Notes under the pieces: model-generated
The model's input: the letters and a program-made list of their open reading frames with translations, nothing else
Database searches by the model: none
Told to the model about the DNA's origin: nothing
IMG/VR virus record: IMGVR_UViG_3300020083_000006
Span: 1-64,000 of that record
DNA from: a virus
Length of the DNA stretch: 64,000 bases
Reading direction: 5' to 3' (one strand)
Position numbers and translations under genes: made by a program
In this document: piece by piece, positions 1 through 64,000 of the stretch
How positions within the stretch are numbered: the stretch's first letter is position 1
Layout of the letters: each line of letters begins with the position of its first letter

Positions 1-39
1 ATAGGTCATTAATAAGATAAAAATTAAACTAATAAACAT
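1..39 (-). CDS. 5' end of an unknown gene, hydrophobic N terminus
   Basis: An ATG preceded by AAGGAG opens a reading frame that runs off the window edge. The 13 visible codons read MFISLIFILLMTY, a hydrophobic start suited to a membrane segment or signal peptide. It lies directly downstream of the glycine-rich adhesin gene on the same strand. In many phages a lysis or membrane protein follows the fibres, so a holin is possible, but nothing here proves that. Confidence 0.5.
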   Translation of the reverse strand, partial: MFISLIFILLMTY

Positions 40-64
40 TTAAAACTCCTTATAAAAAATAATA

Positions 65-1459
65 TCACTGAAATGTTTTATACCTTAATATTATTATGCC
101 ATTTTTGCCAGATTGTCCAGCTTGACCGGCAGTTCCGGATGTTCCTGCACCACCAGAAGCACCCCCGGCTCCGCTTGCTCCTCCATATCCTCCACCGCTA
201 CCGCCATAGCCGCTTTCCGAACCTCCGGAATATGGCCCCAAATATCCTTGTCCTCGTCCGCCATTTCCTCCGCCGCCCCAACCTCCGCCGCCACCGCCGC
301 CCGGATAGTATATACCGTTTAAATAATATCCAGCGCCACCGCCGCCGCCATTTCCACCGGAGCCGGCACCGCCACCGCCACCACAACCTCCTCCAAAACC
401 ATTGGGTGGAAAACTACCTGCTGCTCCTCCACTATATCCATTTACCGAAGAGCCTCCGTTTCCTCCGGCTAAATTTGTGAAGGTAGAGGCCGCTCCGCTA
501 CCGCCACCGCCGCCCCAACCCCAGCCTCCGGAGTTTCCAGCGTAAGGGTGGAAAAAATCTGTTTGATAAACAGACTGTCCTCCGCCTCCTCCTCCGTAAC
601 CATTTCCACCGTTTCCACCAATTCCACCAATTCCACCAATTCCACCAATTCCGCCAATTCCACCGTTTCCGCCGGCGCCTCCGGTTCCGTATTCTATACC
701 ACCTAAGACGAAACCAATGCTCATGCTTCCGCCGATCCCCTCGGTGCCCCCACTTCCACCGACTCCTCGTCCGCTACCACCAGCTCCGCCTGCTCCTCCT
801 CCTGCGCCTCCGCCATTTACTCCAGATCCTCCAACGAGCGCACCCCCGGCTCCACCGGCTCCCCCGCTGCCAGCCGTACCGTTTGTTCCGTTTGCTCCCG
901 GTGTTCCAGGTGATTGGTTTATGAGCCCACCTGAATACATAATTTTTTGAATCCCATTAATACTTACGCCAGATAAACTTCCGTTTGTTTGAGCATTCCC
1001 TCCGTTTCCAACAACGATTGCGATATCAACCCCGCCAATAAAATCAGAAAAAAAATCATATGTATTGTAATTTTCAGAAATGTAATTATTTAAATTTCCG
1101 GATCCTTTTCCACCGCCTGCTCCGCCTGCCCCCCCGGCTCCGCCTGCTCCTCCGTTGCCAGCGGCTCCGCCAGCTCCGCCGGCTCCACCGTAACCGTATC
1201 CGCCGCTCGACCAGCCACGACCTCCGCTGTCTCCGGATCCAGCTATACCGGTACCTCCGTTTACTCCTGAGCCGCCGACATTACCATTTGCCCCATTTGC
1301 CCCATTGGATCCACCGGCTCCCCCGCCAATTCCCCAGACTTTAATGCTTTGGGGAACGTAAGCAGACGACATTGTTTTTGTTGTAGAAGATGTAATTTTT
1401 TCTTCCGTTTCAATCGCTTTTTGTGTTGCCAGCATGCCAACGGCATTATTAAAAAACAT
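65..1459 (-). CDS. glycine-rich adhesin / tail fibre tip-like protein
   Basis: This 464-aa protein has a short N-terminal region of about 40 residues (ending SIKVWGIGG), then about 400 residues dominated by glycine in GG-x and GGxGG runs, and ends with KNGIIILRYKTFQ, an ending typical of glycine-rich phage tail proteins. Such sequences can fold as polyglycine-II sandwiches, as in the receptor-binding adhesin gp38 of phage S16. By inference it caps a fibre and contacts the cell surface. It is the last gene of the adhesion module and starts right after the stop of its upstream neighbour, with a weak ribosome site that suggests coupled translation. Its coding DNA holds a 9-nt tandem repeat. The exact start and the attachment partner are uncertain. 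Confidence 0.7.
   Translation of the reverse strand: MFFNNAVGMLATQKAIETEEKITSSTTKTMSSAYVPQSIKVWGIGGGAGGSNGANGANGNVGGSGVNGGTGIAGSGDSGGRGWSSGGYGYGGAGGAGGAAGNGGAGGAGGAGGAGGGKGSGNLNNYISENYNTYDFFSDFIGGVDIAIVVGNGGNAQTNGSLSGVSINGIQKIMYSGGLINQSPGTPGANGTNGTAGSGGAGGAGGALVGGSGVNGGGAGGGAGGAGGSGRGVGGSGGTEGIGGSMSIGFVLGGIEYGTGGAGGNGGIGGIGGIGGIGGIGGNGGNGYGGGGGGQSVYQTDFFHPYAGNSGGWGWGGGGGSGAASTFTNLAGGNGGSSVNGYSGGAAGSFPPNGFGGGCGGGGGAGSGGNGGGGGAGYYLNGIYYPGGGGGGGWGGGGNGGRGQGYLGPYSGGSESGYGGSGGGYGGASGAGGASGGAGTSGTAGQAGQSGKNGIIILRYKTFQ
615..659. repeat. 9-nt tandem repeat in the glycine-rich gene
   Basis: Five consecutive units of ccaccaatt occur, four identical and the fifth with one change. On the minus strand they encode repeated Gly-Ile-Gly triplets. 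Because the unit is a multiple of three, slippage would change protein length without breaking the frame. Confidence 0.9.
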
Positions 1460-1460
1460 A

Positions 1461-1856
1461 TTATACTATCCCGTGAATTGGACCAATCACTGCAAAATTT
1501 AAATCCCCCCCAACGCGATAAACTGTAAAAAGAGAATACGTAGAAGCCATAGTTCCGCTTTGTCCTGCTCCGTATTTTACGGGAACGGAAGTGACTCCCG
1601 CATCGCTAAACACAGCTATTGTAATAACATTGCTCAGTGCGCCCTGAACTAAAACCGTTAAAGATTGGCCATCTTTTAAATTATGAACAGCAATTGTTCT
1701 GTTACCTGTTCTCATGTCTCTAAAAGAGTTTCCAAGATTTGCGTCCGCAACTCCAGAAACTGTGGTTACTGTTGGGCTATAAACGCCGTAATTAATCTTA
1801 TATCCGCCATCTTGAAAATCCCTACCCGCAGTAGAAATTAAACTTAAATTAGCCAT
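1461..1856 (-). CDS. small tail-fibre-module structural protein, unknown
   Basis: The ATG giving MANLSLIS, preceded by GGAGGTATCAA, is the likely start and yields 131 aa. A longer open frame upstream is only the shadow of the neighbouring gene. The protein is beta-rich in appearance, with many Thr, Val and Gly residues and no recognisable catalytic motif. It overlaps its upstream neighbour by 8 nt and lies between the C1q-like proteins and the glycine-rich adhesin, so a virion or fibre-accessory role is inferred. I do not recognise the family. Confidence 0.7.
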   Translation of the reverse strand: MANLSLISTAGRDFQDGGYKINYGVYSPTVTTVSGVADANLGNSFRDMRTGNRTIAVHNLKDGQSLTVLVQGALSNVITIAVFSDAGVTSVPVKYGAGQSGTMASTYSLFTVYRVGGDLNFAVIGPIHGIV

Positions 1857-2100
1857 TTGATACCTCCGATGCCACTGTAACCCAACCTTTAGCAATTGCC
1901 AAGTCCACAATTTCTTCCTTAGATGAAGGAATTTGAACCTGTTCTTCAAGGCATTTTGCGACACACAATTGAACAATTTCATCAATTGCGATTTGGGCAC
2001 GGCTCTTGACGGCGTTTTTAGCCCACTCTTGGGGCGAAAGAGCCGCCACACTCAACGCTTTGAGCTCGGTTTCCGTGAGGTTTATTGTTATGTCCTGCAT
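1849..2100 (-). CDS. small conserved fibre-locus protein
   Basis: This is an 83-aa acidic, mostly helical protein beginning MQDITINLTETELKAL and preceded by AAGGAGAATAAT. Short proteins with the pattern LTxTExKAL...PQEW...AVKxRA are common beside phage tail fibre genes, but their role is not known to me. The C-terminal codons overlap the ribosome site and start of the next gene, which points to translational coupling. There are no membrane segments or cysteine clusters apart from two cysteines in the middle. Confidence 0.75.
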   Translation of the reverse strand: MQDITINLTETELKALSVAALSPQEWAKNAVKSRAQIAIDEIVQLCVAKCLEEQVQIPSSKEEIVDLAIAKGWVTVASEVSNG

Positions 2101-2113
2101 ATTATTCTCCTTT

Positions 2114-2662
2114 TTATCCTATTAAATAGCAAATAACACCAGTGTGAGGTTCTGCCCACGAATATGTTGTCGTTCCGGAATAATAAAAATCAATATAATC
2201 GTTTGCTGCGCAATCTACCATAGCAGACACGTTCATGTCGTATGTATCGTCATTATTGCTATACGCATATCTTACTGTGTTTGAGTTTTTCCTTATATGT
2301 AAATAAACAGTTGTTCCAACGGTGTTTACAAGCTGTTGAGCCTGAATAAAATATTTTCCTGCAACCGGAACCGTAATCCTAGATTGCCCAGCATTTACAG
2401 CAAATCCAACATTAAAAGAAGTCACTAGGTTGGGATTATAATTAGAAGTGTTCGATGTGTATGGTGAGAATGAACCACTAAACATTGGTCTATTCGGAGT
2501 AAACACGTTTCCGCTAACGTTTACTGCTGTACCAGTAAATGCAATAGTTGTGCCACTAAAAGTCTTATTACCCGCAAACGATTGTGTCCCTGTGCTAACC
2601 AGTCCACTTTGCGTTTCTGTCGCAATACCCGAAGATTGCTGTTTAATTACTGATGATGACAT
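2114..2662 (-). CDS. C1q/TNF-like receptor-binding protein 1
   Basis: The 182-aa product has an N-terminal segment with a fibre-type motif (STGTQSFAGNKTFSG, about residues 23-37) and a C-terminal domain of about 110 residues. That domain has the C1q-like strand pattern: GFAVNAGQSRITVPVAGKYF, then a stretch rich in Val and Tyr, and a final GVICYLIG. C1q-like jelly rolls occur at the tips of phage fibres and spore filaments, where they trimerise. The same N-terminal motif occurs in the large fibre encoded next door, so the two may share an attachment or trimerisation module. Role inferred: receptor binding. Confidence 0.65.
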   Translation of the reverse strand: MSSSVIKQQSSGIATETQSGLVSTGTQSFAGNKTFSGTTIAFTGTAVNVSGNVFTPNRPMFSGSFSPYTSNTSNYNPNLVTSFNVGFAVNAGQSRITVPVAGKYFIQAQQLVNTVGTTVYLHIRKNSNTVRYAYSNNDDTYDMNVSAMVDCAANDYIDFYYSGTTTYSWAEPHTGVICYLIG

Positions 2663-2665
2663 ATG

Positions 2666-3130
2666 TTACCCCACTAAATATCCACAAATCCAATTATATT
2701 CACCGTTTCCTCCGTCCGCGTACAACGAGGTTGCAGCATCTGCCGAAATCCTAACATCTAAAATATCGCCAACATTTGCTTTTAATAACCACCATTGTCC
2801 GGCTGTATAATTAAAACCAGTATAGGCTTCGGTAGAGCGCAGCTGTTGGTTTTCATTAGTTCCGTTTTTATAAGCATTCATACGAACTACAACATTGTTT
2901 GCATTTTGTCGCAAATAGCTTGCACCTATTAAATACAGTCCAGCAACAGGGCAAGTAAATCGCATTGTTGACGTATTAAAATGAGAGCCATTATTAAATT
3001 TTACCGTTCCTCCTGTAGGAGGAAGAGCAGCGGTTCCTGTTAAAGACATTGCCCCAGGCCACCCTATAAAAAAAGAAGGGCGTTCAGGAAAAACAGGGTA
3101 ACTGCTTTGTATTAATGGTACTTTTGCCAT
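2666..3130 (-). CDS. C1q/TNF-like receptor-binding protein 2
   Basis: The 154-aa product is nearly all one C1q-like domain: TMRFTCPVAGLYLIGASYLR in the middle, a hydrophilic loop, GDILDVRISAD, and the end YNWICGYLVG. It resembles the C-terminal part of the neighbouring C1q-like protein but lacks that protein's fibre-type N-terminal module. It probably sits on the same fibre tip or is an alternative tip. The start ATG follows a GGAGTAAAAC-type ribosome site just after the stop of the large fibre gene. Confidence 0.6.
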   Translation of the reverse strand: MAKVPLIQSSYPVFPERPSFFIGWPGAMSLTGTAALPPTGGTVKFNNGSHFNTSTMRFTCPVAGLYLIGASYLRQNANNVVVRMNAYKNGTNENQQLRSTEAYTGFNYTAGQWWLLKANVGDILDVRISADAATSLYADGGNGEYNWICGYLVG

Positions 3131-3141
3131 GTTTTACTCCG

Positions 3142-6100
3142 TTAAGCAATTTTATATGTTATTGCAAAACCATAAATAACACCACTACTTGCGACGGTTG
3201 GTATGTGGTTATAACCACCACCAACTGTATTTGCGATAATGTACGCATAATTATATCCAGGGTCTATCAGTGTTCCAAACATTGCATTAGCTTGCGTTAT
3301 TCCAAGTGGCGCAACTAGTGAACCGGCACATCGTATCTCCCCGTTATTAAATGGTAGGTCTGCAATAATTAAAAGTCCACTGTACGGAGTTGTTACTGCA
3401 GTCCATTGTATACTTGCCCATACGGTAACTGTATTTCCAATGCGAGTATATCGACCTGCATTCACGCCGCCCATTGTATAAACACCGCCAGCGGTACCAG
3501 AAAGTCTAGGTGTCCATGTTCCTTCGTCGTAGTGTTTCAGCGTCTCATTACCAAAGCTAATCCCGTAGCCGCTCTGCATGGTAAGATCACTAGCGCCACT
3601 AATATTTGCCGGACTAATATTTAGCGGCAAACTCGCACCAACTGCAGGTCCATTCAAGCTAAACTGCACAACCGCAGACGTAAATCCTGCAATCGATGGC
3701 AAAGTAATCTGAACAAGACCAGCCGCTGTGGCGTCAACGTCAAACCCAAGTGGCGGAGTATCGCCCGATGTTTGATGGCTAACTAAATAATTATTTCCGG
3801 CGCCATTTTTGGTGACTTGGATTTTAACACTAAAACGTAATGGGGTAGTTGCGTTAATATAAACCCAACCAGTCAACTCTACATTATCATATGCCGAAGC
3901 ATTCTGAATAGTCGTAACTGCGTTATTGGTAAGACCAATCTGCGTATATGCATTTGTTCCACCAATTGTAGAACCGGTCATATTGAAGAAATCAAGCGCA
4001 GTCGTAGTACGGGCAATACCAACGGGCTTGGAAATTTGACCCACAACGGAAGGTGGAGTGGTTGAAATTTTACCAGCTTCGGATGCGGAGAGGAAATACA
4101 CTTCTCCGGGCGTGAGAAACCCGCCGCCAACAATAAGGTTAGCTCCAACCGACGATACTTCGCCGCCGAGACAAACCTCGAACTTATTTGAATCGATTAC
4201 CCTGCTAATAAGCGCAGAAACTTCGGCAGTAGCCTCAATATCGGCTTTTGCAAATGCATATGCGGAACCGTTAAGATACAACGGACGACCAACATCAGCC
4301 GAAGTAAATCCGTGGGATGCTTGCGTAATCGATAAAACTGAACCGCCCGAACCAACGGCTTGTTCGGTGCCCGATGAGTTTAAGGTGTAAAGTTTACTGT
4401 CTGCTTTAGCATAAACCTGAATCCCGTCTGCCGGAGCAATTGCAGGCGTTGCGTTAGTTTTTAATACAATTCCGTCACTAAATGTTTTTGTGCCCGAAAA
4501 CGTTTGAGTTCCTGTACTAACAACCCCTGCGTATAGTTCAGTCGCATACGTATCGTTTAGGTCTACAATTGCGCTTGTGGCTAAAACCCACCGAGAATTT
4601 ACAGAATCCCAGTCCAAACCAACCCAACCGCCATTAACATCGCACACGAGGGGTTCGTTAATAGCTAGATTATGGATTCTTTGTCCAGAGGCTGGAATGA
4701 TCGTTAGGTTGTTTGTTTGCCAGGTAAAGTTAGCGTCTTTAATCTCAATTCTAGAGTTTGCGTTGCCGAGGGGAAGAGTAACAGAAAAAGAGCCTGCAAA
4801 AGTATTAGCTAAATATTTAGTTTGTTTGGACAAAACGGTAGCGGAAGAAATTGTAAGAATCTTGATAGCACTCAATGAAGACCAATTTCCGTCGGAATAC
4901 CCCTCATAAAAAGAATCCGTTGAGTTGTATCTTACCATTCCGTCTGTCGCCGTAAAGGCAGACCGTTCTGTGTTTGTACCAACTGGAATTTTTAAAGCAG
5001 CGGTACTACTAATCGCAATTGTTTTGTCGACGTTATAGGGCGTGATCTGATCAATAATTGGATTAAACAACGTTTTATTAGAAAGATTGTCCGTTGTGCT
5101 TCTGCCCACCAAAGTTTCTGTAATTGCGGGAAAGCTATAAACAACCGAAGAGGTCAGGCTAGGAATTTTAAACTCTGCGGCATAAGCTTCGGTGGAGGGA
5201 GTTAACCTAATGTTGCCAGAACCTGCGGGAGCCTTAAATTCCCAACTAGTTCTGCTATTACCAATTTTTGCATAGCCGACAATACTTGCATTTTCCTCAA
5301 TACCAAGACCAGCTCCGTCTCCAGAAGAGGATGCACCTTGTTTATTGAGGGTAATATTTTTGTCGGTAACCTCCATATCGGTAACATTAACGCTATTTAA
5401 GGTTCCAACAATATTAATAGTATCGCCAGAGCCACCAATATTAATTGTTGTTGCGCCCGAGCCAGTACCCAAGTTAATAGTTTTGGTAGAGCTGCCTGTT
5501 CCAAGATTCAAAACAGACGTATTTGAGGTTGCTCCGACATTTAGTGCAGCGGACGGCGCTGTTGATTCTATGCCAAATCCGCTTGAAAAAGTTAAAGATC
5601 CGGACATACTGTCGCCCGTTTTTGCGACTTTTTTCTCATCTAGCTCATCGATTGCAGCCTGAGCGTCTATTGACGTGATGTTTCCGCCCGGTTGAATTGA
5701 AATTTTGAAGGCAGAAATTGCCGCAGATGGGTTAACATCAGCATCCATAATTAGAGACGTTGAAAGCAAGCCGGCGACATCATTATGAACAACACCGACC
5801 GTAGATAAACCGGAAACAGCAACATTTCCTGTAAATGTCTTGTTCCCCGAAAAAGACTGAGAAGATATTGTAACTATTCCAGGCTCAGTGGTACTGGCTT
5901 CCTGAATTTTGCTACCCTGTATGTTCGCGGCGGCGCCAACGTCAGCGTCTGTTATTAAACTTGAACTTAAAACTCCAGCGGCAGAAGCCTTCACGATTCC
6001 ATTTGTTAGTTCATGAAAAGTAACAGTTCCGTTATCGGTAATTGTTACTAAATTTACTCCGAGTTCGCTAATTAGTTTAAATGATGCAGCTGTGCCCGCA

Positions 6101-7977
6101 ATTCCCCTTAAAACCAAACCATTTGTTGTTGATTTAAAAAGATTTGCTCCAGAAATTGGTTCAAATCCTGTAATTTTTACAGAACCAGCCGATAAGTCTC
6201 CGGTTGTCTGAATGTTCTGTGAACCAAAGTTAGGGATAATTTTTGTTCCTGAAATTCCGGCAGCGCCGTCAATGTCTGAATTTTGAATTAAAGAAGATGA
6301 TAGCTGTCCGTCAACATCTGATCGCACTATGCCGGTTCCAAAGCTAGAAAGCTTTAAATTTGAAAACTCAGCCGACGATGTTTTTTGCAAATCCTGATCA
6401 ATAGTTAAGTTCGTATTAAACTTAACTGTTACATTATCTGTCGATTCGCTGGTTAAAAGCAGGGTTTTTGCCAAAGCTTGTGGCTTTAAATCAATTATGC
6501 CTGAATGAGCAGGTGCCCTAACCTCCCAACTCATGCGCGTAGCGCCAACGTGAACATATCCATTTAATAACAAACGAGCGCCACTTGCTCCAGAAACGCC
6601 CGTTTCATCCAAAGAAGCGTTTGTTCTTTGAGGGTTAACTACGTCCACATAACCAACGTTGACCGTAGTTACCTTAAAAGTACCGTTGTTTTGGTTATTT
6701 AAAAAATTTGTCACGCGAATATATTCGCCAGCAGCTAATCCATCAACGCCACTTCCGGCACCATCGACTATATATCTAACTGTATTTCCAGATTGCCAAA
6801 TAGCATCTAACAAATCAATATGCGCACCGGCATATTCTTCTTGAACGTACAGTCCAGATTCCTGAGAATCTTGTCCAGAAGCGTTGAAATTTACAACAAT
6901 ATTTTTATCTTCGGAGACATATTCAACCGGGGTTGTATATGTGGCTCCCGAGATATTTACGGTAGAATTAAGTCCACCGATTGTAATTGTATTGTATCCA
7001 ATACCCGTACCAATTGAAATGTTTTTATTTGTGTTGCCCGCCAAAACACTAATATCATCGGTATCCGACTCGATTGTATCAACAAAAAGGGCGCCGGTTG
7101 TCTGAACGTTCTGTGAACCAAAGTCAGGGATAATTTTTGTTCCCTGAATGGCGGCATTAACTCCCACATCGACATCAATTATTTTTGAAGAGCTAAGTAA
7201 TCCATTACTATTTGTGTGTACAACTCCGGGAGTGTTAATTCCGGCTCCCAGAGAAGGCACCACCAGCTGATCGGTGCCGATTGGATTAGAAAGAACGGTC
7301 GCGCCTAATTCATTTTCCAAAACAAAACTAGACGTAGAGCCGGCGTACCCACTTGAAACCATACCTTTTACGGGATCTAGATAGAGCGAAGCGGAAGTAG
7401 GAGTGCCGCCCGGGGTAAGCGTTAAAATCGGTGTTTTTGTTTTGACGGTTAACGTGATTTCGTCAAAAGTTGGATTTCCGGTGTCAGATAAATTTTGCGA
7501 TAATTTAATTTTTTGAGAATCGGCATCTAACTCCAGACCATTAAAAAAAGATGGATTCCAAACGCTTGGCTGAGGTTCTGCCCCGGTTCTCATAACTAAA
7601 CGAGTATGCTGGTCGGCCAAAAGAGAAACAATTTGAGGAATTGTTAAAACGGCGGTGGCGAAATCCGTAACATTTGAAGAGGTCAATATTAACTCAGCCT
7701 CTTCAACGTTTGCTCTATATGCGATTTGACTCCCAATAACGGTGGAAGTCCACGAAACGGTTCGAGTGTCTATGAGATTTACAAATGCTGGGATTTCAGT
7801 TGTGACCCAATCTGCAACGGTAGACGTTCCCTGGGATATATAAAGCTTTTTAGCGACAATATCATAATACCCTTGTCCCACAAACAGTGGAACGGAAGAG
7901 GGGGCGGTTGACCCAATTGTAATACGCAATTCGTGAATGTCTTCGCCGATTAGGTCTTTATGTAAAATTTCAGCCAT
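3142..7977 (-). CDS. large modular tail fibre protein (1611 aa)
   Basis: This very long beta-rich protein has an N-terminal attachment region, a repetitive shaft and a C-terminal tip containing YDEGTWTPRLSGTAGG, the YDEGTWTP signature of many phage fibres. A motif of the form V-x-x-G-x-LSSSxI-x-DADV-x-AAIxGxKI appears four times, near residues 251-282, 549-580, 660-691 and 728-758. Two segments near 320-490 and 830-990 share a DKNI(V/T)xNxxxxG module followed by a RxSWExxAPA motif. QSFSGNKTF and QTFSGTKTF elements also recur and match the first C1q-like protein. It heads the adhesion operon and is preceded by a sigma70-like promoter. Role: main long tail fibre. Confidence 0.8.
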   Translation of the reverse strand: MAEILHKDLIGEDIHELRITIGSTAPSSVPLFVGQGYYDIVAKKLYISQGTSTVADWVTTEIPAFVNLIDTRTVSWTSTVIGSQIAYRANVEEAELILTSSNVTDFATAVLTIPQIVSLLADQHTRLVMRTGAEPQPSVWNPSFFNGLELDADSQKIKLSQNLSDTGNPTFDEITLTVKTKTPILTLTPGGTPTSASLYLDPVKGMVSSGYAGSTSSFVLENELGATVLSNPIGTDQLVVPSLGAGINTPGVVHTNSNGLLSSSKIIDVDVGVNAAIQGTKIIPDFGSQNVQTTGALFVDTIESDTDDISVLAGNTNKNISIGTGIGYNTITIGGLNSTVNISGATYTTPVEYVSEDKNIVVNFNASGQDSQESGLYVQEEYAGAHIDLLDAIWQSGNTVRYIVDGAGSGVDGLAAGEYIRVTNFLNNQNNGTFKVTTVNVGYVDVVNPQRTNASLDETGVSGASGARLLLNGYVHVGATRMSWEVRAPAHSGIIDLKPQALAKTLLLTSESTDNVTVKFNTNLTIDQDLQKTSSAEFSNLKLSSFGTGIVRSDVDGQLSSSLIQNSDIDGAAGISGTKIIPNFGSQNIQTTGDLSAGSVKITGFEPISGANLFKSTTNGLVLRGIAGTAASFKLISELGVNLVTITDNGTVTFHELTNGIVKASAAGVLSSSLITDADVGAAANIQGSKIQEASTTEPGIVTISSQSFSGNKTFTGNVAVSGLSTVGVVHNDVAGLLSTSLIMDADVNPSAAISAFKISIQPGGNITSIDAQAAIDELDEKKVAKTGDSMSGSLTFSSGFGIESTAPSAALNVGATSNTSVLNLGTGSSTKTINLGTGSGATTINIGGSGDTINIVGTLNSVNVTDMEVTDKNITLNKQGASSSGDGAGLGIEENASIVGYAKIGNSRTSWEFKAPAGSGNIRLTPSTEAYAAEFKIPSLTSSVVYSFPAITETLVGRSTTDNLSNKTLFNPIIDQITPYNVDKTIAISSTAALKIPVGTNTERSAFTATDGMVRYNSTDSFYEGYSDGNWSSLSAIKILTISSATVLSKQTKYLANTFAGSFSVTLPLGNANSRIEIKDANFTWQTNNLTIIPASGQRIHNLAINEPLVCDVNGGWVGLDWDSVNSRWVLATSAIVDLNDTYATELYAGVVSTGTQTFSGTKTFSDGIVLKTNATPAIAPADGIQVYAKADSKLYTLNSSGTEQAVGSGGSVLSITQASHGFTSADVGRPLYLNGSAYAFAKADIEATAEVSALISRVIDSNKFEVCLGGEVSSVGANLIVGGGFLTPGEVYFLSASEAGKISTTPPSVVGQISKPVGIARTTTALDFFNMTGSTIGGTNAYTQIGLTNNAVTTIQNASAYDNVELTGWVYINATTPLRFSVKIQVTKNGAGNNYLVSHQTSGDTPPLGFDVDATAAGLVQITLPSIAGFTSAVVQFSLNGPAVGASLPLNISPANISGASDLTMQSGYGISFGNETLKHYDEGTWTPRLSGTAGGVYTMGGVNAGRYTRIGNTVTVWASIQWTAVTTPYSGLLIIADLPFNNGEIRCAGSLVAPLGITQANAMFGTLIDPGYNYAYIIANTVGGGYNHIPTVASSGVIYGFAITYKIA
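6200..6249. repeat. 50-nt near-identical direct repeat, copy A, inside the fibre gene
   Basis: This stretch matches the one at 7094-7143 with only two differences in 50 nt. It begins ccggttgtctgaatgttctg and encodes the FGSQNIQTTG part of the fibre repeat. The DNA identity is much higher than needed to keep the protein motif. Confidence 0.85.
7094..7143. repeat. 50-nt near-identical direct repeat, copy B, inside the fibre gene
   Basis: Partner of the copy at 6200-6249. It begins ccggttgtctgaacgttctg and encodes FGSQNVQTTG. The copies lie 894 nt apart, a whole number of codons, so recombination between them would delete or duplicate 298 residues in frame. Confidence 0.85.
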
Positions 7978-8018
7978 TTCGCCCTCTTAGGGAAATTTAG
8001 GTAGAACGATATAGGATT

Positions 8019-8047
8019 ATTTTACAATAATGACTAAAGTTTCTCAA
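8019..8047 (-). promoter_or_regulatory. sigma70-like promoter for the large fibre gene
   Basis: Read on the minus strand: TTGAGA, 17 nt, TAAAAT, placed about 40 nt before the fibre ATG. It overlaps a sigma28-like promoter facing the other way, so the two probably compete for polymerase. Confidence 0.55.
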
Positions 8048-8061
8048 GCAATTTCCGAATA
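8035..8061 (+). promoter_or_regulatory. sigma28 (FliA)-like promoter 1
   Basis: The sequence is TAAAGTTT, 11 nt, TCCGAATA, 23 nt before the ATG of the first plus-strand gene. The -35 is a perfect match to the E. coli FliA consensus and the spacing is exact. The -10 keeps CCGA but differs in the last bases, so this is the weakest of five such sites. Confidence 0.5.
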
Positions 8062-8084
8062 GAAGGGTATAAGGAGGACAAGTC

Positions 8085-8204
8085 ATGCAAAATATTCTTC
8101 TTGCAATGTTGGGGGTTATTTTGGTATCTTCATTAATGCTGCTTATGACGATTAATGACAGAGAGGTTTCTCGTGACGATGAAAAAACTCAAAGAGGAGA
8201 ATGA
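8085..8204 (+). CDS. 39-aa membrane micro-protein
   Basis: An ATG follows AAGGAGGACAAGTC, a near-perfect ribosome site. The protein starts MQNILLAMLGVILVSSLMLL, a single membrane helix of about 20 residues, and ends with a charged cytoplasmic tail (NDREVSRDDEKTQRGE). It overlaps the next gene in another frame and is the first gene after the sigma28-like promoter. Function unknown; a small inner-membrane effector of the host is plausible. Confidence 0.65.
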   Translation: MQNILLAMLGVILVSSLMLLMTINDREVSRDDEKTQRGE

Positions 8205-8439
8205 AGTTTTAAAACAAATCATTCAGGACACTATGTGGATGGCCTTTAGGTACGTAGACGGGCGGTCTACGTATGCGCCCAGTATGTTCAATCTGGCCGT
8301 CCATAAGCTAGACAGCTTAGAACTGTCTCATTTACACGCAGGAGACCCTGTAACTAATAATAGACGTTTTGCAGAAGATGGAATGCTTGGTGAGTGGAAT
8401 CCAGAGTTAAGAGATTTTATTAAAAAGGAGAAGTTATGA
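8179..8439 (+). CDS. small unknown protein, 86 aa
   Basis: The product starts MKKLKEENEVLKQIIQDTMW, an N-terminal coiled-coil-like helix, followed by a mixed region ending RDFIKKEKL. I chose this ATG because GAGAGG lies upstream, while an in-frame ATG 24 nt earlier has no ribosome site. The start lies inside the preceding micro-protein gene and the stop overlaps the next ATG (ATGA), so all three genes form one coupled unit. The family is not recognised. Confidence 0.7.
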   Translation: MKKLKEENEVLKQIIQDTMWMAFRYVDGRSTYAPSMFNLAVHKLDSLELSHLHAGDPVTNNRRFAEDGMLGEWNPELRDFIKKEKL

Positions 8440-8954
8440 AAATTGGCATTAACGGTATTTCTTATAGCAAGACTGAGCGCAAGTATTTGGTTAGAACTTA
8501 CAAAGATTCTAAGACGGTCTACTTGGGACGGTTTAGTTCTTTAGAAGAAGCTCAAGCTGCTCTTAGGGCACATGAAGAACCAGAGCAAACACAAGACAGT
8601 AATACCCCTATCTTGAACTCTATTAGAGCGCAGTTTGCTCCTACCAAAAAGTCTAATAAAAAGAAAGTATCTGTGGCTAAATCTACCCCTAAGCCCGATG
8701 TGTTCGTACTTAATAATAAATCACACGTAACAACCAAAAAACCATCAAAGATTAAGTCTTCTTCAAAATCCGCCGTAGGAACACCCACAGGAGAATTGAC
8801 AGTCAAGGGAATTGATGAGGCAGCCCTTAACAAGCAATTAGCGCAAAAAACTCTTGACTTAATTCTTAATTATCTAGTTGAGCTGGCTGACGAAAGGCAG
8901 ACAACTGTCTTTAATGTTATTGTTCATGAAGTGGCGAGACTTGTTAAGAAATAA
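8436..8954 (+). CDS. AP2-like DNA-binding protein (172 aa)
   Basis: Residues 4-45 read GINGISYSKTERKYLVRTYK followed by a YLGRFSSLEEAQAAL motif, the pattern of AP2/arm-type DNA-binding domains (GI-x-Y...W/Y-x-V...LG-x-F...EEAxxA) found in phage integrases and homing endonucleases. The middle (about 70-115) is a lysine- and serine-rich linker. The C-terminal 50 residues form a predicted helical domain (LNKQLAQKTLDLILNYLVEL). No nuclease motif is visible, so a regulator or nucleoid-binding protein is more likely than an endonuclease. It is the last gene of a three-gene plus-strand unit and is followed by a terminator. Confidence 0.6.
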   Translation: MKIGINGISYSKTERKYLVRTYKDSKTVYLGRFSSLEEAQAALRAHEEPEQTQDSNTPILNSIRAQFAPTKKSNKKKVSVAKSTPKPDVFVLNNKSHVTTKKPSKIKSSSKSAVGTPTGELTVKGIDEAALNKQLAQKTLDLILNYLVELADERQTTVFNVIVHEVARLVKK

Positions 8955-8960
8955 AAAAAA

Positions 8961-8977
8961 GGGGGCTTCAAGCCCCC
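8961..8977. terminator. terminator between convergent genes
   Basis: GGGGGC, loop TTCAA, GCCCCC forms a tight GC hairpin. On the minus strand it is followed by a run of eight T, making a strong intrinsic terminator for the 125-aa gene and its upstream partner. On the plus strand the T run is poor, but the hairpin with its flanking A/T pairs may also stop the AP2-like gene's transcript. Confidence 0.8.
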
Positions 8978-8984
8978 TAGATAT

Positions 8985-9362
8985 TTACGCTAACCAGCAG
9001 TAAACTCTACACTTTCCATCTGGGTTGCCAATTCCTATGTGAGTGGCCAATGAATACGCCGCAAACTTGGTGCGAGGCGGAAATAAACACATAGGCCCAG
9101 CATAGTTTTCAATCGGTAAGCTTTGTCCGGGGGCAAGACAAAGTATTTTTTGCCAAGCTCCTTCTAAGCTAGAAGGATTTGCAATTAAAACTTGTACTTC
9201 TTGATCCGAGTCGTTGTGAAAAATAATTTTATGAGACTGATCTGCCAATGTAATTAACATTGCTGGCGCAAGCTCTGTAGCGGCGGCCAAAGCAACTTTT
9301 GTCGCTTCGCCGTAATCTAATTTTAATCCACCCACGCCGTTATCAGAAAAAATGTTTGGCAT
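8985..9362 (-). CDS. unknown probable head-associated protein, 125 aa
   Basis: The 125-aa product begins MPNIFSDNGVGGLKLDYGEA and has alternating beta-strand-like segments (SHKIIFHNDSDQEVQVLIAN) and a C-terminal CRVYCWLA. There is no signal peptide. It lies directly downstream of the putative prohead protease and ahead of a strong terminator, which suggests a head decoration or stabilising protein. That role is inference from position only; I do not recognise the family. Confidence 0.65.
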   Translation of the reverse strand: MPNIFSDNGVGGLKLDYGEATKVALAAATELAPAMLITLADQSHKIIFHNDSDQEVQVLIANPSSLEGAWQKILCLAPGQSLPIENYAGPMCLFPPRTKFAAYSLATHIGIGNPDGKCRVYCWLA

Positions 9363-9371
9363 ATCAACCTC

Positions 9372-10154
9372 TTATTGGTTTAAAGCTTTCCAGATATCTT
9401 GCATACTTCGAGCATCTCCGCACTTCTTGCAGCGATTACTCCACTCGCGCGACGCTTTGAACATTCTCTCAGTGTCGCCGCAGTTCCAGCACTTAACAGA
9501 ACACACTCCACCCTTTAAAACATCTTCCAAAGACTTTTTCAACTCTTCGAGCTTTTGTTTGAGGCGAATCTCTGGACGGTGCTTAAAAGACTGAGTTGCG
9601 CTCTCGGATTTCATAAACTTTTGTAGATACTCAGCGGGGGGCGGCTCTGCAGATGACTTCATGAGGTCATTCATGGGGAACATCTGAGCCTGTGGGTTGC
9701 AGGGTTTAGCCGTAATAGCAATAGCATCTGCCGAAGACTGCTTGATGACTTTGTGTTCTGCTGAACCTTCCGGTCCGCCACGCTTTAGGATAAGACCTTC
9801 AATTGACATCCCAATTCTTAGGGGTAAATCAGGATTAGCGGCAGTATACCTAATAAGAGCAGCAGCAGCATCAGCATTTGGGTGTCCATCGGCAAGTTCT
9901 CCTTCGACATAAAGGTAAGGAACTTTGACTAAGTCCCAACATTTCTTCTGGCGGGGAGTCTCGCAGTCTTTTTCAGACATAATCTTTTTGTGGGCAGTAA
10001 TTCCGCCAACAATACACCAAGCTCCCTTTTGGTCGGAGTTGTGTTCGTCTGTAATCATGCGTAGATTGGATGTATCAATATTAGCAATTTCAATCAGTTC
10101 GCCTTGTTTATCGACTGATTGTACTGCGCCCAATCCAAAGACTTTGAGTCCCAT
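9372..10154 (-). CDS. probable prohead maturation protease with zinc-ribbon tail
   Basis: Residues 30-160 follow the plan of phage prohead proteases: an early histidine (His38 in DEHNSD), a GGIT turn, a segment YVEGELADGHPNADAAAAL, the nucleophile context GMSIEGL (Ser117), and a closing AIAITAKPCNPQAQ close to the usual AIT-x-x-PVNP. These proteases cut scaffold and capsid proteins inside the prohead. Beyond residue 200 a charged helix leads to CWNC and CKKC pairs, a probable zinc ribbon, which is not usual for the family. It is encoded apart from the portal and opposite the helicase operon. Confidence 0.6.
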   Translation of the reverse strand: MGLKVFGLGAVQSVDKQGELIEIANIDTSNLRMITDEHNSDQKGAWCIVGGITAHKKIMSEKDCETPRQKKCWDLVKVPYLYVEGELADGHPNADAAAALIRYTAANPDLPLRIGMSIEGLILKRGGPEGSAEHKVIKQSSADAIAITAKPCNPQAQMFPMNDLMKSSAEPPPAEYLQKFMKSESATQSFKHRPEIRLKQKLEELKKSLEDVLKGGVCSVKCWNCGDTERMFKASREWSNRCKKCGDARSMQDIWKALNQ

Positions 10155-10191
10155 GTCTTAACCCCTATGACATACTCGTTGTATTTTAACA

Positions 10192-10220
10192 TTGACTCAC
10201 ACATTTGTCTTTGTTATAGA
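10192..10220 (+). promoter_or_regulatory. sigma70-like promoter for the helicase operon
   Basis: TTGACT, 17 nt, TATAGA lies 18 nt before the helicase ATG, which has GGAG at a good distance. The -35 and spacer fit the consensus well; the -10 is moderate. Confidence 0.6.
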
Positions 10221-10238
10221 TAACAAAACGGAGAACTT

Positions 10239-11690
10239 ATGGCTAAAGATAATACTTTTGAACCCATACGCGGCCTTAGGGGCGAGTATAAGAACAATGA
10301 AATCACTCTGTCAGGCACTTCAGACGTACTCGCAACTGTTAGAAATCTCCTAACAGTTGAAAATAAGGGTGTAATTTCAAAAATTAAGCTCCTTAAGCGT
10401 CAAAAGCCCTACAACGAAAAGCACGCCATCAAGATTAAGCTTGAGCTTGCCCAACTAGAACTAGAGACTAAAGTAGAATATTACGGCGAAAATGATGATG
10501 GGACTCTCAGTGTACCCCCTGGGTTCTGGTGGCTCGTTCCTAACATGGAAGGCCATAAAGAAAAAGATAGAGAACTCAATCTGTCTCCCGTAGGTCCTAA
10601 AGTTCCAAGAGACTATCAGGCTGAAGCCGTCAAGACTGCTCTTGGCTATAAGAGGGGCTGTATTGTTTTGCCGACAGGAACAGGCAAGTCAATGTGTATC
10701 AGCCTACTGAGTCGTGCCCTCGTCGAGCGTGGCCTCAGAGTCCTCATTGTTGTCCCTACTATCGAACTTATCTCTCAGATGCTTAAAGACATTAAACAGA
10801 TTGCCCCCAAGAGCTGCGGCATCGGTGGCAAGCACAAATTCAAAGAGGGTGTTGATGTTGCTATTGCCACTGTCAACAGTGGCCGTAACTACTCAGACAT
10901 CTTTGATGCTATTATTATTGACGAAGCTCACCACTCCTCTTCTAACATGTATAAAGAATTGGCTATCTTTGGAAGTCGAGCCAAGTATATCTATGGCTTT
11001 ACGGCAACTCCAGTCAGAGCAGACAACTTGGAACTTGGCTTCCATGGGATTGTCGGGCCTATTGTCTTTCAAAAAGACAGTAAGTGGGCAATTGACAATG
11101 AGTTCCTTTGCCCCGTAGCCATTACCTGCCTAACGATTACTGGTTTAGGCCGCATTAGAGAGACGACTCATCAGCAGACAGCCTACAAGATGCTTTCTAC
11201 TCACGAAAAGTCGCTCCATACGGTGCTTAACCTAGTTAAGAGCGGACTAAACAAGGGACTTAAGGTCTTAGTGTTGTTTAAGACAGTCGAGCCGTCAGCC
11301 GAGTTTTGTGAGTATGCGTCTGAAATGGGGGTCGCCTGCGAGCCTGCTCATAGCGGATACCGCAATCCTTTTTATCAATTTAAAGATGGTAAGACGAATC
11401 TCCTAGTGTCTAATAGCAGTCTGTTGGGAGAAGGTATCGACTTGCCCGACGTTGACTTTATGATTAGTTGTGTTCAAAACTCGGCAGAAGCCTTAACTCG
11501 GCAGGTTATTGGCCGTGGCCTTCGGTATAAAAAAGGCAAGAAACTAATCTTTATCGACATTACAACCGCTGGCTATGGGGTTTGGAATAGCGATAGCGAA
11601 AAGTTCTTTGATATTTTTAAACAGTATGCTAAGTCAAGATATAGTGTTTATGAGACGATAACCGAAGACATTGTTTATAAGGACATTTAA
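10239..11690 (+). CDS. SF2 DNA/RNA helicase (UvsW-like)
   Basis: This 483-aa ATPase has the full superfamily 2 set: Walker A LPTGTGKS (144-151), motif Ia VVPTIELISQ, DEAH (228-231), motif III FTATPVRAD (254 on), an LLGEGIDLPDVD motif and motif VI QVIGRGLR near 421. The roughly 120-residue N-terminal region before the helicase core recalls phage T4 UvsW, which unwinds branched DNA during recombination-dependent replication and repair. It is the first gene of a plus-strand operon with a clear promoter, followed by a glycosyltransferase after one base. Start chosen for its GGAG ribosome site. A role in replication restart or late switching is inferred. Confidence 0.85.
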   Translation: MAKDNTFEPIRGLRGEYKNNEITLSGTSDVLATVRNLLTVENKGVISKIKLLKRQKPYNEKHAIKIKLELAQLELETKVEYYGENDDGTLSVPPGFWWLVPNMEGHKEKDRELNLSPVGPKVPRDYQAEAVKTALGYKRGCIVLPTGTGKSMCISLLSRALVERGLRVLIVVPTIELISQMLKDIKQIAPKSCGIGGKHKFKEGVDVAIATVNSGRNYSDIFDAIIIDEAHHSSSNMYKELAIFGSRAKYIYGFTATPVRADNLELGFHGIVGPIVFQKDSKWAIDNEFLCPVAITCLTITGLGRIRETTHQQTAYKMLSTHEKSLHTVLNLVKSGLNKGLKVLVLFKTVEPSAEFCEYASEMGVACEPAHSGYRNPFYQFKDGKTNLLVSNSSLLGEGIDLPDVDFMISCVQNSAEALTRQVIGRGLRYKKGKKLIFIDITTAGYGVWNSDSEKFFDIFKQYAKSRYSVYETITEDIVYKDI

Positions 11691-11691
11691 G

Positions 11692-12615
11692 ATGATTGCA
11701 GATAAAGTCGTATATTGTTTGAACTCTGCTGCAGTGGGTGATCTAATAGCTGCCGCTCCTTCTTTAAAATACGCTACCGAAAATTTTCACAAAAGAACGG
11801 ACGATTACCTTGTAGGAGTTTATCCGGATTTTAAAGATTTTTTTCATTTTATTCCTGAAAGTAAATTTACCGAAGTTACGGCTCAGTACCCTAAGGGATA
11901 TTCAATTAGGCATTTAAATATGCTCGGAGTTGGTAACCATGTTTGTAAGCTAACTCCGTCTCGCATGAAACTGACCCAATACGCCTCTATTGGTTTACTG
12001 GGGCGCGTACTAGATGACATCGACGCCCAGTACGTTCCGCTTTTACCAACGGACGTAAGCCGTTACGGCGTAGATTTTAGTAAATCTGTAATTATTATTA
12101 CTACTTACAGAGACAAGCAGCGTACAATTCTATCAGACGAAATTACTAAAATTGCCGAATATGTTTATTCAAAAGGGCTAACTCCTGTATACGTAGGCAA
12201 AAGAGGAGCTATTTCTATTTGGAAAAGCAGTCTCGCTGTAAGTGATTTTGAGTATCCGGGCTTTGGAGTAGACTTAAGAGACGATACGTCTTTTAGGGAG
12301 CTTGCAACTATTATGAATCAGTCTAAAGCCATCGTGGGAATGGACGGCGGCCCTATGCACATTGCTTGGACAACCCAAACTCCCGTTGTTTGCGGATTTA
12401 CGACTATTAAACCTGAGCTCCGGATTCCATACAGAGGACGAGTTCCCACCATTTCAATTACTCCCAATATTGCCTGCGGTTTTTGTGAGTCAGACTGGTC
12501 ACTAAATTACTGGAATTTTGCAAACTGTCCTCGCAAAATGGAGCTTGCAGAGTGTGTTACAAAAATGACTAGTAAAAAGTTTATAGATGCTTTAAACCAA
12601 TTAAAGATTTGGTGA
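11692..12615 (+). CDS. GT9-family (heptosyltransferase-like) glycosyltransferase
   Basis: The 307-aa protein begins MIADKVVYCLNSAAVGDLIA, with the N-terminal GD(L/I)-AAAPSLKY motif of the GT9 family, and carries the nucleotide-sugar signature GMDGGPMHIAWTTQTPVVCG (family form NDSGPMHLA). GT9 enzymes transfer heptose or GlcNAc to lipopolysaccharide. A cysteine-containing segment (CGFCESDW...CPRKM) follows. The ATG after AAGGACATTTAAG is preferred over an upstream in-frame TTG. The gene is spaced one base after the helicase. It could alter host lipopolysaccharide to block rival phages or glycosylate virion proteins; the sequence does not decide. Confidence 0.7.
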   Translation: MIADKVVYCLNSAAVGDLIAAAPSLKYATENFHKRTDDYLVGVYPDFKDFFHFIPESKFTEVTAQYPKGYSIRHLNMLGVGNHVCKLTPSRMKLTQYASIGLLGRVLDDIDAQYVPLLPTDVSRYGVDFSKSVIIITTYRDKQRTILSDEITKIAEYVYSKGLTPVYVGKRGAISIWKSSLAVSDFEYPGFGVDLRDDTSFRELATIMNQSKAIVGMDGGPMHIAWTTQTPVVCGFTTIKPELRIPYRGRVPTISITPNIACGFCESDWSLNYWNFANCPRKMELAECVTKMTSKKFIDALNQLKIW

Positions 12616-12623
12616 GGTCAGTT

Positions 12624-12899
12624 ATGAGCTTTTCACAGCCACATCGCTATAAGCTAATGATTCCTGCTTATTGGGTAGATGGTCAGGATGACTACAGGGC
12701 AGACGCAATGATGTCTTCTATGCCATCAAGAGATGAAGTGATTGAGGCTTTGAGAAAAGCAGACGAACTAGATGGCTATTCAGCAGAATATATTGACAAT
12801 CTTAGGGTGGAACGCCCCGATGGTTGGTACTACAAAAAAATTTTAATTTACAACGGCTCAAGCAATAAACCACTTTGGAGATTTGAACCAGCTCCGTGA
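12624..12899 (+). CDS. unknown 91-aa protein
   Basis: The ATG (MSFSQPHRYKLMIPAYW) follows GAGGTCAGTT and is preferred to a GTG 15 nt upstream. The protein is soluble, with a helical middle (RDEVIEALRKADELDGYSAE) and an aromatic-rich C terminus. It is the third gene of the helicase operon. The family is not recognised. Confidence 0.65.
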   Translation: MSFSQPHRYKLMIPAYWVDGQDDYRADAMMSSMPSRDEVIEALRKADELDGYSAEYIDNLRVERPDGWYYKKILIYNGSSNKPLWRFEPAP

Positions 12900-12908
12900 G
12901 AGGAATTT

Positions 12909-13232
12909 ATGAACTTAGACACATCAGCAACGCCATGGGCGCACGACGAGCTACAGCTTATAGGGGCTGAGCTAGGCGATACCATCGAGATGGCAAATGA
13001 AGAAGATGAGACACAAGTTGGCTTAATTGTCTCTTTGACAAAGATGGCTATTTTTGTATTGACAGAAGGGGACGAAGTCCTTAAGTTTGGAAGAGTGTCT
13101 CTGTCTAGTATAGATGGCAAGTGGGATATGGTAGGTCTATCTGAAAGAGAAATGCGTATTTCAAAAGAAAAGTGGATCGAAGTGAAAAACATGATTAAAA
13201 CAAAAGTCGATCAAAAAAAGGGCACTAAATGA
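12909..13232 (+). CDS. unknown 107-aa protein
   Basis: Starts MNLDTSATPWAHDELQLIGA after GAGAGGAATTT. Beta-strand-like central segments (VGLIVSLTKMAIFVLTEGDE) and a lysine-rich end suggest a small single-domain soluble protein. The stop overlaps the next gene's start (ATGA), so translation is coupled. No known motif. Confidence 0.65.
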   Translation: MNLDTSATPWAHDELQLIGAELGDTIEMANEEDETQVGLIVSLTKMAIFVLTEGDEVLKFGRVSLSSIDGKWDMVGLSEREMRISKEKWIEVKNMIKTKVDQKKGTK

Positions 13233-13492
13233 AGATTTACTCAAAAGAAGAAATTAATACACTTGCAGAAAACGAAGAAACAGGAAATTATCATCTTGTT
13301 ATCCATTCTCAGGATCTTGTTAAATTTGCCCAAGCCGTTGCCTTTAATGCCCAGCAGGGTAATCCAAAAACTTTAGAGCCTCTTAGTCAAGTTTGGAAAG
13401 ACGCTGTGAATAAACATTTAGCCAAAGTTTTTACAACTTATTTAAAACAAGAAAAGATTCTAGTCATTAAAAGCAGGGAAGATGACGCATGA
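13229..13492 (+). CDS. unknown 87-aa helical protein
   Basis: The start overlaps the previous stop and its own stop overlaps the next start. The product (MKIYSKEEINTLAENEETGN...) is helical and charged, with no membrane segment or cysteine pair. Fifth gene of the helicase operon; function unknown. Confidence 0.65.
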   Translation: MKIYSKEEINTLAENEETGNYHLVIHSQDLVKFAQAVAFNAQQGNPKTLEPLSQVWKDAVNKHLAKVFTTYLKQEKILVIKSREDDA

Positions 13493-13767
13493 CAGATTTT
13501 ATTGAAATTACATTAGTTAGTGCGGACGAAGTGCTAAGCCGCTCCTTTAACCCCATTGAGTTTCAAAACACGTTTAGTTGTGACTGGAAAACCGAAGAGC
13601 TAATCGCGCCAATCAAGTCTGTTTCTGTGCCAGAACAAACGCCGCAAAGAAGAGTCTATAGACGCGCTCCAGACCAAATTAAGCATCGCCGTAGCTTTAA
13701 TTATGATGGACTAGAGACTTGGATGTCTATTCGAGTAGTGGTTTTTAAAGAAGTGATTGCTACCTGA
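13489..13767 (+). CDS. unknown 92-aa protein, last gene of the helicase operon
   Basis: Begins MTDFIEITLVSADEVLSRSF and has an arginine-rich central part (RRVYRRAPDQIKHRR) that could bind nucleic acid. Its 3' end overlaps the convergent glycosyltransferase gene by 8 nt, and no hairpin terminator is visible between them, so antisense read-through is likely. Family not recognised. Confidence 0.6.
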   Translation: MTDFIEITLVSADEVLSRSFNPIEFQNTFSCDWKTEELIAPIKSVSVPEQTPQRRVYRRAPDQIKHRRSFNYDGLETWMSIRVVVFKEVIAT

Positions 13768-14326
13768 CGTTGTAAGTAATCTCTTTAGAGAAGACGATTT
13801 TGCCCCGCTTGTCTTCAATCTGCCTTAAGAAGTGATAATCTTCTAGGGGTCCGTTCTTAAATTCAATTCCGTTTTGCACTAAAAACTCTTTCCTGGCTGC
13901 ACAAGAAATCCCAACAAGACAAGCCTGAATATTCTTTAAGTGAGCTGGTGGCAGCACTTTAGAGTCTTTATCGTCGTAACTCATCCTAAAGATAACGCAG
14001 TCAGCGTCTGGGTTGGTAGTCAATTCTGCTGCCAAAGCATCCACATAGTGTGGCCGAAAGCTATCATCGTCATCCAAGAAGCACAGCCAATCGGTCATGA
14101 CTAACGGAATAAGTTTGTTTCTAACTCCGCCGCCATGGTTTTTGCCGCCGCCCGCCTTAGTCAGATAGACATAGGTGATTCTGTTGTCTTGGACAGGTTG
14201 AGGAGGATTAACGCCGTCAAACCCAACGAGCGATAACCATTTAGGATTAGATTGGCTTTGTAGTGACTCCAAGGCTTCTTTGAGAGTCGGCCTGCCTATT
14301 GATGGAGTTATTACTGTAACAATCAT
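13760..14326 (-). CDS. GT2-family glycosyltransferase
   Basis: This 188-aa protein has the GT-A fold signatures: the N terminus MIVTVITPSIGRPTLKEAL, the donor-binding motif CFLDDDDSFRP, and a C-terminal LEDYHFLRQIED acceptor/catalytic element. GT2 enzymes use nucleotide sugars to extend glycans. At 188 aa it is a minimal catalytic domain with no membrane helix. It is the last gene of the long minus-strand head operon, directly after the Mu F-like protein, so it may glycosylate a virion protein, although host surface modification is equally possible. Confidence 0.75.
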   Translation of the reverse strand: MIVTVITPSIGRPTLKEALESLQSQSNPKWLSLVGFDGVNPPQPVQDNRITYVYLTKAGGGKNHGGGVRNKLIPLVMTDWLCFLDDDDSFRPHYVDALAAELTTNPDADCVIFRMSYDDKDSKVLPPAHLKNIQACLVGISCAARKEFLVQNGIEFKNGPLEDYHFLRQIEDKRGKIVFSKEITYNVR

Positions 14327-14327
14327 C

Positions 14328-15473
14328 TCAATTCTCTATCTTGATTTCTTCACCTTCACTCAATTTTACCAACGAGCCAAAGTTATCTACCTTGTAGCCC
14401 TTGGGGACACACACAAGAGTGCATCTACACCTAAAGTGCCTTAATGGTTGACAATTTTCCCACTGAGCTTTTTTCTTACCTAAGTTATACCCCGGCGGTT
14501 TTAGAGCAGTCAGCCTAAAGTATTTCAGTGAGCCATCTTCATTGCGGCTCCAATCTTTGCACTCTTTAGAGACTCTATCGTCTTCAATCGAGACAATAGT
14601 CACAATGACATCTCTGTTGGACGAGCCAGCGTGATGGAGGATTGTCTGACTTGTTGCTACAGCAGATGCCATACCAACTTCAGTCTTTACAACCAAGTCC
14701 CAATTTGTGCTGTAGTCTTTGAATGTGTCTTTAAGAGTCTGTTTGGCTTTAGTAAGACTAAGTCTCTGCTCAGCTACTGCTCTAACTGCATCTTTAACGG
14801 CTTCTTTCTTCTTCTGCGTCTCTTTAAGACCTTCAGCCAAGTTATGGGCGACTCTATGTACGTTAGACATATTGTCATGGTTGTGGTCTGTCACTAAGTT
14901 CTCAAGAGCCGTCAGAGCCTTTACTTTCATCTCGACTAGACTCTTGTCTACGTACCGAGCTGTCTTCTCTTGAATAAATTTGAACGTGTATTCTAAGAAA
15001 GGATCTTTCTTTGCTTTAATTCGTGGCTTGGGAATCTTGAGGGCTTTGGAGAAGTAGTCATCGTGAGTGTCTACTGCATCGAAGAAGCCTTGAAACAAAA
15101 TGCCTTTAGGCAAATAAGTCTTAAGCCCCAGCTCTTCGACAGCATCTTCAGCATCTTGACCAGCAGCCTTGCCCAACAGGGCATACTTCAAAACCAACAT
15201 GTACTTTTCAATAATAGGTCCGATAGTCTTATTGAAATTGACTGTGATTCTTGGAACTTGTCTTTGCCAGTTAGACGGAAGGTTGACTGGGTCTAGGGGG
15301 TCTTCGGACTTGGCTAGTTTTTCTGCTTTTAAGTGTTTAATAATATCGTCAATCATCCTGTCTACGACAATTTCGTAAGACATGTTGGCGTTCTTCTCAA
15401 GTTGTTTAATAAACTTGAGGTGTTGAACGACTTTTAAGACTGGTTTTGTATTTTTAACTGTTTTCTTTGTCAT
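14328..15473 (-). CDS. Mu F-like minor head / head morphogenesis protein
   Basis: The 381-aa product has a long helical N-terminal region and a C-terminal domain typical of Mu F-like head proteins: a TEVGMASAVA segment, a central VSIEDDRVSKECKDW (the D..C..W pattern), then HFRCRCTLVCVPKGY, matching the H-x-x-CRC motif. These proteins are minor capsid components needed in head assembly and are encoded near the portal, as here. The ATG preceded by AGGA is preferred to one 18 nt upstream. Its start overlaps the preceding gene by 20 nt. Confidence 0.7.
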   Translation of the reverse strand: MTKKTVKNTKPVLKVVQHLKFIKQLEKNANMSYEIVVDRMIDDIIKHLKAEKLAKSEDPLDPVNLPSNWQRQVPRITVNFNKTIGPIIEKYMLVLKYALLGKAAGQDAEDAVEELGLKTYLPKGILFQGFFDAVDTHDDYFSKALKIPKPRIKAKKDPFLEYTFKFIQEKTARYVDKSLVEMKVKALTALENLVTDHNHDNMSNVHRVAHNLAEGLKETQKKKEAVKDAVRAVAEQRLSLTKAKQTLKDTFKDYSTNWDLVVKTEVGMASAVATSQTILHHAGSSNRDVIVTIVSIEDDRVSKECKDWSRNEDGSLKYFRLTALKPPGYNLGKKKAQWENCQPLRHFRCRCTLVCVPKGYKVDNFGSLVKLSEGEEIKIEN

Positions 15474-15660
15474 GTAAAATCCTAAAATCATTTAACATTT
15501 TGTTCAATAAGTCTCTTAGTTTCCAGTCAGGCTCGTTTTTGGCGTGGTGTTCCAAAGTCTTATAAGCATGAATGGCATTAACGTACAAAACCCAAATGCC
15601 GTCTTCACGGACATCTGGTATCTCGGATTTTAGCTTTTGGATTGCTTCATGATTCTTCAT
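15454..15660 (-). CDS. unknown 68-aa helical protein
   Basis: Begins MKNHEAIQKLKSEIPDVRED and is helical and charged. It overlaps the end of the Cys-rich 215-aa gene by 14 nt and the start of the Mu F-like gene by 20 nt, so the three are tightly coupled. No recognisable domain. Confidence 0.6.
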   Translation of the reverse strand: MKNHEAIQKLKSEIPDVREDGIWVLYVNAIHAYKTLEHHAKNEPDWKLRDLLNKMLNDFRILHDKENS

Positions 15661-16294
15661 CTTTTTCGTCTTTCTTTTTCTTCGCCATAGTATTAGAACT
15701 CATGCGAATAGGGGTATCACCCTTCTGGAACTCCTTAACATGTTCATGCCACTTGGCACTGAGTCCTGTCAACTGAGTTCTTTTCCCAGACTTGTGTAGA
15801 GCGTGTCCACCTGAAAACCCTTTTGGAGCCTGAATCTTGGCTTTTTTCTTACGCCCCGGTTTCCCAGGTTCTTGTGGAATGCCGTCAGCCCCAATAACTT
15901 CTTCCACCCAAGACTCTTGAGTGTAGATATCAGCAGTGACTTCGGGCATGGCTTCGTAGACAGCTTCTTTAAAGAGTTGTAGGTTTTCTGCATCAACAGC
16001 ATTGGAGAGTATCTCGCCGGCTCTACCGACAATCTCCTTAACTTCTGCTTCTTGCATGACGTTAAGTTGAGCGAGGCGGCGGGCAGAGTCAATCGCCTCT
16101 CCGTCTTCATCCATGAATTTCCAAAAACAGTAGTTTGAATGAAGGTCGTTAACAAAGAATGGGCAGGTGACTTTCTCAGGCTGCCCAGCCTTAATGGCCT
16201 CTATAGACTCTACTGCGAGAGGACAAGCAGTTGCCGGAAGCTTATCAAGCTTTCTCGGACAAGTCTGCTGAAACCTCGTTGGCTTCGCTGCCAT
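15647..16294 (-). CDS. unknown 215-aa protein with N-terminal Cys cluster
   Basis: The first 60 residues carry four cysteines in the contexts QTCPRKL, TACPLAV, TCPFFV and NYCFWKF, a probable zinc- or iron-sulfur-binding module. A helical part follows (residues 70-125) with HTH-like spacing, then a lysine-rich linker (GRKKKAKIQ) and a basic tail. The CPFF...NYCFWK pattern recurs in phage genomes but I cannot name its function. The position between portal and Mu F-like genes suggests a head, packaging or late-regulatory role. It overlaps the upstream gene by 50 nt. Confidence 0.65.
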   Translation of the reverse strand: MAAKPTRFQQTCPRKLDKLPATACPLAVESIEAIKAGQPEKVTCPFFVNDLHSNYCFWKFMDEDGEAIDSARRLAQLNVMQEAEVKEIVGRAGEILSNAVDAENLQLFKEAVYEAMPEVTADIYTQESWVEEVIGADGIPQEPGKPGRKKKAKIQAPKGFSGGHALHKSGKRTQLTGLSAKWHEHVKEFQKGDTPIRMSSNTMAKKKKDEKDEES

Positions 16295-16547
16295 TGTCGC
16301 TTCCTTTCGATTCCATGTACGCCTTGACAGCAGCCATATACTCTTCGTCTTTAGCTAGGAGATATTCGATATGCTCTTTTGACCAATGAGCCAAGCCAGC
16401 TAACTCTTGGAGCTTCTGACCCATAGATTGAACTTCCATGAGAAGGTGGCCATAAGAAGACACCATCTCGTCAAGCATCTTGAAGAACTCTTGTTGTTTT
16501 TCCGCGTCTTGTTCGACTGAGTCGAGATTATTAAGTAAATCAGACAT
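16245..16547 (-). CDS. unknown 100-aa helical protein
   Basis: The start ATG (MSDLLNNLDSVEQDAEKQQE) follows AAAGGAGAGG. The whole protein looks like extended amphipathic helix, possibly coiled coil, with an acidic Ser/Glu-rich end. A small scaffolding-type role would fit, but that is speculation from composition and location. It is the first gene after a TTGACA-containing promoter and overlaps the next gene by 50 nt. Confidence 0.65.
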   Translation of the reverse strand: MSDLLNNLDSVEQDAEKQQEFFKMLDEMVSSYGHLLMEVQSMGQKLQELAGLAHWSKEHIEYLLAKDEEYMAAVKAYMESKGSDNGSEANEVSADLSEKA

Positions 16548-16569
16548 TGTTCGCCTCTCCTTTAAGATA

Positions 16570-16598
16570 AGGCTAAACAATGTCTAATGTTTTGTCAA
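16570..16598 (-). promoter_or_regulatory. candidate sigma70-like promoter in the head region
   Basis: Minus-strand TTGACA, 17 nt, TAGCCT lies 23 nt before the ATG of the 100-aa gene. The -35 is perfect and the -10 poor. It falls in the small gap after the 52-aa gene. Confidence 0.4.
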
Positions 16599-16615
16599 TT
16601 TGAGGCGGGCTGAAA

Positions 16616-16774
16616 TCAATTGTCTTCTTGTAGACAAATCTCAAAGCGAGTTACATTTTTTAATTCGTGTCTGCGGGTTAAATGATTTAGTTCACCTTCT
16701 AGCTCCTCGTCTGGAACGTCTCTAACAAGAACCAACTCTTCATCATCAATAGTGGCTGTAATAGTGTAAAACAT
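16616..16774 (-). CDS. unknown 52-aa acidic protein
   Basis: A short frame starts MFYTITATIDDEELVLVRDV after GGGGG and ends FEICLQEDN. The ribosome site, the lack of stop codons on this strand and the tight packing with neighbours support a gene. It looks like a small beta-alpha protein; function unknown. Confidence 0.6.
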   Translation of the reverse strand: MFYTITATIDDEELVLVRDVPDEELEGELNHLTRRHELKNVTRFEICLQEDN

Positions 16775-16791
16775 TTAACCCCCTAAAATAA

Positions 16792-17055
16792 TTACTTTTT
16801 GTTATCAAAAGATTTTTTACCTTCTTCCAACGACCTAACAATAGATGGCAGTAAGTTTATAGCTTGATTAATATTGAACAAAACATTTTCATAAGTATCT
16901 AAAACATTTTCTGATTTACGCACACTTCCATTTAGGCCAATGTGTGCTCTCCACAAAAGCTCGGTGACTTCATCAATTCGTTTGGCAAGAATCTTGCGGT
17001 GTTCGTGTTCCGTCAAAGTCTCTTTTACTTCTGGTATCATCTTCTCAAAAATCAT
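16792..17055 (-). CDS. unknown 87-aa helical protein
   Basis: Begins MIFEKMIPEVKETLTEHEHR, almost entirely helical, with a lysine-rich end. A gap of 23 nt separates it from the upstream gene. No motif recognised. Confidence 0.6.
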   Translation of the reverse strand: MIFEKMIPEVKETLTEHEHRKILAKRIDEVTELLWRAHIGLNGSVRKSENVLDTYENVLFNINQAINLLPSIVRSLEEGKKSFDNKK

Positions 17056-17078
17056 AACTATTGCCCCTTTTTAGTAAA

Positions 17079-17300
17079 TTACTCTTCTACGTCAAGCTCA
17101 ATAATTTCTATCGTGTGGCTCATATCGCGTGTTTTGTAGAGCAAACCTAATTTTTCTTTTTCTTCGTCAGCTACTTTAATAGCTTTTCTATGATGTTCGG
17201 CAATAGCTTCGGCTCTTGCTTCTGCTTTCTCTCTAGTCAAGAACAACGGCATGTGGCTACCATTCATAAAGCCACCCCACCTAATCGCATAAACCTTCAT
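17079..17300 (-). CDS. unknown 73-aa protein
   Basis: Begins MKVYAIRWGGFMNGSHMPLF, with a helical middle rich in Ala and Glu and an acidic end. It sits 2 nt after the DUF5672-type glycosyltransferase gene. Small phage proteins starting MKVYAIR are frequent, but I cannot assign a role. Confidence 0.6.
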   Translation of the reverse strand: MKVYAIRWGGFMNGSHMPLFLTREKAEARAEAIAEHHRKAIKVADEEKEKLGLLYKTRDMSHTIEIIELDVEE

Positions 17301-17302
17301 AA

Positions 17303-17914
17303 TTATTCCCCCTTCTTAACCAGCCTTAGCCTAGCATGAACGCCAAAAGCTGGACTCATTTCTAAACATTCCCAACTAAACTTCTTAGCCAGCTCAAATG
17401 GAGCAAACGTAAATCCTTTGGCCTCCAAGTATGCCCTATTGAGCTGACATATGGCTACATCTTCTGCCCTGTGCATAGTAATCTTATGGTCATCTCGTAA
17501 AAAATCTTGAAGTCTTTTACTTCTTAAAGAGAATCCACCATTACCGACGTTGAAATGCTTAGGAACTCCCTTGAATAGAACACTTTCTGGCCACGGGGCA
17601 CCAATGTAGTCATACTGCAGGAACTTGTTGTCCCATAGTTCTGGCTTCCAAACAAACCCATCCCATTGAGCCACCAAGACGTGTTGAGTGTCAAAATAGT
17701 TAGCTAAGTCTTTAATCATGAAATGAGAGTATTCTTCAATAGACTTGATTTGAGGGATTTTGACCACATGTGAATCTTGAGTATCAAAGTGAGTTAGAAG
17801 CTTGGCCTCCCCAAAGTTGCACGATGCTCTAGAATGGTCAAAAGACAGCTTAGCTCTGTCATAATCGACACTATCTGCAATAATCAATGTAACTGTAGGG
17901 AGGTTAGGTTTCAT
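17303..17914 (-). CDS. DUF5672-type glycosyltransferase-like protein
   Basis: The 203-aa protein carries the DUF5672 signature: VLVAQWDGFVWKPELWDNKF, then YDYIGAPWP, then VGNGGFSLRSKRL, with a later ED pair in HRAEDVAICQ. The family has a glycosyltransferase-like (GT-A) fold and occurs in polysaccharide loci. The WDG and GNGGFSLRS elements are the likely sugar-nucleotide site. It overlaps its upstream gene (ATGA) and is embedded among head genes. It is the third glycosyltransferase in under 7 kb. Confidence 0.65.
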   Translation of the reverse strand: MKPNLPTVTLIIADSVDYDRAKLSFDHSRASCNFGEAKLLTHFDTQDSHVVKIPQIKSIEEYSHFMIKDLANYFDTQHVLVAQWDGFVWKPELWDNKFLQYDYIGAPWPESVLFKGVPKHFNVGNGGFSLRSKRLQDFLRDDHKITMHRAEDVAICQLNRAYLEAKGFTFAPFELAKKFSWECLEMSPAFGVHARLRLVKKGE

Positions 17915-18147
17915 TCAATAATCCTAATATGCTTAAATATTCCGATACCTTGCGGCCTACAAATAATATTTTCTTCTCGCAACCTAAAACATAACTCTGC
18001 AACATTGTCTTCGTCAAGAGAAATCTTTAGGCCGGCTTTCCCGGCAGTTCGACTTAAATCATCAATTCCAATTACTTTTGTTTTCTTTTTGGACAAAATA
18101 GTTTTGACCAACTCAACAAGCTGGTCGAGAGTCTCATTTATTTCCAT
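17911..18147 (-). CDS. small winged-helix-like protein, 78 aa
   Basis: Begins MEINETLDQLVELVKTILSK and continues with a helix-turn-helix-like stretch and a C-terminal GIGIFKHIRIIE that could be a wing. It overlaps both neighbours by a few bases. DNA binding is a weak inference from the pattern; no family is recognised. Confidence 0.55.
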   Translation of the reverse strand: MEINETLDQLVELVKTILSKKKTKVIGIDDLSRTAGKAGLKISLDEDNVAELCFRLREENIICRPQGIGIFKHIRIIE

Positions 18148-18437
18148 GAGACGTTAATATAGGGACGACTAAAGCCTGCTTGAAAACCAAGCTGATTCAT
18201 CTTCTCAATAACTTCTTTAGTGATATCTGCTTCTTGAAGGTTGGCAAGGCGGATACGCTCTTTTTCCATTTCTTCCATCTTGTAAGACATGTCGTAAAGA
18301 CCACGCTTGGCCGCTGCCAAGGCATCTTCAATCAGAATATCCACAATGTGACTAACCAACTCAGCCATACGCTTGGCTTTATGTTCTGGTTGGTTGAAGC
18401 TATCTGCCATCTCACGCGCCTCCTGAGCCTTACTCAT
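18138..18437 (-). CDS. unknown 99-aa helical protein next to portal
   Basis: The ATG giving MSKAQEAREMADSFNQPEHK follows GGAGGTACCTGTT. The protein is helical and highly charged, with a C-terminal GFSRPYINVSWK. It directly follows the portal gene, a place often used for small connector or scaffold-type genes. Function is inferred only from position. Confidence 0.65.
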   Translation of the reverse strand: MSKAQEAREMADSFNQPEHKAKRMAELVSHIVDILIEDALAAAKRGLYDMSYKMEEMEKERIRLANLQEADITKEVIEKMNQLGFQAGFSRPYINVSWK

Positions 18438-18486
18438 AACAGGTACCTCCACTTTAATTATCAGACATACACAAACAAAACTTTAA

Positions 18487-20484
18487 TTATTCTTCGTCAA
18501 TCTTTAAATCATGGAGCCTAAGCCACGATTTCAGTAAAGTTTCATGGTTAGCCTTCATAGATTCCTCCCAAGCCTTCTCTAGCTCTACGTCTTCAGACTT
18601 CTGCTGCTCTTCTGGCTGCCCCTGACTTTGTGCCACCTGTTGTGGCACATTTGGCTGCTGGGCTGCCTGCTGCATTTGGGCTTGCTGCATTTCAAGCTGC
18701 ATCTGTTGGCCTTGCAGTCCTAATGCCTGCTGCTGAGCCTGCATTTGCTGCATACCCATCTTGAGCTGCTGATACGCTTGATTGAGGCTAGGGTCAATAA
18801 TAAAGTCTAGTTCAGGGCGCTTGCTTGCACCTTCCATCCCAAAGTAGCTCTCCATAAACTTTCCATAAGTCATGTAGCGGGCTACGTTCTGATGAAACAA
18901 GGGAGACAAAGGAACATCTCCACCAAACTCAAACTGTCTATTTTTGTCAGAATCGCTGAACAGAGAATTTAGGGTTGCCGTCGTTTGTAGCTCTTGTGTC
19001 TGACGCTGAATAACACCTTCGCGTGTCTCGTTACCAATTCCGAAAGCAGCTACCTTATAGCGTTTTTTGGCTTCTGGGAAGTTCTGATAAACAGCATCAT
19101 TGATATCTTCTACTAGAATATCTACAAGTAGTCTAAGACCGCGCTCTTCGCCTTGGACTAGTTCATAGTCACGCGAACCTTGACCCATGCCGGCAGTGTC
19201 GCCCAACTGGCCAAAGCCAGCTTCTGTGGGGGAAATCTGAAAGGCTGAACAGAGGGCGCGAATGACTGTTTGCTCGACCTGCATCCACTCCATGTCTTTT
19301 GGAGTCTCGGTCGTCTTGATGAGTTCTAGCTCTACTGGGCCGCCGATAACAGGAATGACACTAGAGTTGTCAGTTCTTGTAGCTAGGTTTTGAATCTCCA
19401 TCTTAAAAGATTCAATATCTTCGTCAGAGATTTTGACTGATGGGTCAGTAGGTCTGACAACAATCATACTCTTGCTGAGCTGACCTTTAACAAACTGATT
19501 GCGTAGATAGCTCAACGTGTGCTGATGAATGTAAACCAAGAATAGAGCAAACTCGATTGGTCCCATAGGGTAGCCGTTCAAGTCTAGGAATGATTGGACT
19601 TGATAGTAGACTACTTTAAGGTCTTCGTCTGTAAAGAATCCTGTCTGGACGCCGTCTACTTCTTGAACGTAAGCGATTGGTTTGTTGTTGACTGGAATCT
19701 TGTTGTACTCTTGAGCGTCTACTTCTGACTGCTGAGCAATATCTGACACTGCGGTCACATGAACCCTAGAGCCAAACTTGACTTGCTTGATAGTCTCAAT
19801 AGGAGTTGGTCTGAAGGCTACGATGGTGCCATCAGAGTTCAGTAGATTCTGGCGAGCACTACGGCCAAACGTCAACAATGCGCGAGTCTGTGCTTGGAAG
19901 TAGTCTTTGAGTGAGCAGTGCTTAAATGTTGGGTCGGCGGCTTCGTAGATTTCGTTTAAGACTTTCTTGTCCGACGTACCACAATGCAAAACCCATTCAA
20001 GAATTGCTTTCTTTTCGGCTTCACGGAGTTTGAGTTCGCGTTCAAAAGCTTCTTCGTTTTCAAAGTCTTCGCGGCGAATTTCGTCTAGGTCGAGGACGCG
20101 AACACCCTTGTCAAACTTAGACTCAGACTGAGCACCAAAGCTAGAAATCTGCGCTACGCGAGTGTTGATGATTGCCCCAATGTAGGGGTCAATAAGAGAA
20201 AGTTCTTTAAGTTCTGCATCAGAGAGACGCTTAGGTTCTTTTGAAAGAGAGTCGCCAACCCCCATGCGAGTATTAAACCTAGAACCAAACTTGACTTTAG
20301 ATTGTTTGTACTTGCGCTTCTTAAAGTCTTCTTCGGCAATCTTTTGAACATCAGACTTACTGAGCATAGTTCTACCAAGGCGTTGCTTAATGATTCCCGC
20401 AACATCATCAATAGAGTTGACGTTAATGTCTTCTGATACGTCGCCTTGAGCTATTTTGACAGTAATTTTTTTATCGTCTGACAT
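18487..20484 (-). CDS. phage portal protein (665 aa)
   Basis: The protein forms the dodecameric ring at the special capsid vertex through which DNA enters. Seen in the sequence: an N-terminal region, a portal core with LSLIDPYIGAIINTRVAQIS and a long stem/clip part, a GAGFGQLGDTAGM-like stretch near the middle (FQISPTEAGFGQLGDTAG), and a C-terminal tail of about 60 residues very rich in Gln and Met (MQQMQAQQQALGLQGQQMQL). Length is in the range of large myovirus portals. The order portal, small genes, Mu F-like protein supports the call. The Gln-rich tail may form the barrel helices that project into the head. Confidence 0.8.
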   Translation of the reverse strand: MSDDKKITVKIAQGDVSEDINVNSIDDVAGIIKQRLGRTMLSKSDVQKIAEEDFKKRKYKQSKVKFGSRFNTRMGVGDSLSKEPKRLSDAELKELSLIDPYIGAIINTRVAQISSFGAQSESKFDKGVRVLDLDEIRREDFENEEAFERELKLREAEKKAILEWVLHCGTSDKKVLNEIYEAADPTFKHCSLKDYFQAQTRALLTFGRSARQNLLNSDGTIVAFRPTPIETIKQVKFGSRVHVTAVSDIAQQSEVDAQEYNKIPVNNKPIAYVQEVDGVQTGFFTDEDLKVVYYQVQSFLDLNGYPMGPIEFALFLVYIHQHTLSYLRNQFVKGQLSKSMIVVRPTDPSVKISDEDIESFKMEIQNLATRTDNSSVIPVIGGPVELELIKTTETPKDMEWMQVEQTVIRALCSAFQISPTEAGFGQLGDTAGMGQGSRDYELVQGEERGLRLLVDILVEDINDAVYQNFPEAKKRYKVAAFGIGNETREGVIQRQTQELQTTATLNSLFSDSDKNRQFEFGGDVPLSPLFHQNVARYMTYGKFMESYFGMEGASKRPELDFIIDPSLNQAYQQLKMGMQQMQAQQQALGLQGQQMQLEMQQAQMQQAAQQPNVPQQVAQSQGQPEEQQKSEDVELEKAWEESMKANHETLLKSWLRLHDLKIDEE

Positions 20485-20499
20485 GTAAAATTCCTATTA

Positions 20500-21483
20500 T
20501 TAACAAGCAGTTCCATTTAACCCTGCTGCACACCACAATCCTTCGACACTCAAGTTGCCGTCAGACGAGTTTCTAACGATAACTTCTGAACAACTGATTG
20601 CAGCCGCAAATATAGCTGTATCACCTAACAAAGAAAGGTCAAGAACTTTTTCATCAACTATAAGTTGAATAGCACCCTTTGCTTTAACTGCAAAGTAGTG
20701 AATTGTGTTTGAAAATACTTGAAACCCTTCAGTAATCCCAGATACAGTCTCTGGCACAAGAGAAGGCGTTTCGATATCAATATAGTCTGCTGACACAAAG
20801 ATAACCTTGTAAGACCCTCTACTACCATAGTTAAAGGCAGGAGAACTAATCTTAAGAACGTCTGTAGTTTGAACTCCAGACGAAGAAAAGACTTTGAGTA
20901 CGTCTAAGTAATCAACTCCGAGGAGGACTGCTATCTCGTTAACAAGAACTCCGGAGTCGTCAACGTCCAAAAAGTTAGAGCCTACTCCTACAATCCTGAC
21001 AGGAATGCCTTGGTTGCCGGCATTGAAAGGAGAGAGGAGGCCAATGTCGTTGTCTTTTTCCAAAAGGAGAATGTCATTAATTTTGGCGTTAGAGCCAATG
21101 GCTCCTGAAAACTGAACGCGAGCAACTGTGTCATTCAAGCGAGTAATGCCTACAGTCGTTGTGCTATTAACTGTTAGTGACCTGCGAACGCGAAAATTAG
21201 GGTTAGTCCCATTACCAGTCCAACGGACACGCCAAGTTGTTTCTTGAGTTAGGCTGTTATAAGGCTGAGTAACTTGGAGTTCAGTTGTCGAATCAAGAGA
21301 GATAGCCTTGCGCGTAGACGCAACGACTCTTTCTTCTCTGGGGTCAAGAACGACTGAAAATCCTTCTGCAATGTCTAAGGCTAGGCCAGAGACATCAAAA
21401 GCCATAGAGGCTGCAGACGTTGATTTAAGCGGATTTTCAACAGAAGAAGCCGCTGTATTTAGAGACAAGGATAGATAGGACAT
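20500..21483 (-). CDS. unknown 327-aa structural protein upstream of portal
   Basis: Begins MSYLSLSLNTAASSVENPLK. The sequence is beta-rich with many Val, Ser, Thr and Asp residues and resembles the domains of the virion proteins in this genome. It ends with a Cys-containing GLWCAAGLNGTAC. It precedes the portal gene by 15 nt and has its own good sigma70-like promoter (TTGACT-N17-TAAAAT), so it is probably produced in quantity. A head fibre, decoration or neck protein is plausible; no family is recognised. Confidence 0.65.
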   Translation of the reverse strand: MSYLSLSLNTAASSVENPLKSTSAASMAFDVSGLALDIAEGFSVVLDPREERVVASTRKAISLDSTTELQVTQPYNSLTQETTWRVRWTGNGTNPNFRVRRSLTVNSTTTVGITRLNDTVARVQFSGAIGSNAKINDILLLEKDNDIGLLSPFNAGNQGIPVRIVGVGSNFLDVDDSGVLVNEIAVLLGVDYLDVLKVFSSSGVQTTDVLKISSPAFNYGSRGSYKVIFVSADYIDIETPSLVPETVSGITEGFQVFSNTIHYFAVKAKGAIQLIVDEKVLDLSLLGDTAIFAAAISCSEVIVRNSSDGNLSVEGLWCAAGLNGTAC

Positions 21484-21509
21484 GTTAAAAAACTCCTATA
21501 GTCCTGCCT

Positions 21510-21538
21510 ATTTTACCTCGAACCATGGAGAAAGTCAA
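21510..21538 (-). promoter_or_regulatory. sigma70-like promoter for the portal operon
   Basis: Minus-strand TTGACT, 17 nt, TAAAAT, 26 nt before the ATG of the 327-aa gene. It overlaps the end of the upstream gene. This is one of the best sigma70 matches in the window. Confidence 0.65.
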
Positions 21539-21833
21539 GCAAAGAATACTCAACAACTGTAAGTCCCTTTTCTTGAGCCAGCTCAATCTCTTTTACCATA
21601 GAGGGGGTTTTCATTCCAAACACCCACACTTCATGACACGCGCTCATAAGCATAAGCCCCATGGTGACCGCTTTATCTCTGTCTTTATAATCAGAGAAGT
21701 CAAGAACTGATGAGTACATAACTGCCCAACTAACAGGATTTTGACCCATACTAATGATTTTATTAGAAATTTGTTTGAACTGCAGGATAGAGTTTGGGTC
21801 ACGCCACGGAGCACACACATAGATGTTTTTCAT
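21513..21833 (-). CDS. DUF4406/nucleoside 2-deoxyribosyltransferase-like protein
   Basis: The 106-aa product starts MKNIYVCAPWRDPNSILQFK and ends with a Rossmann-like half: CHEVWVFGMKTPSMVKEIEL followed by GLTVVEY. This matches small phage proteins of the DUF4406 type, distant relatives of nucleoside 2-deoxyribosyltransferases (N-terminal V-C/S-xP-R, central D, C-terminal E in the M-x-x-EIxxA motif). A role in nucleotide metabolism is inferred. The ATG with AAGG upstream is used rather than a TTG two codons earlier. Confidence 0.55.
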   Translation of the reverse strand: MKNIYVCAPWRDPNSILQFKQISNKIISMGQNPVSWAVMYSSVLDFSDYKDRDKAVTMGLMLMSACHEVWVFGMKTPSMVKEIELAQEKGLTVVEYSLLDFLHGSR

Positions 21834-21868
21834 TAACAAACCTTGTTGGTTGAACAGCCAATTTAATT

Positions 21869-21973
21869 TTATAGTAAATTAGAAATCCACACTAATATGC
21901 TGACCAAAAACATAAAAAATTTAATAGTGTAATAACCAACCGTTAAAGCGATTGCCGTTAGGACAAAGTTCAT
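21869..21973 (-). CDS. 34-aa membrane micro-protein under a sigma28-like promoter
   Basis: The frame reads MNFVLTAIALTVGYYTIKFF then MFLVSILVWISNLL, that is one long or two short hydrophobic helices. The ATG follows a GGGGGTGG ribosome site and lies 18 nt after the -10 of a FliA-like promoter. The combination of promoter, ribosome site and membrane composition argues for a real gene. Function unknown. Confidence 0.6.
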   Translation of the reverse strand: MNFVLTAIALTVGYYTIKFFMFLVSILVWISNLL

Positions 21974-21991
21974 AGCCACCCCCATGATTTC

Positions 21992-22018
21992 TTATCGGGT
22001 GGCTGTCGTTATTTTTTA
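21992..22018 (-). promoter_or_regulatory. sigma28 (FliA)-like promoter 2
   Basis: Minus-strand TAAAAAAT, 11 nt, CCCGATAA. The -10 matches 7 of 8 consensus bases and the spacing is exact. The -35 overlaps the last codons of the HNH gene. Confidence 0.6.
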
Positions 22019-22347
22019 GTTTTTGCTTTAAGGGCTTTTTCTGCGTCTTCTCGGACGTTGGGGTTTTTGCTTTTAAAGCTGCCCAAATGTCCTATCTCTA
22101 GGTGACAATTGTCTTTCCCAGGCTTATCACACAGCGTTATGAGATTGTTAGGGTCTAGCTCTAAGGAGGGATTTACGTGAAATGGCTCAATGTGATGTAC
22201 TTCTAAAAACTCTGTGCAACCGCAAGCTGCACAAGAGCCATGAGTTTCTAAAAAAGACTTGCGCAATGACGGCCATTTAGACGAACGTCTTGAAAAAAGC
22301 TTAGCTTTTCCCTTAACAACATCTTTAGCGTGTTTAAAAAGACTCAT
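22009..22347 (-). CDS. HNH endonuclease
   Basis: This 112-aa protein has a CAAC zinc knuckle (Cys39, Cys42), the catalytic HH (51-52, in VHHIEPFHV), Asn68 in DPNNLITLC and a second Cys/His pair in DNCHLEIGHLG. HNH proteins beside a large terminase gene often assist DNA packaging, as HNH-terminase pairs do in many tailed phages; a homing function is the alternative. Its start overlaps the stop of a 22-aa frame (ATGA), which lies just downstream of the terminase gene. Confidence 0.85.
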   Translation of the reverse strand: MSLFKHAKDVVKGKAKLFSRRSSKWPSLRKSFLETHGSCAACGCTEFLEVHHIEPFHVNPSLELDPNNLITLCDKPGKDNCHLEIGHLGSFKSKNPNVREDAEKALKAKTKK

Positions 22348-22412
22348 AGAGTGCTAGGCCCGAAAGACTCTCCGCTCTCATCTTTTGCTTTATCTGATAG
22401 AGCCATGTTCAT
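22344..22412 (-). CDS. 22-aa leader-like micro-ORF before the HNH gene
   Basis: An ATG right after AAGGAGAT opens MNMALSDKAKDESGESFGPS TL, ending in a TGA that overlaps the ATG of the HNH gene. The strong ribosome site and stop-start overlap suggest translation, either as a tiny protein or as a coupling leader that sets HNH expression. Nothing in the peptide hints at a function. Confidence 0.45.
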   Translation of the reverse strand: MNMALSDKAKDESGESFGPSTL

Positions 22413-22447
22413 ATCTCCTTGGGTTAGAACTAGGGTACATTTTAACA

Positions 22448-24430
22448 TTAAATACTAAATTTAATTAATTTTTTCTTTGGTTCGGGGGCAGGGCCTTTGG
22501 AATCACCTTCGATGAGGTGACCCATGCCTGCTTTTCTGTAAGCATCCATAGTCATATCAGCTAGTTGCGACGGCATGATGGGTACACCCATATCTTTATA
22601 GGTATCATACATGGCAGACTCTAGCTCTTTTTGGTATTGCTGTTCGCGGCTCATGGGGGCGGCAGTGCCGATGTGTTTAGAGGCGCTACTAATCTTAATT
22701 TCGACTGCGGTGCGGTATTTGTCTAGTGCATACCGACTTGCGTCATTCGTGTGAGTCCAATCATCGTCTTCAAATCGACTTGTATCAAACTCTCCACGGG
22801 GGTCTTTCTTGTGCATCCAGTTGGTAAAAGATTCAATAGCATACTCTATCCCGCTGTCGTTTTCTTCTTTACAAAGAATCATGTCTGACTCTTGTCTTTC
22901 TACATTCCAAAGCAAAGACTGAATCTGAACTACTCCAGTCTCAATATGAGTCGGTTTCTTGGGCTTAACAGCAAACCCAAAAGGCTGAAAGTAATGAGCA
23001 GAACCAGCATCGGCTGTATCAGGGCAAATAATGTCTGGAGGAAACATTAGGCATTCTTTTTCTCTAACTGTTTGTGCCCACTGAGAGTTGGGGTAGCCAG
23101 TAGCTGACCGCGCATGAAGCAAAATGGCTCTAGTCTGAGATTGAGAGTACAGATATACAACGACCACTGCGGGGTCGCGAACGCCCCAGTCAATACCAAA
23201 ACTTACTTCCCATTTATTAGTCACTGCCCAAGCATAAATATCCTGTTTAGTACATTTTCTATTATTCTTCCACTGTTGACCAGTCATCCAAAACCAAGTC
23301 TCAGCGGGGCTACGGACGTGATTCATTCTGTTGAACGTAGGGAAAACTAAGCCGCCTGTTTCTGGACGCCAGTTGAGAATCTGAGCAATAATTTTGTTGG
23401 CTTCTTTTGTCTCTTTAATGAAGTTACCAATGAAGGCAATAGTTCTTAATGTCTTAGATTTGCCTGTCTGTTTGGGGGCGCGAGCCTGACAGGCAATAAA
23501 CGCAGGGCATGTCATACATCCTTCATAAGCTAATATTTCTTTGTACTTAACTTTGATTGCTTCTGGTTCTTCTTGGAATAGCTCTTCATCCCATCTGACT
23601 TTGAGGTTTTCTGTATGAAGATATGCCTTGAGTCTCTTTTCTCCGTGAGTCTCTGGCAAACATTTCCTCATAAAATCCACAGCCGACCACTTGTCTAGTC
23701 TAATATCTGGGTCGTCGCCCTTTTCGGCCTCTTCCATCAGTTCCTGCAAAGGTCCTTGAGAAGTCTTGCGAGAAGACAGCGAGATGGTGATTGGCTCAAA
23801 GCCGTGCTCATCTTGCGTGGGGTCGGCAACCATGGCGACTTCTGAGAGAATCTCTCTGGGGGTTAGGTCACATTCGTCTCGAATAATAATAGAAGCGCGG
23901 GATGAGTTAGCACCCTCTAGTGTAGCTGCTGTTACAAAAACGTCGGCATCGTCTTTTGCTGTATACGAATTTGGAGGCAAATTAAAGAGTCGTAGCTCTC
24001 CCGCTCGGTTTGTTTCAAAATGTTCTTGAAGTTCTGGAATACGGAGGAACTTTTTAAGGTACTTGATTGCTTTGTAAGATTGGTCTTTAATGGCGGCAAT
24101 CTGTAGACATGACCTTCTAAAATGAATCATTGCCAACCAATGAATCACCGCCGACATAACTGTCTTCATCGAGTTACGAGAGGCTGCCACGACTACACGG
24201 TGGGCACCCTTGTTGGTCTTCATTGTGAGGTAAATTTGCCAGACAGCTTCCATGGGATTAGAAGTAGACATTTCGTCTACTGTACAGTCTGGCAAGTCTA
24301 ACTTAAGGAAAGTCTTAATGAATTGTTGAAGCTCTTCTTTTGTTTCACAAACAGTAAACAAAAGACGTTTACGCATTTCAATGCGCACCCTTTGCTCTTC
24401 TGTAATTTCAGGTTCTTTTTTCTTAGCCAT
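22448..24430 (-). CDS. large terminase subunit (packaging ATPase-nuclease, 660 aa)
   Basis: This is the motor that pumps DNA through the portal. The N-terminal ATPase has a Walker A-like loop ASRNSMKT (83-90), a Walker B with catalytic acid IIIRDECD (181-188) and a coupling region. The C-terminal RNase H-like nuclease starts at VSFGIDWGVRDPAVVVVYL and has later acids in CPDTADAG and DDDWTHTNDASR. In the Walker A loop the usual Gly before Lys is Met. It overlaps the glpX stop by 8 nt, so the two are translationally coupled, and is followed by the HNH gene. Confidence 0.9.
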   Translation of the reverse strand: MAKKKEPEITEEQRVRIEMRKRLLFTVCETKEELQQFIKTFLKLDLPDCTVDEMSTSNPMEAVWQIYLTMKTNKGAHRVVVAASRNSMKTVMSAVIHWLAMIHFRRSCLQIAAIKDQSYKAIKYLKKFLRIPELQEHFETNRAGELRLFNLPPNSYTAKDDADVFVTAATLEGANSSRASIIIRDECDLTPREILSEVAMVADPTQDEHGFEPITISLSSRKTSQGPLQELMEEAEKGDDPDIRLDKWSAVDFMRKCLPETHGEKRLKAYLHTENLKVRWDEELFQEEPEAIKVKYKEILAYEGCMTCPAFIACQARAPKQTGKSKTLRTIAFIGNFIKETKEANKIIAQILNWRPETGGLVFPTFNRMNHVRSPAETWFWMTGQQWKNNRKCTKQDIYAWAVTNKWEVSFGIDWGVRDPAVVVVYLYSQSQTRAILLHARSATGYPNSQWAQTVREKECLMFPPDIICPDTADAGSAHYFQPFGFAVKPKKPTHIETGVVQIQSLLWNVERQESDMILCKEENDSGIEYAIESFTNWMHKKDPRGEFDTSRFEDDDWTHTNDASRYALDKYRTAVEIKISSASKHIGTAAPMSREQQYQKELESAMYDTYKDMGVPIMPSQLADMTMDAYRKAGMGHLIEGDSKGPAPEPKKKLIKFSI

Positions 24431-25322
24431 AAGTCGTCTTTATAAATCTTTTTTCCTTTGGAGTCAAAATAACTGAATGAGTTTGGTTGTGAGTCACTCC
24501 ATCAAGTAGGAATGAGTCAGTCACTCCTGTTGCAATAAAAGCCGCTTTTCCGCTAACCATCCTGTCAGTATCGTACTCTTTTTCGTCTGTTTTGTGCATA
24601 AAAGCTGCTCGTTCTTTAAGTTCTGGAGTATCTAATACTAATCGACCTAGTATCTTCCCCCCAAGACTCTTAATAGCGGCAGCCGAGACAACACCCTCCG
24701 GAGCGCCGCCAATCCCCATCAACATGTCGTACTTGCCCATGCAGACACCAATAGCTGCCAGCACGTCTCCGTCGCTGATAAGTGATATTTTAGCTCCTAG
24801 TTGGGTAATTTCTTTAATCAAATCAGCATGTCTCGGCCTATCGAGGACACAGACTGTCATTTCTTCAATTGGCTTTTTAAGATGAGCTGAGACTTCTTTG
24901 AGATTTTCTTCGGTTGTTTTGAATAATGATATAGAGGCGTTTTTGGCTTTAGAGCCTACGACAATCTTGTCCATATAGCAGTCAGGTGCGCTCATAAGGC
25001 TGTACCATTCTCCTACTGCCATAACAGACAGAGCATTAGGCTTGCCTTTGGCGACTAACTCAGTTCCTTCAAGTGGGTCTACAGCAATATCGTACTTGTC
25101 GCCACGGCCTGTGCCAAGTTTTTCTCCAACGTACAACATAGGAGCTTCGTCGAGTTCACCTTCACCTATGACCACAATCCCTCTAAAGTTAATAGAATCA
25201 AATTCGGCTCTCATGGCGTCTACAGCAGCCCCATCTGCTGCATTCTTATCCATTTTTCCAATCCACTTAGAACTAGCAATAGCCGCAGCCTCAGTAACCT
25301 TTAAAAATTTAAAATAATCCAT
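24423..25322 (-). CDS. glpX: class II fructose-1,6-bisphosphatase (GlpX)
   Basis: This 299-aa enzyme hydrolyses fructose-1,6-bisphosphate to fructose-6-phosphate, a step of gluconeogenesis and sugar-phosphate recycling; cyanobacterial relatives also act on sedoheptulose-1,7-bisphosphate. All metal and phosphate motifs of GlpX are present: KNAADGAAVDAMR (Asp30), VIGEGELDEAPML (Glu56), DPLEGT (Asp82, Glu85) and GGAPEGVVSAAAI (Glu209). It is about 35 residues shorter than E. coli GlpX, mainly near the C terminus. The gene sits inside the packaging operon, 8 nt overlapped with the terminase, so it belongs to the phage. It is an auxiliary metabolic gene, inferred to redirect host carbon flow during infection. 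Confidence 0.9.
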   Translation of the reverse strand: MDYFKFLKVTEAAAIASSKWIGKMDKNAADGAAVDAMRAEFDSINFRGIVVIGEGELDEAPMLYVGEKLGTGRGDKYDIAVDPLEGTELVAKGKPNALSVMAVGEWYSLMSAPDCYMDKIVVGSKAKNASISLFKTTEENLKEVSAHLKKPIEEMTVCVLDRPRHADLIKEITQLGAKISLISDGDVLAAIGVCMGKYDMLMGIGGAPEGVVSAAAIKSLGGKILGRLVLDTPELKERAAFMHKTDEKEYDTDRMVSGKAAFIATGVTDSFLLDGVTHNQTHSVILTPKEKRFIKTTYG

Positions 25323-25330
25323 AAAATTCC

Positions 25331-25702
25331 TTACTTATCAGAAGGACTCGTATGCTCATCGCAAGCAACATAAAGCCAATGCTTTCCTTTAATTTGTCCT
25401 GGCTTAGAACAAACAGAACAAACAAACTGACTCATATCTTCAAACATAGAAATAATTCTCTCGTCTTCTTCTGTAGACGTAGTTGCATATGCCCGAAGAG
25501 TTCCAAACTTTTCTTTAATTTGTGTAAAGTGCAGAGGATTTTCTTCTGAAATGGGAACACCAATAGCCTCTCTTGAGGCTAAAAGATGCTCACACATGTC
25601 CCAAATTAATGATAACCAACCCTCGTTGACTTCTAAACCACACCTTAAGAGCTGCGGAAACTTGTCTTCAATGTCTTGGTATTGAATTTTCTCTGGTTTC
25701 AC
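25331..25702 (-). CDS. conserved phage protein with KFGTLR motif and Cys pair
   Basis: The 123-aa product has the pattern of a widespread phage family of unknown function: LRCGLEVNEGWLSLIWDMC, then IKEKFGTLRAYA, then a C-terminal zinc-ribbon-like part with CSVC and later ACDEH. I chose a GTG start preceded by AGGAG, which gives a 35-nt overlap with the metalloprotease gene. An in-frame upstream ATG would add 17 poorly conserved-looking residues. It lies just upstream of glpX. Role unknown. Confidence 0.6.
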   Translation of the reverse strand: MKPEKIQYQDIEDKFPQLLRCGLEVNEGWLSLIWDMCEHLLASREAIGVPISEENPLHFTQIKEKFGTLRAYATTSTEEDERIISMFEDMSQFVCSVCSKPGQIKGKHWLYVACDEHTSPSDK

Positions 25703-26270
25703 AAGCCACCTCTCCTGTCTCAGTAATGATTGACTGAGTAACTGTAGAAGCATTTTCTTCTTGTGTCAACGGTAAAGAGCCGCCAGCGCGTAAAAACATA
25801 GCTTTAATGAGCTGTGGCCAGCTACGAAAGATGGTCTGGTCTGAGATTAAGTAGCTATTCATGATGTCATCTTCCTCGTCGTAGTGAGAAAAGGGGTCGC
25901 CAAGGGCGCAGTGAGCCAGCTCGTGCGCAATCAAAGCTTTAGTTGAAAAAGAGTCTGAGTCCTGCCAGTCAAGAACCTCGACCCAGCGCTTTGAGGAAGA
26001 TACATAACACTTGCCAATAACAAACTTTTCAGGAAAAGACTCTACAATCCGTATTGACTTGATTTTATTAAAGTTTTCCTTGCACTTGGTAGATGTTCCA
26101 AACTTGTCACAATATCCGGCAAATTCCATAACGTGGGGAAGAAGTTTGGCGTCTACTTTATGGGTGTCAATATAAAAGGGTTGGGGGACTTCCACAATCT
26201 TTTCTACTTCTGTAGTTCCAAGACCTGTCCCACATCCAACCAACAATATAGCCATAAAGACAAAACGCAT
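25668..26270 (-). CDS. lipoprotein zinc metallopeptidase-like protein
   Basis: The 200-aa protein has a lipoprotein signal (MRFVFMAILLVGC, lipobox LVGC with Gly at +2, favouring the outer membrane). The mature part has cysteines at about 54, 63 and 88 and a zinc-protease motif ALIAHELAHCALGDP with His116, Glu117 and His120; His129 is a candidate third ligand and IMNSYL a possible Met-turn. A periplasmic peptidase in a phage could act on envelope proteins, in lysis or in exclusion of other phages. It begins the operon that leads to glpX and terminase. A shorter paralogue lies about 2 kb away. Confidence 0.6.
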   Translation of the reverse strand: MRFVFMAILLVGCGTGLGTTEVEKIVEVPQPFYIDTHKVDAKLLPHVMEFAGYCDKFGTSTKCKENFNKIKSIRIVESFPEKFVIGKCYVSSSKRWVEVLDWQDSDSFSTKALIAHELAHCALGDPFSHYDEEDDIMNSYLISDQTIFRSWPQLIKAMFLRAGGSLPLTQEENASTVTQSIITETGEVACETRENSIPRH

Positions 26271-26282
26271 AAGTCCCCCTAA

Positions 26283-26474
26283 CTACTCAACCACTTTAAA
26301 CTCTTTAAGTTTTGTACAAGATGAAGTCTGGCGCAGCATCATAAGTTGCGCAATAGACAGACTCACACATTGTTGCTTAACTAGATGACAAGCTAAAGTA
26401 GGCTCACCATCCTCAAAAATAGCCATAGTGTTGCCGCAGATTTGAAATAGGATAATGAGATAAATTAACTTCAT
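26283..26474 (-). CDS. small secreted Cys-containing protein, 63 aa
   Basis: Begins MKLIYLIILFQICGNTMA, a probable signal peptide, followed by a mature part of about 45 residues with three cysteines (LACHLVKQQC, SSCTKL). The ATG overlaps the preceding stop. Probably periplasmic and disulfide-bonded; function unknown. Confidence 0.6.
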   Translation of the reverse strand: MKLIYLIILFQICGNTMAIFEDGEPTLACHLVKQQCVSLSIAQLMMLRQTSSCTKLKEFKVVE

Positions 26475-26758
26475 TGCTCTTCATCCCCATAGTCTATATC
26501 GTCAAACTCTTCGAGAGCTTCATTGATGGCATCATCAATAAGACCAGTTACAACGTAGTCGTCATTCATTCTGTCTGGCTCTTCAATTCCTGTTTTATTG
26601 ACGCCAGAGCCGCTAAGAATACTTTGAATGATTTTTGCAGCATGGTGGTCGTTGGTATGGATAACCAACAGCTTGCCAAACATCTTGACTGACTGGAATG
26701 GGATGCCCATTTGAGTCAGGTAGCTAGAGGCTTGGAGCATGATTTTGTGGTTAGCCAT
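26471..26758 (-). CDS. unknown 95-aa protein with acidic tail
   Basis: Begins MANHKIMLQASSYLTQMGIP after AAGGAGTCTTGCC. The first 50 residues look like a small alpha/beta domain (VKMFGKLLVIHTNDHHAAKI). The last 25 are very acidic (EALEEFDDIDYGDEEQ), a feature of DNA mimics and of proteins that bind basic partners. No family recognised. Confidence 0.6.
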   Translation of the reverse strand: MANHKIMLQASSYLTQMGIPFQSVKMFGKLLVIHTNDHHAAKIIQSILSGSGVNKTGIEEPDRMNDDYVVTGLIDDAINEALEEFDDIDYGDEEQ

Positions 26759-26769
26759 GGCAAGACTCC

Positions 26770-26859
26770 TTAGTCCTGAAGGATATTAACAAGCAGTCCT
26801 GTCCCAAAAAGAACTGCCATGAAAGTAGCAAACATAAGAAACAATTGATACTCAGTCAC
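26770..26859 (-). CDS. 29-aa membrane micro-protein (GTG start)
   Basis: AAGGAGGTTTT precedes a GTG that opens MTEYQLFLMFATFMAVLFGT followed by GLLVNILQD, a single membrane helix. It lies between two genes in the same direction, 9-11 nt from each, and has one of the best ribosome sites in the region. Function unknown. Confidence 0.55.
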   Translation of the reverse strand: MTEYQLFLMFATFMAVLFGTGLLVNILQD

Positions 26860-26868
26860 AAAACCTCC

Positions 26869-27066
26869 TTAATAAACTTCTAATTCTGCCTTGGCCACAT
26901 TTGGAAAAGACTCAGCAATGACCATGGGTGTGTAAAAGTCACCCGCATTTACTTTTTCTATTTTGATGCGCTGTCCGTCTTTAAGGTGGACAATAAGATT
27001 TGCCCTACCATTGGGCGCACATTTAGCGTTAACTGCCTTTTTGATTTCGCTTGCTAGGTTCTTCAT
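26869..27066 (-). CDS. unknown 65-aa protein under a sigma28-like promoter
   Basis: The ATG giving MKNLASEIKKAVNAKCAPNG follows GGAGGTGATT, an ideal ribosome site, and stands 20 nt after a perfect FliA -10 (GCCGATAA). Beta-strand-like pattern in the second half (NLIVHLKDGQRIKIEKVNAG). Soluble, no motif. It is the first gene of a unit that continues with the micro-membrane protein and the acidic protein. Confidence 0.65.
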   Translation of the reverse strand: MKNLASEIKKAVNAKCAPNGRANLIVHLKDGQRIKIEKVNAGDFYTPMVIAESFPNVAKAELEVY

Positions 27067-27086
27067 AATCACCTCCATTACAATAC

Positions 27087-27113
27087 TTATCGGCTGTCTA
27101 GCGTTAACCTTTA
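27087..27113 (-). promoter_or_regulatory. sigma28 (FliA)-like promoter 3 (best match)
   Basis: Minus-strand TAAAGGTT, 11 nt, GCCGATAA. It differs from the FliA consensus at one of 16 positions and has exact spacing. It overlaps the stop codon of the upstream lipoprotein gene. Confidence 0.75.
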
Positions 27114-27436
27114 GGGCAGTCAAACACTTTTTTTGAAATTTTTTCTAAAACTTCAAATTTGCCTACATTACTAGATAGTTCTGTATCCCAGCGCCCATCG
27201 TCAAGAAGCCATCTGTAGTAATAACGGTCAACGCCGACTTTCTCAACTCTGACTCTATGGCGAGACTTAGTCTCTCCGTTTGGCAAGTCAACAATCATGA
27301 GGCAGTCGCCTATCTTATATTTTGGCTGACGCTTAGGTGCTTGAGTGGGGGTGGGTGTTGGCTGCGGAGCAGAATTTGGAACCTGCGGAGATGAAGCGCA
27401 ACCAACCAATAGCACACATAAAAATAAGTTTTTCAT
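27104..27436 (-). CDS. lipoprotein with SH3-like domain, 110 aa
   Basis: The signal MKNLFLCVLLVGC has a clear lipobox (LVGC, Ala at +2), followed by a Pro/Thr/Gln-rich linker to about residue 38. The mature domain (KYKIGDCLMIVDLPNG...YYYRWLLDDGRW) looks like a small SH3-like barrel, with two cysteines that may pair. Probably anchored in the outer membrane, facing the periplasm. Function unknown; one of four lipoproteins in a 4.3-kb stretch. Confidence 0.7.
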   Translation of the reverse strand: MKNLFLCVLLVGCASSPQVPNSAPQPTPTPTQAPKRQPKYKIGDCLMIVDLPNGETKSRHRVRVEKVGVDRYYYRWLLDDGRWDTELSSNVGKFEVLEKISKKVFDCPKG

Positions 27437-27478
27437 AAAAATACCTAGTTAGAAAAAAATAGAAACATTTCAAACTAT

Positions 27479-27691
27479 TTAACACTGTGGCTTATCGCCC
27501 TTCAACATAGCCTCTAAAAACTTGGCCAAATGGACGTTGCTTTCTTCTTTATTGAGTTTACTTCCCATCACAAACAGTACAAGAGTCTCAAGAGTCTTTT
27601 GAGCCTGTTCCATTGTTTGGCCATCTTGAACTAATAATGCCCTAACTCTGTCGTAAGCCTTCTGAGCGTCAAGCCATTGAGATTCTGTCAT
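27479..27691 (-). CDS. unknown 70-aa helical protein
   Basis: Begins MTESQWLDAQKAYDRVRALL after GGAGAACAAAAA. Entirely helical, ending GDKPQC. Cytoplasmic. No family recognised. Confidence 0.6.
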   Translation of the reverse strand: MTESQWLDAQKAYDRVRALLVQDGQTMEQAQKTLETLVLFVMGSKLNKEESNVHLAKFLEAMLKGDKPQC

Positions 27692-27735
27692 TTTTTGTTC
27701 TCCATGGAATGTTATTAATATTCTTTAGAATGCTA

Positions 27736-27879
27736 TTAACGTCCGACCAACTCATTCAGCCACTCGATGACCGTCTGGCCGTAACCATCTTTTATATGCT
27801 CATTAGGGGTCTTGTCAAACAAAACATGAGTCGGTGTATCAAGAAACTGGATGGCCTGTTCTTCCGAGTCATGAAGCAA
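27736..27879 (-). CDS. possible 47-aa ORF (TTG start) or 3' part of a frameshifted gene
   Basis: This frame reads well as protein (HDSEEQAIQFLDTPTHVLFD then KTPNEHIKDGYGQTVIEWLN) and ends in TAA, but has no ATG. A TTG with a weak GAG upstream is the only internal start. A GTG that overlaps the stop of the upstream 42-aa ORF opens the neighbouring frame (MSYREILCF...), and a -1 shift would join it to this frame. Either a TTG-started small gene, a programmed frameshift or a decayed gene is possible. Confidence 0.4.
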   Translation of the reverse strand: MLHDSEEQAIQFLDTPTHVLFDKTPNEHIKDGYGQTVIEWLNELVGR

Positions 27880-27895
27880 AGTATTTCTCGGTAAC

Positions 27896-28024
27896 TCACA
27901 AGTCCCACCTCAAACAAGCATACAACACCTGCTCAACTGGCCAATCATTTTCTATTGACCGCCTATTGGCCATTCTAATGACTTCTATTGACCAACCAAC
28001 ACTAAAATGGTCAATAGATTTCAT
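27896..28024 (-). CDS. 42-aa small protein
   Basis: The frame reads MKSIDHFSVGWSIEVIRMAN then RRSIENDWPVEQVLYACLRW, ending in a TGA that overlaps a downstream GTG (GTGA). The composition (amphipathic helices, Trp, Arg and Glu) looks natural and no other frame here does. The ribosome site is weak. Function unknown. Confidence 0.5.
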   Translation of the reverse strand: MKSIDHFSVGWSIEVIRMANRRSIENDWPVEQVLYACLRWDL

Positions 28025-28070
28025 CTGCACGTCATCTAAACTTCATTTTTGTAAAACTTTGTCCATGAGC

Positions 28071-28102
28071 TTATTATAGGCTACGAGCGTAGACTATAAT
28101 AA
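28071..28102. repeat. 15-bp near-perfect inverted repeat
   Basis: Arms TTATTATAGGCTACG and CGTAGACTATAATAA pair over 15 bp with one mismatch around a 2-nt centre. A further TTATTATAG copy lies at 28112-28120. Neither side has a T run, so this looks more like an operator or protein-binding palindrome than an intrinsic terminator. It sits between a lipoprotein gene and the small ORFs. Confidence 0.7.
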
Positions 28103-28121
28103 ACCAAATCCTTATTATAGA

Positions 28122-28484
28122 TTATTTACTTAGACCAATAGCCTTGGCAAACTCTTCTAAACTCAACAGGTCACTCTGAAGCGTGCTTAAATTCAGGCTG
28201 CAATAAAACAACTCTTGGTAGACAGCCGCCCTGTTGCCTCGGGTCACCGCCTCCCTATGAAGCACCACAGACCTAATAGGATTACCGTCTTCTGTCCAAC
28301 AAGTCTGCTCGTCGGCAGACTCGCTAAGGCTGTGAACTGTCATGGGAACATCGCACCTGTCTCCATGGACTTTTTTACAGTCGCCCACAAACTCTTGCAA
28401 GAAGTTGTCTGCTTTGACTTCGTCTGGAGTTTGCGGAGCGCCACAACCAACCAAAAACACAAATAAACTCAAATACTTAAACAT
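28122..28484 (-). CDS. lipoprotein, degenerate paralogue of the metallopeptidase
   Basis: The ATG giving MFKYLSLFVFLVGC (lipobox LVGC, Gly at +2) follows AAGGGGATTGATT; an upstream in-frame extension is a shadow of the next gene. The 120-aa product follows the metallopeptidase lipoprotein in order: FVGDCKKVHGDRC matches FAGYCDKFGTSTKC there, then an isolated Cys before a RSVVLHRE strand, then QELFYCSLN where the other has HELAHCALG. The zinc ligands are lost (HExxH to QExxY), so it is probably inactive and may bind the same partner. Confidence 0.65.
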   Translation of the reverse strand: MFKYLSLFVFLVGCGAPQTPDEVKADNFLQEFVGDCKKVHGDRCDVPMTVHSLSESADEQTCWTEDGNPIRSVVLHREAVTRGNRAAVYQELFYCSLNLSTLQSDLLSLEEFAKAIGLSK

Positions 28485-28497
28485 AATCAATCCCCTT

Positions 28498-28719
28498 TTA
28501 ATCACAAAAGTCTCCTGCCTCTTCTGAAAAGATTCTAAATTGTGGACCGTGCCAAGCCCATAGCTCATCATGAGCATCTGCTGCGGACCAACGCTCCAAT
28601 GAGCGCACGTAGGACTCCGCTTCGCCTAGTGTGTCAAACTCAGCCTCAAAGGATTGGTCAATTGTCCAGTTAGGCATGGTCATTGGAGCAACATCAGACT
28701 CAATAAGAACTGTGTACAT
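28498..28719 (-). CDS. unknown 73-aa protein under a sigma28-like promoter
   Basis: Begins MYTVLIESDVAPMTMPNWTI after GGGAGGTGCTGC. Mixed alpha/beta pattern with a helical centre (EAESYVRSLERW) and Trp-rich end; acidic. It is the first gene after FliA-like promoter 4 and is followed by the degenerate lipoprotein. No family recognised. Confidence 0.65.
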   Translation of the reverse strand: MYTVLIESDVAPMTMPNWTIDQSFEAEFDTLGEAESYVRSLERWSAADAHDELWAWHGPQFRIFSEEAGDFCD

Positions 28720-28751
28720 GCAGCACCTCCCGTAGTTGACTTACATAAGTC

Positions 28752-28778
28752 TTATCGGAGGGTCAACAAAAACCTTTA
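28752..28778 (-). promoter_or_regulatory. sigma28 (FliA)-like promoter 4
   Basis: Minus-strand TAAAGGTT, 11 nt, TCCGATAA, 32 nt before the ATG of the 73-aa gene. The -35 overlaps the stop of the Mom-like gene. Confidence 0.7.
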
Positions 28779-29630
28779 GGTGTTTTTTTCAACGAGGCTA
28801 GTTTCGTATATTAAATCTAAGGTTTCAAAATGCTCTCTTTTTAAGTATTGATAAAATTTGACTTTTTTATGCTTAAGCATTTGTTTAACTTCTCTTTTGT
28901 TACCAAAATACATAAGGTATTTCATTTTTTTATTACCTTTTTCAAAGTAATAACCCTCTTTTAAAAAGAGTTCTTTTTGCTCTGAGTATGATATTTTGTG
29001 TTTTTTTGAATACTTATGAATAATTTTTGGGTCTACTCTTTTTCCGTCGGGTCTGACAAGGTAGTTTACTTTGCTTGTGAAACCGTAAAAATTCCAATTA
29101 GTTGCCTGATATATCGTGCCTATTTCTCCAGCCTCTGGGTCTGAATACGCTATACAAAAAAGATATCCTTTTTCTTCTAATATCTTTTTGCATTTGCCAA
29201 TTAGATAGCTTCCGCAGTGCTGATGAGCATTACTTGCGCACGCACCCCTAACCAAAACAATTCCTTTGTTTTTATACTCTTCTCCAAATGGCTCTGATAG
29301 AGAAGCTGTTCCCGCCGTAAGGCCAAAACATGCAACGCCACATAGTATATTTTTGCAAAAAATTCCTATTGAAAATTTTGTCGTACCCATCGTGCCAAGC
29401 CACTCATACTTCAAGATAAAATCTTGAGCCTCTTTAAATGGGATTTCTTTTATCTCTATGTCCCCTAGGGGTATAACTTCATTGGATTCGTATTTTTCTC
29501 TTAGTTGCCTCTGAAAGCATTTCTTTTCAAACTTTTTGCCTCGATAGCCAACTTGCCTGTCGGCCATTTTGTAGCCAGTTCTTTTGCTAAAGCATTCTTG
29601 TTTTTGTTCTTCTTGAGTTTCGTTGTTCAT
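28776..29630 (-). CDS. Mom-like acyltransferase, DNA adenine hypermodification
   Basis: This 284-aa protein follows the plan of phage Mu Mom, a GNAT-fold enzyme that converts adenine to a carbamoylmethyl form and protects phage DNA from restriction. Matches: IKEIPFKEAQDFILKYEWLG near the start, a substrate-binding GIFCKNILCGVACFG strand, and the signature IAYSDPEAGEIGTIYQATNW followed by FYG (SDP at about 163; Mu has a similar F-SDP...G-IY-A-N). The C-terminal 70 residues are Lys-rich and may bind DNA. The ATG after GGAGATTCTT is preferred to a start 33 nt upstream inside the previous gene. Mom activity on this phage's DNA is inferred. Confidence 0.75.
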   Translation of the reverse strand: MNNETQEEQKQECFSKRTGYKMADRQVGYRGKKFEKKCFQRQLREKYESNEVIPLGDIEIKEIPFKEAQDFILKYEWLGTMGTTKFSIGIFCKNILCGVACFGLTAGTASLSEPFGEEYKNKGIVLVRGACASNAHQHCGSYLIGKCKKILEEKGYLFCIAYSDPEAGEIGTIYQATNWNFYGFTSKVNYLVRPDGKRVDPKIIHKYSKKHKISYSEQKELFLKEGYYFEKGNKKMKYLMYFGNKREVKQMLKHKKVKFYQYLKREHFETLDLIYETSLVEKNT

Positions 29631-29643
29631 AAGAATCTCCTGA

Positions 29644-29904
29644 CTACTCAAAAACTCTGCCACACTCGGCTCTTTGAGCGATTAGCGGGTTGTGGCCGCG
29701 CTCAGTTAGTGTGGCACGAAGCTTTCTGAGAGCTTGGCACCTGTTTTGACCATGCCCTGCAAACGTCGTACTGTCAATAGTAATAAGACAAATATGAGGG
29801 TCATAAACGGTCGCACATGCCATTTCTGCTGGAGACGGCTGTGGCTGTGGGGCAGGAGTAGACTGACAAGCAATCAAAACAAACAAAATTAAATACTTAA
29901 ACAT
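29644..29904 (-). CDS. lipoprotein, 86 aa
   Basis: The signal MFKYLILFVLIAC ends in a lipobox (LIAC, Gln at +2), followed by a short Pro-rich linker (PAPQPQPSP) and a small domain with four cysteines (MACATV, HICLIT, RCQALR, ECGRVF) that could form two disulfides. Predicted outer-membrane, periplasmic side. The signal peptide closely resembles that of the degenerate metallopeptidase lipoprotein, hinting at shared ancestry. Function unknown. Confidence 0.65.
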   Translation of the reverse strand: MFKYLILFVLIACQSTPAPQPQPSPAEMACATVYDPHICLITIDSTTFAGHGQNRCQALRKLRATLTERGHNPLIAQRAECGRVFE

Positions 29905-29917
29905 AAAATTCTCCTAA

Positions 29918-30598
29918 CTATTCTTTACTATCTTCTTCCAATGCTTTTAAAGCTTCAATTCGTTTTTCTGATGTTTCCAGCAGCTCAACTGTTTGAGCAT
30001 CTGTGACTTGAGTCTGCGTTTGAGATTGGCCGCCATTAAGAGTCAACGTCTGGTTGCTGACATTGACCAAAGGCTGCTTGGCTCCGAGACGCATGAAGGC
30101 ATCAATCTTATGAACTTCTCCAACAATTCCTAGAAAGTCTTTCATCTCTTTTATGTTCTTAGGAACAAAGCCAGAGTCGCCCGCCGCCATCTCGCCAGCT
30201 AAGACTTTTTTCAAGTCATTCTCAATAGCAATCTTAGTCATAGTAAAGATTGTGTCGATAGCCTCTTTACCAAAGACTTCCAAGACGCTGCCATCGGCTT
30301 GTTGATTGGCCATCTGCATTCTAAGGCACCAGTTGTACCGAAGCATACTCAATACAATAGTCTCAGGAAGATGACCTGACTGCCTAGCAATCTGAACACA
30401 AGTTCTGCCCATCGCGTACACGCCAAACAAGGCGGCTTCTTGAGAAGGACTAACAACCAACGTCTTTTGGGCAGCGAGCGCTCTCTCAGCAATGTTGCGC
30501 TCTTCGTCGTTTAGCCAAGCATAATCACGCTCGTATGACTCTTGTAGTTCTTTCAAGAGTTTCTGCTGAGCTAGTTGTTGTTCGGTCACCTTGGCCAT
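29918..30598 (-). CDS. unknown 226-aa protein, possible HTH (small terminase candidate)
   Basis: Begins MAKVTEQQLAQQKLLKELQE. The segment GVYAMGRTCVQIARQSGHLP (about 74-93) has helix-turn-helix-like spacing. The rest is helical, and the end is Gln/Thr-rich. A small terminase subunit would be expected somewhere near the large one and would have such an HTH and oligomerising helices, but the distance (5.5 kb) and lack of clear similarity keep this a guess. Other DNA-binding roles are possible. Confidence 0.45.
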   Translation of the reverse strand: MAKVTEQQLAQQKLLKELQESYERDYAWLNDEERNIAERALAAQKTLVVSPSQEAALFGVYAMGRTCVQIARQSGHLPETIVLSMLRYNWCLRMQMANQQADGSVLEVFGKEAIDTIFTMTKIAIENDLKKVLAGEMAAGDSGFVPKNIKEMKDFLGIVGEVHKIDAFMRLGAKQPLVNVSNQTLTLNGGQSQTQTQVTDAQTVELLETSEKRIEALKALEEDSKE

Positions 30599-30602
30599 AA
30601 TC

Positions 30603-31019
30603 TCACATCGAATAAGCCGGATTGATTTCCGGTAGTTGAGGCAATGTTCTCACAAACTCAATGTCTGCGTCAACTCCGGTAGTCCTTTGAAGTAGCACTT
30701 TGAACTCATCTGAAGATGCCCTGTGCTTGCCGACTCTCTTGAGCTTGATGTGGCGGAGCCAAAGCCAACTCAACAAACCAAAGTTTTCCCACTTTCCTTC
30801 GAGCAAGTCTCTGTTGACAGGACATAATAATACTTTAAAGTCGTCTCCGTTCTTTTGAACAACGACTATAGCATCATCTGCGTCAAACCATAATGATGTG
30901 CCGACTCGCAACTTGTAGATTTGATTTTGAGTAAGGTCTACGCCGAGAGTTTCTCGGCGAATAATTGATGCAAGTGTCTTTTGTCTAATTTTTTTATTTA
31001 AGTCAATAACATTGTTCAT
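30603..31019 (-). CDS. unknown 138-aa protein
   Basis: Begins MNNVIDLNKKIRQKTLASII and contains a beta-strand pair (SLWFDADDAIVVVQKNGDDF) and a Trp-rich piece (WENFGLLSWLWLRHIKLKRV). No signal peptide. It is encoded 4 nt upstream of the HTH-type gene and 12 nt after the fibre-like 824-aa gene. Family not recognised. Confidence 0.65.
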   Translation of the reverse strand: MNNVIDLNKKIRQKTLASIIRRETLGVDLTQNQIYKLRVGTSLWFDADDAIVVVQKNGDDFKVLLCPVNRDLLEGKWENFGLLSWLWLRHIKLKRVGKHRASSDEFKVLLQRTTGVDADIEFVRTLPQLPEINPAYSM

Positions 31020-31031
31020 AAAAATAACTCC

Positions 31032-33506
31032 TTACATAAGTTCCCAGTCTCCGGCTGCATTTGCAACAAGCACGAAAGCCGCTCCATCTGACTGAATTAC
31101 AAAAGAAGACTGACCGTCTACCGTATTTCCGCCGCTAGGTGTAAGAGTAATCGTATTGGTATAAGAATTGTTTGACTTATCTTTTACGATTACTGTATGA
31201 CCATCCCCGACTGCGCTAATTACCGGTAAAGTAATCGTAGCAGCTGCGGAAGAGGTGTCAACAGAAAGAATGTGATCTGTGGATAAAACAGAATAAGTTC
31301 CTGAAACATTTGCTCTTTTTACAGACTGAGCACCCTCAATACGAATAACGCTATTGGCCTGACCAATTTTGATTGCGTTTGCGTTTTCAAATAGACGAGC
31401 AGGAGTTACAGTTGTTGTCACGTCGACTTCAGTGTCATGAATCCAAACATTTTCTACCTGGAGTCTTTGTGGAGTAGCTCGGCCTTTAGCCCCCACGACG
31501 GTTCCGTCAAAGAAAACAACATATGAGGCCGAGCCGATAGTTATTTGCTTGGCAAGCATAAATACTTGACGGTTGTCATAGTTTCTTAAAGGAGAGTCCG
31601 TAGCATCTCTGACTTGATAGACGTTTGTTGTTGTAACGTCTGTTACATCACCGGCGGCCAAAGAATACGGAGCGGCAGAATACAAATCTGAAATCTTTAC
31701 CCAAAGCTCTTGATTCGCATTTAAGGTAATAGCGGTGTTTAGTTCATAAGAAAAAATCGTCGGATTTTGAGTAGAATCAGAATTAACCCTGTTGTTTGTT
31801 TTTCGTTTATAAAAAGTTAAAACCAATCCATCTGCAGGAACAGACATATCCGGATTTGGAGCGAATCCGAGAGTGTTTAGTTTGTAGGCAACGTCCGGAT
31901 GTAGCGCCAAAATAGGCTCTACTCCAAAATCATTTTGACTTTCGTCTGTAGCTCCGGGATCAACAATTTCTATTTCTTCCCCTTGAGAAAGATTGCCATA
32001 ATCCCTAAAATAAAAACTAGAACCAGTTCTTCTTCCAAGCCAATACCAATCTACATCATTGGGTGGAACATCGCCCGAGCCGCGAACATATAAATCAATA
32101 TTAGAATACCTAGATCTAAAATACCTGTATTGCTCGGTAGATTGTGAATTGATAGTTCGGTCGACTTCTACGGCTCTGACGGAAAGACCCGCTACAGAGC
32201 CTTCTGCGGTTACAACCGTCAAACCGTCATACAATTTTGTAACTCTGTAATACGCAAGAATCCCTTCGGATTCTTTTTTAATATAGTCGCCAATCGCAAC
32301 GCCAATAAACAATCCATTTCCTTCAACGGATTTTTCAGCATCCAGTCCGCCGCCAGGGGAAACGGTTGGGCGCCACAAAACGGGCGTTTCTGTCAATCGA
32401 ACATTTCTCTGTAAAGCCAAATAAAGAGCATCGCCCTCGTCGATTTCTGGCGACATGAAATTAACATTATCATAAATGCGATTAGAGGAGTAGGTTCCGC
32501 CGAGCTGCCACTTAAGAGTGTATCCATAGTTGGCCTGCCACTGAATTGTAGATGTACCGTCGCTGTGTAGTTTGTTTCCCAAAGCCCCCGTCGTAGAGCC
32601 CCAAAAAACAGTGGCCGAAGGAATAGCCAAAATAGAATGACCAGCGGTAGAATCAAGAAACAAAGACAAAAGAGATAAATTTAAAGGAAAACCAACGGAA
32701 CTTGCAGCATCTTGATACCAAGTCGGAGTACCCTTAATTTCACGCAAAACCGACATGGTTGCGTTCAGCCAATCTTTAAAAGTCTTTAAACCCTTATCGT
32801 TGAGTACGGTCCCGTCGGTTGTGTTTGAGTAGTAAATCGAGGCGGGATCTGTGGATGCCAGCCGAGAAGCGATATCCGATTTTTGAGGCGACTCCTGTCT
32901 CGAAGTCGAGTCCCAAGGAAAAGAATATGAAGGATTAGGAACAGAACCCCCTGATCCTAGCCTAAAAAACAACTCTCTTGAATCTACAACCTCGGTAACG
33001 TCGGAAGCGCCTGTCTTAATTTTTGCAATTTTAATAGAGTTTGGCGTAAACCCGCCAAATCTTTGAACTAATTTTGGAATTATAATTTTCTGAGCGTCAA
33101 CGGTTTCTACATATTCTGATCCCGCTGCAGAATCGGGCGTAATTGCCAAAGAATCCCAAAAACCCTTTGAAACTGAGCCGCTAGTCGAGGTTTCTAAAAC
33201 AAGTTCTAAAAATATTTCTGAGTTAGACTGAAGAGAAATAGAAAGGTTTGAGTCCCCCGGAAGACCTTTATAAAAAGGTGCAATTGAATTGCCGGGACAA
33301 AAAACTAAACAATCCGAAACCTTTACGCTTACCGTCAGGCCAGCCCATTCAGTTATTTCCAATCCACTGACAACGAACGAAGAGCCGCCGGTGAGAGACA
33401 TAAGCAAATTGCGGATGTCGTTGACAACATATGAATCAATTGCTAACAAATCAGGAAGATCAATGCGTTGACCACCCAACCAATTGACTCTTGACTGAAC
33501 TGACAT
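31032..33506 (-). CDS. baseplate-associated fibre protein (824 aa)
   Basis: The N terminus (MSVQSRVNWLGGQRIDLPDL) and the first 200 residues resemble a baseplate-attachment domain. The middle is a series of beta-rich domains, and the last 60 residues (GHTVIVKDKSNNSYTNTITL, then PSGGNTVDG, then VLVANAAGDWEL) match the repeated tip module seen in many phage fibres. It follows the baseplate J and I-like genes, the usual place for a fibre bound to the baseplate. Role inferred: short tail fibre or wedge-bound receptor protein. Confidence 0.6.
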   Translation of the reverse strand: MSVQSRVNWLGGQRIDLPDLLAIDSYVVNDIRNLLMSLTGGSSFVVSGLEITEWAGLTVSVKVSDCLVFCPGNSIAPFYKGLPGDSNLSISLQSNSEIFLELVLETSTSGSVSKGFWDSLAITPDSAAGSEYVETVDAQKIIIPKLVQRFGGFTPNSIKIAKIKTGASDVTEVVDSRELFFRLGSGGSVPNPSYSFPWDSTSRQESPQKSDIASRLASTDPASIYYSNTTDGTVLNDKGLKTFKDWLNATMSVLREIKGTPTWYQDAASSVGFPLNLSLLSLFLDSTAGHSILAIPSATVFWGSTTGALGNKLHSDGTSTIQWQANYGYTLKWQLGGTYSSNRIYDNVNFMSPEIDEGDALYLALQRNVRLTETPVLWRPTVSPGGGLDAEKSVEGNGLFIGVAIGDYIKKESEGILAYYRVTKLYDGLTVVTAEGSVAGLSVRAVEVDRTINSQSTEQYRYFRSRYSNIDLYVRGSGDVPPNDVDWYWLGRRTGSSFYFRDYGNLSQGEEIEIVDPGATDESQNDFGVEPILALHPDVAYKLNTLGFAPNPDMSVPADGLVLTFYKRKTNNRVNSDSTQNPTIFSYELNTAITLNANQELWVKISDLYSAAPYSLAAGDVTDVTTTNVYQVRDATDSPLRNYDNRQVFMLAKQITIGSASYVVFFDGTVVGAKGRATPQRLQVENVWIHDTEVDVTTTVTPARLFENANAIKIGQANSVIRIEGAQSVKRANVSGTYSVLSTDHILSVDTSSAAATITLPVISAVGDGHTVIVKDKSNNSYTNTITLTPSGGNTVDGQSSFVIQSDGAAFVLVANAAGDWELM

Positions 33507-33538
33507 TTTAGCTCCTCTTGCTTAATACAGCGATTTTA

Positions 33539-36070
33539 CTACTTGTATGGCTCAATACTTTCGTCAGCAAACCGCAGCTCTGGGTACAATACATCGTCTG
33601 TAACAAAAACTCCAGCGGAAATTATTTTTTTAATAATTTCAAAAAAACTATCTCGGGCTTTTGAGGTTCCTGTTAAAAATGGCTGAAACATCAATCCATT
33701 AGGGGCTGGCATAAGTGGCTCTAATCTTTTTACCTGCCTAACTGTAGCTCCCTTTGAGTGAGTTTTTTTAAAAACATACGCTGGGTCAATAACAATTTGG
33801 CCTCCCGAAAGAGTTATGTACGGTACCGGCCCCTCTTGGAGCGAGGTTCCGTACTCAAATACCACATACCCTCCGTTTTGGCTAAATTCCAAAGCAGAAT
33901 CAACAGTTACAAGGACTCCGCTTTCGCCTCTTAAAATCGCTATCTCCGCAGCAGCGCCTGTGGCACTGGGAAGATACCTAGTTACTAATCCTTGCGGATC
34001 GTACAAATAAGAACCCAAATATAATGGACTAGTTGGCTTAATGTAATCAGCAGCCGTCATTGTTAAATTATTCATAAAAACTTCTTGATTGCGTGCCGAT
34101 GTTTTGTCAAAATAATAAGAAGAGGTGTCTTCCCCCCACGCGACTTGGGTTGTCCTTACTCTTACATTTGAAGCAATTGTTTCGTTTGGCAACACAGACC
34201 AATCTTCAAGTGTTTCAAAATCGACGCTGGTACTTCCTACGCTGAGCGTCTTAAAGCACCTAGCTTTTAGTTTTTGCCAAGTGTAGGGATTAAAAATATT
34301 TGCGGTGCCATCTTCGTAAAATTCAAAAAATTTACCGACTACATTTATTTTAGACAAATTAAGAGTCGTCGTTGAGGAAAACTGCAGACGATATTTTTTA
34401 TTACCAAGGGAATACAAAACCGCAGAACTAGCAGAAGGTGTGCCAATATTTTTTTGATTGATTTTAAAAGATATTTTTGTATCCGACAAAACCCTATCTA
34501 CCACCCAAGACCCATTAACATCTATATTGCTTTCCAAATTAATCGCAGCAGAATTGATAATAATTTCTGACCCTGAAAATAATCCATGACGATAATTAAA
34601 ATCCATCTCCACGACATCCGAATTGATATCACAAAAGAATGGGTTATTTTTTCCAATTAAGGTAGGGGTTGTGTAAGGCAAAACATTATATTCGTCTGAG
34701 TTTTCTAAAGTGATAATTCCGTTGGAGGGATTAGTATTTAGAATCTTAAACCTTTTTTGTGCATAATTTGCAGCAAAAGTATCAGATTCTAAAACAAAAC
34801 TTGCGCCCTGTGTGGGTAATTGCACATTTGGAGAGCTTTCTATTCTTACAGTATTTCTGGTAAAGTCCGCTACTGTGTACTTAGCCCCATAAGCGTGCCA
34901 AGCACCCTGCAAAAAACGTTTTACGATTGGAGGAACTGCCGGAACGGTAACGCTTAACTCATCGTCTGTCATTTCTGTTATATAAGAAAATGTCTCTTGA
35001 TCGTAAACCCTGTGTGGTATATTTTCGGTAAAAATAATGTCTCTTTGGGAAAGCTGTACTACTTCTCCAATATTTCCGGTAGGTAACCTTAAATATTTAT
35101 TTCTAATTTTAAAGTAATCGTAACCCACATCAATAATTTCATAAGTGCCGTTTAAAACAGAATAATTTCCTTGTATTAGATAAACTAATACAGTTACCAG
35201 GTTACCATAATTATCAATCACATCATTTCCGAAGATATCTTGCACCGGTATTTGTGCAGCTCCGGAAGTTCCTACATCAAACTGACCCCTTATTGTCACA
35301 ATGTCGCCAATTTTTGCTAAATGAATAGACGGTGGCGGCCCGTCTAAATATGTGAAGGTTACTATGTCGGAATATTCAGCAACCTTAGAAACAAGCCAAC
35401 GTGTTTGAAAAGAGTTTGTCGTTGGGATAATGTTTGGAAAAAGTAATAAATTTTGAAGGGTTCCGCCAATTACTTGAATAATTTCATTTAGACCAGAGCC
35501 ATTCGGTGTAAGTCGAATTTTGTTTTTCTCGACGATTCTGTCGTAAAAAACGGTTGCAATATAATGATATTGAACGGAATTTATATAAGTTGCTAACTCC
35601 GAAGCGGATACGTTTTTAATATCAGAAAACATTGACTTATCGACAGTCAAACAGTGTTCAGCGTCTCTTGTTTTTACAATCAAATCATCTTTTTCTTTTA
35701 ATCTGTATGGCTCAGCCTGAGCAGAAATAACACTTGGCCTGGTTAAAGTCTGAGAAAAATAAATTTCTAAAACGCGCAACAAAATTTCCAAAGATGTCTT
35801 TGGTTGATTGATCATTAATGGGGCAAGTGGTTTAAGTCCCTCGATATTTAAACCAGCGTCTCTTGGCAAATAAAAACCACTTCGAGCTGCGAGCTTAAAA
35901 ACATACTCAGCGTCTGCGGTTGTAAAGAAAAATTGATTTTGCGCATATTCCGTGTATTTTTCAAGCTGATCAACTATGTCATCAACGCCATCGAGCAAGG
36001 CGTTTATTTTTGGCGCCTGTTCTTTATTTGGCTTTGCAACTAACGGTAAATACTGACGAACATTTGACAT
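33539..36070 (-). CDS. tail protein I-like baseplate wedge protein (843 aa)
   Basis: The ATG giving MSNVRQYLPLV is used; it lies 1 nt after the stop of the J gene, with a TTG alternative 12 nt upstream. The N-terminal 130 residues (LLDGVDDIVDQLEKYTEYAQ, DAEYVFKLAARSGFYLPRDA) recall the P2 gpI/Mu gp48 type that follows J in many myophages. The remaining 700 residues are beta-rich and far exceed the usual 180-250 aa. Probably links the wedge to the fibre encoded next. Confidence 0.5.
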   Translation of the reverse strand: MSNVRQYLPLVAKPNKEQAPKINALLDGVDDIVDQLEKYTEYAQNQFFFTTADAEYVFKLAARSGFYLPRDAGLNIEGLKPLAPLMINQPKTSLEILLRVLEIYFSQTLTRPSVISAQAEPYRLKEKDDLIVKTRDAEHCLTVDKSMFSDIKNVSASELATYINSVQYHYIATVFYDRIVEKNKIRLTPNGSGLNEIIQVIGGTLQNLLLFPNIIPTTNSFQTRWLVSKVAEYSDIVTFTYLDGPPPSIHLAKIGDIVTIRGQFDVGTSGAAQIPVQDIFGNDVIDNYGNLVTVLVYLIQGNYSVLNGTYEIIDVGYDYFKIRNKYLRLPTGNIGEVVQLSQRDIIFTENIPHRVYDQETFSYITEMTDDELSVTVPAVPPIVKRFLQGAWHAYGAKYTVADFTRNTVRIESSPNVQLPTQGASFVLESDTFAANYAQKRFKILNTNPSNGIITLENSDEYNVLPYTTPTLIGKNNPFFCDINSDVVEMDFNYRHGLFSGSEIIINSAAINLESNIDVNGSWVVDRVLSDTKISFKINQKNIGTPSASSAVLYSLGNKKYRLQFSSTTTLNLSKINVVGKFFEFYEDGTANIFNPYTWQKLKARCFKTLSVGSTSVDFETLEDWSVLPNETIASNVRVRTTQVAWGEDTSSYYFDKTSARNQEVFMNNLTMTAADYIKPTSPLYLGSYLYDPQGLVTRYLPSATGAAAEIAILRGESGVLVTVDSALEFSQNGGYVVFEYGTSLQEGPVPYITLSGGQIVIDPAYVFKKTHSKGATVRQVKRLEPLMPAPNGLMFQPFLTGTSKARDSFFEIIKKIISAGVFVTDDVLYPELRFADESIEPYK

Positions 36071-36071
36071 T

Positions 36072-39000
36072 TTATTGCCCAACGCTAATGTTAGATGCCG
36101 AATCTATCACCACTGCCTTTTCATTATCCGCAACCGGAATACGCCCGTCAACTGCAAAGGGGAGAGTTTCGATAATTTCTACAGAAACAACACCGGGAAT
36201 GTCTTGAACCAATCCTATAAGCTCGGACAAAATTACAGATTGACCGATCCCCAATCCGCCAATAAAAGATACTACGGCAGAGCGAACGACGGCTGCGATT
36301 GTGTTAATCGAAATACCATCACGAGCGCGAACTCGGAAAGAAACTGAAACTGAACGAGGAATTGGAGGCAATACCGATACATCGGTTCCCGTAGACTTAA
36401 CACCGGGATATCTGCTAATTGAAGTAGGAACGCCATCTACAGTTCTTTGAGCCTCTCGAATAAGGCCACCAAAAATTTTATATCCGTCGATACCGGTTTT
36501 AGGTACAGTTTCGTATCCTAGTTTATGAACGCATTCAATTTCTGATCCCAGGTAATTTGAAATTTTTTGATAAGATTTAGCTGGAGTCAGATAGGCTTGA
36601 GCGTTTTCTGCATTTTTAGGATCAATTGCCCATCCCTGAACAAGCCTAAAAGCAGAAAATGGTTCTTTTTCCAAAAACCCAATATTCTCTTCATTCGCGG
36701 CCGCAATAGTAACAAGTTGTGCTGCGGCGGGAGCCCCGGCTGGCATATCAAATTCAATATACGGACAGATACTAGCCGAAGGGCCATAAAAACCAATCTC
36801 TGTTACTGTCCAAATCCCTACGAGCGCTTGCGGGAACCAATTACTTGTACCTTCAGCAGCCGAAGCAATTGATATCTTACATCCGGGCAAAACAGACTCA
36901 GCATCCACAATACGAACTACGCGAGGGTCAATTGTATAATCAGCCGAATCATTATCGACAATTTGCAATTCTTTGCCCCACCAATTTTTACCTACATTGA
37001 CTGAGCGTGTGACACTATCCTGAACAACGTCTTGAATCGGAAGAACTGAGTTATAAAGAATAGCCGTATTTTTTCCGTCGTGCGCTACAAGCTGGTACTG
37101 ACCATCAACTCCTTGACCAAATCCATTTAAAAACACATAATCGTCGGTATTTACACCGCACTCTGCGAGTAGCATTGTGTCGTTTAAGCGATCTGGAGGC
37201 GTTGTGCCGTCGGAGGTGTTAGAAAGAATCAGGGCGGAAAACCCATCTGACAGTTTTTTTACGATTCCGTATGAGCAAACACCCGAAATAGACTCTGCAT
37301 GGGTTCCCTGAGTTGCCACATTTCCAAGAACCTCGACCCCTTGTGAGCCCGCCTTATGCTGTGTCTTGATGTTTTTTTCTGTATAAACAGTAGGAACAAA
37401 AACAAGATCTGTCGATGCGGCAAGGGTAAGTGTGTGATTTTGAGTCAAATTTGGAGCAATGACGCAACAGCTTGTTGAGTCATTGACCTGAACTACTGGA
37501 TAGCCCACATAACCTGTTAGACCATAGGGGTTATCATAAAGGCTGCTGTTCATAACTAGACCGCTATCAAGAGCGGGGCAGTTTACTTCGGCAGGAAATC
37601 CCGCCGAACGAATATAAAGCATATCGCCAATTCGAGCCGAAAGCGTTCCCGCTGAGCAAGTAATAGTCGCTAAGCCTACAGAGGGAGTATTGTACGTAAT
37701 ATTAATTTCTGTACCTGAAGCTAATGGCTCAGTGTCGGTCACCGAAATGCTACCAATTGTAGCTGACTGCCCGTGTCTCAAGAAATACAATCGCCCACGT
37801 GTTGAACTGGCCTGCTCATAAACAATATTTGTTCCTGTTCTGAACCAAGTCTTTTCGTTTGCAGTATTGGCCGGAGTTAAGTTTGCAAGAGGGGAGGCAA
37901 CCCTAAATGGCCTTAATAATTCAGAAACAAGCGCATTCTTTACTTTTACGATTGAGCCTCTTGGTAGCTGTTTTGTTTGCGATACCAACAGGGGAAAGTA
38001 AACCGAACCATTCTCAGCTGAGGCGGCCTCAAGTGTGACTGTTTTATAATTATTTGCAAGTGTATCTTTTGGATACACAGATCCTTTTGTTCCTCGAAGC
38101 TTTGAAGAAATTTGAACTTTTGCAGCGCCTTCGGCTCGAACAATATCAGCCTGAATTGGCAACGAAGAAGCTGGCGCAAAATTTGCCCATCTACTAAAAG
38201 TAGCCGCATTTGTTGGAAGAAGATAAACCTCTTCGCCCACCGAAGAATATGCCGTACCCAAAATAGCATTTCCGCTAGGGAACATTGCATCATTTGACTG
38301 GACAACCGACTTAATTGCATTTCCAAGCAAATCATAATCATAAATCGAACAACCTTCTGAACGATTTGCCCAAAAAGCATGGAATGACAATGCTGAGCTT
38401 GAGCTATCAACGGTACCAGGCAAGGCGTTTGGGTTTGTGTAATTAATATACGTAGCCCGAGGGATCTGAGCACCTCCCGGCATAAGAGCGTTGGTGGTTT
38501 CTAATCCCAAAATAGCTGCAGTAACGACTGGTGTTTCTGGCAAATAGGCGTTAATTGCATCTGCCAGATCTTTGAGTGTTTTTGCCTCGACGGGAAAAGA
38601 CTGAAGCTGATAGTTGGCAGCATTGAAAATAGTATTAACTGCTGTAGCCGAAGATAGGCCAACGTAATTAGGAACACGGATTGTTAATTCCGCTGCAGTC
38701 GGCTTATCAACAATTGGCCAAACCCCAATTGGCATGGAAACAGTGGATTGTGTTCCGTTGACCTGTAATAAATTGTTGACTAAATACAAACCATCAAAAA
38801 CACCATTTGTCTCATCTGCCCCATCTGACGTATAAATTGTATTGGAGACGGTTACTCCACCGGAGAAGAAAGAAGGGCCAAACGGAGCTAAATACTGGTC
38901 TCCGCTTGAGACCTCTACTTTAATTATGTTGGCATTAAAACCAGACGAGCCATTAAGCAAATTCTCTAAGTCGGTTAACAAAAGGCGAGAGCCTCTTAAA

Positions 39001-42000
39001 TTAACTTCGATTATTTTTTGAGCAGTATTGATAGTTACAATTGGTGTACCCGTGCCAGTGCTTATACATTTAAATGACCATGAATTGCCCGCAGCTCCGC
39101 GTAAGCGCGGACTGTAGTCCACCTGATTGAAGGAAATGGTAAAATATGGATTTGAAATTTTTGCCGAAACTTCTGGTATGTAGCCATATGTATTTGGAAT
39201 CTTCACGAGCGATAAGACACTTCCCACGACTGTTTCGGTTACTGTTTCTAAATATGTACTGACACTTAACGCGGCGGCTAGCTGAGCGCTAGTGGGGGCA
39301 GAACCTCTTAAATCAAGAATTACTTTTTTAGTTGACTGAGCGATCATTTGAACTAATTCTGCCGTTGTGCCCAGTTTACCGCTATCTTGAATAACGAGTT
39401 CGATGCTATTTCCTAGCACTCCCGGATAATTTGCAGAACGTGCCCCAAAAGAAAAGCCAAAAGAAGGACTAAGTGATTCAAATTTAGCAACTGCAGTAAT
39501 TGATGGCTGAAATGTTGACAAAGTAATGTCTGTAAGATTGTTAGATGTAGACGAATTAGTCACTTTATAAGTGCCGGAATTAAAAATTGTAGAGGGAATG
39601 GCCGCTTGAGACGCCATCTCTGCAACAACTACAGTCTGAACCTCTTCATTTTCGTACACATTTGAGTGACTAATTGTAATTTCACCCTTTGATGGAGACT
39701 GGGGATAAAGAACATTTAGTTTAACTCTATTGGCGCCGCCAAAAGAAGTAGAGCGAATAGCCAGTGCCGGCTCATTCGAGCCCATACCCGCGCTATTTAA
39801 CTTATAAACACCGACTGACTTACCAACTACTTTAAAATCGTTAAAATCAAAATCTCTAAATGGGCTTGTAACGTCAAAAAACTCTTTATCAAAATCTTCT
39901 GGATCTTTTAAAGTAAATTGAAATTTTTGACCTTTTCCAGAAATCGCAATCTGCTGCTCATCTGAAATAATAGCTTTTTTGTATAAAGGCAAAGTAATTG
40001 TTTTGTTGGCTGAATCTAAATCCATCTCAACAACGAATTTATCAAAGGGGGTAATGGATAAATCTTGCAACCTAAGGGAAATATTAGAATATCTGTCCAG
40101 GGTTTCCGAGGTAACATTCACCGAGCCAATTGGCTTAATTGCGCTATCTGTTCTTAAAAAACCTTCAAATGGTGCAATTGTTTCTGTGTTGTAAACGCGC
40201 CCTGTCCATCCTGACAGCTTTCCTGTGACCCAAGTTTCCTGAAATCCAACTGGATAGGTACTAACAATGGAGGCAGCCTGAGCAATTGGGTTGGTTGTTG
40301 TTTGTGTTACTTCTGTATAGTTTGGAGCAACTTTTAAATAATCACGAGCCGCATATCCGGCTGCGGGATCGGAAGGCAAAACTGTTTCTGCTACAACGGG
40401 GAAACCACCATCCAAATACACGGAGGAGGACGATCCAACGTGAGATTGCAAAGCAGATCCAGCTGACGAGGTGAATAGATTGTTCGCTTTTCCAAAAGTT
40501 GCAATAATTGAAATCTGTCCGTCTGTGTAAGTATTTGTTCTTAAAAAGAAATACTGTCCGGAGCTTCTTTCCGCAACGCCGCCGACAATTTGTTCGTTAA
40601 TTTGATTCGCCACCTCCTCTACTATTGCCGCTGCCGTTGGAACTAGCGATACAACTTGCGGGACAACGGTGGAAGAGAATAACTTAAATGTTGGCGCACC
40701 CAAATATGAAGTGTCGTACCTATCTCCAAGAATAAAAGCAGCCGCTGCCTGATAGGAAGACACCTCTACGACGATTGTGTCAGAGTTTGCAGGAACCGTG
40801 CCGCGCACAATTTTTTTAATTTTATAAAAACCTATGGCTTCGTCGGAAAAAGAAGAAAATCCAGAAATTGGAGTAGTTTCAGTTTCCTTAACTGCCGCTA
40901 AGTAGATATAGTCATTAATTTCGGCATTGATAAAAAGTCCATTTCCTAAATAATCTTGAAGAGATACGGTCAAACCACTTGAATCAATTTCTGTAACTTC
41001 GATTAAGCCGTTCGTAATGCTTCCCGTTGTTTTAACCTGTACGTCACCGTCCAAAGCAACAATAAACTTAGACTGACCAAATCCAGGATAGTCATTTGAT
41101 AAATCATACAGACCAGTAGATGTGGTCGTAGACTTAACAAATGCACGAGTATTAACCGAAGCTATCTCAATAATATCTCCGGCCTGCAATCGCGAAATAA
41201 AGCGAATATCTCCGGTATATCTATTAAAGGTATAATCCTTTGAGGCGCCTACCGATGTTCTTTCTTCTGGCTCTGTAGAAAAAATAGAAGCTGGCCCAAT
41301 CCAACCGCCGGCGCTGATTGTGATTTCACTGGAGGAATTATTTTCTTTATTTGAACTAATAATAAATCTATTATCTTGAAAGATTACGGTAACGCCGGGA
41401 ATTTTCGCTTGCAAAACCTCTCGCCAGTTTTCGGCAGTTGCTGCAGTCATAGCAACGCCAAAACGCGACAAAAAGTCTGTATTGGTAATATCAGCAACGG
41501 CCACAGCTACGCCGTCAACGATTACCTGTAGTCCTGTATAAGAAGCTCCGGTAATAGACCAATTTGAAAAAGGATTGGATGAAATTGTTGCTGTTTTTCC
41601 CTTGAAGGATTGCAAAATTCCGTTTTTATACAAATAAATAGGCCGCTGAGTTACGGTTGGGAAACCCAATACGCTTTGCAATTCGCCCGGAATTACACGT
41701 ATCTCTTCCGCAGTATTTGTTCTGTCTATCGCAACGATTTTTGTACCATTTTCAGTAACGCGAAAATCAAGAATACCTTCAGCGTCTGAATTTAAATCAC
41801 GAACAATTTCGTAAGCTGTAGCTGCAGTCAAATCTTTGTAATTTGAAGGGGCGATTGTGTATACGTAGGGAATATTATCAATAAGAAACGTAATGGACAT
41901 GCCCGCCTGTAGCACATACGGAGCCTGCTGTGCGCCCGCTACAACGGCGGGAGTCACCGGAGCTTGAGCAGTTCTAAAACTTTGCTCTAATCCAGATGCC

Positions 42001-43067
42001 TTTGCTAGCAATAGTTCATAGTCCTGGCCAAGAAAAACGGGTTCAAGTAGAGATCCGTCGTCAACGTAAACCGTTGTTGGTTCGCCTTTTTCTAAAGGGC
42101 GAATAACAGACGCTGAAACAACTTTTTTCTTGGTGTCGGCATCTACAACTGTCAAGAGTGCGGAATTAATCGCCCCAACAGTTCCACGAGCAAGTGTATT
42201 TGGATAATCTTTAATTCGCTGACGAAGAGAGGCGTCTGATTCTGTATCAAAACCATTAACGAATGGCTGCTTATTGATAACAGTGGCGCCAACAAAAGGT
42301 TTTGCGGAAAATTCTGTAACAGCACCTGAAGCAACATTCCCCGTAACGCCAAACTGAGAGCAAGTTACGGAAACAGTAACAGAATCCTCTCCGTCTGGCA
42401 AAATGACTGCCGCATCTACCGTAAGCTGAATAGCAGGAGACTCTGCGGACGCTGGCACCTGTACAACGGTAGAGGCGTTGATAGTTCTATCTCCTCCCTG
42501 CGCCAACACAATTTCGTCGGTATAGGGATGATCTTTTGTAAGAGGGTCAGCAAGATTAATAATCCAATACGTTCCGGTTGAAGAAATACTCGTATATAAA
42601 ATAGGTCCTTCAAACGAATCAACCGTATTGCGACCAAGATAAACTTTTCCATTAACCGGAGCGGCTGCAAACATTTCTGAGGCATCTTGAACATAAAGAA
42701 CTGTTGAGCCTGCATACGGAGCGGGTCTGCCGGCATAAGCGCGAGTTGATATTTTTTTAAACTCAGAACCAATCGTTACGGTACCGGTAGCCTGAATAGC
42801 CGCTTGACGACCCACTCCGCCCTGACCATTTGGAATTTTAAGAGACTCGGCCAAATCATCGAGTCTTTCGCCAACAAGATTATCAACTTCAGTAACTTCA
42901 AGCACTTTTAGCACGGATAGCTGCGCCTGATAAACCTGTTGAGCGACAGCTTCCATTAATGTAACAAGAGCGCCGCCTGTTTGAAAGTCAGTAATATCAG
43001 TATTATTCTTGATTCTTCTGACCCAAGTGCCCAGCAATTGCTCCTTGGATTTAATAGTAACTGTCAC
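36072..43067 (-). CDS. giant baseplate J-like protein (2331 aa)
   Basis: The N-terminal 300 residues are a normal baseplate J/gp47 start (TGGALVTLMEAVAQQVYQAQ, then NGFDTESDASLRQRI and NTLARGTVGAI near 270-300). The C terminus is also J-like: VSVSFRVRARDGISINTIAA, GGLGIGQSVILSELIG, VQDIPGVVSVEI. About 1850 residues of beta-rich sequence are inserted between these halves, while ordinary J proteins have 350-550 aa in total. J trimerises wedges around the hub and changes shape on contraction. A GTG start with GAGGAG upstream and a TTGAAA-N17-TAAAAT promoter are visible. Confidence 0.8.
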   Translation of the reverse strand: MTVTIKSKEQLLGTWVRRIKNNTDITDFQTGGALVTLMEAVAQQVYQAQLSVLKVLEVTEVDNLVGERLDDLAESLKIPNGQGGVGRQAAIQATGTVTIGSEFKKISTRAYAGRPAPYAGSTVLYVQDASEMFAAAPVNGKVYLGRNTVDSFEGPILYTSISSTGTYWIINLADPLTKDHPYTDEIVLAQGGDRTINASTVVQVPASAESPAIQLTVDAAVILPDGEDSVTVSVTCSQFGVTGNVASGAVTEFSAKPFVGATVINKQPFVNGFDTESDASLRQRIKDYPNTLARGTVGAINSALLTVVDADTKKKVVSASVIRPLEKGEPTTVYVDDGSLLEPVFLGQDYELLLAKASGLEQSFRTAQAPVTPAVVAGAQQAPYVLQAGMSITFLIDNIPYVYTIAPSNYKDLTAATAYEIVRDLNSDAEGILDFRVTENGTKIVAIDRTNTAEEIRVIPGELQSVLGFPTVTQRPIYLYKNGILQSFKGKTATISSNPFSNWSITGASYTGLQVIVDGVAVAVADITNTDFLSRFGVAMTAATAENWREVLQAKIPGVTVIFQDNRFIISSNKENNSSSEITISAGGWIGPASIFSTEPEERTSVGASKDYTFNRYTGDIRFISRLQAGDIIEIASVNTRAFVKSTTTSTGLYDLSNDYPGFGQSKFIVALDGDVQVKTTGSITNGLIEVTEIDSSGLTVSLQDYLGNGLFINAEINDYIYLAAVKETETTPISGFSSFSDEAIGFYKIKKIVRGTVPANSDTIVVEVSSYQAAAAFILGDRYDTSYLGAPTFKLFSSTVVPQVVSLVPTAAAIVEEVANQINEQIVGGVAERSSGQYFFLRTNTYTDGQISIIATFGKANNLFTSSAGSALQSHVGSSSSVYLDGGFPVVAETVLPSDPAAGYAARDYLKVAPNYTEVTQTTTNPIAQAASIVSTYPVGFQETWVTGKLSGWTGRVYNTETIAPFEGFLRTDSAIKPIGSVNVTSETLDRYSNISLRLQDLSITPFDKFVVEMDLDSANKTITLPLYKKAIISDEQQIAISGKGQKFQFTLKDPEDFDKEFFDVTSPFRDFDFNDFKVVGKSVGVYKLNSAGMGSNEPALAIRSTSFGGANRVKLNVLYPQSPSKGEITISHSNVYENEEVQTVVVAEMASQAAIPSTIFNSGTYKVTNSSTSNNLTDITLSTFQPSITAVAKFESLSPSFGFSFGARSANYPGVLGNSIELVIQDSGKLGTTAELVQMIAQSTKKVILDLRGSAPTSAQLAAALSVSTYLETVTETVVGSVLSLVKIPNTYGYIPEVSAKISNPYFTISFNQVDYSPRLRGAAGNSWSFKCISTGTGTPIVTINTAQKIIEVNLRGSRLLLTDLENLLNGSSGFNANIIKVEVSSGDQYLAPFGPSFFSGGVTVSNTIYTSDGADETNGVFDGLYLVNNLLQVNGTQSTVSMPIGVWPIVDKPTAAELTIRVPNYVGLSSATAVNTIFNAANYQLQSFPVEAKTLKDLADAINAYLPETPVVTAAILGLETTNALMPGGAQIPRATYINYTNPNALPGTVDSSSSALSFHAFWANRSEGCSIYDYDLLGNAIKSVVQSNDAMFPSGNAILGTAYSSVGEEVYLLPTNAATFSRWANFAPASSLPIQADIVRAEGAAKVQISSKLRGTKGSVYPKDTLANNYKTVTLEAASAENGSVYFPLLVSQTKQLPRGSIVKVKNALVSELLRPFRVASPLANLTPANTANEKTWFRTGTNIVYEQASSTRGRLYFLRHGQSATIGSISVTDTEPLASGTEINITYNTPSVGLATITCSAGTLSARIGDMLYIRSAGFPAEVNCPALDSGLVMNSSLYDNPYGLTGYVGYPVVQVNDSTSCCVIAPNLTQNHTLTLAASTDLVFVPTVYTEKNIKTQHKAGSQGVEVLGNVATQGTHAESISGVCSYGIVKKLSDGFSALILSNTSDGTTPPDRLNDTMLLAECGVNTDDYVFLNGFGQGVDGQYQLVAHDGKNTAILYNSVLPIQDVVQDSVTRSVNVGKNWWGKELQIVDNDSADYTIDPRVVRIVDAESVLPGCKISIASAAEGTSNWFPQALVGIWTVTEIGFYGPSASICPYIEFDMPAGAPAAAQLVTIAAANEENIGFLEKEPFSAFRLVQGWAIDPKNAENAQAYLTPAKSYQKISNYLGSEIECVHKLGYETVPKTGIDGYKIFGGLIREAQRTVDGVPTSISRYPGVKSTGTDVSVLPPIPRSVSVSFRVRARDGISINTIAAVVRSAVVSFIGGLGIGQSVILSELIGLVQDIPGVVSVEIIETLPFAVDGRIPVADNEKAVVIDSASNISVGQ

Positions 43068-43101
43068 GCGCCCAACTCCTCAATAAGATTCAGGTGACTT
43101 T

Positions 43102-43130
43102 ATTTTAAGATGGACTGTGTTATTTTTCAA
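43102..43130 (-). promoter_or_regulatory. sigma70-like promoter for the baseplate J operon
   Basis: Minus-strand TTGAAA, 17 nt, TAAAAT, ending about 34 nt before the GTG start of the J gene, in a 70-nt intergenic gap. Confidence 0.6.
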
Positions 43131-43137
43131 GAAGAAT

Positions 43138-44694
43138 TTACGTTGAAACAAAGCTTAACGGAATTATGACATTAGAGCCATCTACGGTCACAATCATATT
43201 GATTGAGATAGATGTTTCCGTAACTGTTAAGTCTTGAACAACAACGTCTGAATACCTGCCGTCAGATAATATAACTTCTTGTAATATCTCAGAAAAAGCT
43301 GCCGCCAGCTCAACATTGCCGTAAAAACGCTCGCCAATTGAATTAGCAAACGGTATTCCGTAGTCCGGGTGAAACGGTAACTCACCGATATTTGTAGACA
43401 TTAGGGAATGAATTGCCTGACGAACGGCGGGCATTCCATAAATAATGTCAAAATCACCGTTTTTGCCAATCTGAATCTCGCCTGTTTTCTCATCTCGACG
43501 AGCATCTACGCCAAAGTCTAGCAATGCCCTATCGAGCCTTTTCAGAACATCGAGAGACGGCTGCTTTCCTTCAATTAAGGCTGATTCTGCGTCTACGGGG
43601 ATAAGAAGGAGGGAGTCTTCGTTTGCTGTCTGTGGTTTATAGATTTTGACATATGCTTTTTCCGAAATCTTCAGCTTAGACAGATTGGCTGCACCGGACA
43701 AAGAAAGAATCATCGTGCCATCATCAAACTTAACGATCTTTAAAACAGACCGAGTTTCTTCTCTTACGGTATACGAACCAATCTTAATTTTTGTTCCAAC
43801 TTTTACTTCATTTGCTCGATTAGTGGAAATCTTTACAGAAGCGAGCGTACCTGGCCCCAAAAGATATTCTTTTGTTCCCGTTTTGTCGACATATGGTGGT
43901 TGAAGGTTATTGAGCGTTGCAATCTCAAACCAAAAATCTTTTGACCCCATAAACTGCTCAGCCATATACTCTAAGGATTCCACAAAAGGGAGCGAGACGG
44001 CTGTCGTATACGACTGATTAAAGACAACTTGAGAGTCAGCGTCTGTGTTTTTATTAGCAACGGCCAAAAGGTTAGGTTGCTTAACGGTTTGCTGCTGAAG
44101 ATAATAAATAATCCCATCAATTTCGTCGGCTAAATCAAAAATATCGCCAATCTGCTCCAACTCTTGAGGAGAGTATCCCCTTTGAGCCGATGTAATAGGA
44201 AAGCCTTGTACAGCGGCTCCATCATTGTCACCAAGACCAACGATTTGTGCGGCTGTTGCGGCACTGCTGCGTAAAAAATATGCCATATTTTTAAAGTCTG
44301 AAACAGAAAGATTAGCTAGTCGTTTTTGCTCCTCTTTAAGCACTAAGGACTCAGAGGGAGTAAGAGAAATGTCAGATAAGGAAATATAAGATAATATAGG
44401 CTTATATTTAATAAATTTGTTTAAATTAATAAACGGGTTGGTGCTAGTTGTAGGAAATAATTTTTGCGTAACAATTTCGTTATTTAAATCCTTAAGAAGA
44501 TTAATAAAAAAATCAGACTTAGGAAGACTTTTATTAAATTCTGGTTTTAGTTTATTTTCCCAGTTTTGAACAAACCAATCCCACCTATTAATTGCGATAG
44601 TCTGAACATTGGCTAAAGCAAACGGAGCATTTTTGGATACTTGAGCATATCCAAGATAGTCGGTCATTACTTGATCCAAATACGTGTAAAACAT
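43138..44694 (-). CDS. gp53/gp25-like fused baseplate wedge protein (518 aa)
   Basis: The last 110 residues are gp25/W-like (MSTNIGELPFHPDYGIPFAN, then IGERFYGNVELAAAFSEIL, the lysozyme-like wedge fold that nucleates the sheath). The middle contains ESLEYMAEQFMGSKDFWFEI then NLQPPYV and LLGPGTLASVKI, the LysM-like plan of gp53. The first 220 residues are helical and unassigned. In T4 these functions are on separate proteins; here they appear joined. It follows the 357-aa gene by 8 nt. Confidence 0.65.
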   Translation of the reverse strand: MFYTYLDQVMTDYLGYAQVSKNAPFALANVQTIAINRWDWFVQNWENKLKPEFNKSLPKSDFFINLLKDLNNEIVTQKLFPTTSTNPFINLNKFIKYKPILSYISLSDISLTPSESLVLKEEQKRLANLSVSDFKNMAYFLRSSAATAAQIVGLGDNDGAAVQGFPITSAQRGYSPQELEQIGDIFDLADEIDGIIYYLQQQTVKQPNLLAVANKNTDADSQVVFNQSYTTAVSLPFVESLEYMAEQFMGSKDFWFEIATLNNLQPPYVDKTGTKEYLLGPGTLASVKISTNRANEVKVGTKIKIGSYTVREETRSVLKIVKFDDGTMILSLSGAANLSKLKISEKAYVKIYKPQTANEDSLLLIPVDAESALIEGKQPSLDVLKRLDRALLDFGVDARRDEKTGEIQIGKNGDFDIIYGMPAVRQAIHSLMSTNIGELPFHPDYGIPFANSIGERFYGNVELAAAFSEILQEVILSDGRYSDVVVQDLTVTETSISINMIVTVDGSNVIIPLSFVST

Positions 44695-44702
44695 TGAAAA
44701 CC

Positions 44703-45776
44703 TTAAATAATTGGTGGTTTAGATGAAATTAGTCCGACGTAGCCGCCAACGCTTTGAGCGCCTTCGAGTTTTCTTTGAAGAGCTTTCGCTCTTTGCAGCG
44801 AGCCGCTTAAGGTAAACGAACTAACGCTTCCAAGGTCACCATCTGCTCCAAATCTATCTACAGCGACTCTGGCCGTTCCGCCAACTTGGTTAAGGTCAAA
44901 ACCTTGCAGCACAATGTTGTATTTGTACAAATAAGGCTGATTTGCGTTTTTCTGAAATGCAAAATTCTTTATGATGACTTGCCATTGCATATTATCTTTT
45001 TGTGATTCAAAATAAAGACTTACGTTTTCTGTATCATTTTCTTTAAGATGCGAATATGCGTTCAAAAAAGAATGAAGAAGATGAATCTCAACATAGCCAT
45101 TAGTTGCGTTTGGCTTAAGAGTTTGAAAGCGAGAAAAGTCAAGTCCGACAGCGCTGGCGAGTCTTGAGCCTGTACTCTCTTCCGGAATAGCATTTCGGAC
45201 GGCAGACGTGTTGTATCTTTGGGCTGTTGAGGCCAATCCTTCCAACAAACCAAAAGCAGCACCCTCAGCTCCTTGTCCCCAAGCACCCTTAACGGCATCT
45301 ACTGCATTGACGGCTTTGTTAAAAGTATTTGCAAGTAGGCCACCCTTTAAGACTGTTCTAAAGTTGCTTTCACCGGACGCAGGTTTATCCAAAATATCTT
45401 TATCTTCGGTGTAAGGACGACTAATTCCAATTCCGGTTGTTCCTGACAAAGCAATTTGCCAAAAGACTGTTTTAGATGTTTCTTCAACAACTCCGCCAAG
45501 AGTGGGGATAAGCTGAGAAGCCGACACCATTTGATAGCTTAAAGCTTCTGGCGGAATAGGAAGCGAATAATAAGTGGGCTTACCTTTAATAATCATTTTG
45601 AATCTATAAGGATAGGTTTTATACCAATCTTCAGCTGTAACAGTATAAAAGCCACTTTTGTCTGGATAGGCAGATTTAAGTAACTTGCCAACTGAATTGG
45701 GGTCGTCTTTTGGCTTAGCGCCTAGTTTGCTTTTTAGCTTATCAACGCCTTGTTTTATTAATGACTTTAAGTTCAT
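44703..45776 (-). CDS. baseplate/tail assembly protein (357 aa)
   Basis: Residues 60-130 (PYRFKMIIKGKPTYYSLPIP, then LIPTLGGVVEETSKTVFWQI) and the end (LYKYNIVLQGFDLNQVGGTA) match a family found between tape measure and baseplate genes of large myophages, where the N-terminal domain binds the hub or tail end. A Lys-rich N terminus (LKSKLGAKPKDDPNS) precedes it. A TAAAAT box lies 17 nt before the start. Exact role not determined. Confidence 0.55.
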   Translation of the reverse strand: MNLKSLIKQGVDKLKSKLGAKPKDDPNSVGKLLKSAYPDKSGFYTVTAEDWYKTYPYRFKMIIKGKPTYYSLPIPPEALSYQMVSASQLIPTLGGVVEETSKTVFWQIALSGTTGIGISRPYTEDKDILDKPASGESNFRTVLKGGLLANTFNKAVNAVDAVKGAWGQGAEGAAFGLLEGLASTAQRYNTSAVRNAIPEESTGSRLASAVGLDFSRFQTLKPNATNGYVEIHLLHSFLNAYSHLKENDTENVSLYFESQKDNMQWQVIIKNFAFQKNANQPYLYKYNIVLQGFDLNQVGGTARVAVDRFGADGDLGSVSSFTLSGSLQRAKALQRKLEGAQSVGGYVGLISSKPPII

Positions 45777-45810
45777 CTTTACTCCCCATATCTATTTTAA
45801 GAGACATGGT

Positions 45811-46683
45811 TCATTCTACCTTGCCTTTAATTTTGGCAAGGCTTGTCTTTGTTTCTACGATTGCTGAGATGAGATTAGGGTCCATGGCTCCTGGGCCTAC
45901 CGCGGTCTGTACTAGCTGAGGTGCAGCTTTCTGAAGTGCCTCTAACAATTTATCAATTAAATCAAGTAATTCCGTCGAAGACGTACCCAAAGCCACCTTG
46001 GGAGCCTTGACAATAACCTGTTTAGAAGCTTCGACTTTGATGGTGCCCTTTTGGTCTATAGAGACTTTTTCTTTGTCTGAGGTCAGTTCAATTTTTTTAT
46101 TAGTTGAGTCAACTTTAATAGACTGTTTATTGGCGTCAACAAACACAAAACTAGAGTCGTCTTTAAATATTAGAGTTGAGACTTTTTTCTCATCAATTTT
46201 AGGCACATCTTTTGGGCTACTTGTAATTTTGGGAGCACCTGTATGAGTAATCGTGAGCTGACCCTTGGTGTCAATATCAAAAATCATACCAAGATACTGA
46301 AACCTCATCTGAGGCTTCTTCTCTTCTGGTTCCGGAAGCTCAATAAGGTCTATAACTCTGTTGTATCCACCAATAATTACACCACGTCGCATATCATTAT
46401 TAATGAAGGCGACAATAACTCTCTCGCCAACGCCGAAGGGTGTTTTGTCGTCTACGGCATAAGATTTACCATCTACGACGGTTGGTCTTCTGTATACCTT
46501 AAGACCGTCTGCAATGCCACCAATAGCTGTTGACGATATAACACTTGAGACAAAAGTGCTTGCACCATTTGTTATCTCAATTCTAACAAGATACTTTAAT
46601 ATAGTATCTGTATCGGAAGTCGGCTCCTGAACAGCGACTATCTCACCTACAGAAATAGATGGAGTGTAAGGTATATTACTCAT
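45811..46683 (-). CDS. baseplate central spike (gpV/gp5-like, 290 aa)
   Basis: The first 130 residues form an OB-like domain (VGERVIVAFINNDMRRGVII then GGYN), as in gpV and T4 gp5. Residues 165-235 have the strand-after-strand repeat of a trimeric beta-helix spike (FKDDSSFVFVDANKQSIKVD, KKIELTSDKEKVSI, GTIKVEASKQVIVKAPKVAL). The final 60 residues are helical. The spike pierces the outer membrane on contraction. The stop-start overlap (ATGA) couples it to the hub gene. No lysozyme domain is present. Confidence 0.7.
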   Translation of the reverse strand: MSNIPYTPSISVGEIVAVQEPTSDTDTILKYLVRIEITNGASTFVSSVISSTAIGGIADGLKVYRRPTVVDGKSYAVDDKTPFGVGERVIVAFINNDMRRGVIIGGYNRVIDLIELPEPEEKKPQMRFQYLGMIFDIDTKGQLTITHTGAPKITSSPKDVPKIDEKKVSTLIFKDDSSFVFVDANKQSIKVDSTNKKIELTSDKEKVSIDQKGTIKVEASKQVIVKAPKVALGTSSTELLDLIDKLLEALQKAAPQLVQTAVGPGAMDPNLISAIVETKTSLAKIKGKVE

Positions 46684-48572
46684 GAAAACGGCACTTTCGG
46701 TATTTTAGGTACTTTTAATTTTGACATTAAATTGTCTAACTCTGGAACCTTTCCTTTAAATTCAGGAAACTTAAATGTTTCTTTAATATCCTGATCAGCA
46801 AGTTCTGGGTCAAACAAGTCTGTAAAACCTGCCGGGCCAATTAGAGTCAGTTCTCCATCGTCTTTTACCTTGCACAAGTAAGACAACTGAACACTTGTTG
46901 ATGTTGAGGCCGTTCCGTCCATAGCAATACTAAAACTCCAGCGAACTGACTCCACATGGCCGCACAAAACATTCTCGCCCATCGGAAAAGACATATTACA
47001 ACCAACCATAATTGGCAAGTCATTATCTTTCATGGCTAACTGAGCATTACCAAATCGGTAACTCAATGCGTGCCAGTAATACATTAGTTTTTTGGTATCC
47101 TCAAACCAAGGAGTGTAAACAACGTCCTGTCCCGCTTCTTTTATTTTTGAAATTGGAGCACTATAGACAGTATTCCAATAGTGTTCAATAGTTCCAAATC
47201 TATCAATAGCGCCTTCGTCTACAATACGATGAGCTGCATTTGTATAAGCAATTACGGGGTCATCCGGTCTAGATGCCCCCACATTACCAGACTGAATGTC
47301 GGGCATAATAAAGTTAGGACTTGTAAAAAACGTATTAGTTGTCGATACAGCCTGAATATGTGCATCATCTACAAAGATTCTGGGCAAATCGTCAAAAGCT
47401 GTCCATTTTGTGTGCTTAATTTGATTGTCTGGGTCTGTTAAAAAAGCTTTAAGGGCAAAAGGTTTGTCTCTTAAAACAATCATGGGTAAAGACGTTGTCT
47501 CTCCTGATTCGGTTTTAAAATACCAAATATCAGTAAACGCTTCATTAAAAGTCGTATCTATGTGCTCTTGGATAAGACTCCAGGCCGATGAGCCATTTCC
47601 CAGGGTAGAAAAAAAGTTTGTATTTACTGGCCTATCTTGATAATTAGAAAACATTGACTTAAGCTGGTCATAACTTTTAAAATACCCCTTAAATGACTTG
47701 GGGTCACGTTTTTCTTCGCTATATCCCCCTAGCGTTCCCTTTTTTGAGGCTTCAAAAGTTGTGTTTGCGTACATAACGCCTAAAAGCGTGTTTGTAAAAC
47801 CTGTAGAAAAAGCATTATTTGTCTGAGTTGATTTAGGTAGTTTTAGATAATCTAAAAGCTCTCTAGGGACACAGGGCATTCTAGATGTTAATTTAGATAC
47901 ACTGATGAGCTTTGAAAATTCTCCTAGCTCTGCTCCAAGATTGGCACCTGTTTGTGGGTCTGTATTTAGGCCGCCAATAATGGCCAAAACCATACCCGCT
48001 CCCATGAAGGGGTCAACTAGTTTACCAGCCAACTCTCCTACATTAATCTGAGGGGATTTTAATGCAGCGGAGATTACGTCAGTACGACCTATCACTTCCT
48101 TCGTCTGATTGAAAAAGCTAGAAAAAGAATAAGCATCAATTCTAACAGGGATGTTGAGCAAGCTTGACCACTCTCTAATATGAATGGTTGCCTGTTTGGT
48201 CAAAAGTCCAGAACTTTGAACCGCATAGGTATTTTCAATGGTTGTAATTTGTCCAACAAAACGAATAATACCTTCCTTAAGAGGCGACACTCCCGGAAAA
48301 CTAGAATCTTCTTTTTCTGTAAATTTTCCAACTTTTGATTTAATGATTACCCAATTACCAATTGAGTAAGCGGCGTTTAGGTCACCGACCACCTGAATAC
48401 TAGCAGTATTTTGTATAGAAGCTTTAGAGCGAGAAATACCAACTGACACAACTCCTCTGTTACCGCTATAAACTTTTACATTTGGGTTTGTTGTTGGCTC
48501 AGGAACGTCATCAACATAATCAAATAAGATTATGTCCCATCTTGTTGAGTTTGTTACATATTTTACTTTCAT
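46680..48572 (-). CDS. baseplate hub protein (gp27/gpD-like, 630 aa)
   Basis: The N-terminal 150 residues (MKVKYVTNSTRWDIILFDYV; ASIQNTASIQVVGDLNAAYS; VGQITTIENTYAV) fit the first tube-like domain of hub proteins. The middle 300 residues are helical. The last domain (NLSF-type MVGCNMSFPMGENVLCGHVE) closes the ring. It is encoded between tape measure and spike, as in Mu and P2. It forms the trimeric platform for spike and tube. Family details are inferred from order and size. Confidence 0.6.
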   Translation of the reverse strand: MKVKYVTNSTRWDIILFDYVDDVPEPTTNPNVKVYSGNRGVVSVGISRSKASIQNTASIQVVGDLNAAYSIGNWVIIKSKVGKFTEKEDSSFPGVSPLKEGIIRFVGQITTIENTYAVQSSGLLTKQATIHIREWSSLLNIPVRIDAYSFSSFFNQTKEVIGRTDVISAALKSPQINVGELAGKLVDPFMGAGMVLAIIGGLNTDPQTGANLGAELGEFSKLISVSKLTSRMPCVPRELLDYLKLPKSTQTNNAFSTGFTNTLLGVMYANTTFEASKKGTLGGYSEEKRDPKSFKGYFKSYDQLKSMFSNYQDRPVNTNFFSTLGNGSSAWSLIQEHIDTTFNEAFTDIWYFKTESGETTSLPMIVLRDKPFALKAFLTDPDNQIKHTKWTAFDDLPRIFVDDAHIQAVSTTNTFFTSPNFIMPDIQSGNVGASRPDDPVIAYTNAAHRIVDEGAIDRFGTIEHYWNTVYSAPISKIKEAGQDVVYTPWFEDTKKLMYYWHALSYRFGNAQLAMKDNDLPIMVGCNMSFPMGENVLCGHVESVRWSFSIAMDGTASTSTSVQLSYLCKVKDDGELTLIGPAGFTDLFDPELADQDIKETFKFPEFKGKVPELDNLMSKLKVPKIPKVPFS

Positions 48573-48596
48573 AAAAACCTCTATTTAATAATCACT

Positions 48597-51500
48597 TTAT
48601 TTTAATGATTTCAAAAAGTCTACCCTATCTTTAGCAAAATCTGAATTAGGAAGTGGGTTTGCGCCAACTCCTGCTTTAGTGTTTAAGCCTCCGCCCGACG
48701 CTTTGCCTTTCATGGCGTCTGCAAGTTGTTCTAAAGCCTTATCACCAAAACTCTGAATGACTGTATTCTGAGCACGAACTCCTTCGGTATCGGAGAGAAG
48801 AGACATTGCTGTTGTTAACTTTGAGAAAGTCATCTGCTCTCCGGGCTTAACTCCAGCAGCACCCTTGAGTTGTTGAATTAACTCTTGGTCAGTTCCTTTA
48901 AGACCCATTCCCTTAGCCGTTTCAATTAGCTCTTTATCTGTTACGTCTCTATTTATTCCGCTAGAGGCATCAATAGCTGCCTTATTAAGCATTCTTTTGT
49001 AGTTAACAGTAGTAAAGTCTGCTGCAGCTACAGCAGCGCCCTTGCCCTTTTCTTGAGCGAGTATATTTTTGCCTTTTTTAAAATCGCCGGGGTCTACGCC
49101 TGACAACAAAAGAGCCGCTGCAGAACCTTCAGCCTCTAATCCCGCCATTCCAGTGGATACATCTTTGAAGTGTGCCATCAGGTTTTTAAGACCTTCGGCA
49201 TCTCCCTTCTTAAGAAGTGCTTTGGCCTCCGCTTGTATTGATGAAAAGTCTCGTCCTGTTCTTCTTTTAAAATCTGCAGCAAATGGAGATACTTGAGCCG
49301 CAGACTGAGCTTGTAATTGTCTACGAACATTTGCCATGGCTGCTTCTGGTGTAGCTCCTGAAGAAATCTGAGCACCGACCATTTCACGCGCAAGACCTGT
49401 TAATTTTTTGTAGTCGCCGCCTGCAGATAATTGTTGCAATGCTTCCTGAACCTGAACGACATTAGAACGACTAACTAGGCCAAGACCTGTCCCCATGGTC
49501 AAGCCAGCGCCTGCTCCAGAAAGAACTTTTAATGTTCCCATGAGGCCAGTTGTGGCTCCGGTAACTCCGGCAAGTCCTGCCAAACCAGACTTAGCCTCTT
49601 CCATGTACATCATGGCTGAGCCGCTTGTTCCTCTCATCGCTCCTGTCAATTGAGACAAGAATCCTGCAGCTCCTGTGGCTGACTGAATCTTTAAAGCTTG
49701 GGACATTTCCATAGCTGCTTGGGAGAATCTTTGAATAGCTGGAGCACCCTTAAGTCCAGACTCAAAAGCCTTAGCAAAGATATTCTCTAGCTGTTTGGTG
49801 TCACCTTGTTTACCTGATACTGCTGAAATGCCTAATACGGTTGATGCCATTTGTTCTACGGAACCGACGCCTGCACGACTTAACCCAAGGAGCCTATCCG
49901 CTCCGCGAGTCGTACCCATCATACCTGCATAGGTATTATAGATTTGCCCAACTTCTGGAACTGAATAACCTAGCCTTGCGTATCTATCGGCAATCGCTTC
50001 GGCTCTGGCTTGTGGCATTCCTCTAAACATTTCAAAACCAGAAACTGCTGCGCCGCCTGCCATAACAGTAGCAGCAGTCCTCATTCTCATTGCAGCTATG
50101 TTTTCGTCAAGCCCCATTGACAATCTTTTGGCTTGAATTGTTGACAACTCTTCTTGTCTATACTCTTCTTTTAATTTTTCGACTTCGGCCATTCTGGCAA
50201 TTTGTTGACCGCGAATTGCCATTTCAGGAGCGCCGGCAAAGGAAGTTCCGCCCCCCTCTAGTCCTGTTCTTGTCGTAGCTGCTCTTTGTTCAGAAGTCTT
50301 ATAAAGTTGATAACCTTGATAAAGAGCATACGCACCGGACGCTAGTCCGAGTGTCGTTCCACCAATTCCACCAATAAAGTTACCAACACCGGGTGCAATA
50401 GTGCCAAGTACGGTTCCCGCTCCAGCCTTGGCTGCCATTTTTGCCAACTGAGTTTGAATAAGCTGCTGACCGCCCTTGGTTGCCAAAAAGGTACCCAATC
50501 CGGCAGCGCCTGCAGCTCCCGCTACTCCTCCGGCTCCCTTATAAAACTCTTCATCAAGTCGCGCTTTTTCTGCTTGTCGGTCTAAGTTGGCATAATAAGA
50601 GGCTTCGTTTTGTAATCTATTTCTATTTCCAACTCCTAAAAATTTAAATGTATTTTTACCAGGGGTTAAAAGATTTCCATAAGCACGTAAAAACTGCTCT
50701 CCCGTGGTTGGAGCCACTTGCGCCATATATTCTTGATATCTGGCTTGATTTACAGAAACAATGTCTCTGGCCAATCCTGACCTAACCGAAACATCTTGCT
50801 CCATTCCCAAGGCTCTAAAGCCTTGATATTCCCCATACCCCTTCAATCCAATTGAAGCGATTTTTGCTAAACCGCCGCCAATAGCTAAAGCTTTTTCGCC
50901 GCCCGTTAAATTTCCAAACAAATCACGCAAAGTGGGAGGTGGCTTAGGAGGCTCCCCACCGTCTCCGCCGCCTTGTTTGATAAAGTCATCTACAGTTTCA
51001 GAAAACTGCTCAACTTTTTGATTTACTTTATTAAAATTTTTTGCTGCTTGGTCTAATTCTTTGGCAAATTTAGCTAGGTCTTTGGCTCCCGCTTCAGAAG
51101 CCTGTCCATATTCTTCCGTTGCTTTTTTAAGGGCATCAGAGGCGGCCGCTCTTTCTTGTTCAAATTTTTTAGATACGTCTAATAGAATCTTGGCAGTTGT
51201 GTTTGCACTACCAGACAGAATCTTAACAGCCTCTTCACGCTCTCTCTTGGCTGCCAAGTCATTTTGAAAGCCCGCTTGTCCTGCAAACGCAGCGGCAATT
51301 CCCACCCCCCCACGAGATAATTGCCACTGAGCACTAGGGAGTGGCGAACCTAATGAGGTGCCTGTTGGGTTAATATTAGACGGCGGAATTGGAGTGCCAG
51401 TTCCAATAGAGTAGACATTGGAGGTAGGGCCGCCACGAACAGCAACCATATCTTGAACTTGAAGAGAAAGTCCAGCTTTGGTGGGAGAATAAGAGTTAGC

Positions 51501-51638
51501 CGCCTGTCTTTGGTGAGCGGCCATCTGTGCTTGCAGTTGTACGGTTTGACGTAGCGCGTCATTCATCTTCTGAATTTCTTCGCGCATCTGCCTAATGGGG
51601 GCTAGTAATTCTGATAAGTCTACGTTTATGCGACTCAA
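48597..51638 (-). CDS. tape measure protein (1013 aa)
   Basis: This protein sets tail length and is ejected with the DNA. The N terminus is coiled coil (LLAPIRQMREEIQKMNDALR), residues 150-220 are helical and Lys/Ala-rich, and Gly/Ala-rich hydrophobic segments occur near 368-386 and 404-445. The rest is helical with many Ala, Gly and Met residues. At about 0.15 nm per residue the tail would be roughly 150 nm long. The start appears to be TTG (LSRINVDLSELL) with GAGGAG 9 nt upstream. Neighbours (chaperone-type genes, hub) agree. Confidence 0.8.
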   Translation of the reverse strand: MSRINVDLSELLAPIRQMREEIQKMNDALRQTVQLQAQMAAHQRQAANSYSPTKAGLSLQVQDMVAVRGGPTSNVYSIGTGTPIPPSNINPTGTSLGSPLPSAQWQLSRGGVGIAAAFAGQAGFQNDLAAKREREEAVKILSGSANTTAKILLDVSKKFEQERAAASDALKKATEEYGQASEAGAKDLAKFAKELDQAAKNFNKVNQKVEQFSETVDDFIKQGGGDGGEPPKPPPTLRDLFGNLTGGEKALAIGGGLAKIASIGLKGYGEYQGFRALGMEQDVSVRSGLARDIVSVNQARYQEYMAQVAPTTGEQFLRAYGNLLTPGKNTFKFLGVGNRNRLQNEASYYANLDRQAEKARLDEEFYKGAGGVAGAAGAAGLGTFLATKGGQQLIQTQLAKMAAKAGAGTVLGTIAPGVGNFIGGIGGTTLGLASGAYALYQGYQLYKTSEQRAATTRTGLEGGGTSFAGAPEMAIRGQQIARMAEVEKLKEEYRQEELSTIQAKRLSMGLDENIAAMRMRTAATVMAGGAAVSGFEMFRGMPQARAEAIADRYARLGYSVPEVGQIYNTYAGMMGTTRGADRLLGLSRAGVGSVEQMASTVLGISAVSGKQGDTKQLENIFAKAFESGLKGAPAIQRFSQAAMEMSQALKIQSATGAAGFLSQLTGAMRGTSGSAMMYMEEAKSGLAGLAGVTGATTGLMGTLKVLSGAGAGLTMGTGLGLVSRSNVVQVQEALQQLSAGGDYKKLTGLAREMVGAQISSGATPEAAMANVRRQLQAQSAAQVSPFAADFKRRTGRDFSSIQAEAKALLKKGDAEGLKNLMAHFKDVSTGMAGLEAEGSAAALLLSGVDPGDFKKGKNILAQEKGKGAAVAAADFTTVNYKRMLNKAAIDASSGINRDVTDKELIETAKGMGLKGTDQELIQQLKGAAGVKPGEQMTFSKLTTAMSLLSDTEGVRAQNTVIQSFGDKALEQLADAMKGKASGGGLNTKAGVGANPLPNSDFAKDRVDFLKSLK

Positions 51639-51668
51639 GCTGATTCTCCTCAGCTTTTATTTTAAGGC

Positions 51669-52196
51669 TTACTCGTCTTTTTCTTCTTTAGTGGCAGGGC
51701 GTTGAGCCTCGGCCAACTGACGGTTTAGTTCCAAAATGGGTGTATAGTCAAGAAGGTGATAGCCACCTAGTTCTTCATTTTTAGGTTTCCACCAATCAGG
51801 AGCCTTAACGACGTGAGCATTGAGGACTGCAAGCATCTGAATAAACTCAGCTTGTGGGTCAATGTCTTTTAATTCTGGCAAGATACCTTCAATAACGCGG
51901 CGGATTGCCTCGTCACTTGCCACCAAAGCTACCTTATCCTTGTTATCAAGACCGTTAGCTACTTCATCATGGATGTTCTGTAGGGCATCCTTGATGCCCG
52001 CCAAGAGGCTGGGCACGCTGTAGGATGGCGGGCGGCGCAAGCCAGTTGAGAGCCTATTGGCTACGCGGGACGACTCAGTCATGTCTCTGTGAGAAAGGAA
52101 TTTCTTGAGTTCAAATACACCTTGGTACTTCTCGCCCGTCGTTGTACCAACAACATCCAACTCAACAAAAATTACAGGATTAAGTGGACTGCTCAT
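51669..52196 (-). CDS. tail assembly chaperone-like protein 2 (175 aa)
   Basis: The ATG giving MSSPLNPVIFVELDVVGTTT follows GGAAGG at a good distance; the longer frame upstream is not needed. The N-terminal 40 residues are strand-like and the rest helical and acidic. Its position just before the tape measure gene, overlapping the previous gene by 17 nt, is that of a tail assembly chaperone (T4 gpG/GT-like arrangement). It does not look like a simple frameshift extension of the upstream gene. Confidence 0.5.
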   Translation of the reverse strand: MSSPLNPVIFVELDVVGTTTGEKYQGVFELKKFLSHRDMTESSRVANRLSTGLRRPPSYSVPSLLAGIKDALQNIHDEVANGLDNKDKVALVASDEAIRRVIEGILPELKDIDPQAEFIQMLAVLNAHVVKAPDWWKPKNEELGGYHLLDYTPILELNRQLAEAQRPATKEEKDE

Positions 52197-52563
52197 CTGC
52201 GCCTTCCTTTCTTGCTGCAAAATCTCTCTTTGCTTGTTCCAAAAACTCGTCGTCCGTCTGCATGTCTAAGTCCTCCCAATACTCGTCTTTGTTTGCCTCT
52301 TCTCTTACAAAATCGGCAGCCTCTTCTTTGGCGAGTTCTGGGTCTGACTTAACAGTGGCTTCTTTATGAAGATAGACTTCAAACATAAGTTCGTCAAGAG
52401 TTCTTTCTTCAAAGTAAGGCGAGAATATTGGTATGCTGTATTTTTGACACAAAACAAACTGAAAGACGAGCCTCAAGTCGTTCTCGTCATCAATCTTGCC
52501 GTCAATAATTTGTTTGGCTTTTTTCTTGGCGGCCTCTATACGTTCGGCCAAGTACGGTTCCAT
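52180..52563 (-). CDS. tail assembly chaperone-like protein 1 (127 aa)
   Basis: Begins MEPYLAERIEAAKKKAKQII, is helical, and ends with a strongly acidic tail (DEYWEDLDMQTDDEFLEQAK). Two small acidic proteins between tube and tape measure genes are the standard chaperone arrangement. The second gene begins in a different frame with its own ribosome site, so two separate products are likely. Confidence 0.5.
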   Translation of the reverse strand: MEPYLAERIEAAKKKAKQIIDGKIDDENDLRLVFQFVLCQKYSIPIFSPYFEERTLDELMFEVYLHKEATVKSDPELAKEEAADFVREEANKDEYWEDLDMQTDDEFLEQAKRDFAARKEGADEQST

Positions 52564-52585
52564 AATGCACCTGCAAAATTAAAAA

Positions 52586-53110
52586 TCACTTTTTATAGGG
52601 AACAAAACTCTGAGTCACGTTATGAGCATATGCCGTTCCAACAAAATCAATACTTCTGTTTGACAAAGCCCCAATTGTTACACTGCCTGAGATGCGAGTA
52701 AACATCCCACGTGCATAAAACATTTTCTGACCTAACTTATCAAACACTTCAAGCTCGATCAATGGCTGATGAATAATTGCAGCCATGTTTGACCATAGTC
52801 CTTGAGATTCCGGAGAGTCTGCGGGATCTACAAGTTGTCTAAGGGACGCTCTAATAGATACCTGTCCTACAGAAATATCCCATGGAACATGGGTATCAAT
52901 TGTTCTTGTTTCTTCAGGGGTAATCTCAACCGTATAGTTAAAATCTTGACAGACAGCCAATAATTCTCCCGAGACGGTCACATATGCTCTGGCACCTGAG
53001 AAGTATTTTGGAAAAACAACGTCGACGTTTTTACCCTGACTGGCAGCGTCATTTTCAGCCAAGATTCTATCGTCTAGTGTTTTATTTATTACACTTCTGA
53101 ATGAAGCCAT
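52586..53110 (-). CDS. tail tube-like protein 3 (174 aa)
   Basis: After a helical N terminus the protein shows the strand pattern of tail tube folds: FSGARAYVTVSGELLAVCQD, QVSIRASLRQLVD, PLIELEVFDKLGQKMFYARG, ISGSVTIGALSNRSIDFVGT. It parallels the two tube-like proteins encoded upstream (G-A/x-R-L/A-x-x-V-D/S-G... start, xxDxEV middle strand, final strand). The ATG overlaps the upstream stop (TAATG). It may be a tail completion, terminator or baseplate-proximal tube protein. Confidence 0.55.
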   Translation of the reverse strand: MASFRSVINKTLDDRILAENDAASQGKNVDVVFPKYFSGARAYVTVSGELLAVCQDFNYTVEITPEETRTIDTHVPWDISVGQVSIRASLRQLVDPADSPESQGLWSNMAAIIHQPLIELEVFDKLGQKMFYARGMFTRISGSVTIGALSNRSIDFVGTAYAHNVTQSFVPYKK

Positions 53111-53433
53111 TATTTTTTAACTCTTCTTTTTGTTTTACGTGCAGTACGTTTCTTAACTGTAACAGTCACCGCGCCTTCTTCGGCAACGCTTTCAACGAGG
53201 CCGCGCTTAATTGCATAAACAGCGATTGGCTCTTGAGCTTTCATGCTCATTTTTGCAATCTCTTCTGGAGATTGCATGTAAAAACAAACTTTGCCATAGT
53301 CACCAACAAGCCAACTAACTGCGCGCACATGCAATTCAGAGCCATCAACTAGATGGACGACAAATGTTTTTAGAGTCGTATCTGATGAAGAGTATTTATT
53401 GCTAGTGTTTCTAGGCAGTTGTACTAACTTCAT
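53110..53433 (-). CDS. unknown 107-aa basic-tailed protein
   Basis: Begins MKLVQLPRNTSNKYSSSDTT, contains alternating strands (TFVVHLVDGSELHVRAVSWL), and ends with a strongly basic tail (KKRTARKTKRRVKK). Located between tube-like genes and just after the internal terminator/promoter. A virion or DNA-contact role is possible; the family is not recognised. Confidence 0.6.
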   Translation of the reverse strand: MKLVQLPRNTSNKYSSSDTTLKTFVVHLVDGSELHVRAVSWLVGDYGKVCFYMQSPEEIAKMSMKAQEPIAVYAIKRGLVESVAEEGAVTVTVKKRTARKTKRRVKK

Positions 53434-53452
53434 GATATGACTCCAAAAAAAG

Positions 53453-53481
53453 AATACCCTTAGAGGCTGTCTAAGGGTATT
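53453..53481 (-). terminator. intrinsic terminator after the second tube gene
   Basis: A perfect 12-bp stem (AATACCCTTAGA / TCTAAGGGTATT, 5-nt loop) is followed on the minus strand by CTTTTTTT. It ends the sheath/tube transcript before the next gene. The sigma70-like -10 for the downstream gene lies at its left edge. Confidence 0.85.
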
Positions 53482-53508
53482 TTAGCGTATTGGGCACTAA
53501 AGAGTCAA
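53479..53508 (-). promoter_or_regulatory. sigma70-like promoter at the edge of a terminator
   Basis: Minus-strand TTGACT, 18 nt, TAAAAT. Transcription starting about 7 nt after the -10 would begin inside the first hairpin arm, so the new RNA could not fold the terminator. Confidence 0.55.
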
Positions 53509-53514
53509 GCCGAA

Positions 53515-54195
53515 TTAGACCGCCGAACCAAAACCTGATAAGTCAGCTTCGTCTCTTGCTCCCTCGTTTCTGTCTTCAGATACCAACAAAGTGCCTGTAA
53601 AGCTGAACGACTCAGTCAAGAGCTGACCAGCAGAAATACTAGATGAACGAGAGTTGAGTCTGCAATTTTGCACAGTAAAGTGTTTTACTAGGACTCCCTT
53701 ATTGTTCAAACTAGGTTCTTTTCCTGCCTCTACCGTATCAGTTGTTGGGTACATTTGCCATACTTCGATATCAAATGTCGATGAGGCCAAGACAGAAGCA
53801 GGGTCTAGGTGTTTTTTGAGATTCTCTGTAGCAGCAATCAAAGAATTTGATGAGGCCGAATCGCTGTCTGTTACAGAATTTTTGATTCCCGTCAAGGCTG
53901 GTTCGGGGGCAGCGGAAAGAGCGGGGTTTGATTTTTGTTTTCCTGCTGCAGATGCAGCGGCAACTGTTTTTGTACGAGAATCACTATCTAAAAGACGAAC
54001 AATCTGCATACTGCCAGATACACCGTTATACATAGTTGCTTGGATAGCTACAGAAGCAAAACTTCCGAGCGTATTAACAATCTGTACGTTACGGCTGACT
54101 CGGAGGTCTAGGCCAACAGCGTATGCAACCTTAACTCCGTCAATCTTCAGGAGGAGGCGTGGGCCAGACATGAAAAATGGAGTTTGAGCTGCCAT
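53515..54195 (-). CDS. tail tube-like protein 2 (226 aa)
   Basis: Begins MAAQTPFFMSGPRLLLKIDG and is parallel to the neighbouring 183-aa protein: GPRLLLKIDGVKVAYAVGLD here and GARLVIKVDGKPFAFCEALS there, and a later SVLASSTFDIEVWQMYPT against KMLLESTFDVEVFTR there. Between the two conserved parts lies an Ala/Ser-rich insert (about 75-125) that could be an exposed loop. Both look like tail tube proteins. It is the last gene before the terminator. Confidence 0.6.
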   Translation of the reverse strand: MAAQTPFFMSGPRLLLKIDGVKVAYAVGLDLRVSRNVQIVNTLGSFASVAIQATMYNGVSGSMQIVRLLDSDSRTKTVAAASAAGKQKSNPALSAAPEPALTGIKNSVTDSDSASSNSLIAATENLKKHLDPASVLASSTFDIEVWQMYPTTDTVEAGKEPSLNNKGVLVKHFTVQNCRLNSRSSSISAGQLLTESFSFTGTLLVSEDRNEGARDEADLSGFGSAV

Positions 54196-54207
54196 CGTTA
54201 ATTACCT

Positions 54208-54759
54208 TTATGCCTTAGTGATTCGTTCATCGTTATCTTCAATCATACGGCAAAGAAGAGACACGTCTTCCGATACCAAAGAACCTACAGAAAAACGAAT
54301 TGAAAGGTCTGTGATTAAGCAGTCTCTCATTACGTAAGTGGGAACGGCCGAAAGAGCATTCTTCTCTCCAACACGAGTAAAGACTTCTACATCAAAGGTG
54401 GACTCAAGAAGCATCTTAACAGGAGAAAAGCTATTGAGCATCATCATGGAGTTACCATCGGATGCCCTGTCTTTTGTCTGCCCTGCGGTTGCTTTGATTG
54501 CGTCTACTTTTCCTTTCATGTTGGGAATATCCTTAGACCCTCCAAGAGCCGACTTTGTATAACGCAAGATTCTCATTGATGCCTGAGCGGAATAAATTAA
54601 TGGCTCGTTGGTGTGAGGGCTGTATGAACCAATCGCCATAGTCAATTGAGAAGCCATATTGTCTGAAAAGCTAAGAGCCTCGCAGAAAGCAAACGGCTTA
54701 CCGTCTACCTTGATGACGAGTCTGGCTCCGTCGAGAAATGATGGTAATTTGTTTGCCAT
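54208..54759 (-). CDS. tail tube protein (183 aa)
   Basis: Begins MANKLPSFLDGARLVIKVDG, directly downstream of the sheath gene, the classical position of the tube gene. Strand-rich core, a Met-rich loop (DGNSMMMLNSFS), a TFDVEVFTRV strand and a final SLVSEDVSLLCRMIEDN. It is the closest to a standard tube protein among three paralogue-like genes, so it probably forms the main tail tube. Confidence 0.65.
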   Translation of the reverse strand: MANKLPSFLDGARLVIKVDGKPFAFCEALSFSDNMASQLTMAIGSYSPHTNEPLIYSAQASMRILRYTKSALGGSKDIPNMKGKVDAIKATAGQTKDRASDGNSMMMLNSFSPVKMLLESTFDVEVFTRVGEKNALSAVPTYVMRDCLITDLSIRFSVGSLVSEDVSLLCRMIEDNDERITKA

Positions 54760-54775
54760 TTATGACTCCATTATT

Positions 54776-54807
54776 AATACATAAAGAGATTTTACTCTCT
54801 ATGTATT
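54776..54807. other. hairpin between sheath and tube genes
   Basis: AATACATAAAGAG and CTCTCTATGTATT pair over 13 bp with one mismatch around ATTTTA. No T run follows on the minus strand, so it is more likely an RNA-stability or processing element than a terminator. It overlaps the sheath stop codon. Confidence 0.5.
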
Positions 54808-57625
54808 AAAGATTTCTCGTTGCTGTTACATCAAGTGAAATAAATTCGAGAGCTTCAGCAGGGCGTATTTGAACTTGAACTGCGTAGCCGTTTCCAAGGT
54901 TTGTAACTAGAGGTGAGCGGTTGAAAGCAACAATTGCTCCGCTAGTAACAAATGAACCAAGGACGTTGACAACAGTCGAAGCAACTTCAGCCGTAGTAAC
55001 GTCTGTTGTACGCTCGCCAATGTAGTTCTCAAGAACGCTTCTGAGAGTCTGAATCATTTCAATAAAGATAAACGATACGTTGTTGCGCTCATACACCCAA
55101 GCTTTCGGGTCATTAACGCGGCTGCGAGTTGAGAGGTCTGGAGATACCAAACGGAGTCCTGCGCCCTCAACAACGCCCATTGTCAACAGACCAGCTTCGA
55201 TAGCTTCGTCGAGCATAGCTTTACTTGCTGGATCGAAGTCACGCATAAGTGTGTCTGAGTAAATTGAAGATTCAGGAATATGCTTAACGTCTAGAACGTT
55301 AAACGATTTACGAAGCATAGGTGTTCCAAGAGTTGCTTGCGAACGACCTGCGGCCATGCAGCACTGGAACATCCATGGGAGGAACCATTGAGCATTACCA
55401 TCTGCACCTGTGGCGCGAGCCAACTGGAACGCCATAGAAACATTTTCATAATTCATTGCCTGAGCTTTGGCCTTAGAATCCTCGAATGAACCGAAGAAAG
55501 AAGCTAGACCAAACCGTTCACGACGGATAGCACTTGACCATCCAGTAGCAACATGTGCTCTGAGGGCTGCATGAACTGAGTCGATAGAGTAGGTTGACTC
55601 TGGCTCAGTTAGGCCGTCAGCAACGTCAAGGTATGCGTCGCGTGAAAACAATGGGAGAACTTGAACAGTTGGGATTTTGAGGCCAACATCAAGAGCAGCT
55701 TGAATGTCTGCATTTGAAGTAGCGCCCTTAGCTCCACCTGACAAGAATGTCTGTGAGGCTTCGCCTGCTGGCAAACCAGCTTTAGTTGAACGAGCACCAG
55801 CAACAAAGTCAAGCACAGATACGGTATCAGCAAAGAAAGAGCTCCAAGCCGAATAATCATTCTTAAGGCGACCTGAGAATGCGTGCTCAGAAGTAAGAGA
55901 CATACAGCCAATCTCATCAACCATATCCAATACGGATGGAGAAGCTGAGTTCATACCAGCATCCACAACGCGAGCTGCCCATCCTGACTGCGCACTAATT
56001 TTTTCAGCTAGAGCAGCGAGCGTTGGATACTTGAGAGTTGGCAAAACAACCTCGTCGGTACCCGCAACAAGCTTCATGCGACGGCTTGTATCAATCGACA
56101 CTTTAGCAACTGCCGCCGAACCTGAGTAGGAAACTTCAAGAACAACTTTTCCGCCAACTTTGTCTGAAGGGAATCTTTCACCACTGACGGTATTGAGACT
56201 ATTCATTGACACTTGGGCTTCTTTTGAAGAAACAGCTTTCTTCGCCATGACTGAAGAGCTGACAAGCGCAGGCATGACTTGTACGGTGTCTTCTTTTCCA
56301 GCAAGAGCCGTTGAAGATACTGTAGCCGCAACGCCGCCGTCAAGGCGCTTAAGTACAACCGAAGAGGGAGAAGCTGACATTACGGCGTGAAGACCAATAT
56401 TTTGCCTACTTCCTCCAGCAATTAAAGAAGATGGAGAAATATAAGCAACATCGCCTAACTTTGGAGCAGAAACCCACACGGCACCGGCACCAAGAGAAAC
56501 GGTAAGTTGATCGGCAGAAGCAACCGCTGATATGGTTCCAAAAGAAGCATTAGCTGCGTTAAGAAGGTTTGAGCGAGCTGACATACGAGCAGCAGCGGCA
56601 ACCCCCAAGAGAGAAGCGGAAGCGGCAGCCAACTCAAGAGAGGCTCCTGCACCTTCTTTAGCTGCCTCAGTTACTTGAACTGAAACCGAATCAACAAAAA
56701 TAACATCACCAGTGGCGTATGTAAATGGAGCTGTCCCTGCTGTGACGGGAGTAGAAACAGCTTCTGGACTGCCCCAAGCAACCGGATTGGCACCTGAGCT
56801 ATCCATCTGGCGAACTTTTTCAAGAGTTACTGTGGTTGAAGTTGCGGCCTTTACAACGTAAGAGCCGATGTTTCTTTCAGAGGTTCCGACCAACTGTGAG
56901 GAGTGTGGAATAATTGCAACTTCTCCGACTTTTGGCACAAGAGACCAAGGCAAAGAGCTAGAAATAATAACGTCCATTCCGGAGACAGAAAGAGTAAGAT
57001 CTGTTGCGGTAGGCACTACATTTAAAAGCACTCCGCCCGCAACGGTTGCTTTAGCTCCTAACAGAGCTGCAAGATTACTTGCAAAGCTTTCAACTCCCGC
57101 AAAAGACATCGCTGCTGTACCGACAGATTGGTCACCGGAAACAGCTGCTTCCATATTTACAGAAAGAGGAAGAACTTGAAAAGAAATGGCCGGCAAAACT
57201 TCTGCAGAAGCAACAATTTGCGATTTAACAAAATTTCCGGATTCGCCAAATTTAGTTGCAACAACTTTACCATAAGCGGAGGGAGAGGTAATTACTTTTT
57301 CTGCACGGGTAGCCTGATTGGTTTGCTGTACATATACACGACCAACGGAGCCAGTAAACACAGCGGATGGTTGCACAGTGAACAACTGACGCGCCGCATC
57401 GACAACCGGCCCTGAAGTGAAAAAAGCTTGCATGGTTGGGTAATCACTAAAAAAAGCAGAGGTTGGATCGAGCATGTTGCCTGGAACGCCTTCAGAAGCT
57501 TCGCCAATAAGAAGAACGTTGCGGGCAGACGCGACTACGTTAAGTAGCGAATCCTGCACCTTAAATACTGAATAAACACCGGGGGTAACAACTCTCGACC
57601 CGCCTACTGAAAACGCTATTGTCAT
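54806..57625 (-). CDS. tail sheath protein (939 aa)
   Basis: The N terminus (VTPGVYSVFKVQDS) carries the PGVY element of contractile sheath proteins, and the last 250 residues show the conserved sheath C-terminal plan: SFIFIEMIQTLRSVLENYIG, GAIVAFNRSPLVTN, VQIRPAEALEFISLDVTATR. It polymerises around the tube and contracts to drive it through the envelope. T4 gp18 has 659 aa; the excess here is in two related inserts, near 203-275 and 366-431, that share the sequence SSxxxxGxSxxNIG. Codon use is strongly biased and uniform, as expected for a high-copy protein. Confidence 0.85.
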   Translation of the reverse strand: MTIAFSVGGSRVVTPGVYSVFKVQDSLLNVVASARNVLLIGEASEGVPGNMLDPTSAFFSDYPTMQAFFTSGPVVDAARQLFTVQPSAVFTGSVGRVYVQQTNQATRAEKVITSPSAYGKVVATKFGESGNFVKSQIVASAEVLPAISFQVLPLSVNMEAAVSGDQSVGTAAMSFAGVESFASNLAALLGAKATVAGGVLLNVVPTATDLTLSVSGMDVIISSSLPWSLVPKVGEVAIIPHSSQLVGTSERNIGSYVVKAATSTTVTLEKVRQMDSSGANPVAWGSPEAVSTPVTAGTAPFTYATGDVIFVDSVSVQVTEAAKEGAGASLELAAASASLLGVAAAARMSARSNLLNAANASFGTISAVASADQLTVSLGAGAVWVSAPKLGDVAYISPSSLIAGGSRQNIGLHAVMSASPSSVVLKRLDGGVAATVSSTALAGKEDTVQVMPALVSSSVMAKKAVSSKEAQVSMNSLNTVSGERFPSDKVGGKVVLEVSYSGSAAVAKVSIDTSRRMKLVAGTDEVVLPTLKYPTLAALAEKISAQSGWAARVVDAGMNSASPSVLDMVDEIGCMSLTSEHAFSGRLKNDYSAWSSFFADTVSVLDFVAGARSTKAGLPAGEASQTFLSGGAKGATSNADIQAALDVGLKIPTVQVLPLFSRDAYLDVADGLTEPESTYSIDSVHAALRAHVATGWSSAIRRERFGLASFFGSFEDSKAKAQAMNYENVSMAFQLARATGADGNAQWFLPWMFQCCMAAGRSQATLGTPMLRKSFNVLDVKHIPESSIYSDTLMRDFDPASKAMLDEAIEAGLLTMGVVEGAGLRLVSPDLSTRSRVNDPKAWVYERNNVSFIFIEMIQTLRSVLENYIGERTTDVTTAEVASTVVNVLGSFVTSGAIVAFNRSPLVTNLGNGYAVQVQIRPAEALEFISLDVTATRNL

Positions 57626-57738
57626 CTTATGGCTCCTAATTTTGTGGCCAAACGCTACATACAGATTTTATCAGATTTTTTGCAAAAACCTGAATGTTCT
57701 TGAATCTTAACAATTTTATTAAAGTTGTGCTAGTTAAA

Positions 57739-58131
57739 TCAAGCTAGAATGGAATTAATTTCATCTTTATCTATAATTATGTTTACAAGTGTCCATTTTT
57801 CAAGGGTTTTTTGACTAAAGTGGATAGAACGCAATGTTTTTTTTCCAGTCAAAACAAATAGATACTCTTCTTCAGACCTAATCCTAATGCGTCCACTATA
57901 TGTAGTCTCCGCTAAACCTTCGTAATATAGGTTTGTTGGGGCGGCGTTTTCCACTAAGGAATCGTAGGCAACGATGTATTGGGTCGGTGCTGACCTATGA
58001 GACAGCTTTTCCTCAAAGACATACAGGACGAGCTTCTTCCATGAAGCAGGAACGGCGTTCTTCTCTCTTGCCTCCGGGGAGACAATATAAAGAGGTAGCC
58101 CTGAGTCTTTGGGGATTTTCTTTGTCTTCAT
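57739..58131 (-). CDS. unknown 130-aa protein
   Basis: Begins MKTKKIPKDSGLPLYIVSPE. Alternating strand pattern (KKLVLYVFEEK, YIVAYDSLVENAAP, GRIRIRSEEEYLFVL) suggests a compact beta domain. It overlaps the dUTPase gene (ATGA) and is last in that operon, with 113 nt to the sheath gene. Family not recognised. Confidence 0.6.
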   Translation of the reverse strand: MKTKKIPKDSGLPLYIVSPEAREKNAVPASWKKLVLYVFEEKLSHRSAPTQYIVAYDSLVENAAPTNLYYEGLAETTYSGRIRIRSEEEYLFVLTGKKTLRSIHFSQKTLEKWTLVNIIIDKDEINSILA

Positions 58132-58688
58132 GTGCCGGTGCTTCCCATGCCGCCAATACGCTTAACTGTCTTAACTTCAAGGAATGGGTCTTTGAGGACT
58201 AGTTCCCATTTGGCCTGACAGATTCTGTCTCCAATCTTAACAAAATGTGTTTCATTTGAAAAATTCCTAAGAATGACTTTAATTTCATTCTCTGGATTAT
58301 TTTCAACAAGGTAGTCTCTATCAATCTCGCCTGCCCCTAGTCCAATCCCTCTGGCCGCCAAGCCAGAACGCTCTCTAAGAACTAGAGCTAGGTTCATGAC
58401 TGCGGGGTTAAGATTAATGAAATGAGCGGCGTCTTCCATGGTCAGATAGAGGCCAGTCTTAATGATTGCATAAGAGTTGGGCCGAATAACTGCATTATCA
58501 TCTGCCAAAATATCAAAACAACTTGACTGCTCTGTCTGATAGGCAGGCAAAGGATTTGCATAAAATCCTCTGTACACAAGTCTAGGCATTTGAATATGAG
58601 TTGCCATGAAGTATTCCTCTTCAGACAACTTAGTTGGATCTACCTGCAGTGATTTTAAGTGGTTAAGCGCTTCTTCTGAAACTTTCAT
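58128..58688 (-). CDS. dut: dUTPase
   Basis: The 186-aa protein has all five trimeric dUTPase motifs: SCFDILA (56-62, motif I with Asp59), RSGLAARGI (107-115, II), GEIDRDY (120-126, III), GDRICQ (153-158, IV) and RIGGMGSTG (177-185, V, the flexible P-loop-like tail). It hydrolyses dUTP to dUMP, keeping uracil out of DNA and feeding dTMP synthesis. An N-terminal 40-residue extension is unusual. It lies in the lysis/dUTPase operon, coupled to the 130-aa gene. Confidence 0.85.
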   Translation of the reverse strand: MKVSEEALNHLKSLQVDPTKLSEEEYFMATHIQMPRLVYRGFYANPLPAYQTEQSSCFDILADDNAVIRPNSYAIIKTGLYLTMEDAAHFINLNPAVMNLALVLRERSGLAARGIGLGAGEIDRDYLVENNPENEIKVILRNFSNETHFVKIGDRICQAKWELVLKDPFLEVKTVKRIGGMGSTGT

Positions 58689-58695
58689 AAAAACC

Positions 58696-59109
58696 TCAAT
58701 TTAATGTGACATTAGTTTCACGATTTGCATACTCTTCCATAGCATCTTCTTCATATTCATCTTCGAGAAGACTTTTGGAAGCATCAGTGTAGCCTAAATT
58801 ACGAGACATGGTTAATGCATTAACAAGCGCCTCGAAAGATATTGTAACAATTGTCTTATCTTCGGCGTCGCCCTCTGAATAAAGCATTGCACAAATAAGG
58901 GCAAGGCAATCATGACTACATGTGTAATCTTGACGAAAAACACCGTCCACATCGACCACGTCTACTTTGAAAATATTATCAGCGTCGCCCGTATCATACA
59001 CTTGAACTGAACGTAGACTTTTAATATTTTCAAGATAAAGAACAGTTCCGTTTGGGCTTCTTAAATCAATATTCTTCTGGAATTTGGATAGTAACTTCTT
59101 CTGATCCAT
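58696..59109 (-). CDS. unknown 137-aa acidic protein
   Basis: Begins MDQKKLLSKFQKNIDLRSPN after GGGGGAAAATT, so the 44-nt overlap with the transglycosylase gene is probably real. Contains a short VQVYDTGDADNIFKVDVVDV strand and a very acidic C terminus (LLEDEYEEDAMEEYAN). No family recognised. Confidence 0.6.
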   Translation of the reverse strand: MDQKKLLSKFQKNIDLRSPNGTVLYLENIKSLRSVQVYDTGDADNIFKVDVVDVDGVFRQDYTCSHDCLALICAMLYSEGDAEDKTIVTISFEALVNALTMSRNLGYTDASKSLLEDEYEEDAMEEYANRETNVTLN

Positions 59110-59947
59110 AATTTTCCCCCTCTTCTGTTTCTTCGGCCTCGTCCTCTACACGAGGGTTTAGCCGTTCTGTCACAGCCTTGTCAATAGCAAATAACTGAGC
59201 TACGTAGTTTCTACTGTAGAACTTGTAGCCTTTTATCTTTACGTCATTTTCGTCGAGATAGTTGAATATTTCACAAATATCCTTTGAATTTGCTATGTTA
59301 GACGCTTTGAGCAACCTTCCTGTGCCAGAGTGATAGGCATTAATGGCTAGAGTCCAGTCGCCTAGCATTTCATAGTTAAACTTAAGGAGCTTGATGGCTA
59401 CGTCGGTGGCTACCCTATTGTCTCTGAGCCTGACTCTCTTCTTAACTCCAAATAGCCTCCCTGTTGCCGGCATGATTTGCCACATGCCTACCGCCCCGAC
59501 TGGACTCGTGGCTTTATGTGAGTACGAAGACTCTACGAATGGCAAGAAGGCTATTTGATGGGGCATCCCCTGTTGTTCTAGTCTTTCGGCAATCTTGGGG
59601 TAATGTTCGTGCATTCTCTCGAAGCCCTTCTCGAAAAACCCCCTTGCTCCTGTCTTGACGGCGATGTTCTTTTTTTCTTTAGGTATTAGTTTTGCATATT
59701 TGTTAAATAACTGCTTCTTATATCTTTTGACCGCCTTCTTGCTTCCCTTTGGTCTAGGGTAGACGTTGTAGACTTCCATCGTCTTTTGGTTATAGACGAT
59801 AATATCGTGGCGCGTGTACTTAGTATAAACGTCATACCAAAAGTCAATATTTGACTGCAGACATTCTGGCGGAGTCAGCTCTACTCGCTCTTGTGCAAAA
59901 GCACTCAGAGATAGAACTGATGCTGCCAAAGCAATATACTTTAGCAT
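59066..59947 (-). CDS. MltD-like soluble lytic transglycosylase with signal peptide
   Basis: The 293-aa product starts with a Sec signal (MLKYIALAASVLSLSAFA, cleavage after AFA) and has the SLT catalytic domain: FLPFVESSYSHKATSP (catalytic Glu139), GAVGMWQIMPATGRLFG (154-170) and AINAYHSGTGRLLKA (201-215). Such enzymes cut the MurNAc-GlcNAc bond of peptidoglycan. Without LysM repeats it may serve cell-wall opening at lysis or during assembly. Acidic C-terminal tail (EDEAEETEEGENYGSEE). It starts right at the stop of the small membrane protein (TAATG), suggesting a lysis cassette. Confidence 0.85.
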   Translation of the reverse strand: MLKYIALAASVLSLSAFAQERVELTPPECLQSNIDFWYDVYTKYTRHDIIVYNQKTMEVYNVYPRPKGSKKAVKRYKKQLFNKYAKLIPKEKKNIAVKTGARGFFEKGFERMHEHYPKIAERLEQQGMPHQIAFLPFVESSYSHKATSPVGAVGMWQIMPATGRLFGVKKRVRLRDNRVATDVAIKLLKFNYEMLGDWTLAINAYHSGTGRLLKASNIANSKDICEIFNYLDENDVKIKGYKFYSRNYVAQLFAIDKAVTERLNPRVEDEAEETEEGENYGSEEVTIQIPEEY

Positions 59948-60168
59948 TATTTAGATTTCCGTTCTGAAAGTGGAGTACGCTTGGATGGCTCTGCGGTCAT
60001 TGTGCCTTTAGAGCACTTGCCTGTCGAGACAGATTGCTCTTGTTTGGGATTAGAGCGAGTCGGAGCCGCCACACAATATTGTGTGTTCTTGTTGTCTACT
60101 TCGGGCGTCTTGTGTGAAATTCCAACAAAAAGAGCCAAAAGTCCTGCTGCAAAAAGCCCTTCAATCAT
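59947..60168 (-). CDS. small signal-anchored protein, 73 aa (spanin/lysis candidate)
   Basis: Begins MIEGLFAAGLLALFVGISHK, an N-terminal membrane anchor or signal, then a hydrophilic Ser/Thr/Pro/Lys-rich tail with two cysteines. It is the first gene after a good promoter and its stop overlaps the transglycosylase start. A role in lysis (pinholin, spanin or release protein) is possible from context only. Confidence 0.55.
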   Translation of the reverse strand: MIEGLFAAGLLALFVGISHKTPEVDNKNTQYCVAAPTRSNPKQEQSVSTGKCSKGTMTAEPSKRTPLSERKSK

Positions 60169-60191
60169 AATACAATTACCTCCTAAATAAA

Positions 60192-60220
60192 CTTATAGTT
60201 GATTTGATTGAATAAGTCAA
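60192..60220 (-). promoter_or_regulatory. sigma70-like promoter for the lysis/dUTPase operon
   Basis: Minus-strand TTGACT, 17 nt, TATAAG, about 24 nt before the ATG. Strong match and in an intergenic gap. Confidence 0.7.
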
Positions 60221-60233
60221 TTGTTTTTAATGC

Positions 60234-60512
60234 TTATTCGTCTAACTCGTTGATTTCATTTAGTCTTTGTTTAATCTTACTAGAAACATGAGTATTAGGC
60301 AGCTTTTCGCCGTTTAGTAGCTTTCTAAGGCAATAGTTGAAGTGGATGTCTGAAAAGATATTAGACATGTTGTTGGACTGGTAATTGGGGTAGAAGTCTT
60401 CTGCAATGGCAGCTACCTGTTCTGTTGTGTAGCCAGAGAACACTCCGGCTGTCTCTTGAATAGTAGTTACAGGTTGGTTGCCAATAGTTTCTGTTATGTA
60501 AGTGAAACGCAT
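60234..60512 (-). CDS. unknown 92-aa protein
   Basis: The ATG giving MRFTYITETIGNQPVTTIQE follows TAAGGAGATGACT and is preferred to an ATG 21 nt upstream. Beta-rich first half, helical second half (FNYCLRKLLNGEKLP) and acidic end. Ends the unit of small genes starting at 61148. Family not recognised. Confidence 0.65.
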   Translation of the reverse strand: MRFTYITETIGNQPVTTIQETAGVFSGYTTEQVAAIAEDFYPNYQSNNMSNIFSDIHFNYCLRKLLNGEKLPNTHVSSKIKQRLNEINELDE

Positions 60513-60522
60513 AGTCATCTCC

Positions 60523-60657
60523 TTAAGCTGCAATCATTAAAACAATCAATGGAATGGCAATCCATAATGGGGCATAAACGGCTAGCGCTACTATAGCAGC
60601 TAACTGAATAATAACGTGAATAGCAATAGCTGTAGCAACTGTAATGTTGGGCTTCAT
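60523..60657 (-). CDS. 44-aa membrane micro-protein
   Basis: An ATG after AGGAGGAAGTGGC opens MKPNITVATAIAIHVIIQLA, continuing AIVALAVYAPLWIAIPLIVL, so nearly the whole protein is hydrophobic (one long or two short membrane helices). It overlaps the stop of the upstream gene by 4 nt. Strong ribosome site and composition argue for a real gene. It could be a holin-like or membrane-effector protein. Confidence 0.65.
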   Translation of the reverse strand: MKPNITVATAIAIHVIIQLAAIVALAVYAPLWIAIPLIVLMIAA

Positions 60658-61148
60658 GCCACTTCCTCCTCTGAATTAATGAGTTTCCTAAGATGGTCAA
60701 GGGCTGTTTGGACTGCTTTAATCTTTCCTTTAAGAGACTTAAGCTTGCTAATGCGCAGACGCTTGCCTGCGCAGTGTTCCCAAATAGGGTAGTCAATTCT
60801 CTTTCTGTTGGCAATCTGCTCTCTGTAAGGACGGAGCAGCTCAGCGTATTCGTTGATGAGAGCCTGAAGCTCTTTAGTCTGCAGGTGCTCTAGATGAGCT
60901 TTCTTCTCAGCCTTGCTGCGCTCTTCGGCAGCCTTGACCTGAGCCTGAATGCTTTCAAGCTCTGTGTAGCTTTGAATGCACTCAGAGCCAAGTTGAACAG
61001 TGTGGCCTGAGCAAGCTACCGTGTAGACGTTCTTGATGCGGGTGCCGCAAGCACATGATGATTCACCCTTAGAAATGTCCACAAGGGTGTAATCACCCAC
61101 TGGATGCTCAAAAGCTGCTGCCAATCTTTGTGCCCAGTTGTTTCTCAT
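60654..61148 (-). CDS. zinc-ribbon plus coiled-coil protein (164 aa)
   Basis: The first 60 residues contain a probable zinc module (SSCACGTRIKNVYTVACSGH, then SEC), and residues 65-150 are a Lys/Glu-rich helix pair (QVKAAEERSKAEKKAHLEHL) ending in an acidic tail. The ATG has GGGGGTG upstream and lies 21 nt after FliA-like promoter 5. A DNA/RNA-binding or host-factor-binding role is inferred from the domain mix only. Confidence 0.65.
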   Translation of the reverse strand: MRNNWAQRLAAAFEHPVGDYTLVDISKGESSCACGTRIKNVYTVACSGHTVQLGSECIQSYTELESIQAQVKAAEERSKAEKKAHLEHLQTKELQALINEYAELLRPYREQIANRKRIDYPIWEHCAGKRLRISKLKSLKGKIKAVQTALDHLRKLINSEEEVA

Positions 61149-61169
61149 GGTTCACCCCCATTATTATTC

Positions 61170-61196
61170 TTATCGGAGGTCTTTTAAAAACCTTTA
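61170..61196 (-). promoter_or_regulatory. sigma28 (FliA)-like promoter 5
   Basis: Minus-strand TAAAGGTT, 11 nt, TCCGATAA, 21 nt before the ATG of the zinc-ribbon gene. It differs from consensus at two of 16 positions. Confidence 0.7.
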
Positions 61197-61203
61197 GCGT
61201 TTT

Positions 61204-61506
61204 TTAAAGAATCTTCCCCGGAGCTGTTGTTGCTCCAGTCCCCGGTCCTACTGTTGTCTGGGCAGCGGGGCTACCTGCCGTTGGTATTCCAGGATTAACA
61301 ACGATTGATATTCCCGGAGCCACTTCAGCGTCTTGCTGTAACGCACTAACTATGTCCGTTGCTATGTGAGATATAGCCTCGGCCATTTTTGTCCACATTT
61401 CTTGACCTTTAGGGTTATCTTTAGCTTCTTTAGCAAACTGGTCTTTAAGATTTTTTTCAATGGTTTCTTTGAGCTTACTCTTAAGCTTTTCGGCTACAAG
61501 TGGCAT
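61204..61506 (-). CDS. unknown 100-aa protein with Gly/Thr/Pro-rich end
   Basis: Begins MPLVAEKLKSKLKETIEKNL, with a helical first half, then the pattern DAEVAPGISIVVNPGIPTAG, then repeats of small residues ending GATTAPGKIL. Similar short proteins with a PGK-type tail occur near structural genes in several myophages. Position upstream of the sigma28 promoter suggests it ends the unit that starts with the small basic protein. Function unknown. Confidence 0.6.
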   Translation of the reverse strand: MPLVAEKLKSKLKETIEKNLKDQFAKEAKDNPKGQEMWTKMAEAISHIATDIVSALQQDAEVAPGISIVVNPGIPTAGSPAAQTTVGPGTGATTAPGKIL

Positions 61507-61508
61507 GT

Positions 61509-61778
61509 TTAGTATCCTTCACTGTCATCATGGTTATAAGACGTATAAGTATATGTATTTTTTGAAGTTTCTTTTTTTCTATTAGGGCAATCTTTGGGAA
61601 AATGAGTTTTAGCGCAGAGCTTGCACCCTAAGTTAAGCGGATTTTCCTTTTTTGATAACTTGGCATAATAATCAACCATCAGCCAAGTCGTGTCTTGGGG
61701 TTTTTCTTGTTCTTCCAAAAGTTTACGCAATTCTTCCTTTTCTTTGTCTGTCAGTCTACCCTTCATCTTTATCCCCAT
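61509..61778 (-). CDS. zinc-knuckle protein (89 aa)
   Basis: Begins MGIKMKGRLTDKEKEELRKL with a Lys/Glu-rich helix, then a single knuckle CKLCAKTHFPKDC (CX2CX3HX4C, one residue shorter than the CCHC knuckle of retroviral nucleocapsid and RNA-binding proteins). The C-terminal tail is Tyr/Thr/Asp-rich. The ATG lies inside the end of the upstream 44-aa gene. RNA or single-stranded DNA binding is inferred. Confidence 0.6.
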   Translation of the reverse strand: MGIKMKGRLTDKEKEELRKLLEEQEKPQDTTWLMVDYYAKLSKKENPLNLGCKLCAKTHFPKDCPNRKKETSKNTYTYTSYNHDDSEGY

Positions 61779-61890
61779 CTTTCCCCCTAAGACGTTTCAT
61801 TATCATTTTGATGAATCTTTTTTTGTGTGCCTTTTGGGGTATTTTTTTTAACTTAAGAAGAGCTTTCTTGATTCTATCTTCTATAACCAT
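61756..61890 (-). CDS. 44-aa basic protein
   Basis: An ATG after GGAGGAGTCT opens MVIEDRIKKALLKLKKIPQK, continuing AHKKRFIKMIMKRLRGKDGD, so the protein is strongly basic and helical. Overlaps the zinc-knuckle gene start by 23 nt. Divergent from the ClpX-like gene. It could bind nucleic acid or membranes. Confidence 0.6.
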   Translation of the reverse strand: MVIEDRIKKALLKLKKIPQKAHKKRFIKMIMKRLRGKDGDKDEG

Positions 61891-61950
61891 AGACTCCTCC
61901 ACCCGTTTATAGTAAAACATCAAAGTCACTGACGCAAGGAAAAATTAAAA

Positions 61951-62865
61951 GTGTTCACTCCTAAAGATGTCAAAAACTACCTAGATACCTATGTTATCGG
62001 CCAAGACAAAGCCAAAAAAGCTTTAGCCGTTGCTGCCTACAATCACTACAAAAGGGCTTATTATGGAGCAAAAATTAAAAAATCTAACATACTTATGATT
62101 GGGCCTAGCGGAAGTGGAAAAACCTACACCGTTCAAAAACTTGCAGAATTTTTAAGTGCAAAATTTATGACGGTTGACGCAACTCAGTTTACAAGTGCTG
62201 GCTATGTTGGCAAAGACGTTACGGAAATTATTAGCGAATTATGTGCAATGTGCGAATTTAATGATGATATTGCATCAAAAGCAATTGTTTATATTGATGA
62301 AATTGACAAAATTAAACGCAAATCTAGTAATGACGGCTCTCCTGATATTAATGGAATTGGCGTCCAACAAAGCTTATTAAAGTTATTAGAAGGAAGCGAA
62401 ATAGGGTACGAAATCAACCACACTCCGAGAAAGCTGCACACAAAAGATATATTATTTATTTGCTCTGGGGCTTTTGTTGGATTGGAGGAACACAAAACGG
62501 ATTCTTTAATCAAATACGGAATGATTCCTGAATTTCTAGGAAGATTTAGTATTGTAGCCTCTTTGGAAGCTTTAAAGGCTGAAGACTTAAAGTCAATTTT
62601 AACAAACTCCAAAGAAAGCGTATTAACATCATATGACGAATGGTTTAAAGGCGAAAATATAGAACTGATTGTCGAAGAAAGCGCAATAAACGAAATTATA
62701 CAAAATGCTTTGACTAAGGGGCTCGGCGCACGGGGATTGCAAAATGTTCTTGACGATGTATTTCTAATAGCGCAATTTGATGCACCGAGCATGCATCCAA
62801 AACCGAAACAGCTTGTTTTAAATAGCTGGTGCGTTAAAACGGGGACTCCTGAATGGAGATTTTAA
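61951..62865 (+). CDS. ClpX-like AAA+ unfoldase lacking the zinc domain and IGF loop
   Basis: The 304-aa protein starts at a GTG with AAGGA upstream and begins directly with the ClpX core (YVIGQDKAKKALAVAAYNHY). Motifs: Walker A GPSGSGKT (51-58), pore loop GYVG (85-88), Walker B VYIDEIDKI (113-121), sensor 1 FICSGAFVGLEE (169-180), arginine finger EFLGRF (Arg198), sensor 2 GARGLQN (259-265). E. coli ClpX has about 60 N-terminal zinc-domain residues and a loop of about 30 residues after GAFAGLD with the IGF tripeptide that docks ClpP; here only HKTDS separates the flanks. It probably remodels proteins without ClpP, for example phage or host complexes. Confidence 0.85.
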   Translation: MFTPKDVKNYLDTYVIGQDKAKKALAVAAYNHYKRAYYGAKIKKSNILMIGPSGSGKTYTVQKLAEFLSAKFMTVDATQFTSAGYVGKDVTEIISELCAMCEFNDDIASKAIVYIDEIDKIKRKSSNDGSPDINGIGVQQSLLKLLEGSEIGYEINHTPRKLHTKDILFICSGAFVGLEEHKTDSLIKYGMIPEFLGRFSIVASLEALKAEDLKSILTNSKESVLTSYDEWFKGENIELIVEESAINEIIQNALTKGLGARGLQNVLDDVFLIAQFDAPSMHPKPKQLVLNSWCVKTGTPEWRF

Positions 62866-62866
62866 T

Positions 62867-63235
62867 TTACCATTCAATTTTTTCTTTTGTCCAAAAAGAT
62901 TTACCAAATACCCGTACAGCAAAATAATACACATACACTAAGGGTTTATTTATAATTCTTGACGCAACTGAATGCGTTTTTAGCTTTCTGAGCATCATTT
63001 CTAAAAATAAATCATCGGCATCTTTTCTGACAATTTGCTTAGGAGCATATTCTGAATATAAAAAATCATGCATGTTAGCAGCTTCTGTTACACTAAATTT
63101 ATAAAATAAAGTGTCTCTGATGAATTTTCCTTTGCCTTGCGGACCAGCACCATTGATTACTTTTTTAGTAACATGTAGGGGGTATTTAATATAAAAGTCT
63201 GAGTATCTTTTAAACGCTAAATTTTTTTTATTCAT
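62867..63235 (-). CDS. phospholipase A2-like protein (122 aa)
   Basis: The arrangement NGAGPQGKGKF (28-38), then SVTEAANMHDFLYSEY with the His-Asp pair (56-57), then KDADDLFLEMM (71-81) matches the Ca-loop, HD and AD-x-x-F pattern of small bacterial/viral phospholipases A2, with Ala where cysteines usually pair. A C-terminal hydrophobic piece (KPLVYVYYFAVRVFGKSFW) could contact membranes. Found in virions, PLA2 domains breach membranes; here cellular action is also possible. Convergent with clpX with 1 nt between stops. Activity needs proof. Confidence 0.5.
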   Translation of the reverse strand: MNKKNLAFKRYSDFYIKYPLHVTKKVINGAGPQGKGKFIRDTLFYKFSVTEAANMHDFLYSEYAPKQIVRKDADDLFLEMMLRKLKTHSVASRIINKPLVYVYYFAVRVFGKSFWTKEKIEW

Positions 63236-63264
63236 GTCTATCTTCTCCTGCTTGTTTACATATA

Positions 63265-63525
63265 TTACATCTCGGAATGCAACTTATCTTCATTTTCTTT
63301 TAAAACATTATTGATAAACTGCCCAATCTTTTCAAGACTTGTAATTCTGAGCATAAACGGACCGACACAAGCCATTACGGAATAGGATTTTTTTTGAAAT
63401 TTAACTTTCCAGCGCTTTAAGTCTATACTAAAATTCACAACATACCCAAGGGCTCCTGCCGCAACGTCGACCCTAATGTCGTCTTTGGTTAATTCAAAAT
63501 TTATTTTAATTCCATTTTTTAGCAT
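63265..63525 (-). CDS. unknown 86-aa protein
   Basis: Begins MLKNGIKINFELTKDDIRVD and shows alternating strands (LGYVVNFSIDLKRWKVKFQK) and a final helix. It is next to the terminator of the abundant structural gene. No family recognised. Confidence 0.55.
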   Translation of the reverse strand: MLKNGIKINFELTKDDIRVDVAAGALGYVVNFSIDLKRWKVKFQKKSYSVMACVGPFMLRITSLEKIGQFINNVLKENEDKLHSEM

Positions 63526-63560
63526 GGTCTTGTTCTCTTTAAAACGTGGGTCATAAAAAA

Positions 63561-63578
63561 GCCACCCCTAAGGGTGGC
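63561..63578 (-). terminator. terminator after the abundant structural gene
   Basis: GCCACCC, loop CTAA, GGGTGGC is a 7-bp stem. On the minus strand it is followed by six T, and a second short T run on the other strand makes it partly bidirectional. Confidence 0.85.
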
Positions 63579-63602
63579 CTTTTCTTGAATCTAATCAGTA
63601 GA

Positions 63603-64000
63603 TTAGATACGGCGGCGTTGCTTGACGTTGTCAAGAAGAGCGAACGAACGTGGCTTATGAAGAACAACAGCCAAGTACGAGCTGAATACGCTCTCAAGAG
63701 CCAAACCTTGACGACCAAGGTCAGACTTATTGAGGAGGTTTCCAAGAACAGCCAACTTAACGCGGTCTTCGCTTGAAGGCATGAAGAGTACGCTTTCATA
63801 GCCAGGCATTACTGCGCCGACATACTTGAATGCAGTTGCGCCAGAAGCAGCCTTAACTACTTTACCAACGAATCCTTCTGAACCAGCCTTACCAGCAGCT
63901 TCGCGAGGAGTCATGAAGACCATGAATGCTTCAGCGTCAGCCTGAGCAGCGATAGAGAGGTCAACGCCCTGACCATCAACAGTTACAGTCAATTCAGCGG
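63603..64000 (-). CDS. C-terminal part of an abundant structural protein (major capsid candidate)
   Basis: The frame is open to the window edge, so the start is not seen. The visible C terminus (VVKAASGATAFKYVGAVMPG, YESVLFMPSSEDRVKLAVLG, then HKPRSFALLDNVKQRRRI) has a beta-rich end, and codon choice is strongly biased toward a few preferred codons, as in the sheath gene. A strong terminator follows. By codon bias and terminator strength this is a high-copy virion protein, perhaps the major capsid protein; a decoration or other protein cannot be excluded. Confidence 0.55.
   Translation of the reverse strand, partial: AELTVTVDGQGVDLSIAAQADAEAFMVFMTPREAAGKAGSEGFVGKVVKAASGATAFKYVGAVMPGYESVLFMPSSEDRVKLAVLGNLLNKSDLGRQGLALESVFSSYLAVVLHKPRSFALLDNVKQRRRI

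Follow-up and report, generated by a model that had tools for sequence, protein, structure and literature searches.

Copies of a flagellar-sigma promoter before small phage genes suggest transcription by the host motility sigma factor

Phages usually begin transcription with the host sigma70 and then switch through factors of their own, and phage-encoded sigma systems of the T4 gp55 and SPO1 gp28 type are known. The effect of the staphylococcal sigma factor sigmaH on prophages reportedly occurs at a phage promoter. In staphylococcal prophages, host sigmaH acts on integration and excision (PMC2869324); this is also a host alternative sigma working on a phage, with a different sigma factor from the present case and with integration and excision in place of a many-site regulon. 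In E. coli, FliA (sigma28) promoters serve flagellar and chemotaxis genes (PMC4203485). In Bdellovibrio bacteriovorus, FliA is the proposed global regulator of the attack phase, and FliA-type promoters there likewise reach well past the flagellar genes to precede many uncharacterised ones (PMC3627812). No report of phage genes under sigma28 was found in a literature search of titles and abstract openings that covered part of the matching papers.

In this study, a 64,000-nucleotide stretch of an IMG/VR virus record (the window) was analysed together with the 14 kb that complete the 78,035-bp record (L001; the whole record is G000). The first-pass annotation had placed five FliA-type promoters in the window. 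Four were confirmed, one of them in weaker form, and the site at 8035 was not supported; three further sites in L001 bring the record to seven, accepted from eight candidates (Table 1). Another two-mismatch match, L001:11173-11200, was left out because it lies within a coding frame. The consensus over the seven sites is TAAAG-N15-[CT]CGATAAG, from which two of the seven depart by one mismatch, a one-letter change of the -35 box. An ATG follows the end of the -10 box at 17, 19, 20 or 31 nt for the four window sites and at 20 nt for each L001 site. Boxes and spacing are like those of E. coli FliA promoters (fliC TAAAGGTTGTTTTACGACAGACGATAAC, phage TAAAGGTTAACGCTAGACAGCCGATAAG; PMC4203485), whereas the phage copies precede small genes of mostly unassigned function and show an added preference for C before TAAAG and for G after CGATAA. 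In the record and relatives such as G005, G006 and G007 (the focal phages), a TTATG-like stretch, partly conserved, also stands behind the -10. The Bdellovibrio consensus is bacterial and reads TTAAG-N16-CCGATA, whereas the phage spacing is N15 (PMC3627812).

Table 1. Sigma28-type sites, the unsupported site and the genes behind the window promoters; ranks are those of a box-only E. coli FliA matrix
Feature	Position	Strand	Details
Promoter TAAAGGTTAACGCTAGACAGCCGATAAG	27086..27113	-	0 mismatches; rank 2
Promoter TAAAGGTTTTTGTTGACCCTCCGATAAG	28751..28778	-	0 mismatches; tied rank 5
Promoter TAAAGGTTTTTAAAAGACCTCCGATAAG	61169..61196	-	0 mismatches; tied rank 5; boxes kept in G006
Weaker promoter TAAAAAATAACGACAGCCACCCGATAAG	21991..22018	-	1 mismatch (TAAAA); rank 8
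Exact site	L001:5191-5218	-	Pattern scan of L001
Exact site	L001:5806-5833	-	Pattern scan of L001
Site two mismatches away from the CCGATAAG form	L001:1712-1739	-	Pattern scan of L001
Claimed site, unsupported	8034..8061	+	TAAAG..CCGAATAG in place of CCGATAAG; without FliA -10
65-aa gene	26869..27066	-	Behind 27086-27113
73-aa gene	28498..28719	-	Behind 28751-28778
164-aa gene	60654..61148	-	Behind 61169-61196; several Cys in N-terminal third (by eye)
34-aa micro-protein gene	21869..21973	-	Behind 21991-22018; hydrophobic by eye

A matrix with spacer columns ranked the site at 61196 25th and that at 22018 24th; since spacer noise demotes true sites, a box-only matrix was subsequently built from the 22 E. 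coli ChIP rows scoring at least 10 (PMC4203485), the remaining table rows being dropped, and was applied with a threshold of our own choice. With a matrix derived solely from E. coli FliA ChIP sites, all seven accepted sites rank eighth or better among about 156,000 positions. The box-only matrix gave 8 matches in the record (20 shuffles: mean 0.80, maximum 3; mirrored matrix: 1), six of them preceding a called start by 12-60 nt against 0.22 expected. The relative G006 yielded 21 matches (shuffles: mean 2.50, maximum 6; mirrored: 2), and 12 of the 21 lie at the same distance before a called start against 0.56 expected. In the window, TAAAG-N15-CCGATAAG occurs four times at one mismatch or fewer, compared with a mean of 0.10 and a largest count of 2 in 100 dinucleotide shuffles. 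Exact copies of TAAAG-N15-CCGATAA number five in G000, five in G006, eight in G010 and four in G046; one of the five in G006 (95410-95436) is antisense within a gene, and in G005 two of the ten sites at one mismatch or fewer are exact.

The motif also emerged from upstream regions. AAAG-N16-CGAT, tied with its own one-base shift, was the commonest dyad (n=17) in 180 pooled regions of G006, G000 and G005, compared with maxima of 7-9 in 10 mononucleotide shuffles; the relatedness of the three genomes inflates the count of 17. For all 368 called genes of these genomes, the best distance to the 12-letter motif was 0 mismatches in 17, 1 in 5, 2 in 8, 3 in 13 and 4-6 in 325. A TTTA-N9-TAAA dyad, tied for the top in G006, was rejected as a second motif, being an incoherent mixture of sequences that partly are sigma28 sites themselves. 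Sigma70-type pairs at two mismatches or fewer showed at most a weak excess over shuffled upstream regions (6 vs 4.2 in G006, 5 vs 2.1 in G000 and 4 vs 2.0 in G005), with 20 vs 11.4 in region 58600-64000 and 7 vs 9.1 in region 25500-30700.

Relatives retain these promoters in blocks of 67-84% identity, where the boxes are mostly kept and the spacers drift. At 27086-27113, both boxes are kept in G005, G006 and G008, with the first C of the -10 changed to T; the place of 21991-22018 holds the exact form in G008 and one-off forms in G006 and G005. The gene at 28498-28719 has a perfect 12-letter motif at each homologue in G005, G006 and G008, and the G006 homologue of the gene at 60654-61148 is 70% identical and also has a perfect motif. 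The G006 homologue of the gene at 26869-27066 sits in a different place (111667-111888) with its own perfect motif, and elsewhere genes have been exchanged behind kept promoters; promoter and small gene can therefore move or be swapped among relatives, as expected of a moron whose own promoter is transferable with the gene. For a moron's own terminator, a simple scan covered three of the four window cassettes, all but that at 21869, and none was followed directly by a terminator-like site. The gene-length test drew on the 6 G000 and 10 G006 genes called behind a site, and sites with no called gene were left out.

The unit at 8035, a membrane microprotein with a gene that had been called AP2-like, does not belong to the sigma28 set on this evidence. 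Its site ranks 35th in the record by the box-only matrix, and the -35 is lost in G006 and G008, yet the stretch itself is conserved in G005, G006 and G008. The so-called AP2-like gene has no Pfam match.

Beyond the relatives, the motif recurs in lineages with few or no proteins common to the focal phage. In IMG/VR, CTAAAGTTT-Nx-CCGATAAG was found in 2 stretches at x=11, at least 119 at x=12 and 48 at x=13, corresponding to TAAAG-to-CCGATAAG spacings of N14, N15 and N16; the spacing is constrained. We chose 39 contigs by exact match, 8 of which were fetched whole, and treated the first match as selection and extra matches and controls as evidence; 191 sites were tallied, 179 of them with an ORF. 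Thirteen named phages contain one exact TAAAG-N15-CCGATAA in total, and T4 has six one-mismatch matches vs one in the reversed control. Results for single genomes varied: the motif was not among the commonest dyads in G005, G009, G010 or G031, and its count of 4 in G014 equalled the highest shuffle. Matrix matches lay 12-60 nt from a called start in 0 of 9 cases in G031, 5 of 19 in G009 and 4 of 15 in G010, and in G004 the mirrored matrix gave as many matches (4) as the matrix. The N16 matches in L304, L309 and L311, which bear isolate-style IMG numbers, were discarded as uninformative because they fall in homologous coding frames.

The earlier claim of sigma28-class promoters before small genes is supported by the independent E. 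coli matrix, the footprints in relatives, the homologues that mostly keep the motif and the IMG/VR spacing control. Such copies suggest, at the level of sequence, that the phages have these genes read by the host motility sigma factor. The first-pass annotation had left the choice between that factor and a phage factor of the same specificity. We consider it probable that the sites are read by host FliA-RNA polymerase, since no sigma factor was found in the focal phages and the same motif occurs in lineages whose proteins overlap little or not at all with theirs. During infection, host RNA polymerase already bearing its own FliA would read the small-gene cassettes, and a phage factor would be unneeded. 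Host FliA would bind the phage sites, and transcripts would begin some 6 nt past the -10, frequently at the A in the TTATG-like stretch, leaving very short leaders with little beyond the ribosome site. Transcription of the cassettes may be early. The hosts would be bacteria whose FliA is highly active at the time of phage arrival, with Bdellovibrio-like attack-phase predators as the best candidate.

As a special case of reading by host FliA, the hosts may be such predators and the motif an adaptation to their attack-phase RNA polymerase, a proposal that we lean somewhat against. The Bdellovibrio consensus stands in 92 of 140 attack-phase promoters (PMC3627812), the Myxococcus phage Mx1 is the nearest among named phages, the G021 portal finds its best named match in a Silvanigrella phage (30.5% over 78%), and N16 variants exceed N14 variants in IMG/VR. 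However, phage spacing is N15, a GmhA scan of genome contigs returned 12 loci in scattered phyla with none titled Bdellovibrionota, and phi1422 and a partial Silvanigrella phage, both linked to Bdellovibrionota, are without the motif. A Bdellovibrio-like host with a FliA-governed attack phase is attractive but unproven. We tentatively propose that several phage lineages independently placed small, partly early-type genes, including rIIA-like ones, under the host flagellar sigma because the bacteria they infect, perhaps predators of this kind, have RNA polymerase dominated at infection by FliA and not by sigma70; a fingerprint of the host would then lie in the flavour of the promoter, C-TAAAGTTT..CCGATAAG or ..CCGATAAC.

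It is unlikely that the sites are read by a phage-encoded sigma that has FliA-like specificity but diverges too far for the models used to detect it. A sigma-like gene does exist among relatives, as Mx1, G009 and G010 carry one directly behind the helicase gene, and Mx1 (OR576727.2) is related to the focal phage by terminase, sheath, portal and polymerase at 25-31% identity. Sigma-like domains also turn up in some of the contigs that bear the motif, with r2 matches in G009, G010 and G019 (weak in G015) and r4 matches above cut-off in G019 and an 85-aa ORF of G013 (weaker in G012, G014, G015, G020 and G041); the 415-aa sigma gene of G019 was set aside as primary-type by our reading and not FliA. 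The G after CGATAA is preferred at 24 of 25 focal-motif sites, a logo set assembled by hand, vs 2 of 22 E. coli sites. Nevertheless, Mx1 encodes its sigma-like protein and has no motif at one mismatch or fewer, and G021 and G046 have the motif with no detectable r2 or r4. HMM searches with Sigma70_r2, r4 and r4_2 found no match in G000, G005, G006 or G007, FliA_WhiG found none in G000, the one genome searched with it, and an HMM of three Mx1-type phage sigmas found nothing in the focal phages (best E outside those three, 0.51). At this sensitivity the focal phages, among them a relative of 162.7 kb that seems near-complete, show no sigma factor. A 472-aa protein beside the G006 phosphoesterase was rejected as a candidate, having no Pfam match. 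Chance or coding matches singled out by a pattern-seeking reader would explain the 8035 site and the discarded N16 matches, but for the seven sites this is highly improbable, being contradicted by the shuffles, mirrored matrix, footprints, spacing control and 13 named phages.

If many sites in these phages do use a host sigma factor tied to motility, infection would depend on the swimming or attack state of the host. Such dependence could help to explain the absence of these phages among named ones. Reading by host FliA would also provide a sequence handle for predicting the hosts of unnamed phages, and a supply of exchangeable promoter-gene cassettes.

The first-pass annotation had claimed five sigma28 (FliA)-type promoters in the window, of which four stood: three were exact matches to TAAAG-N15-CCGATAAG in the pattern comparison, and one carried a single mismatch. 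The fifth, at 8034, was rejected as a sigma28 promoter because its -10 box is missing (matrix rank 35 in G000, the whole record). It lies inside a block (8034-8084) conserved in the terminase relatives G005, G006 and G008, with CCGAATAGAA..GTAT ahead of the ribosome site; the site may be another promoter type. Four or more matches at ≤1 mismatch were found in 0 of 100 window shuffles (shuffle mean 0.10). The window covers the first 64,000 bases of a 78,035-bp virus record, and the other 14,035 bases (L001) added two exact matches and a site reading TCAAG..TCGATAAG. All seven sites are on the minus strand, 17-31 nt ahead of an ATG; between site and ATG runs a GGAGGTGA-like stretch four or more letters long. 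Six begin no more than 10 nt from the stop codon of the preceding gene, and the seventh begins 85 nt after it. The genes behind the sites are short, as had been proposed; the probability of an equally small mean by chance was P ~0.01 for the 6 genes tested in G000 and 0.0002 for the 10 tested in G006.

A matrix was built from the box columns of 22 E. coli FliA ChIP sites with scores ≥10 (table of PMC4203485). Among ~156,000 positions in G000, sites 69218, 27113, 69833 and 65739 (each named by one end) ranked first to fourth, 28778 and 61196 tied at fifth and 22018 was eighth. With spacer columns included, an earlier version of the matrix ranked the sites lower. At a threshold of 14, G000 contained 8 matches against a mean of 0.80 in 20 shuffles (maximum 3) and 1 with the mirrored matrix, and 6 of the 8 lay 12-60 nt ahead of called starts (0.22 expected). 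The corresponding values were 21 matches in G006 (shuffle mean 2.50, maximum 6; mirrored 2), 12 of them upstream of starts (0.56 expected), and 13 in G005 (mean 1.55, maximum 4; mirrored 1), 4 of them upstream (0.31 expected). No excess over control was detected in G004 (4 matches, 4 mirrored), and Mx1, the nearest named phage, had 2 matches (shuffle mean 0.90). Sigma70-type pairs (TTGACA/TATAAT at ≤2 mismatches) showed at most a weak excess, with observed versus control counts of 6 vs 4.2 (G006), 5 vs 2.1 (G000) and 4 vs 2.0 (G005), and of 7 vs 9.1 and 20 vs 11.4 in two window stretches.

Eight IMG/VR contigs were found by terminase. G007 (122 kb) is 99.9% identical to G000 over 74 kb. G006 (162,747 bp) shares 67.6-83.6% identity with G000 across 15 blocks and looks nearly complete, because its two ends fall among genes that are neighbours in G000. 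In orthologous alignments, TAAAG and CGATAAG are retained while spacers drift, with one-letter box changes at 22018 and 65739; at 27113, 69218 and 69833 the putative promoter is retained in relatives and the next gene differs. Queries with 16 motif-driven genes, taken from G000 and G006, against G000, G004, G005, G006 and G008 gave 17 matches representing 13 distinct pairs; four of the queries had no match. With 0-1 mismatch, the 12-letter motif lies ahead of 15 of the 17 matches; in each of the remaining two, the homologue in G000 comes second, after another motif-driven gene. In G006 the homologue of the 65-aa gene at 27066 sits at 111888, on the opposite strand and ~75 kb away from the orthologous position (~36480), and it is preceded by a perfect motif of its own. 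In a prior-free dyad search of G006, G000 and G005 pooled, the motif was commonest, occurring in 17 of 180 upstream regions, a count inflated by the kinship of the three genomes, against maxima of 7-9 in 10 mononucleotide shuffles. G003, a 57-kb contig (L062-L064), matches the focal phage at 87% identity over its first 2 kb (terminase); the rest gave no alignment at the length cut-off used, which would fit either genetic exchange or a chimeric contig.

Searching IMG/VR for the exact pattern revealed many further contigs with the motif. When the CTAAAGTTT-to-CCGATAAG distance alone was varied, N11 gave 2 stretches, N12 at least 119 and N13 48, the last including three homologous coding matches. 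In 39 contigs selected for an exact match and then counted at ≤1 mismatch, sites versus reversed control were 16/0 (G009), 9/0 (G010), 10/0 (G046), 9/1 (G013), 9/1 (G041), 7/0 (G031), 7/0 (G014) and 6/0 (G021), and many contigs had one or two sites only. Protein matches to G006 and G007 (1e-4) were many in G009, G010 and G013, four in G021, three each in G031 and G041, one in G014 and none in G046. In single-genome dyad searches, the motif was one of the top ten words in G000, G006, G013, G014 (where the count does not exceed the highest shuffle), G021, G041 and G046, and outside them in G005, G009, G010 (fragments present) and G031. The next ORF after a site had a median of 83 aa (179 with an ORF among 191 sites). 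A site lies ahead of an rIIA-like gene in G013 (L147; PHROG 612, E 7e-74), and rIIA-like sequence was also seen by eye behind sites in L122, L135, L172 and L176. A second flavour, which ends in CCGATAAC, occurred in 28 stretches and is densely arrayed in L329 and L343; ~5 kb of L329 contains ten FliA-type sites (CCGATAAC/CCGATATA flavour, TATAGTATA-like sequence following), and L343 shares six of the ten. Across 13 named phages, chi and PBS1 among them, one exact TAAAG-N15-CCGATAA was located, in chi; one-mismatch sites numbered 6 in T4 (control 1) and 0-3 in the others. Chi and PBS1 are flagellum-dependent phages.

A phage factor of this specificity had been suggested as one possible reader of the sites, and a sigma gene was sought in the rest of the genome. 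None was found in G000 with the Sigma70_r2 (E up to 10), Sigma70_r4, Sigma70_r4_2 and FliA_WhiG profiles; in the relatives, r2 (again E up to 10) and r4 had no match in G001-G008, nor r4_2 in G005-G007. A sigma-like protein (331-335 aa) is encoded directly behind the helicase gene in Mx1, G009 and G010, a place occupied in the focal phages by the family-9 glycosyltransferase gene, and an HMM of these three proteins found none in the focal phages (best E 0.51, G007). Mx1 has the sigma gene and lacks the motif. Of 24 records, eight had r4 matches at E≤1, those in G019 and G013 exceeding the cut-off, and five had r2 matches (G009, G010, G015, G019, Mx1); G021, G031 and G046 had neither. The ClpX-like gene is flanked by minus-strand genes and conserved in G006, and G007 aligns to the LRV array in several registers.

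Other genes of note in the record and in G006
Feature	Location	Strand	Remark
ClpX-like AAA+ ATPase	window 61951-62865	+	Pfam AAA_2 + ClpB_D2-small
glpX-type fructose bisphosphatase	window 24423-25322	-	metabolic cargo
Family-9 glycosyltransferase	window 11692-12615	+	metabolic cargo
Family-2 glycosyltransferase	window 13760-14326	-	metabolic cargo
SIS-domain (GmhA-like) protein	L001:2345-2947	-	metabolic cargo
Aminotransferase-like protein	L001:3545-4510	-	metabolic cargo
1275-aa protein	L001:8455-12282	-	long near-identical LRV repeat array
Mom-type DNA modification protein (G006)	L046:10298-10924		PF25680, E 1e-23
ClpP-like protease (G006)	L045:17162-18094		N-terminus signal-peptide-like by eye

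In PMC3627812, FliA is proposed as a global attack-phase regulator of Bdellovibrio bacteriovorus, and TTAAG-N16-CCGATA is given for 92 of 140 attack-phase promoters, whereas the phage motif has N15. A Bdellovibrio-like host is possible and on balance less likely than not: the links of the focal phages to Mx1 and of the G021 portal to a Silvanigrella phage lead to that part of the tree, but phi1422 (1 matrix match, shuffle mean 0.55), the partial Silvanigrella phage (0 matches, mean 0.70) and the spacing difference point away from it. Sigma28-driven phage genes were not reported among the literature matches listed by title and abstract start; phage use of a host alternative sigma factor has a precedent in staphylococcal prophage and sigmaH (PMC2869324).
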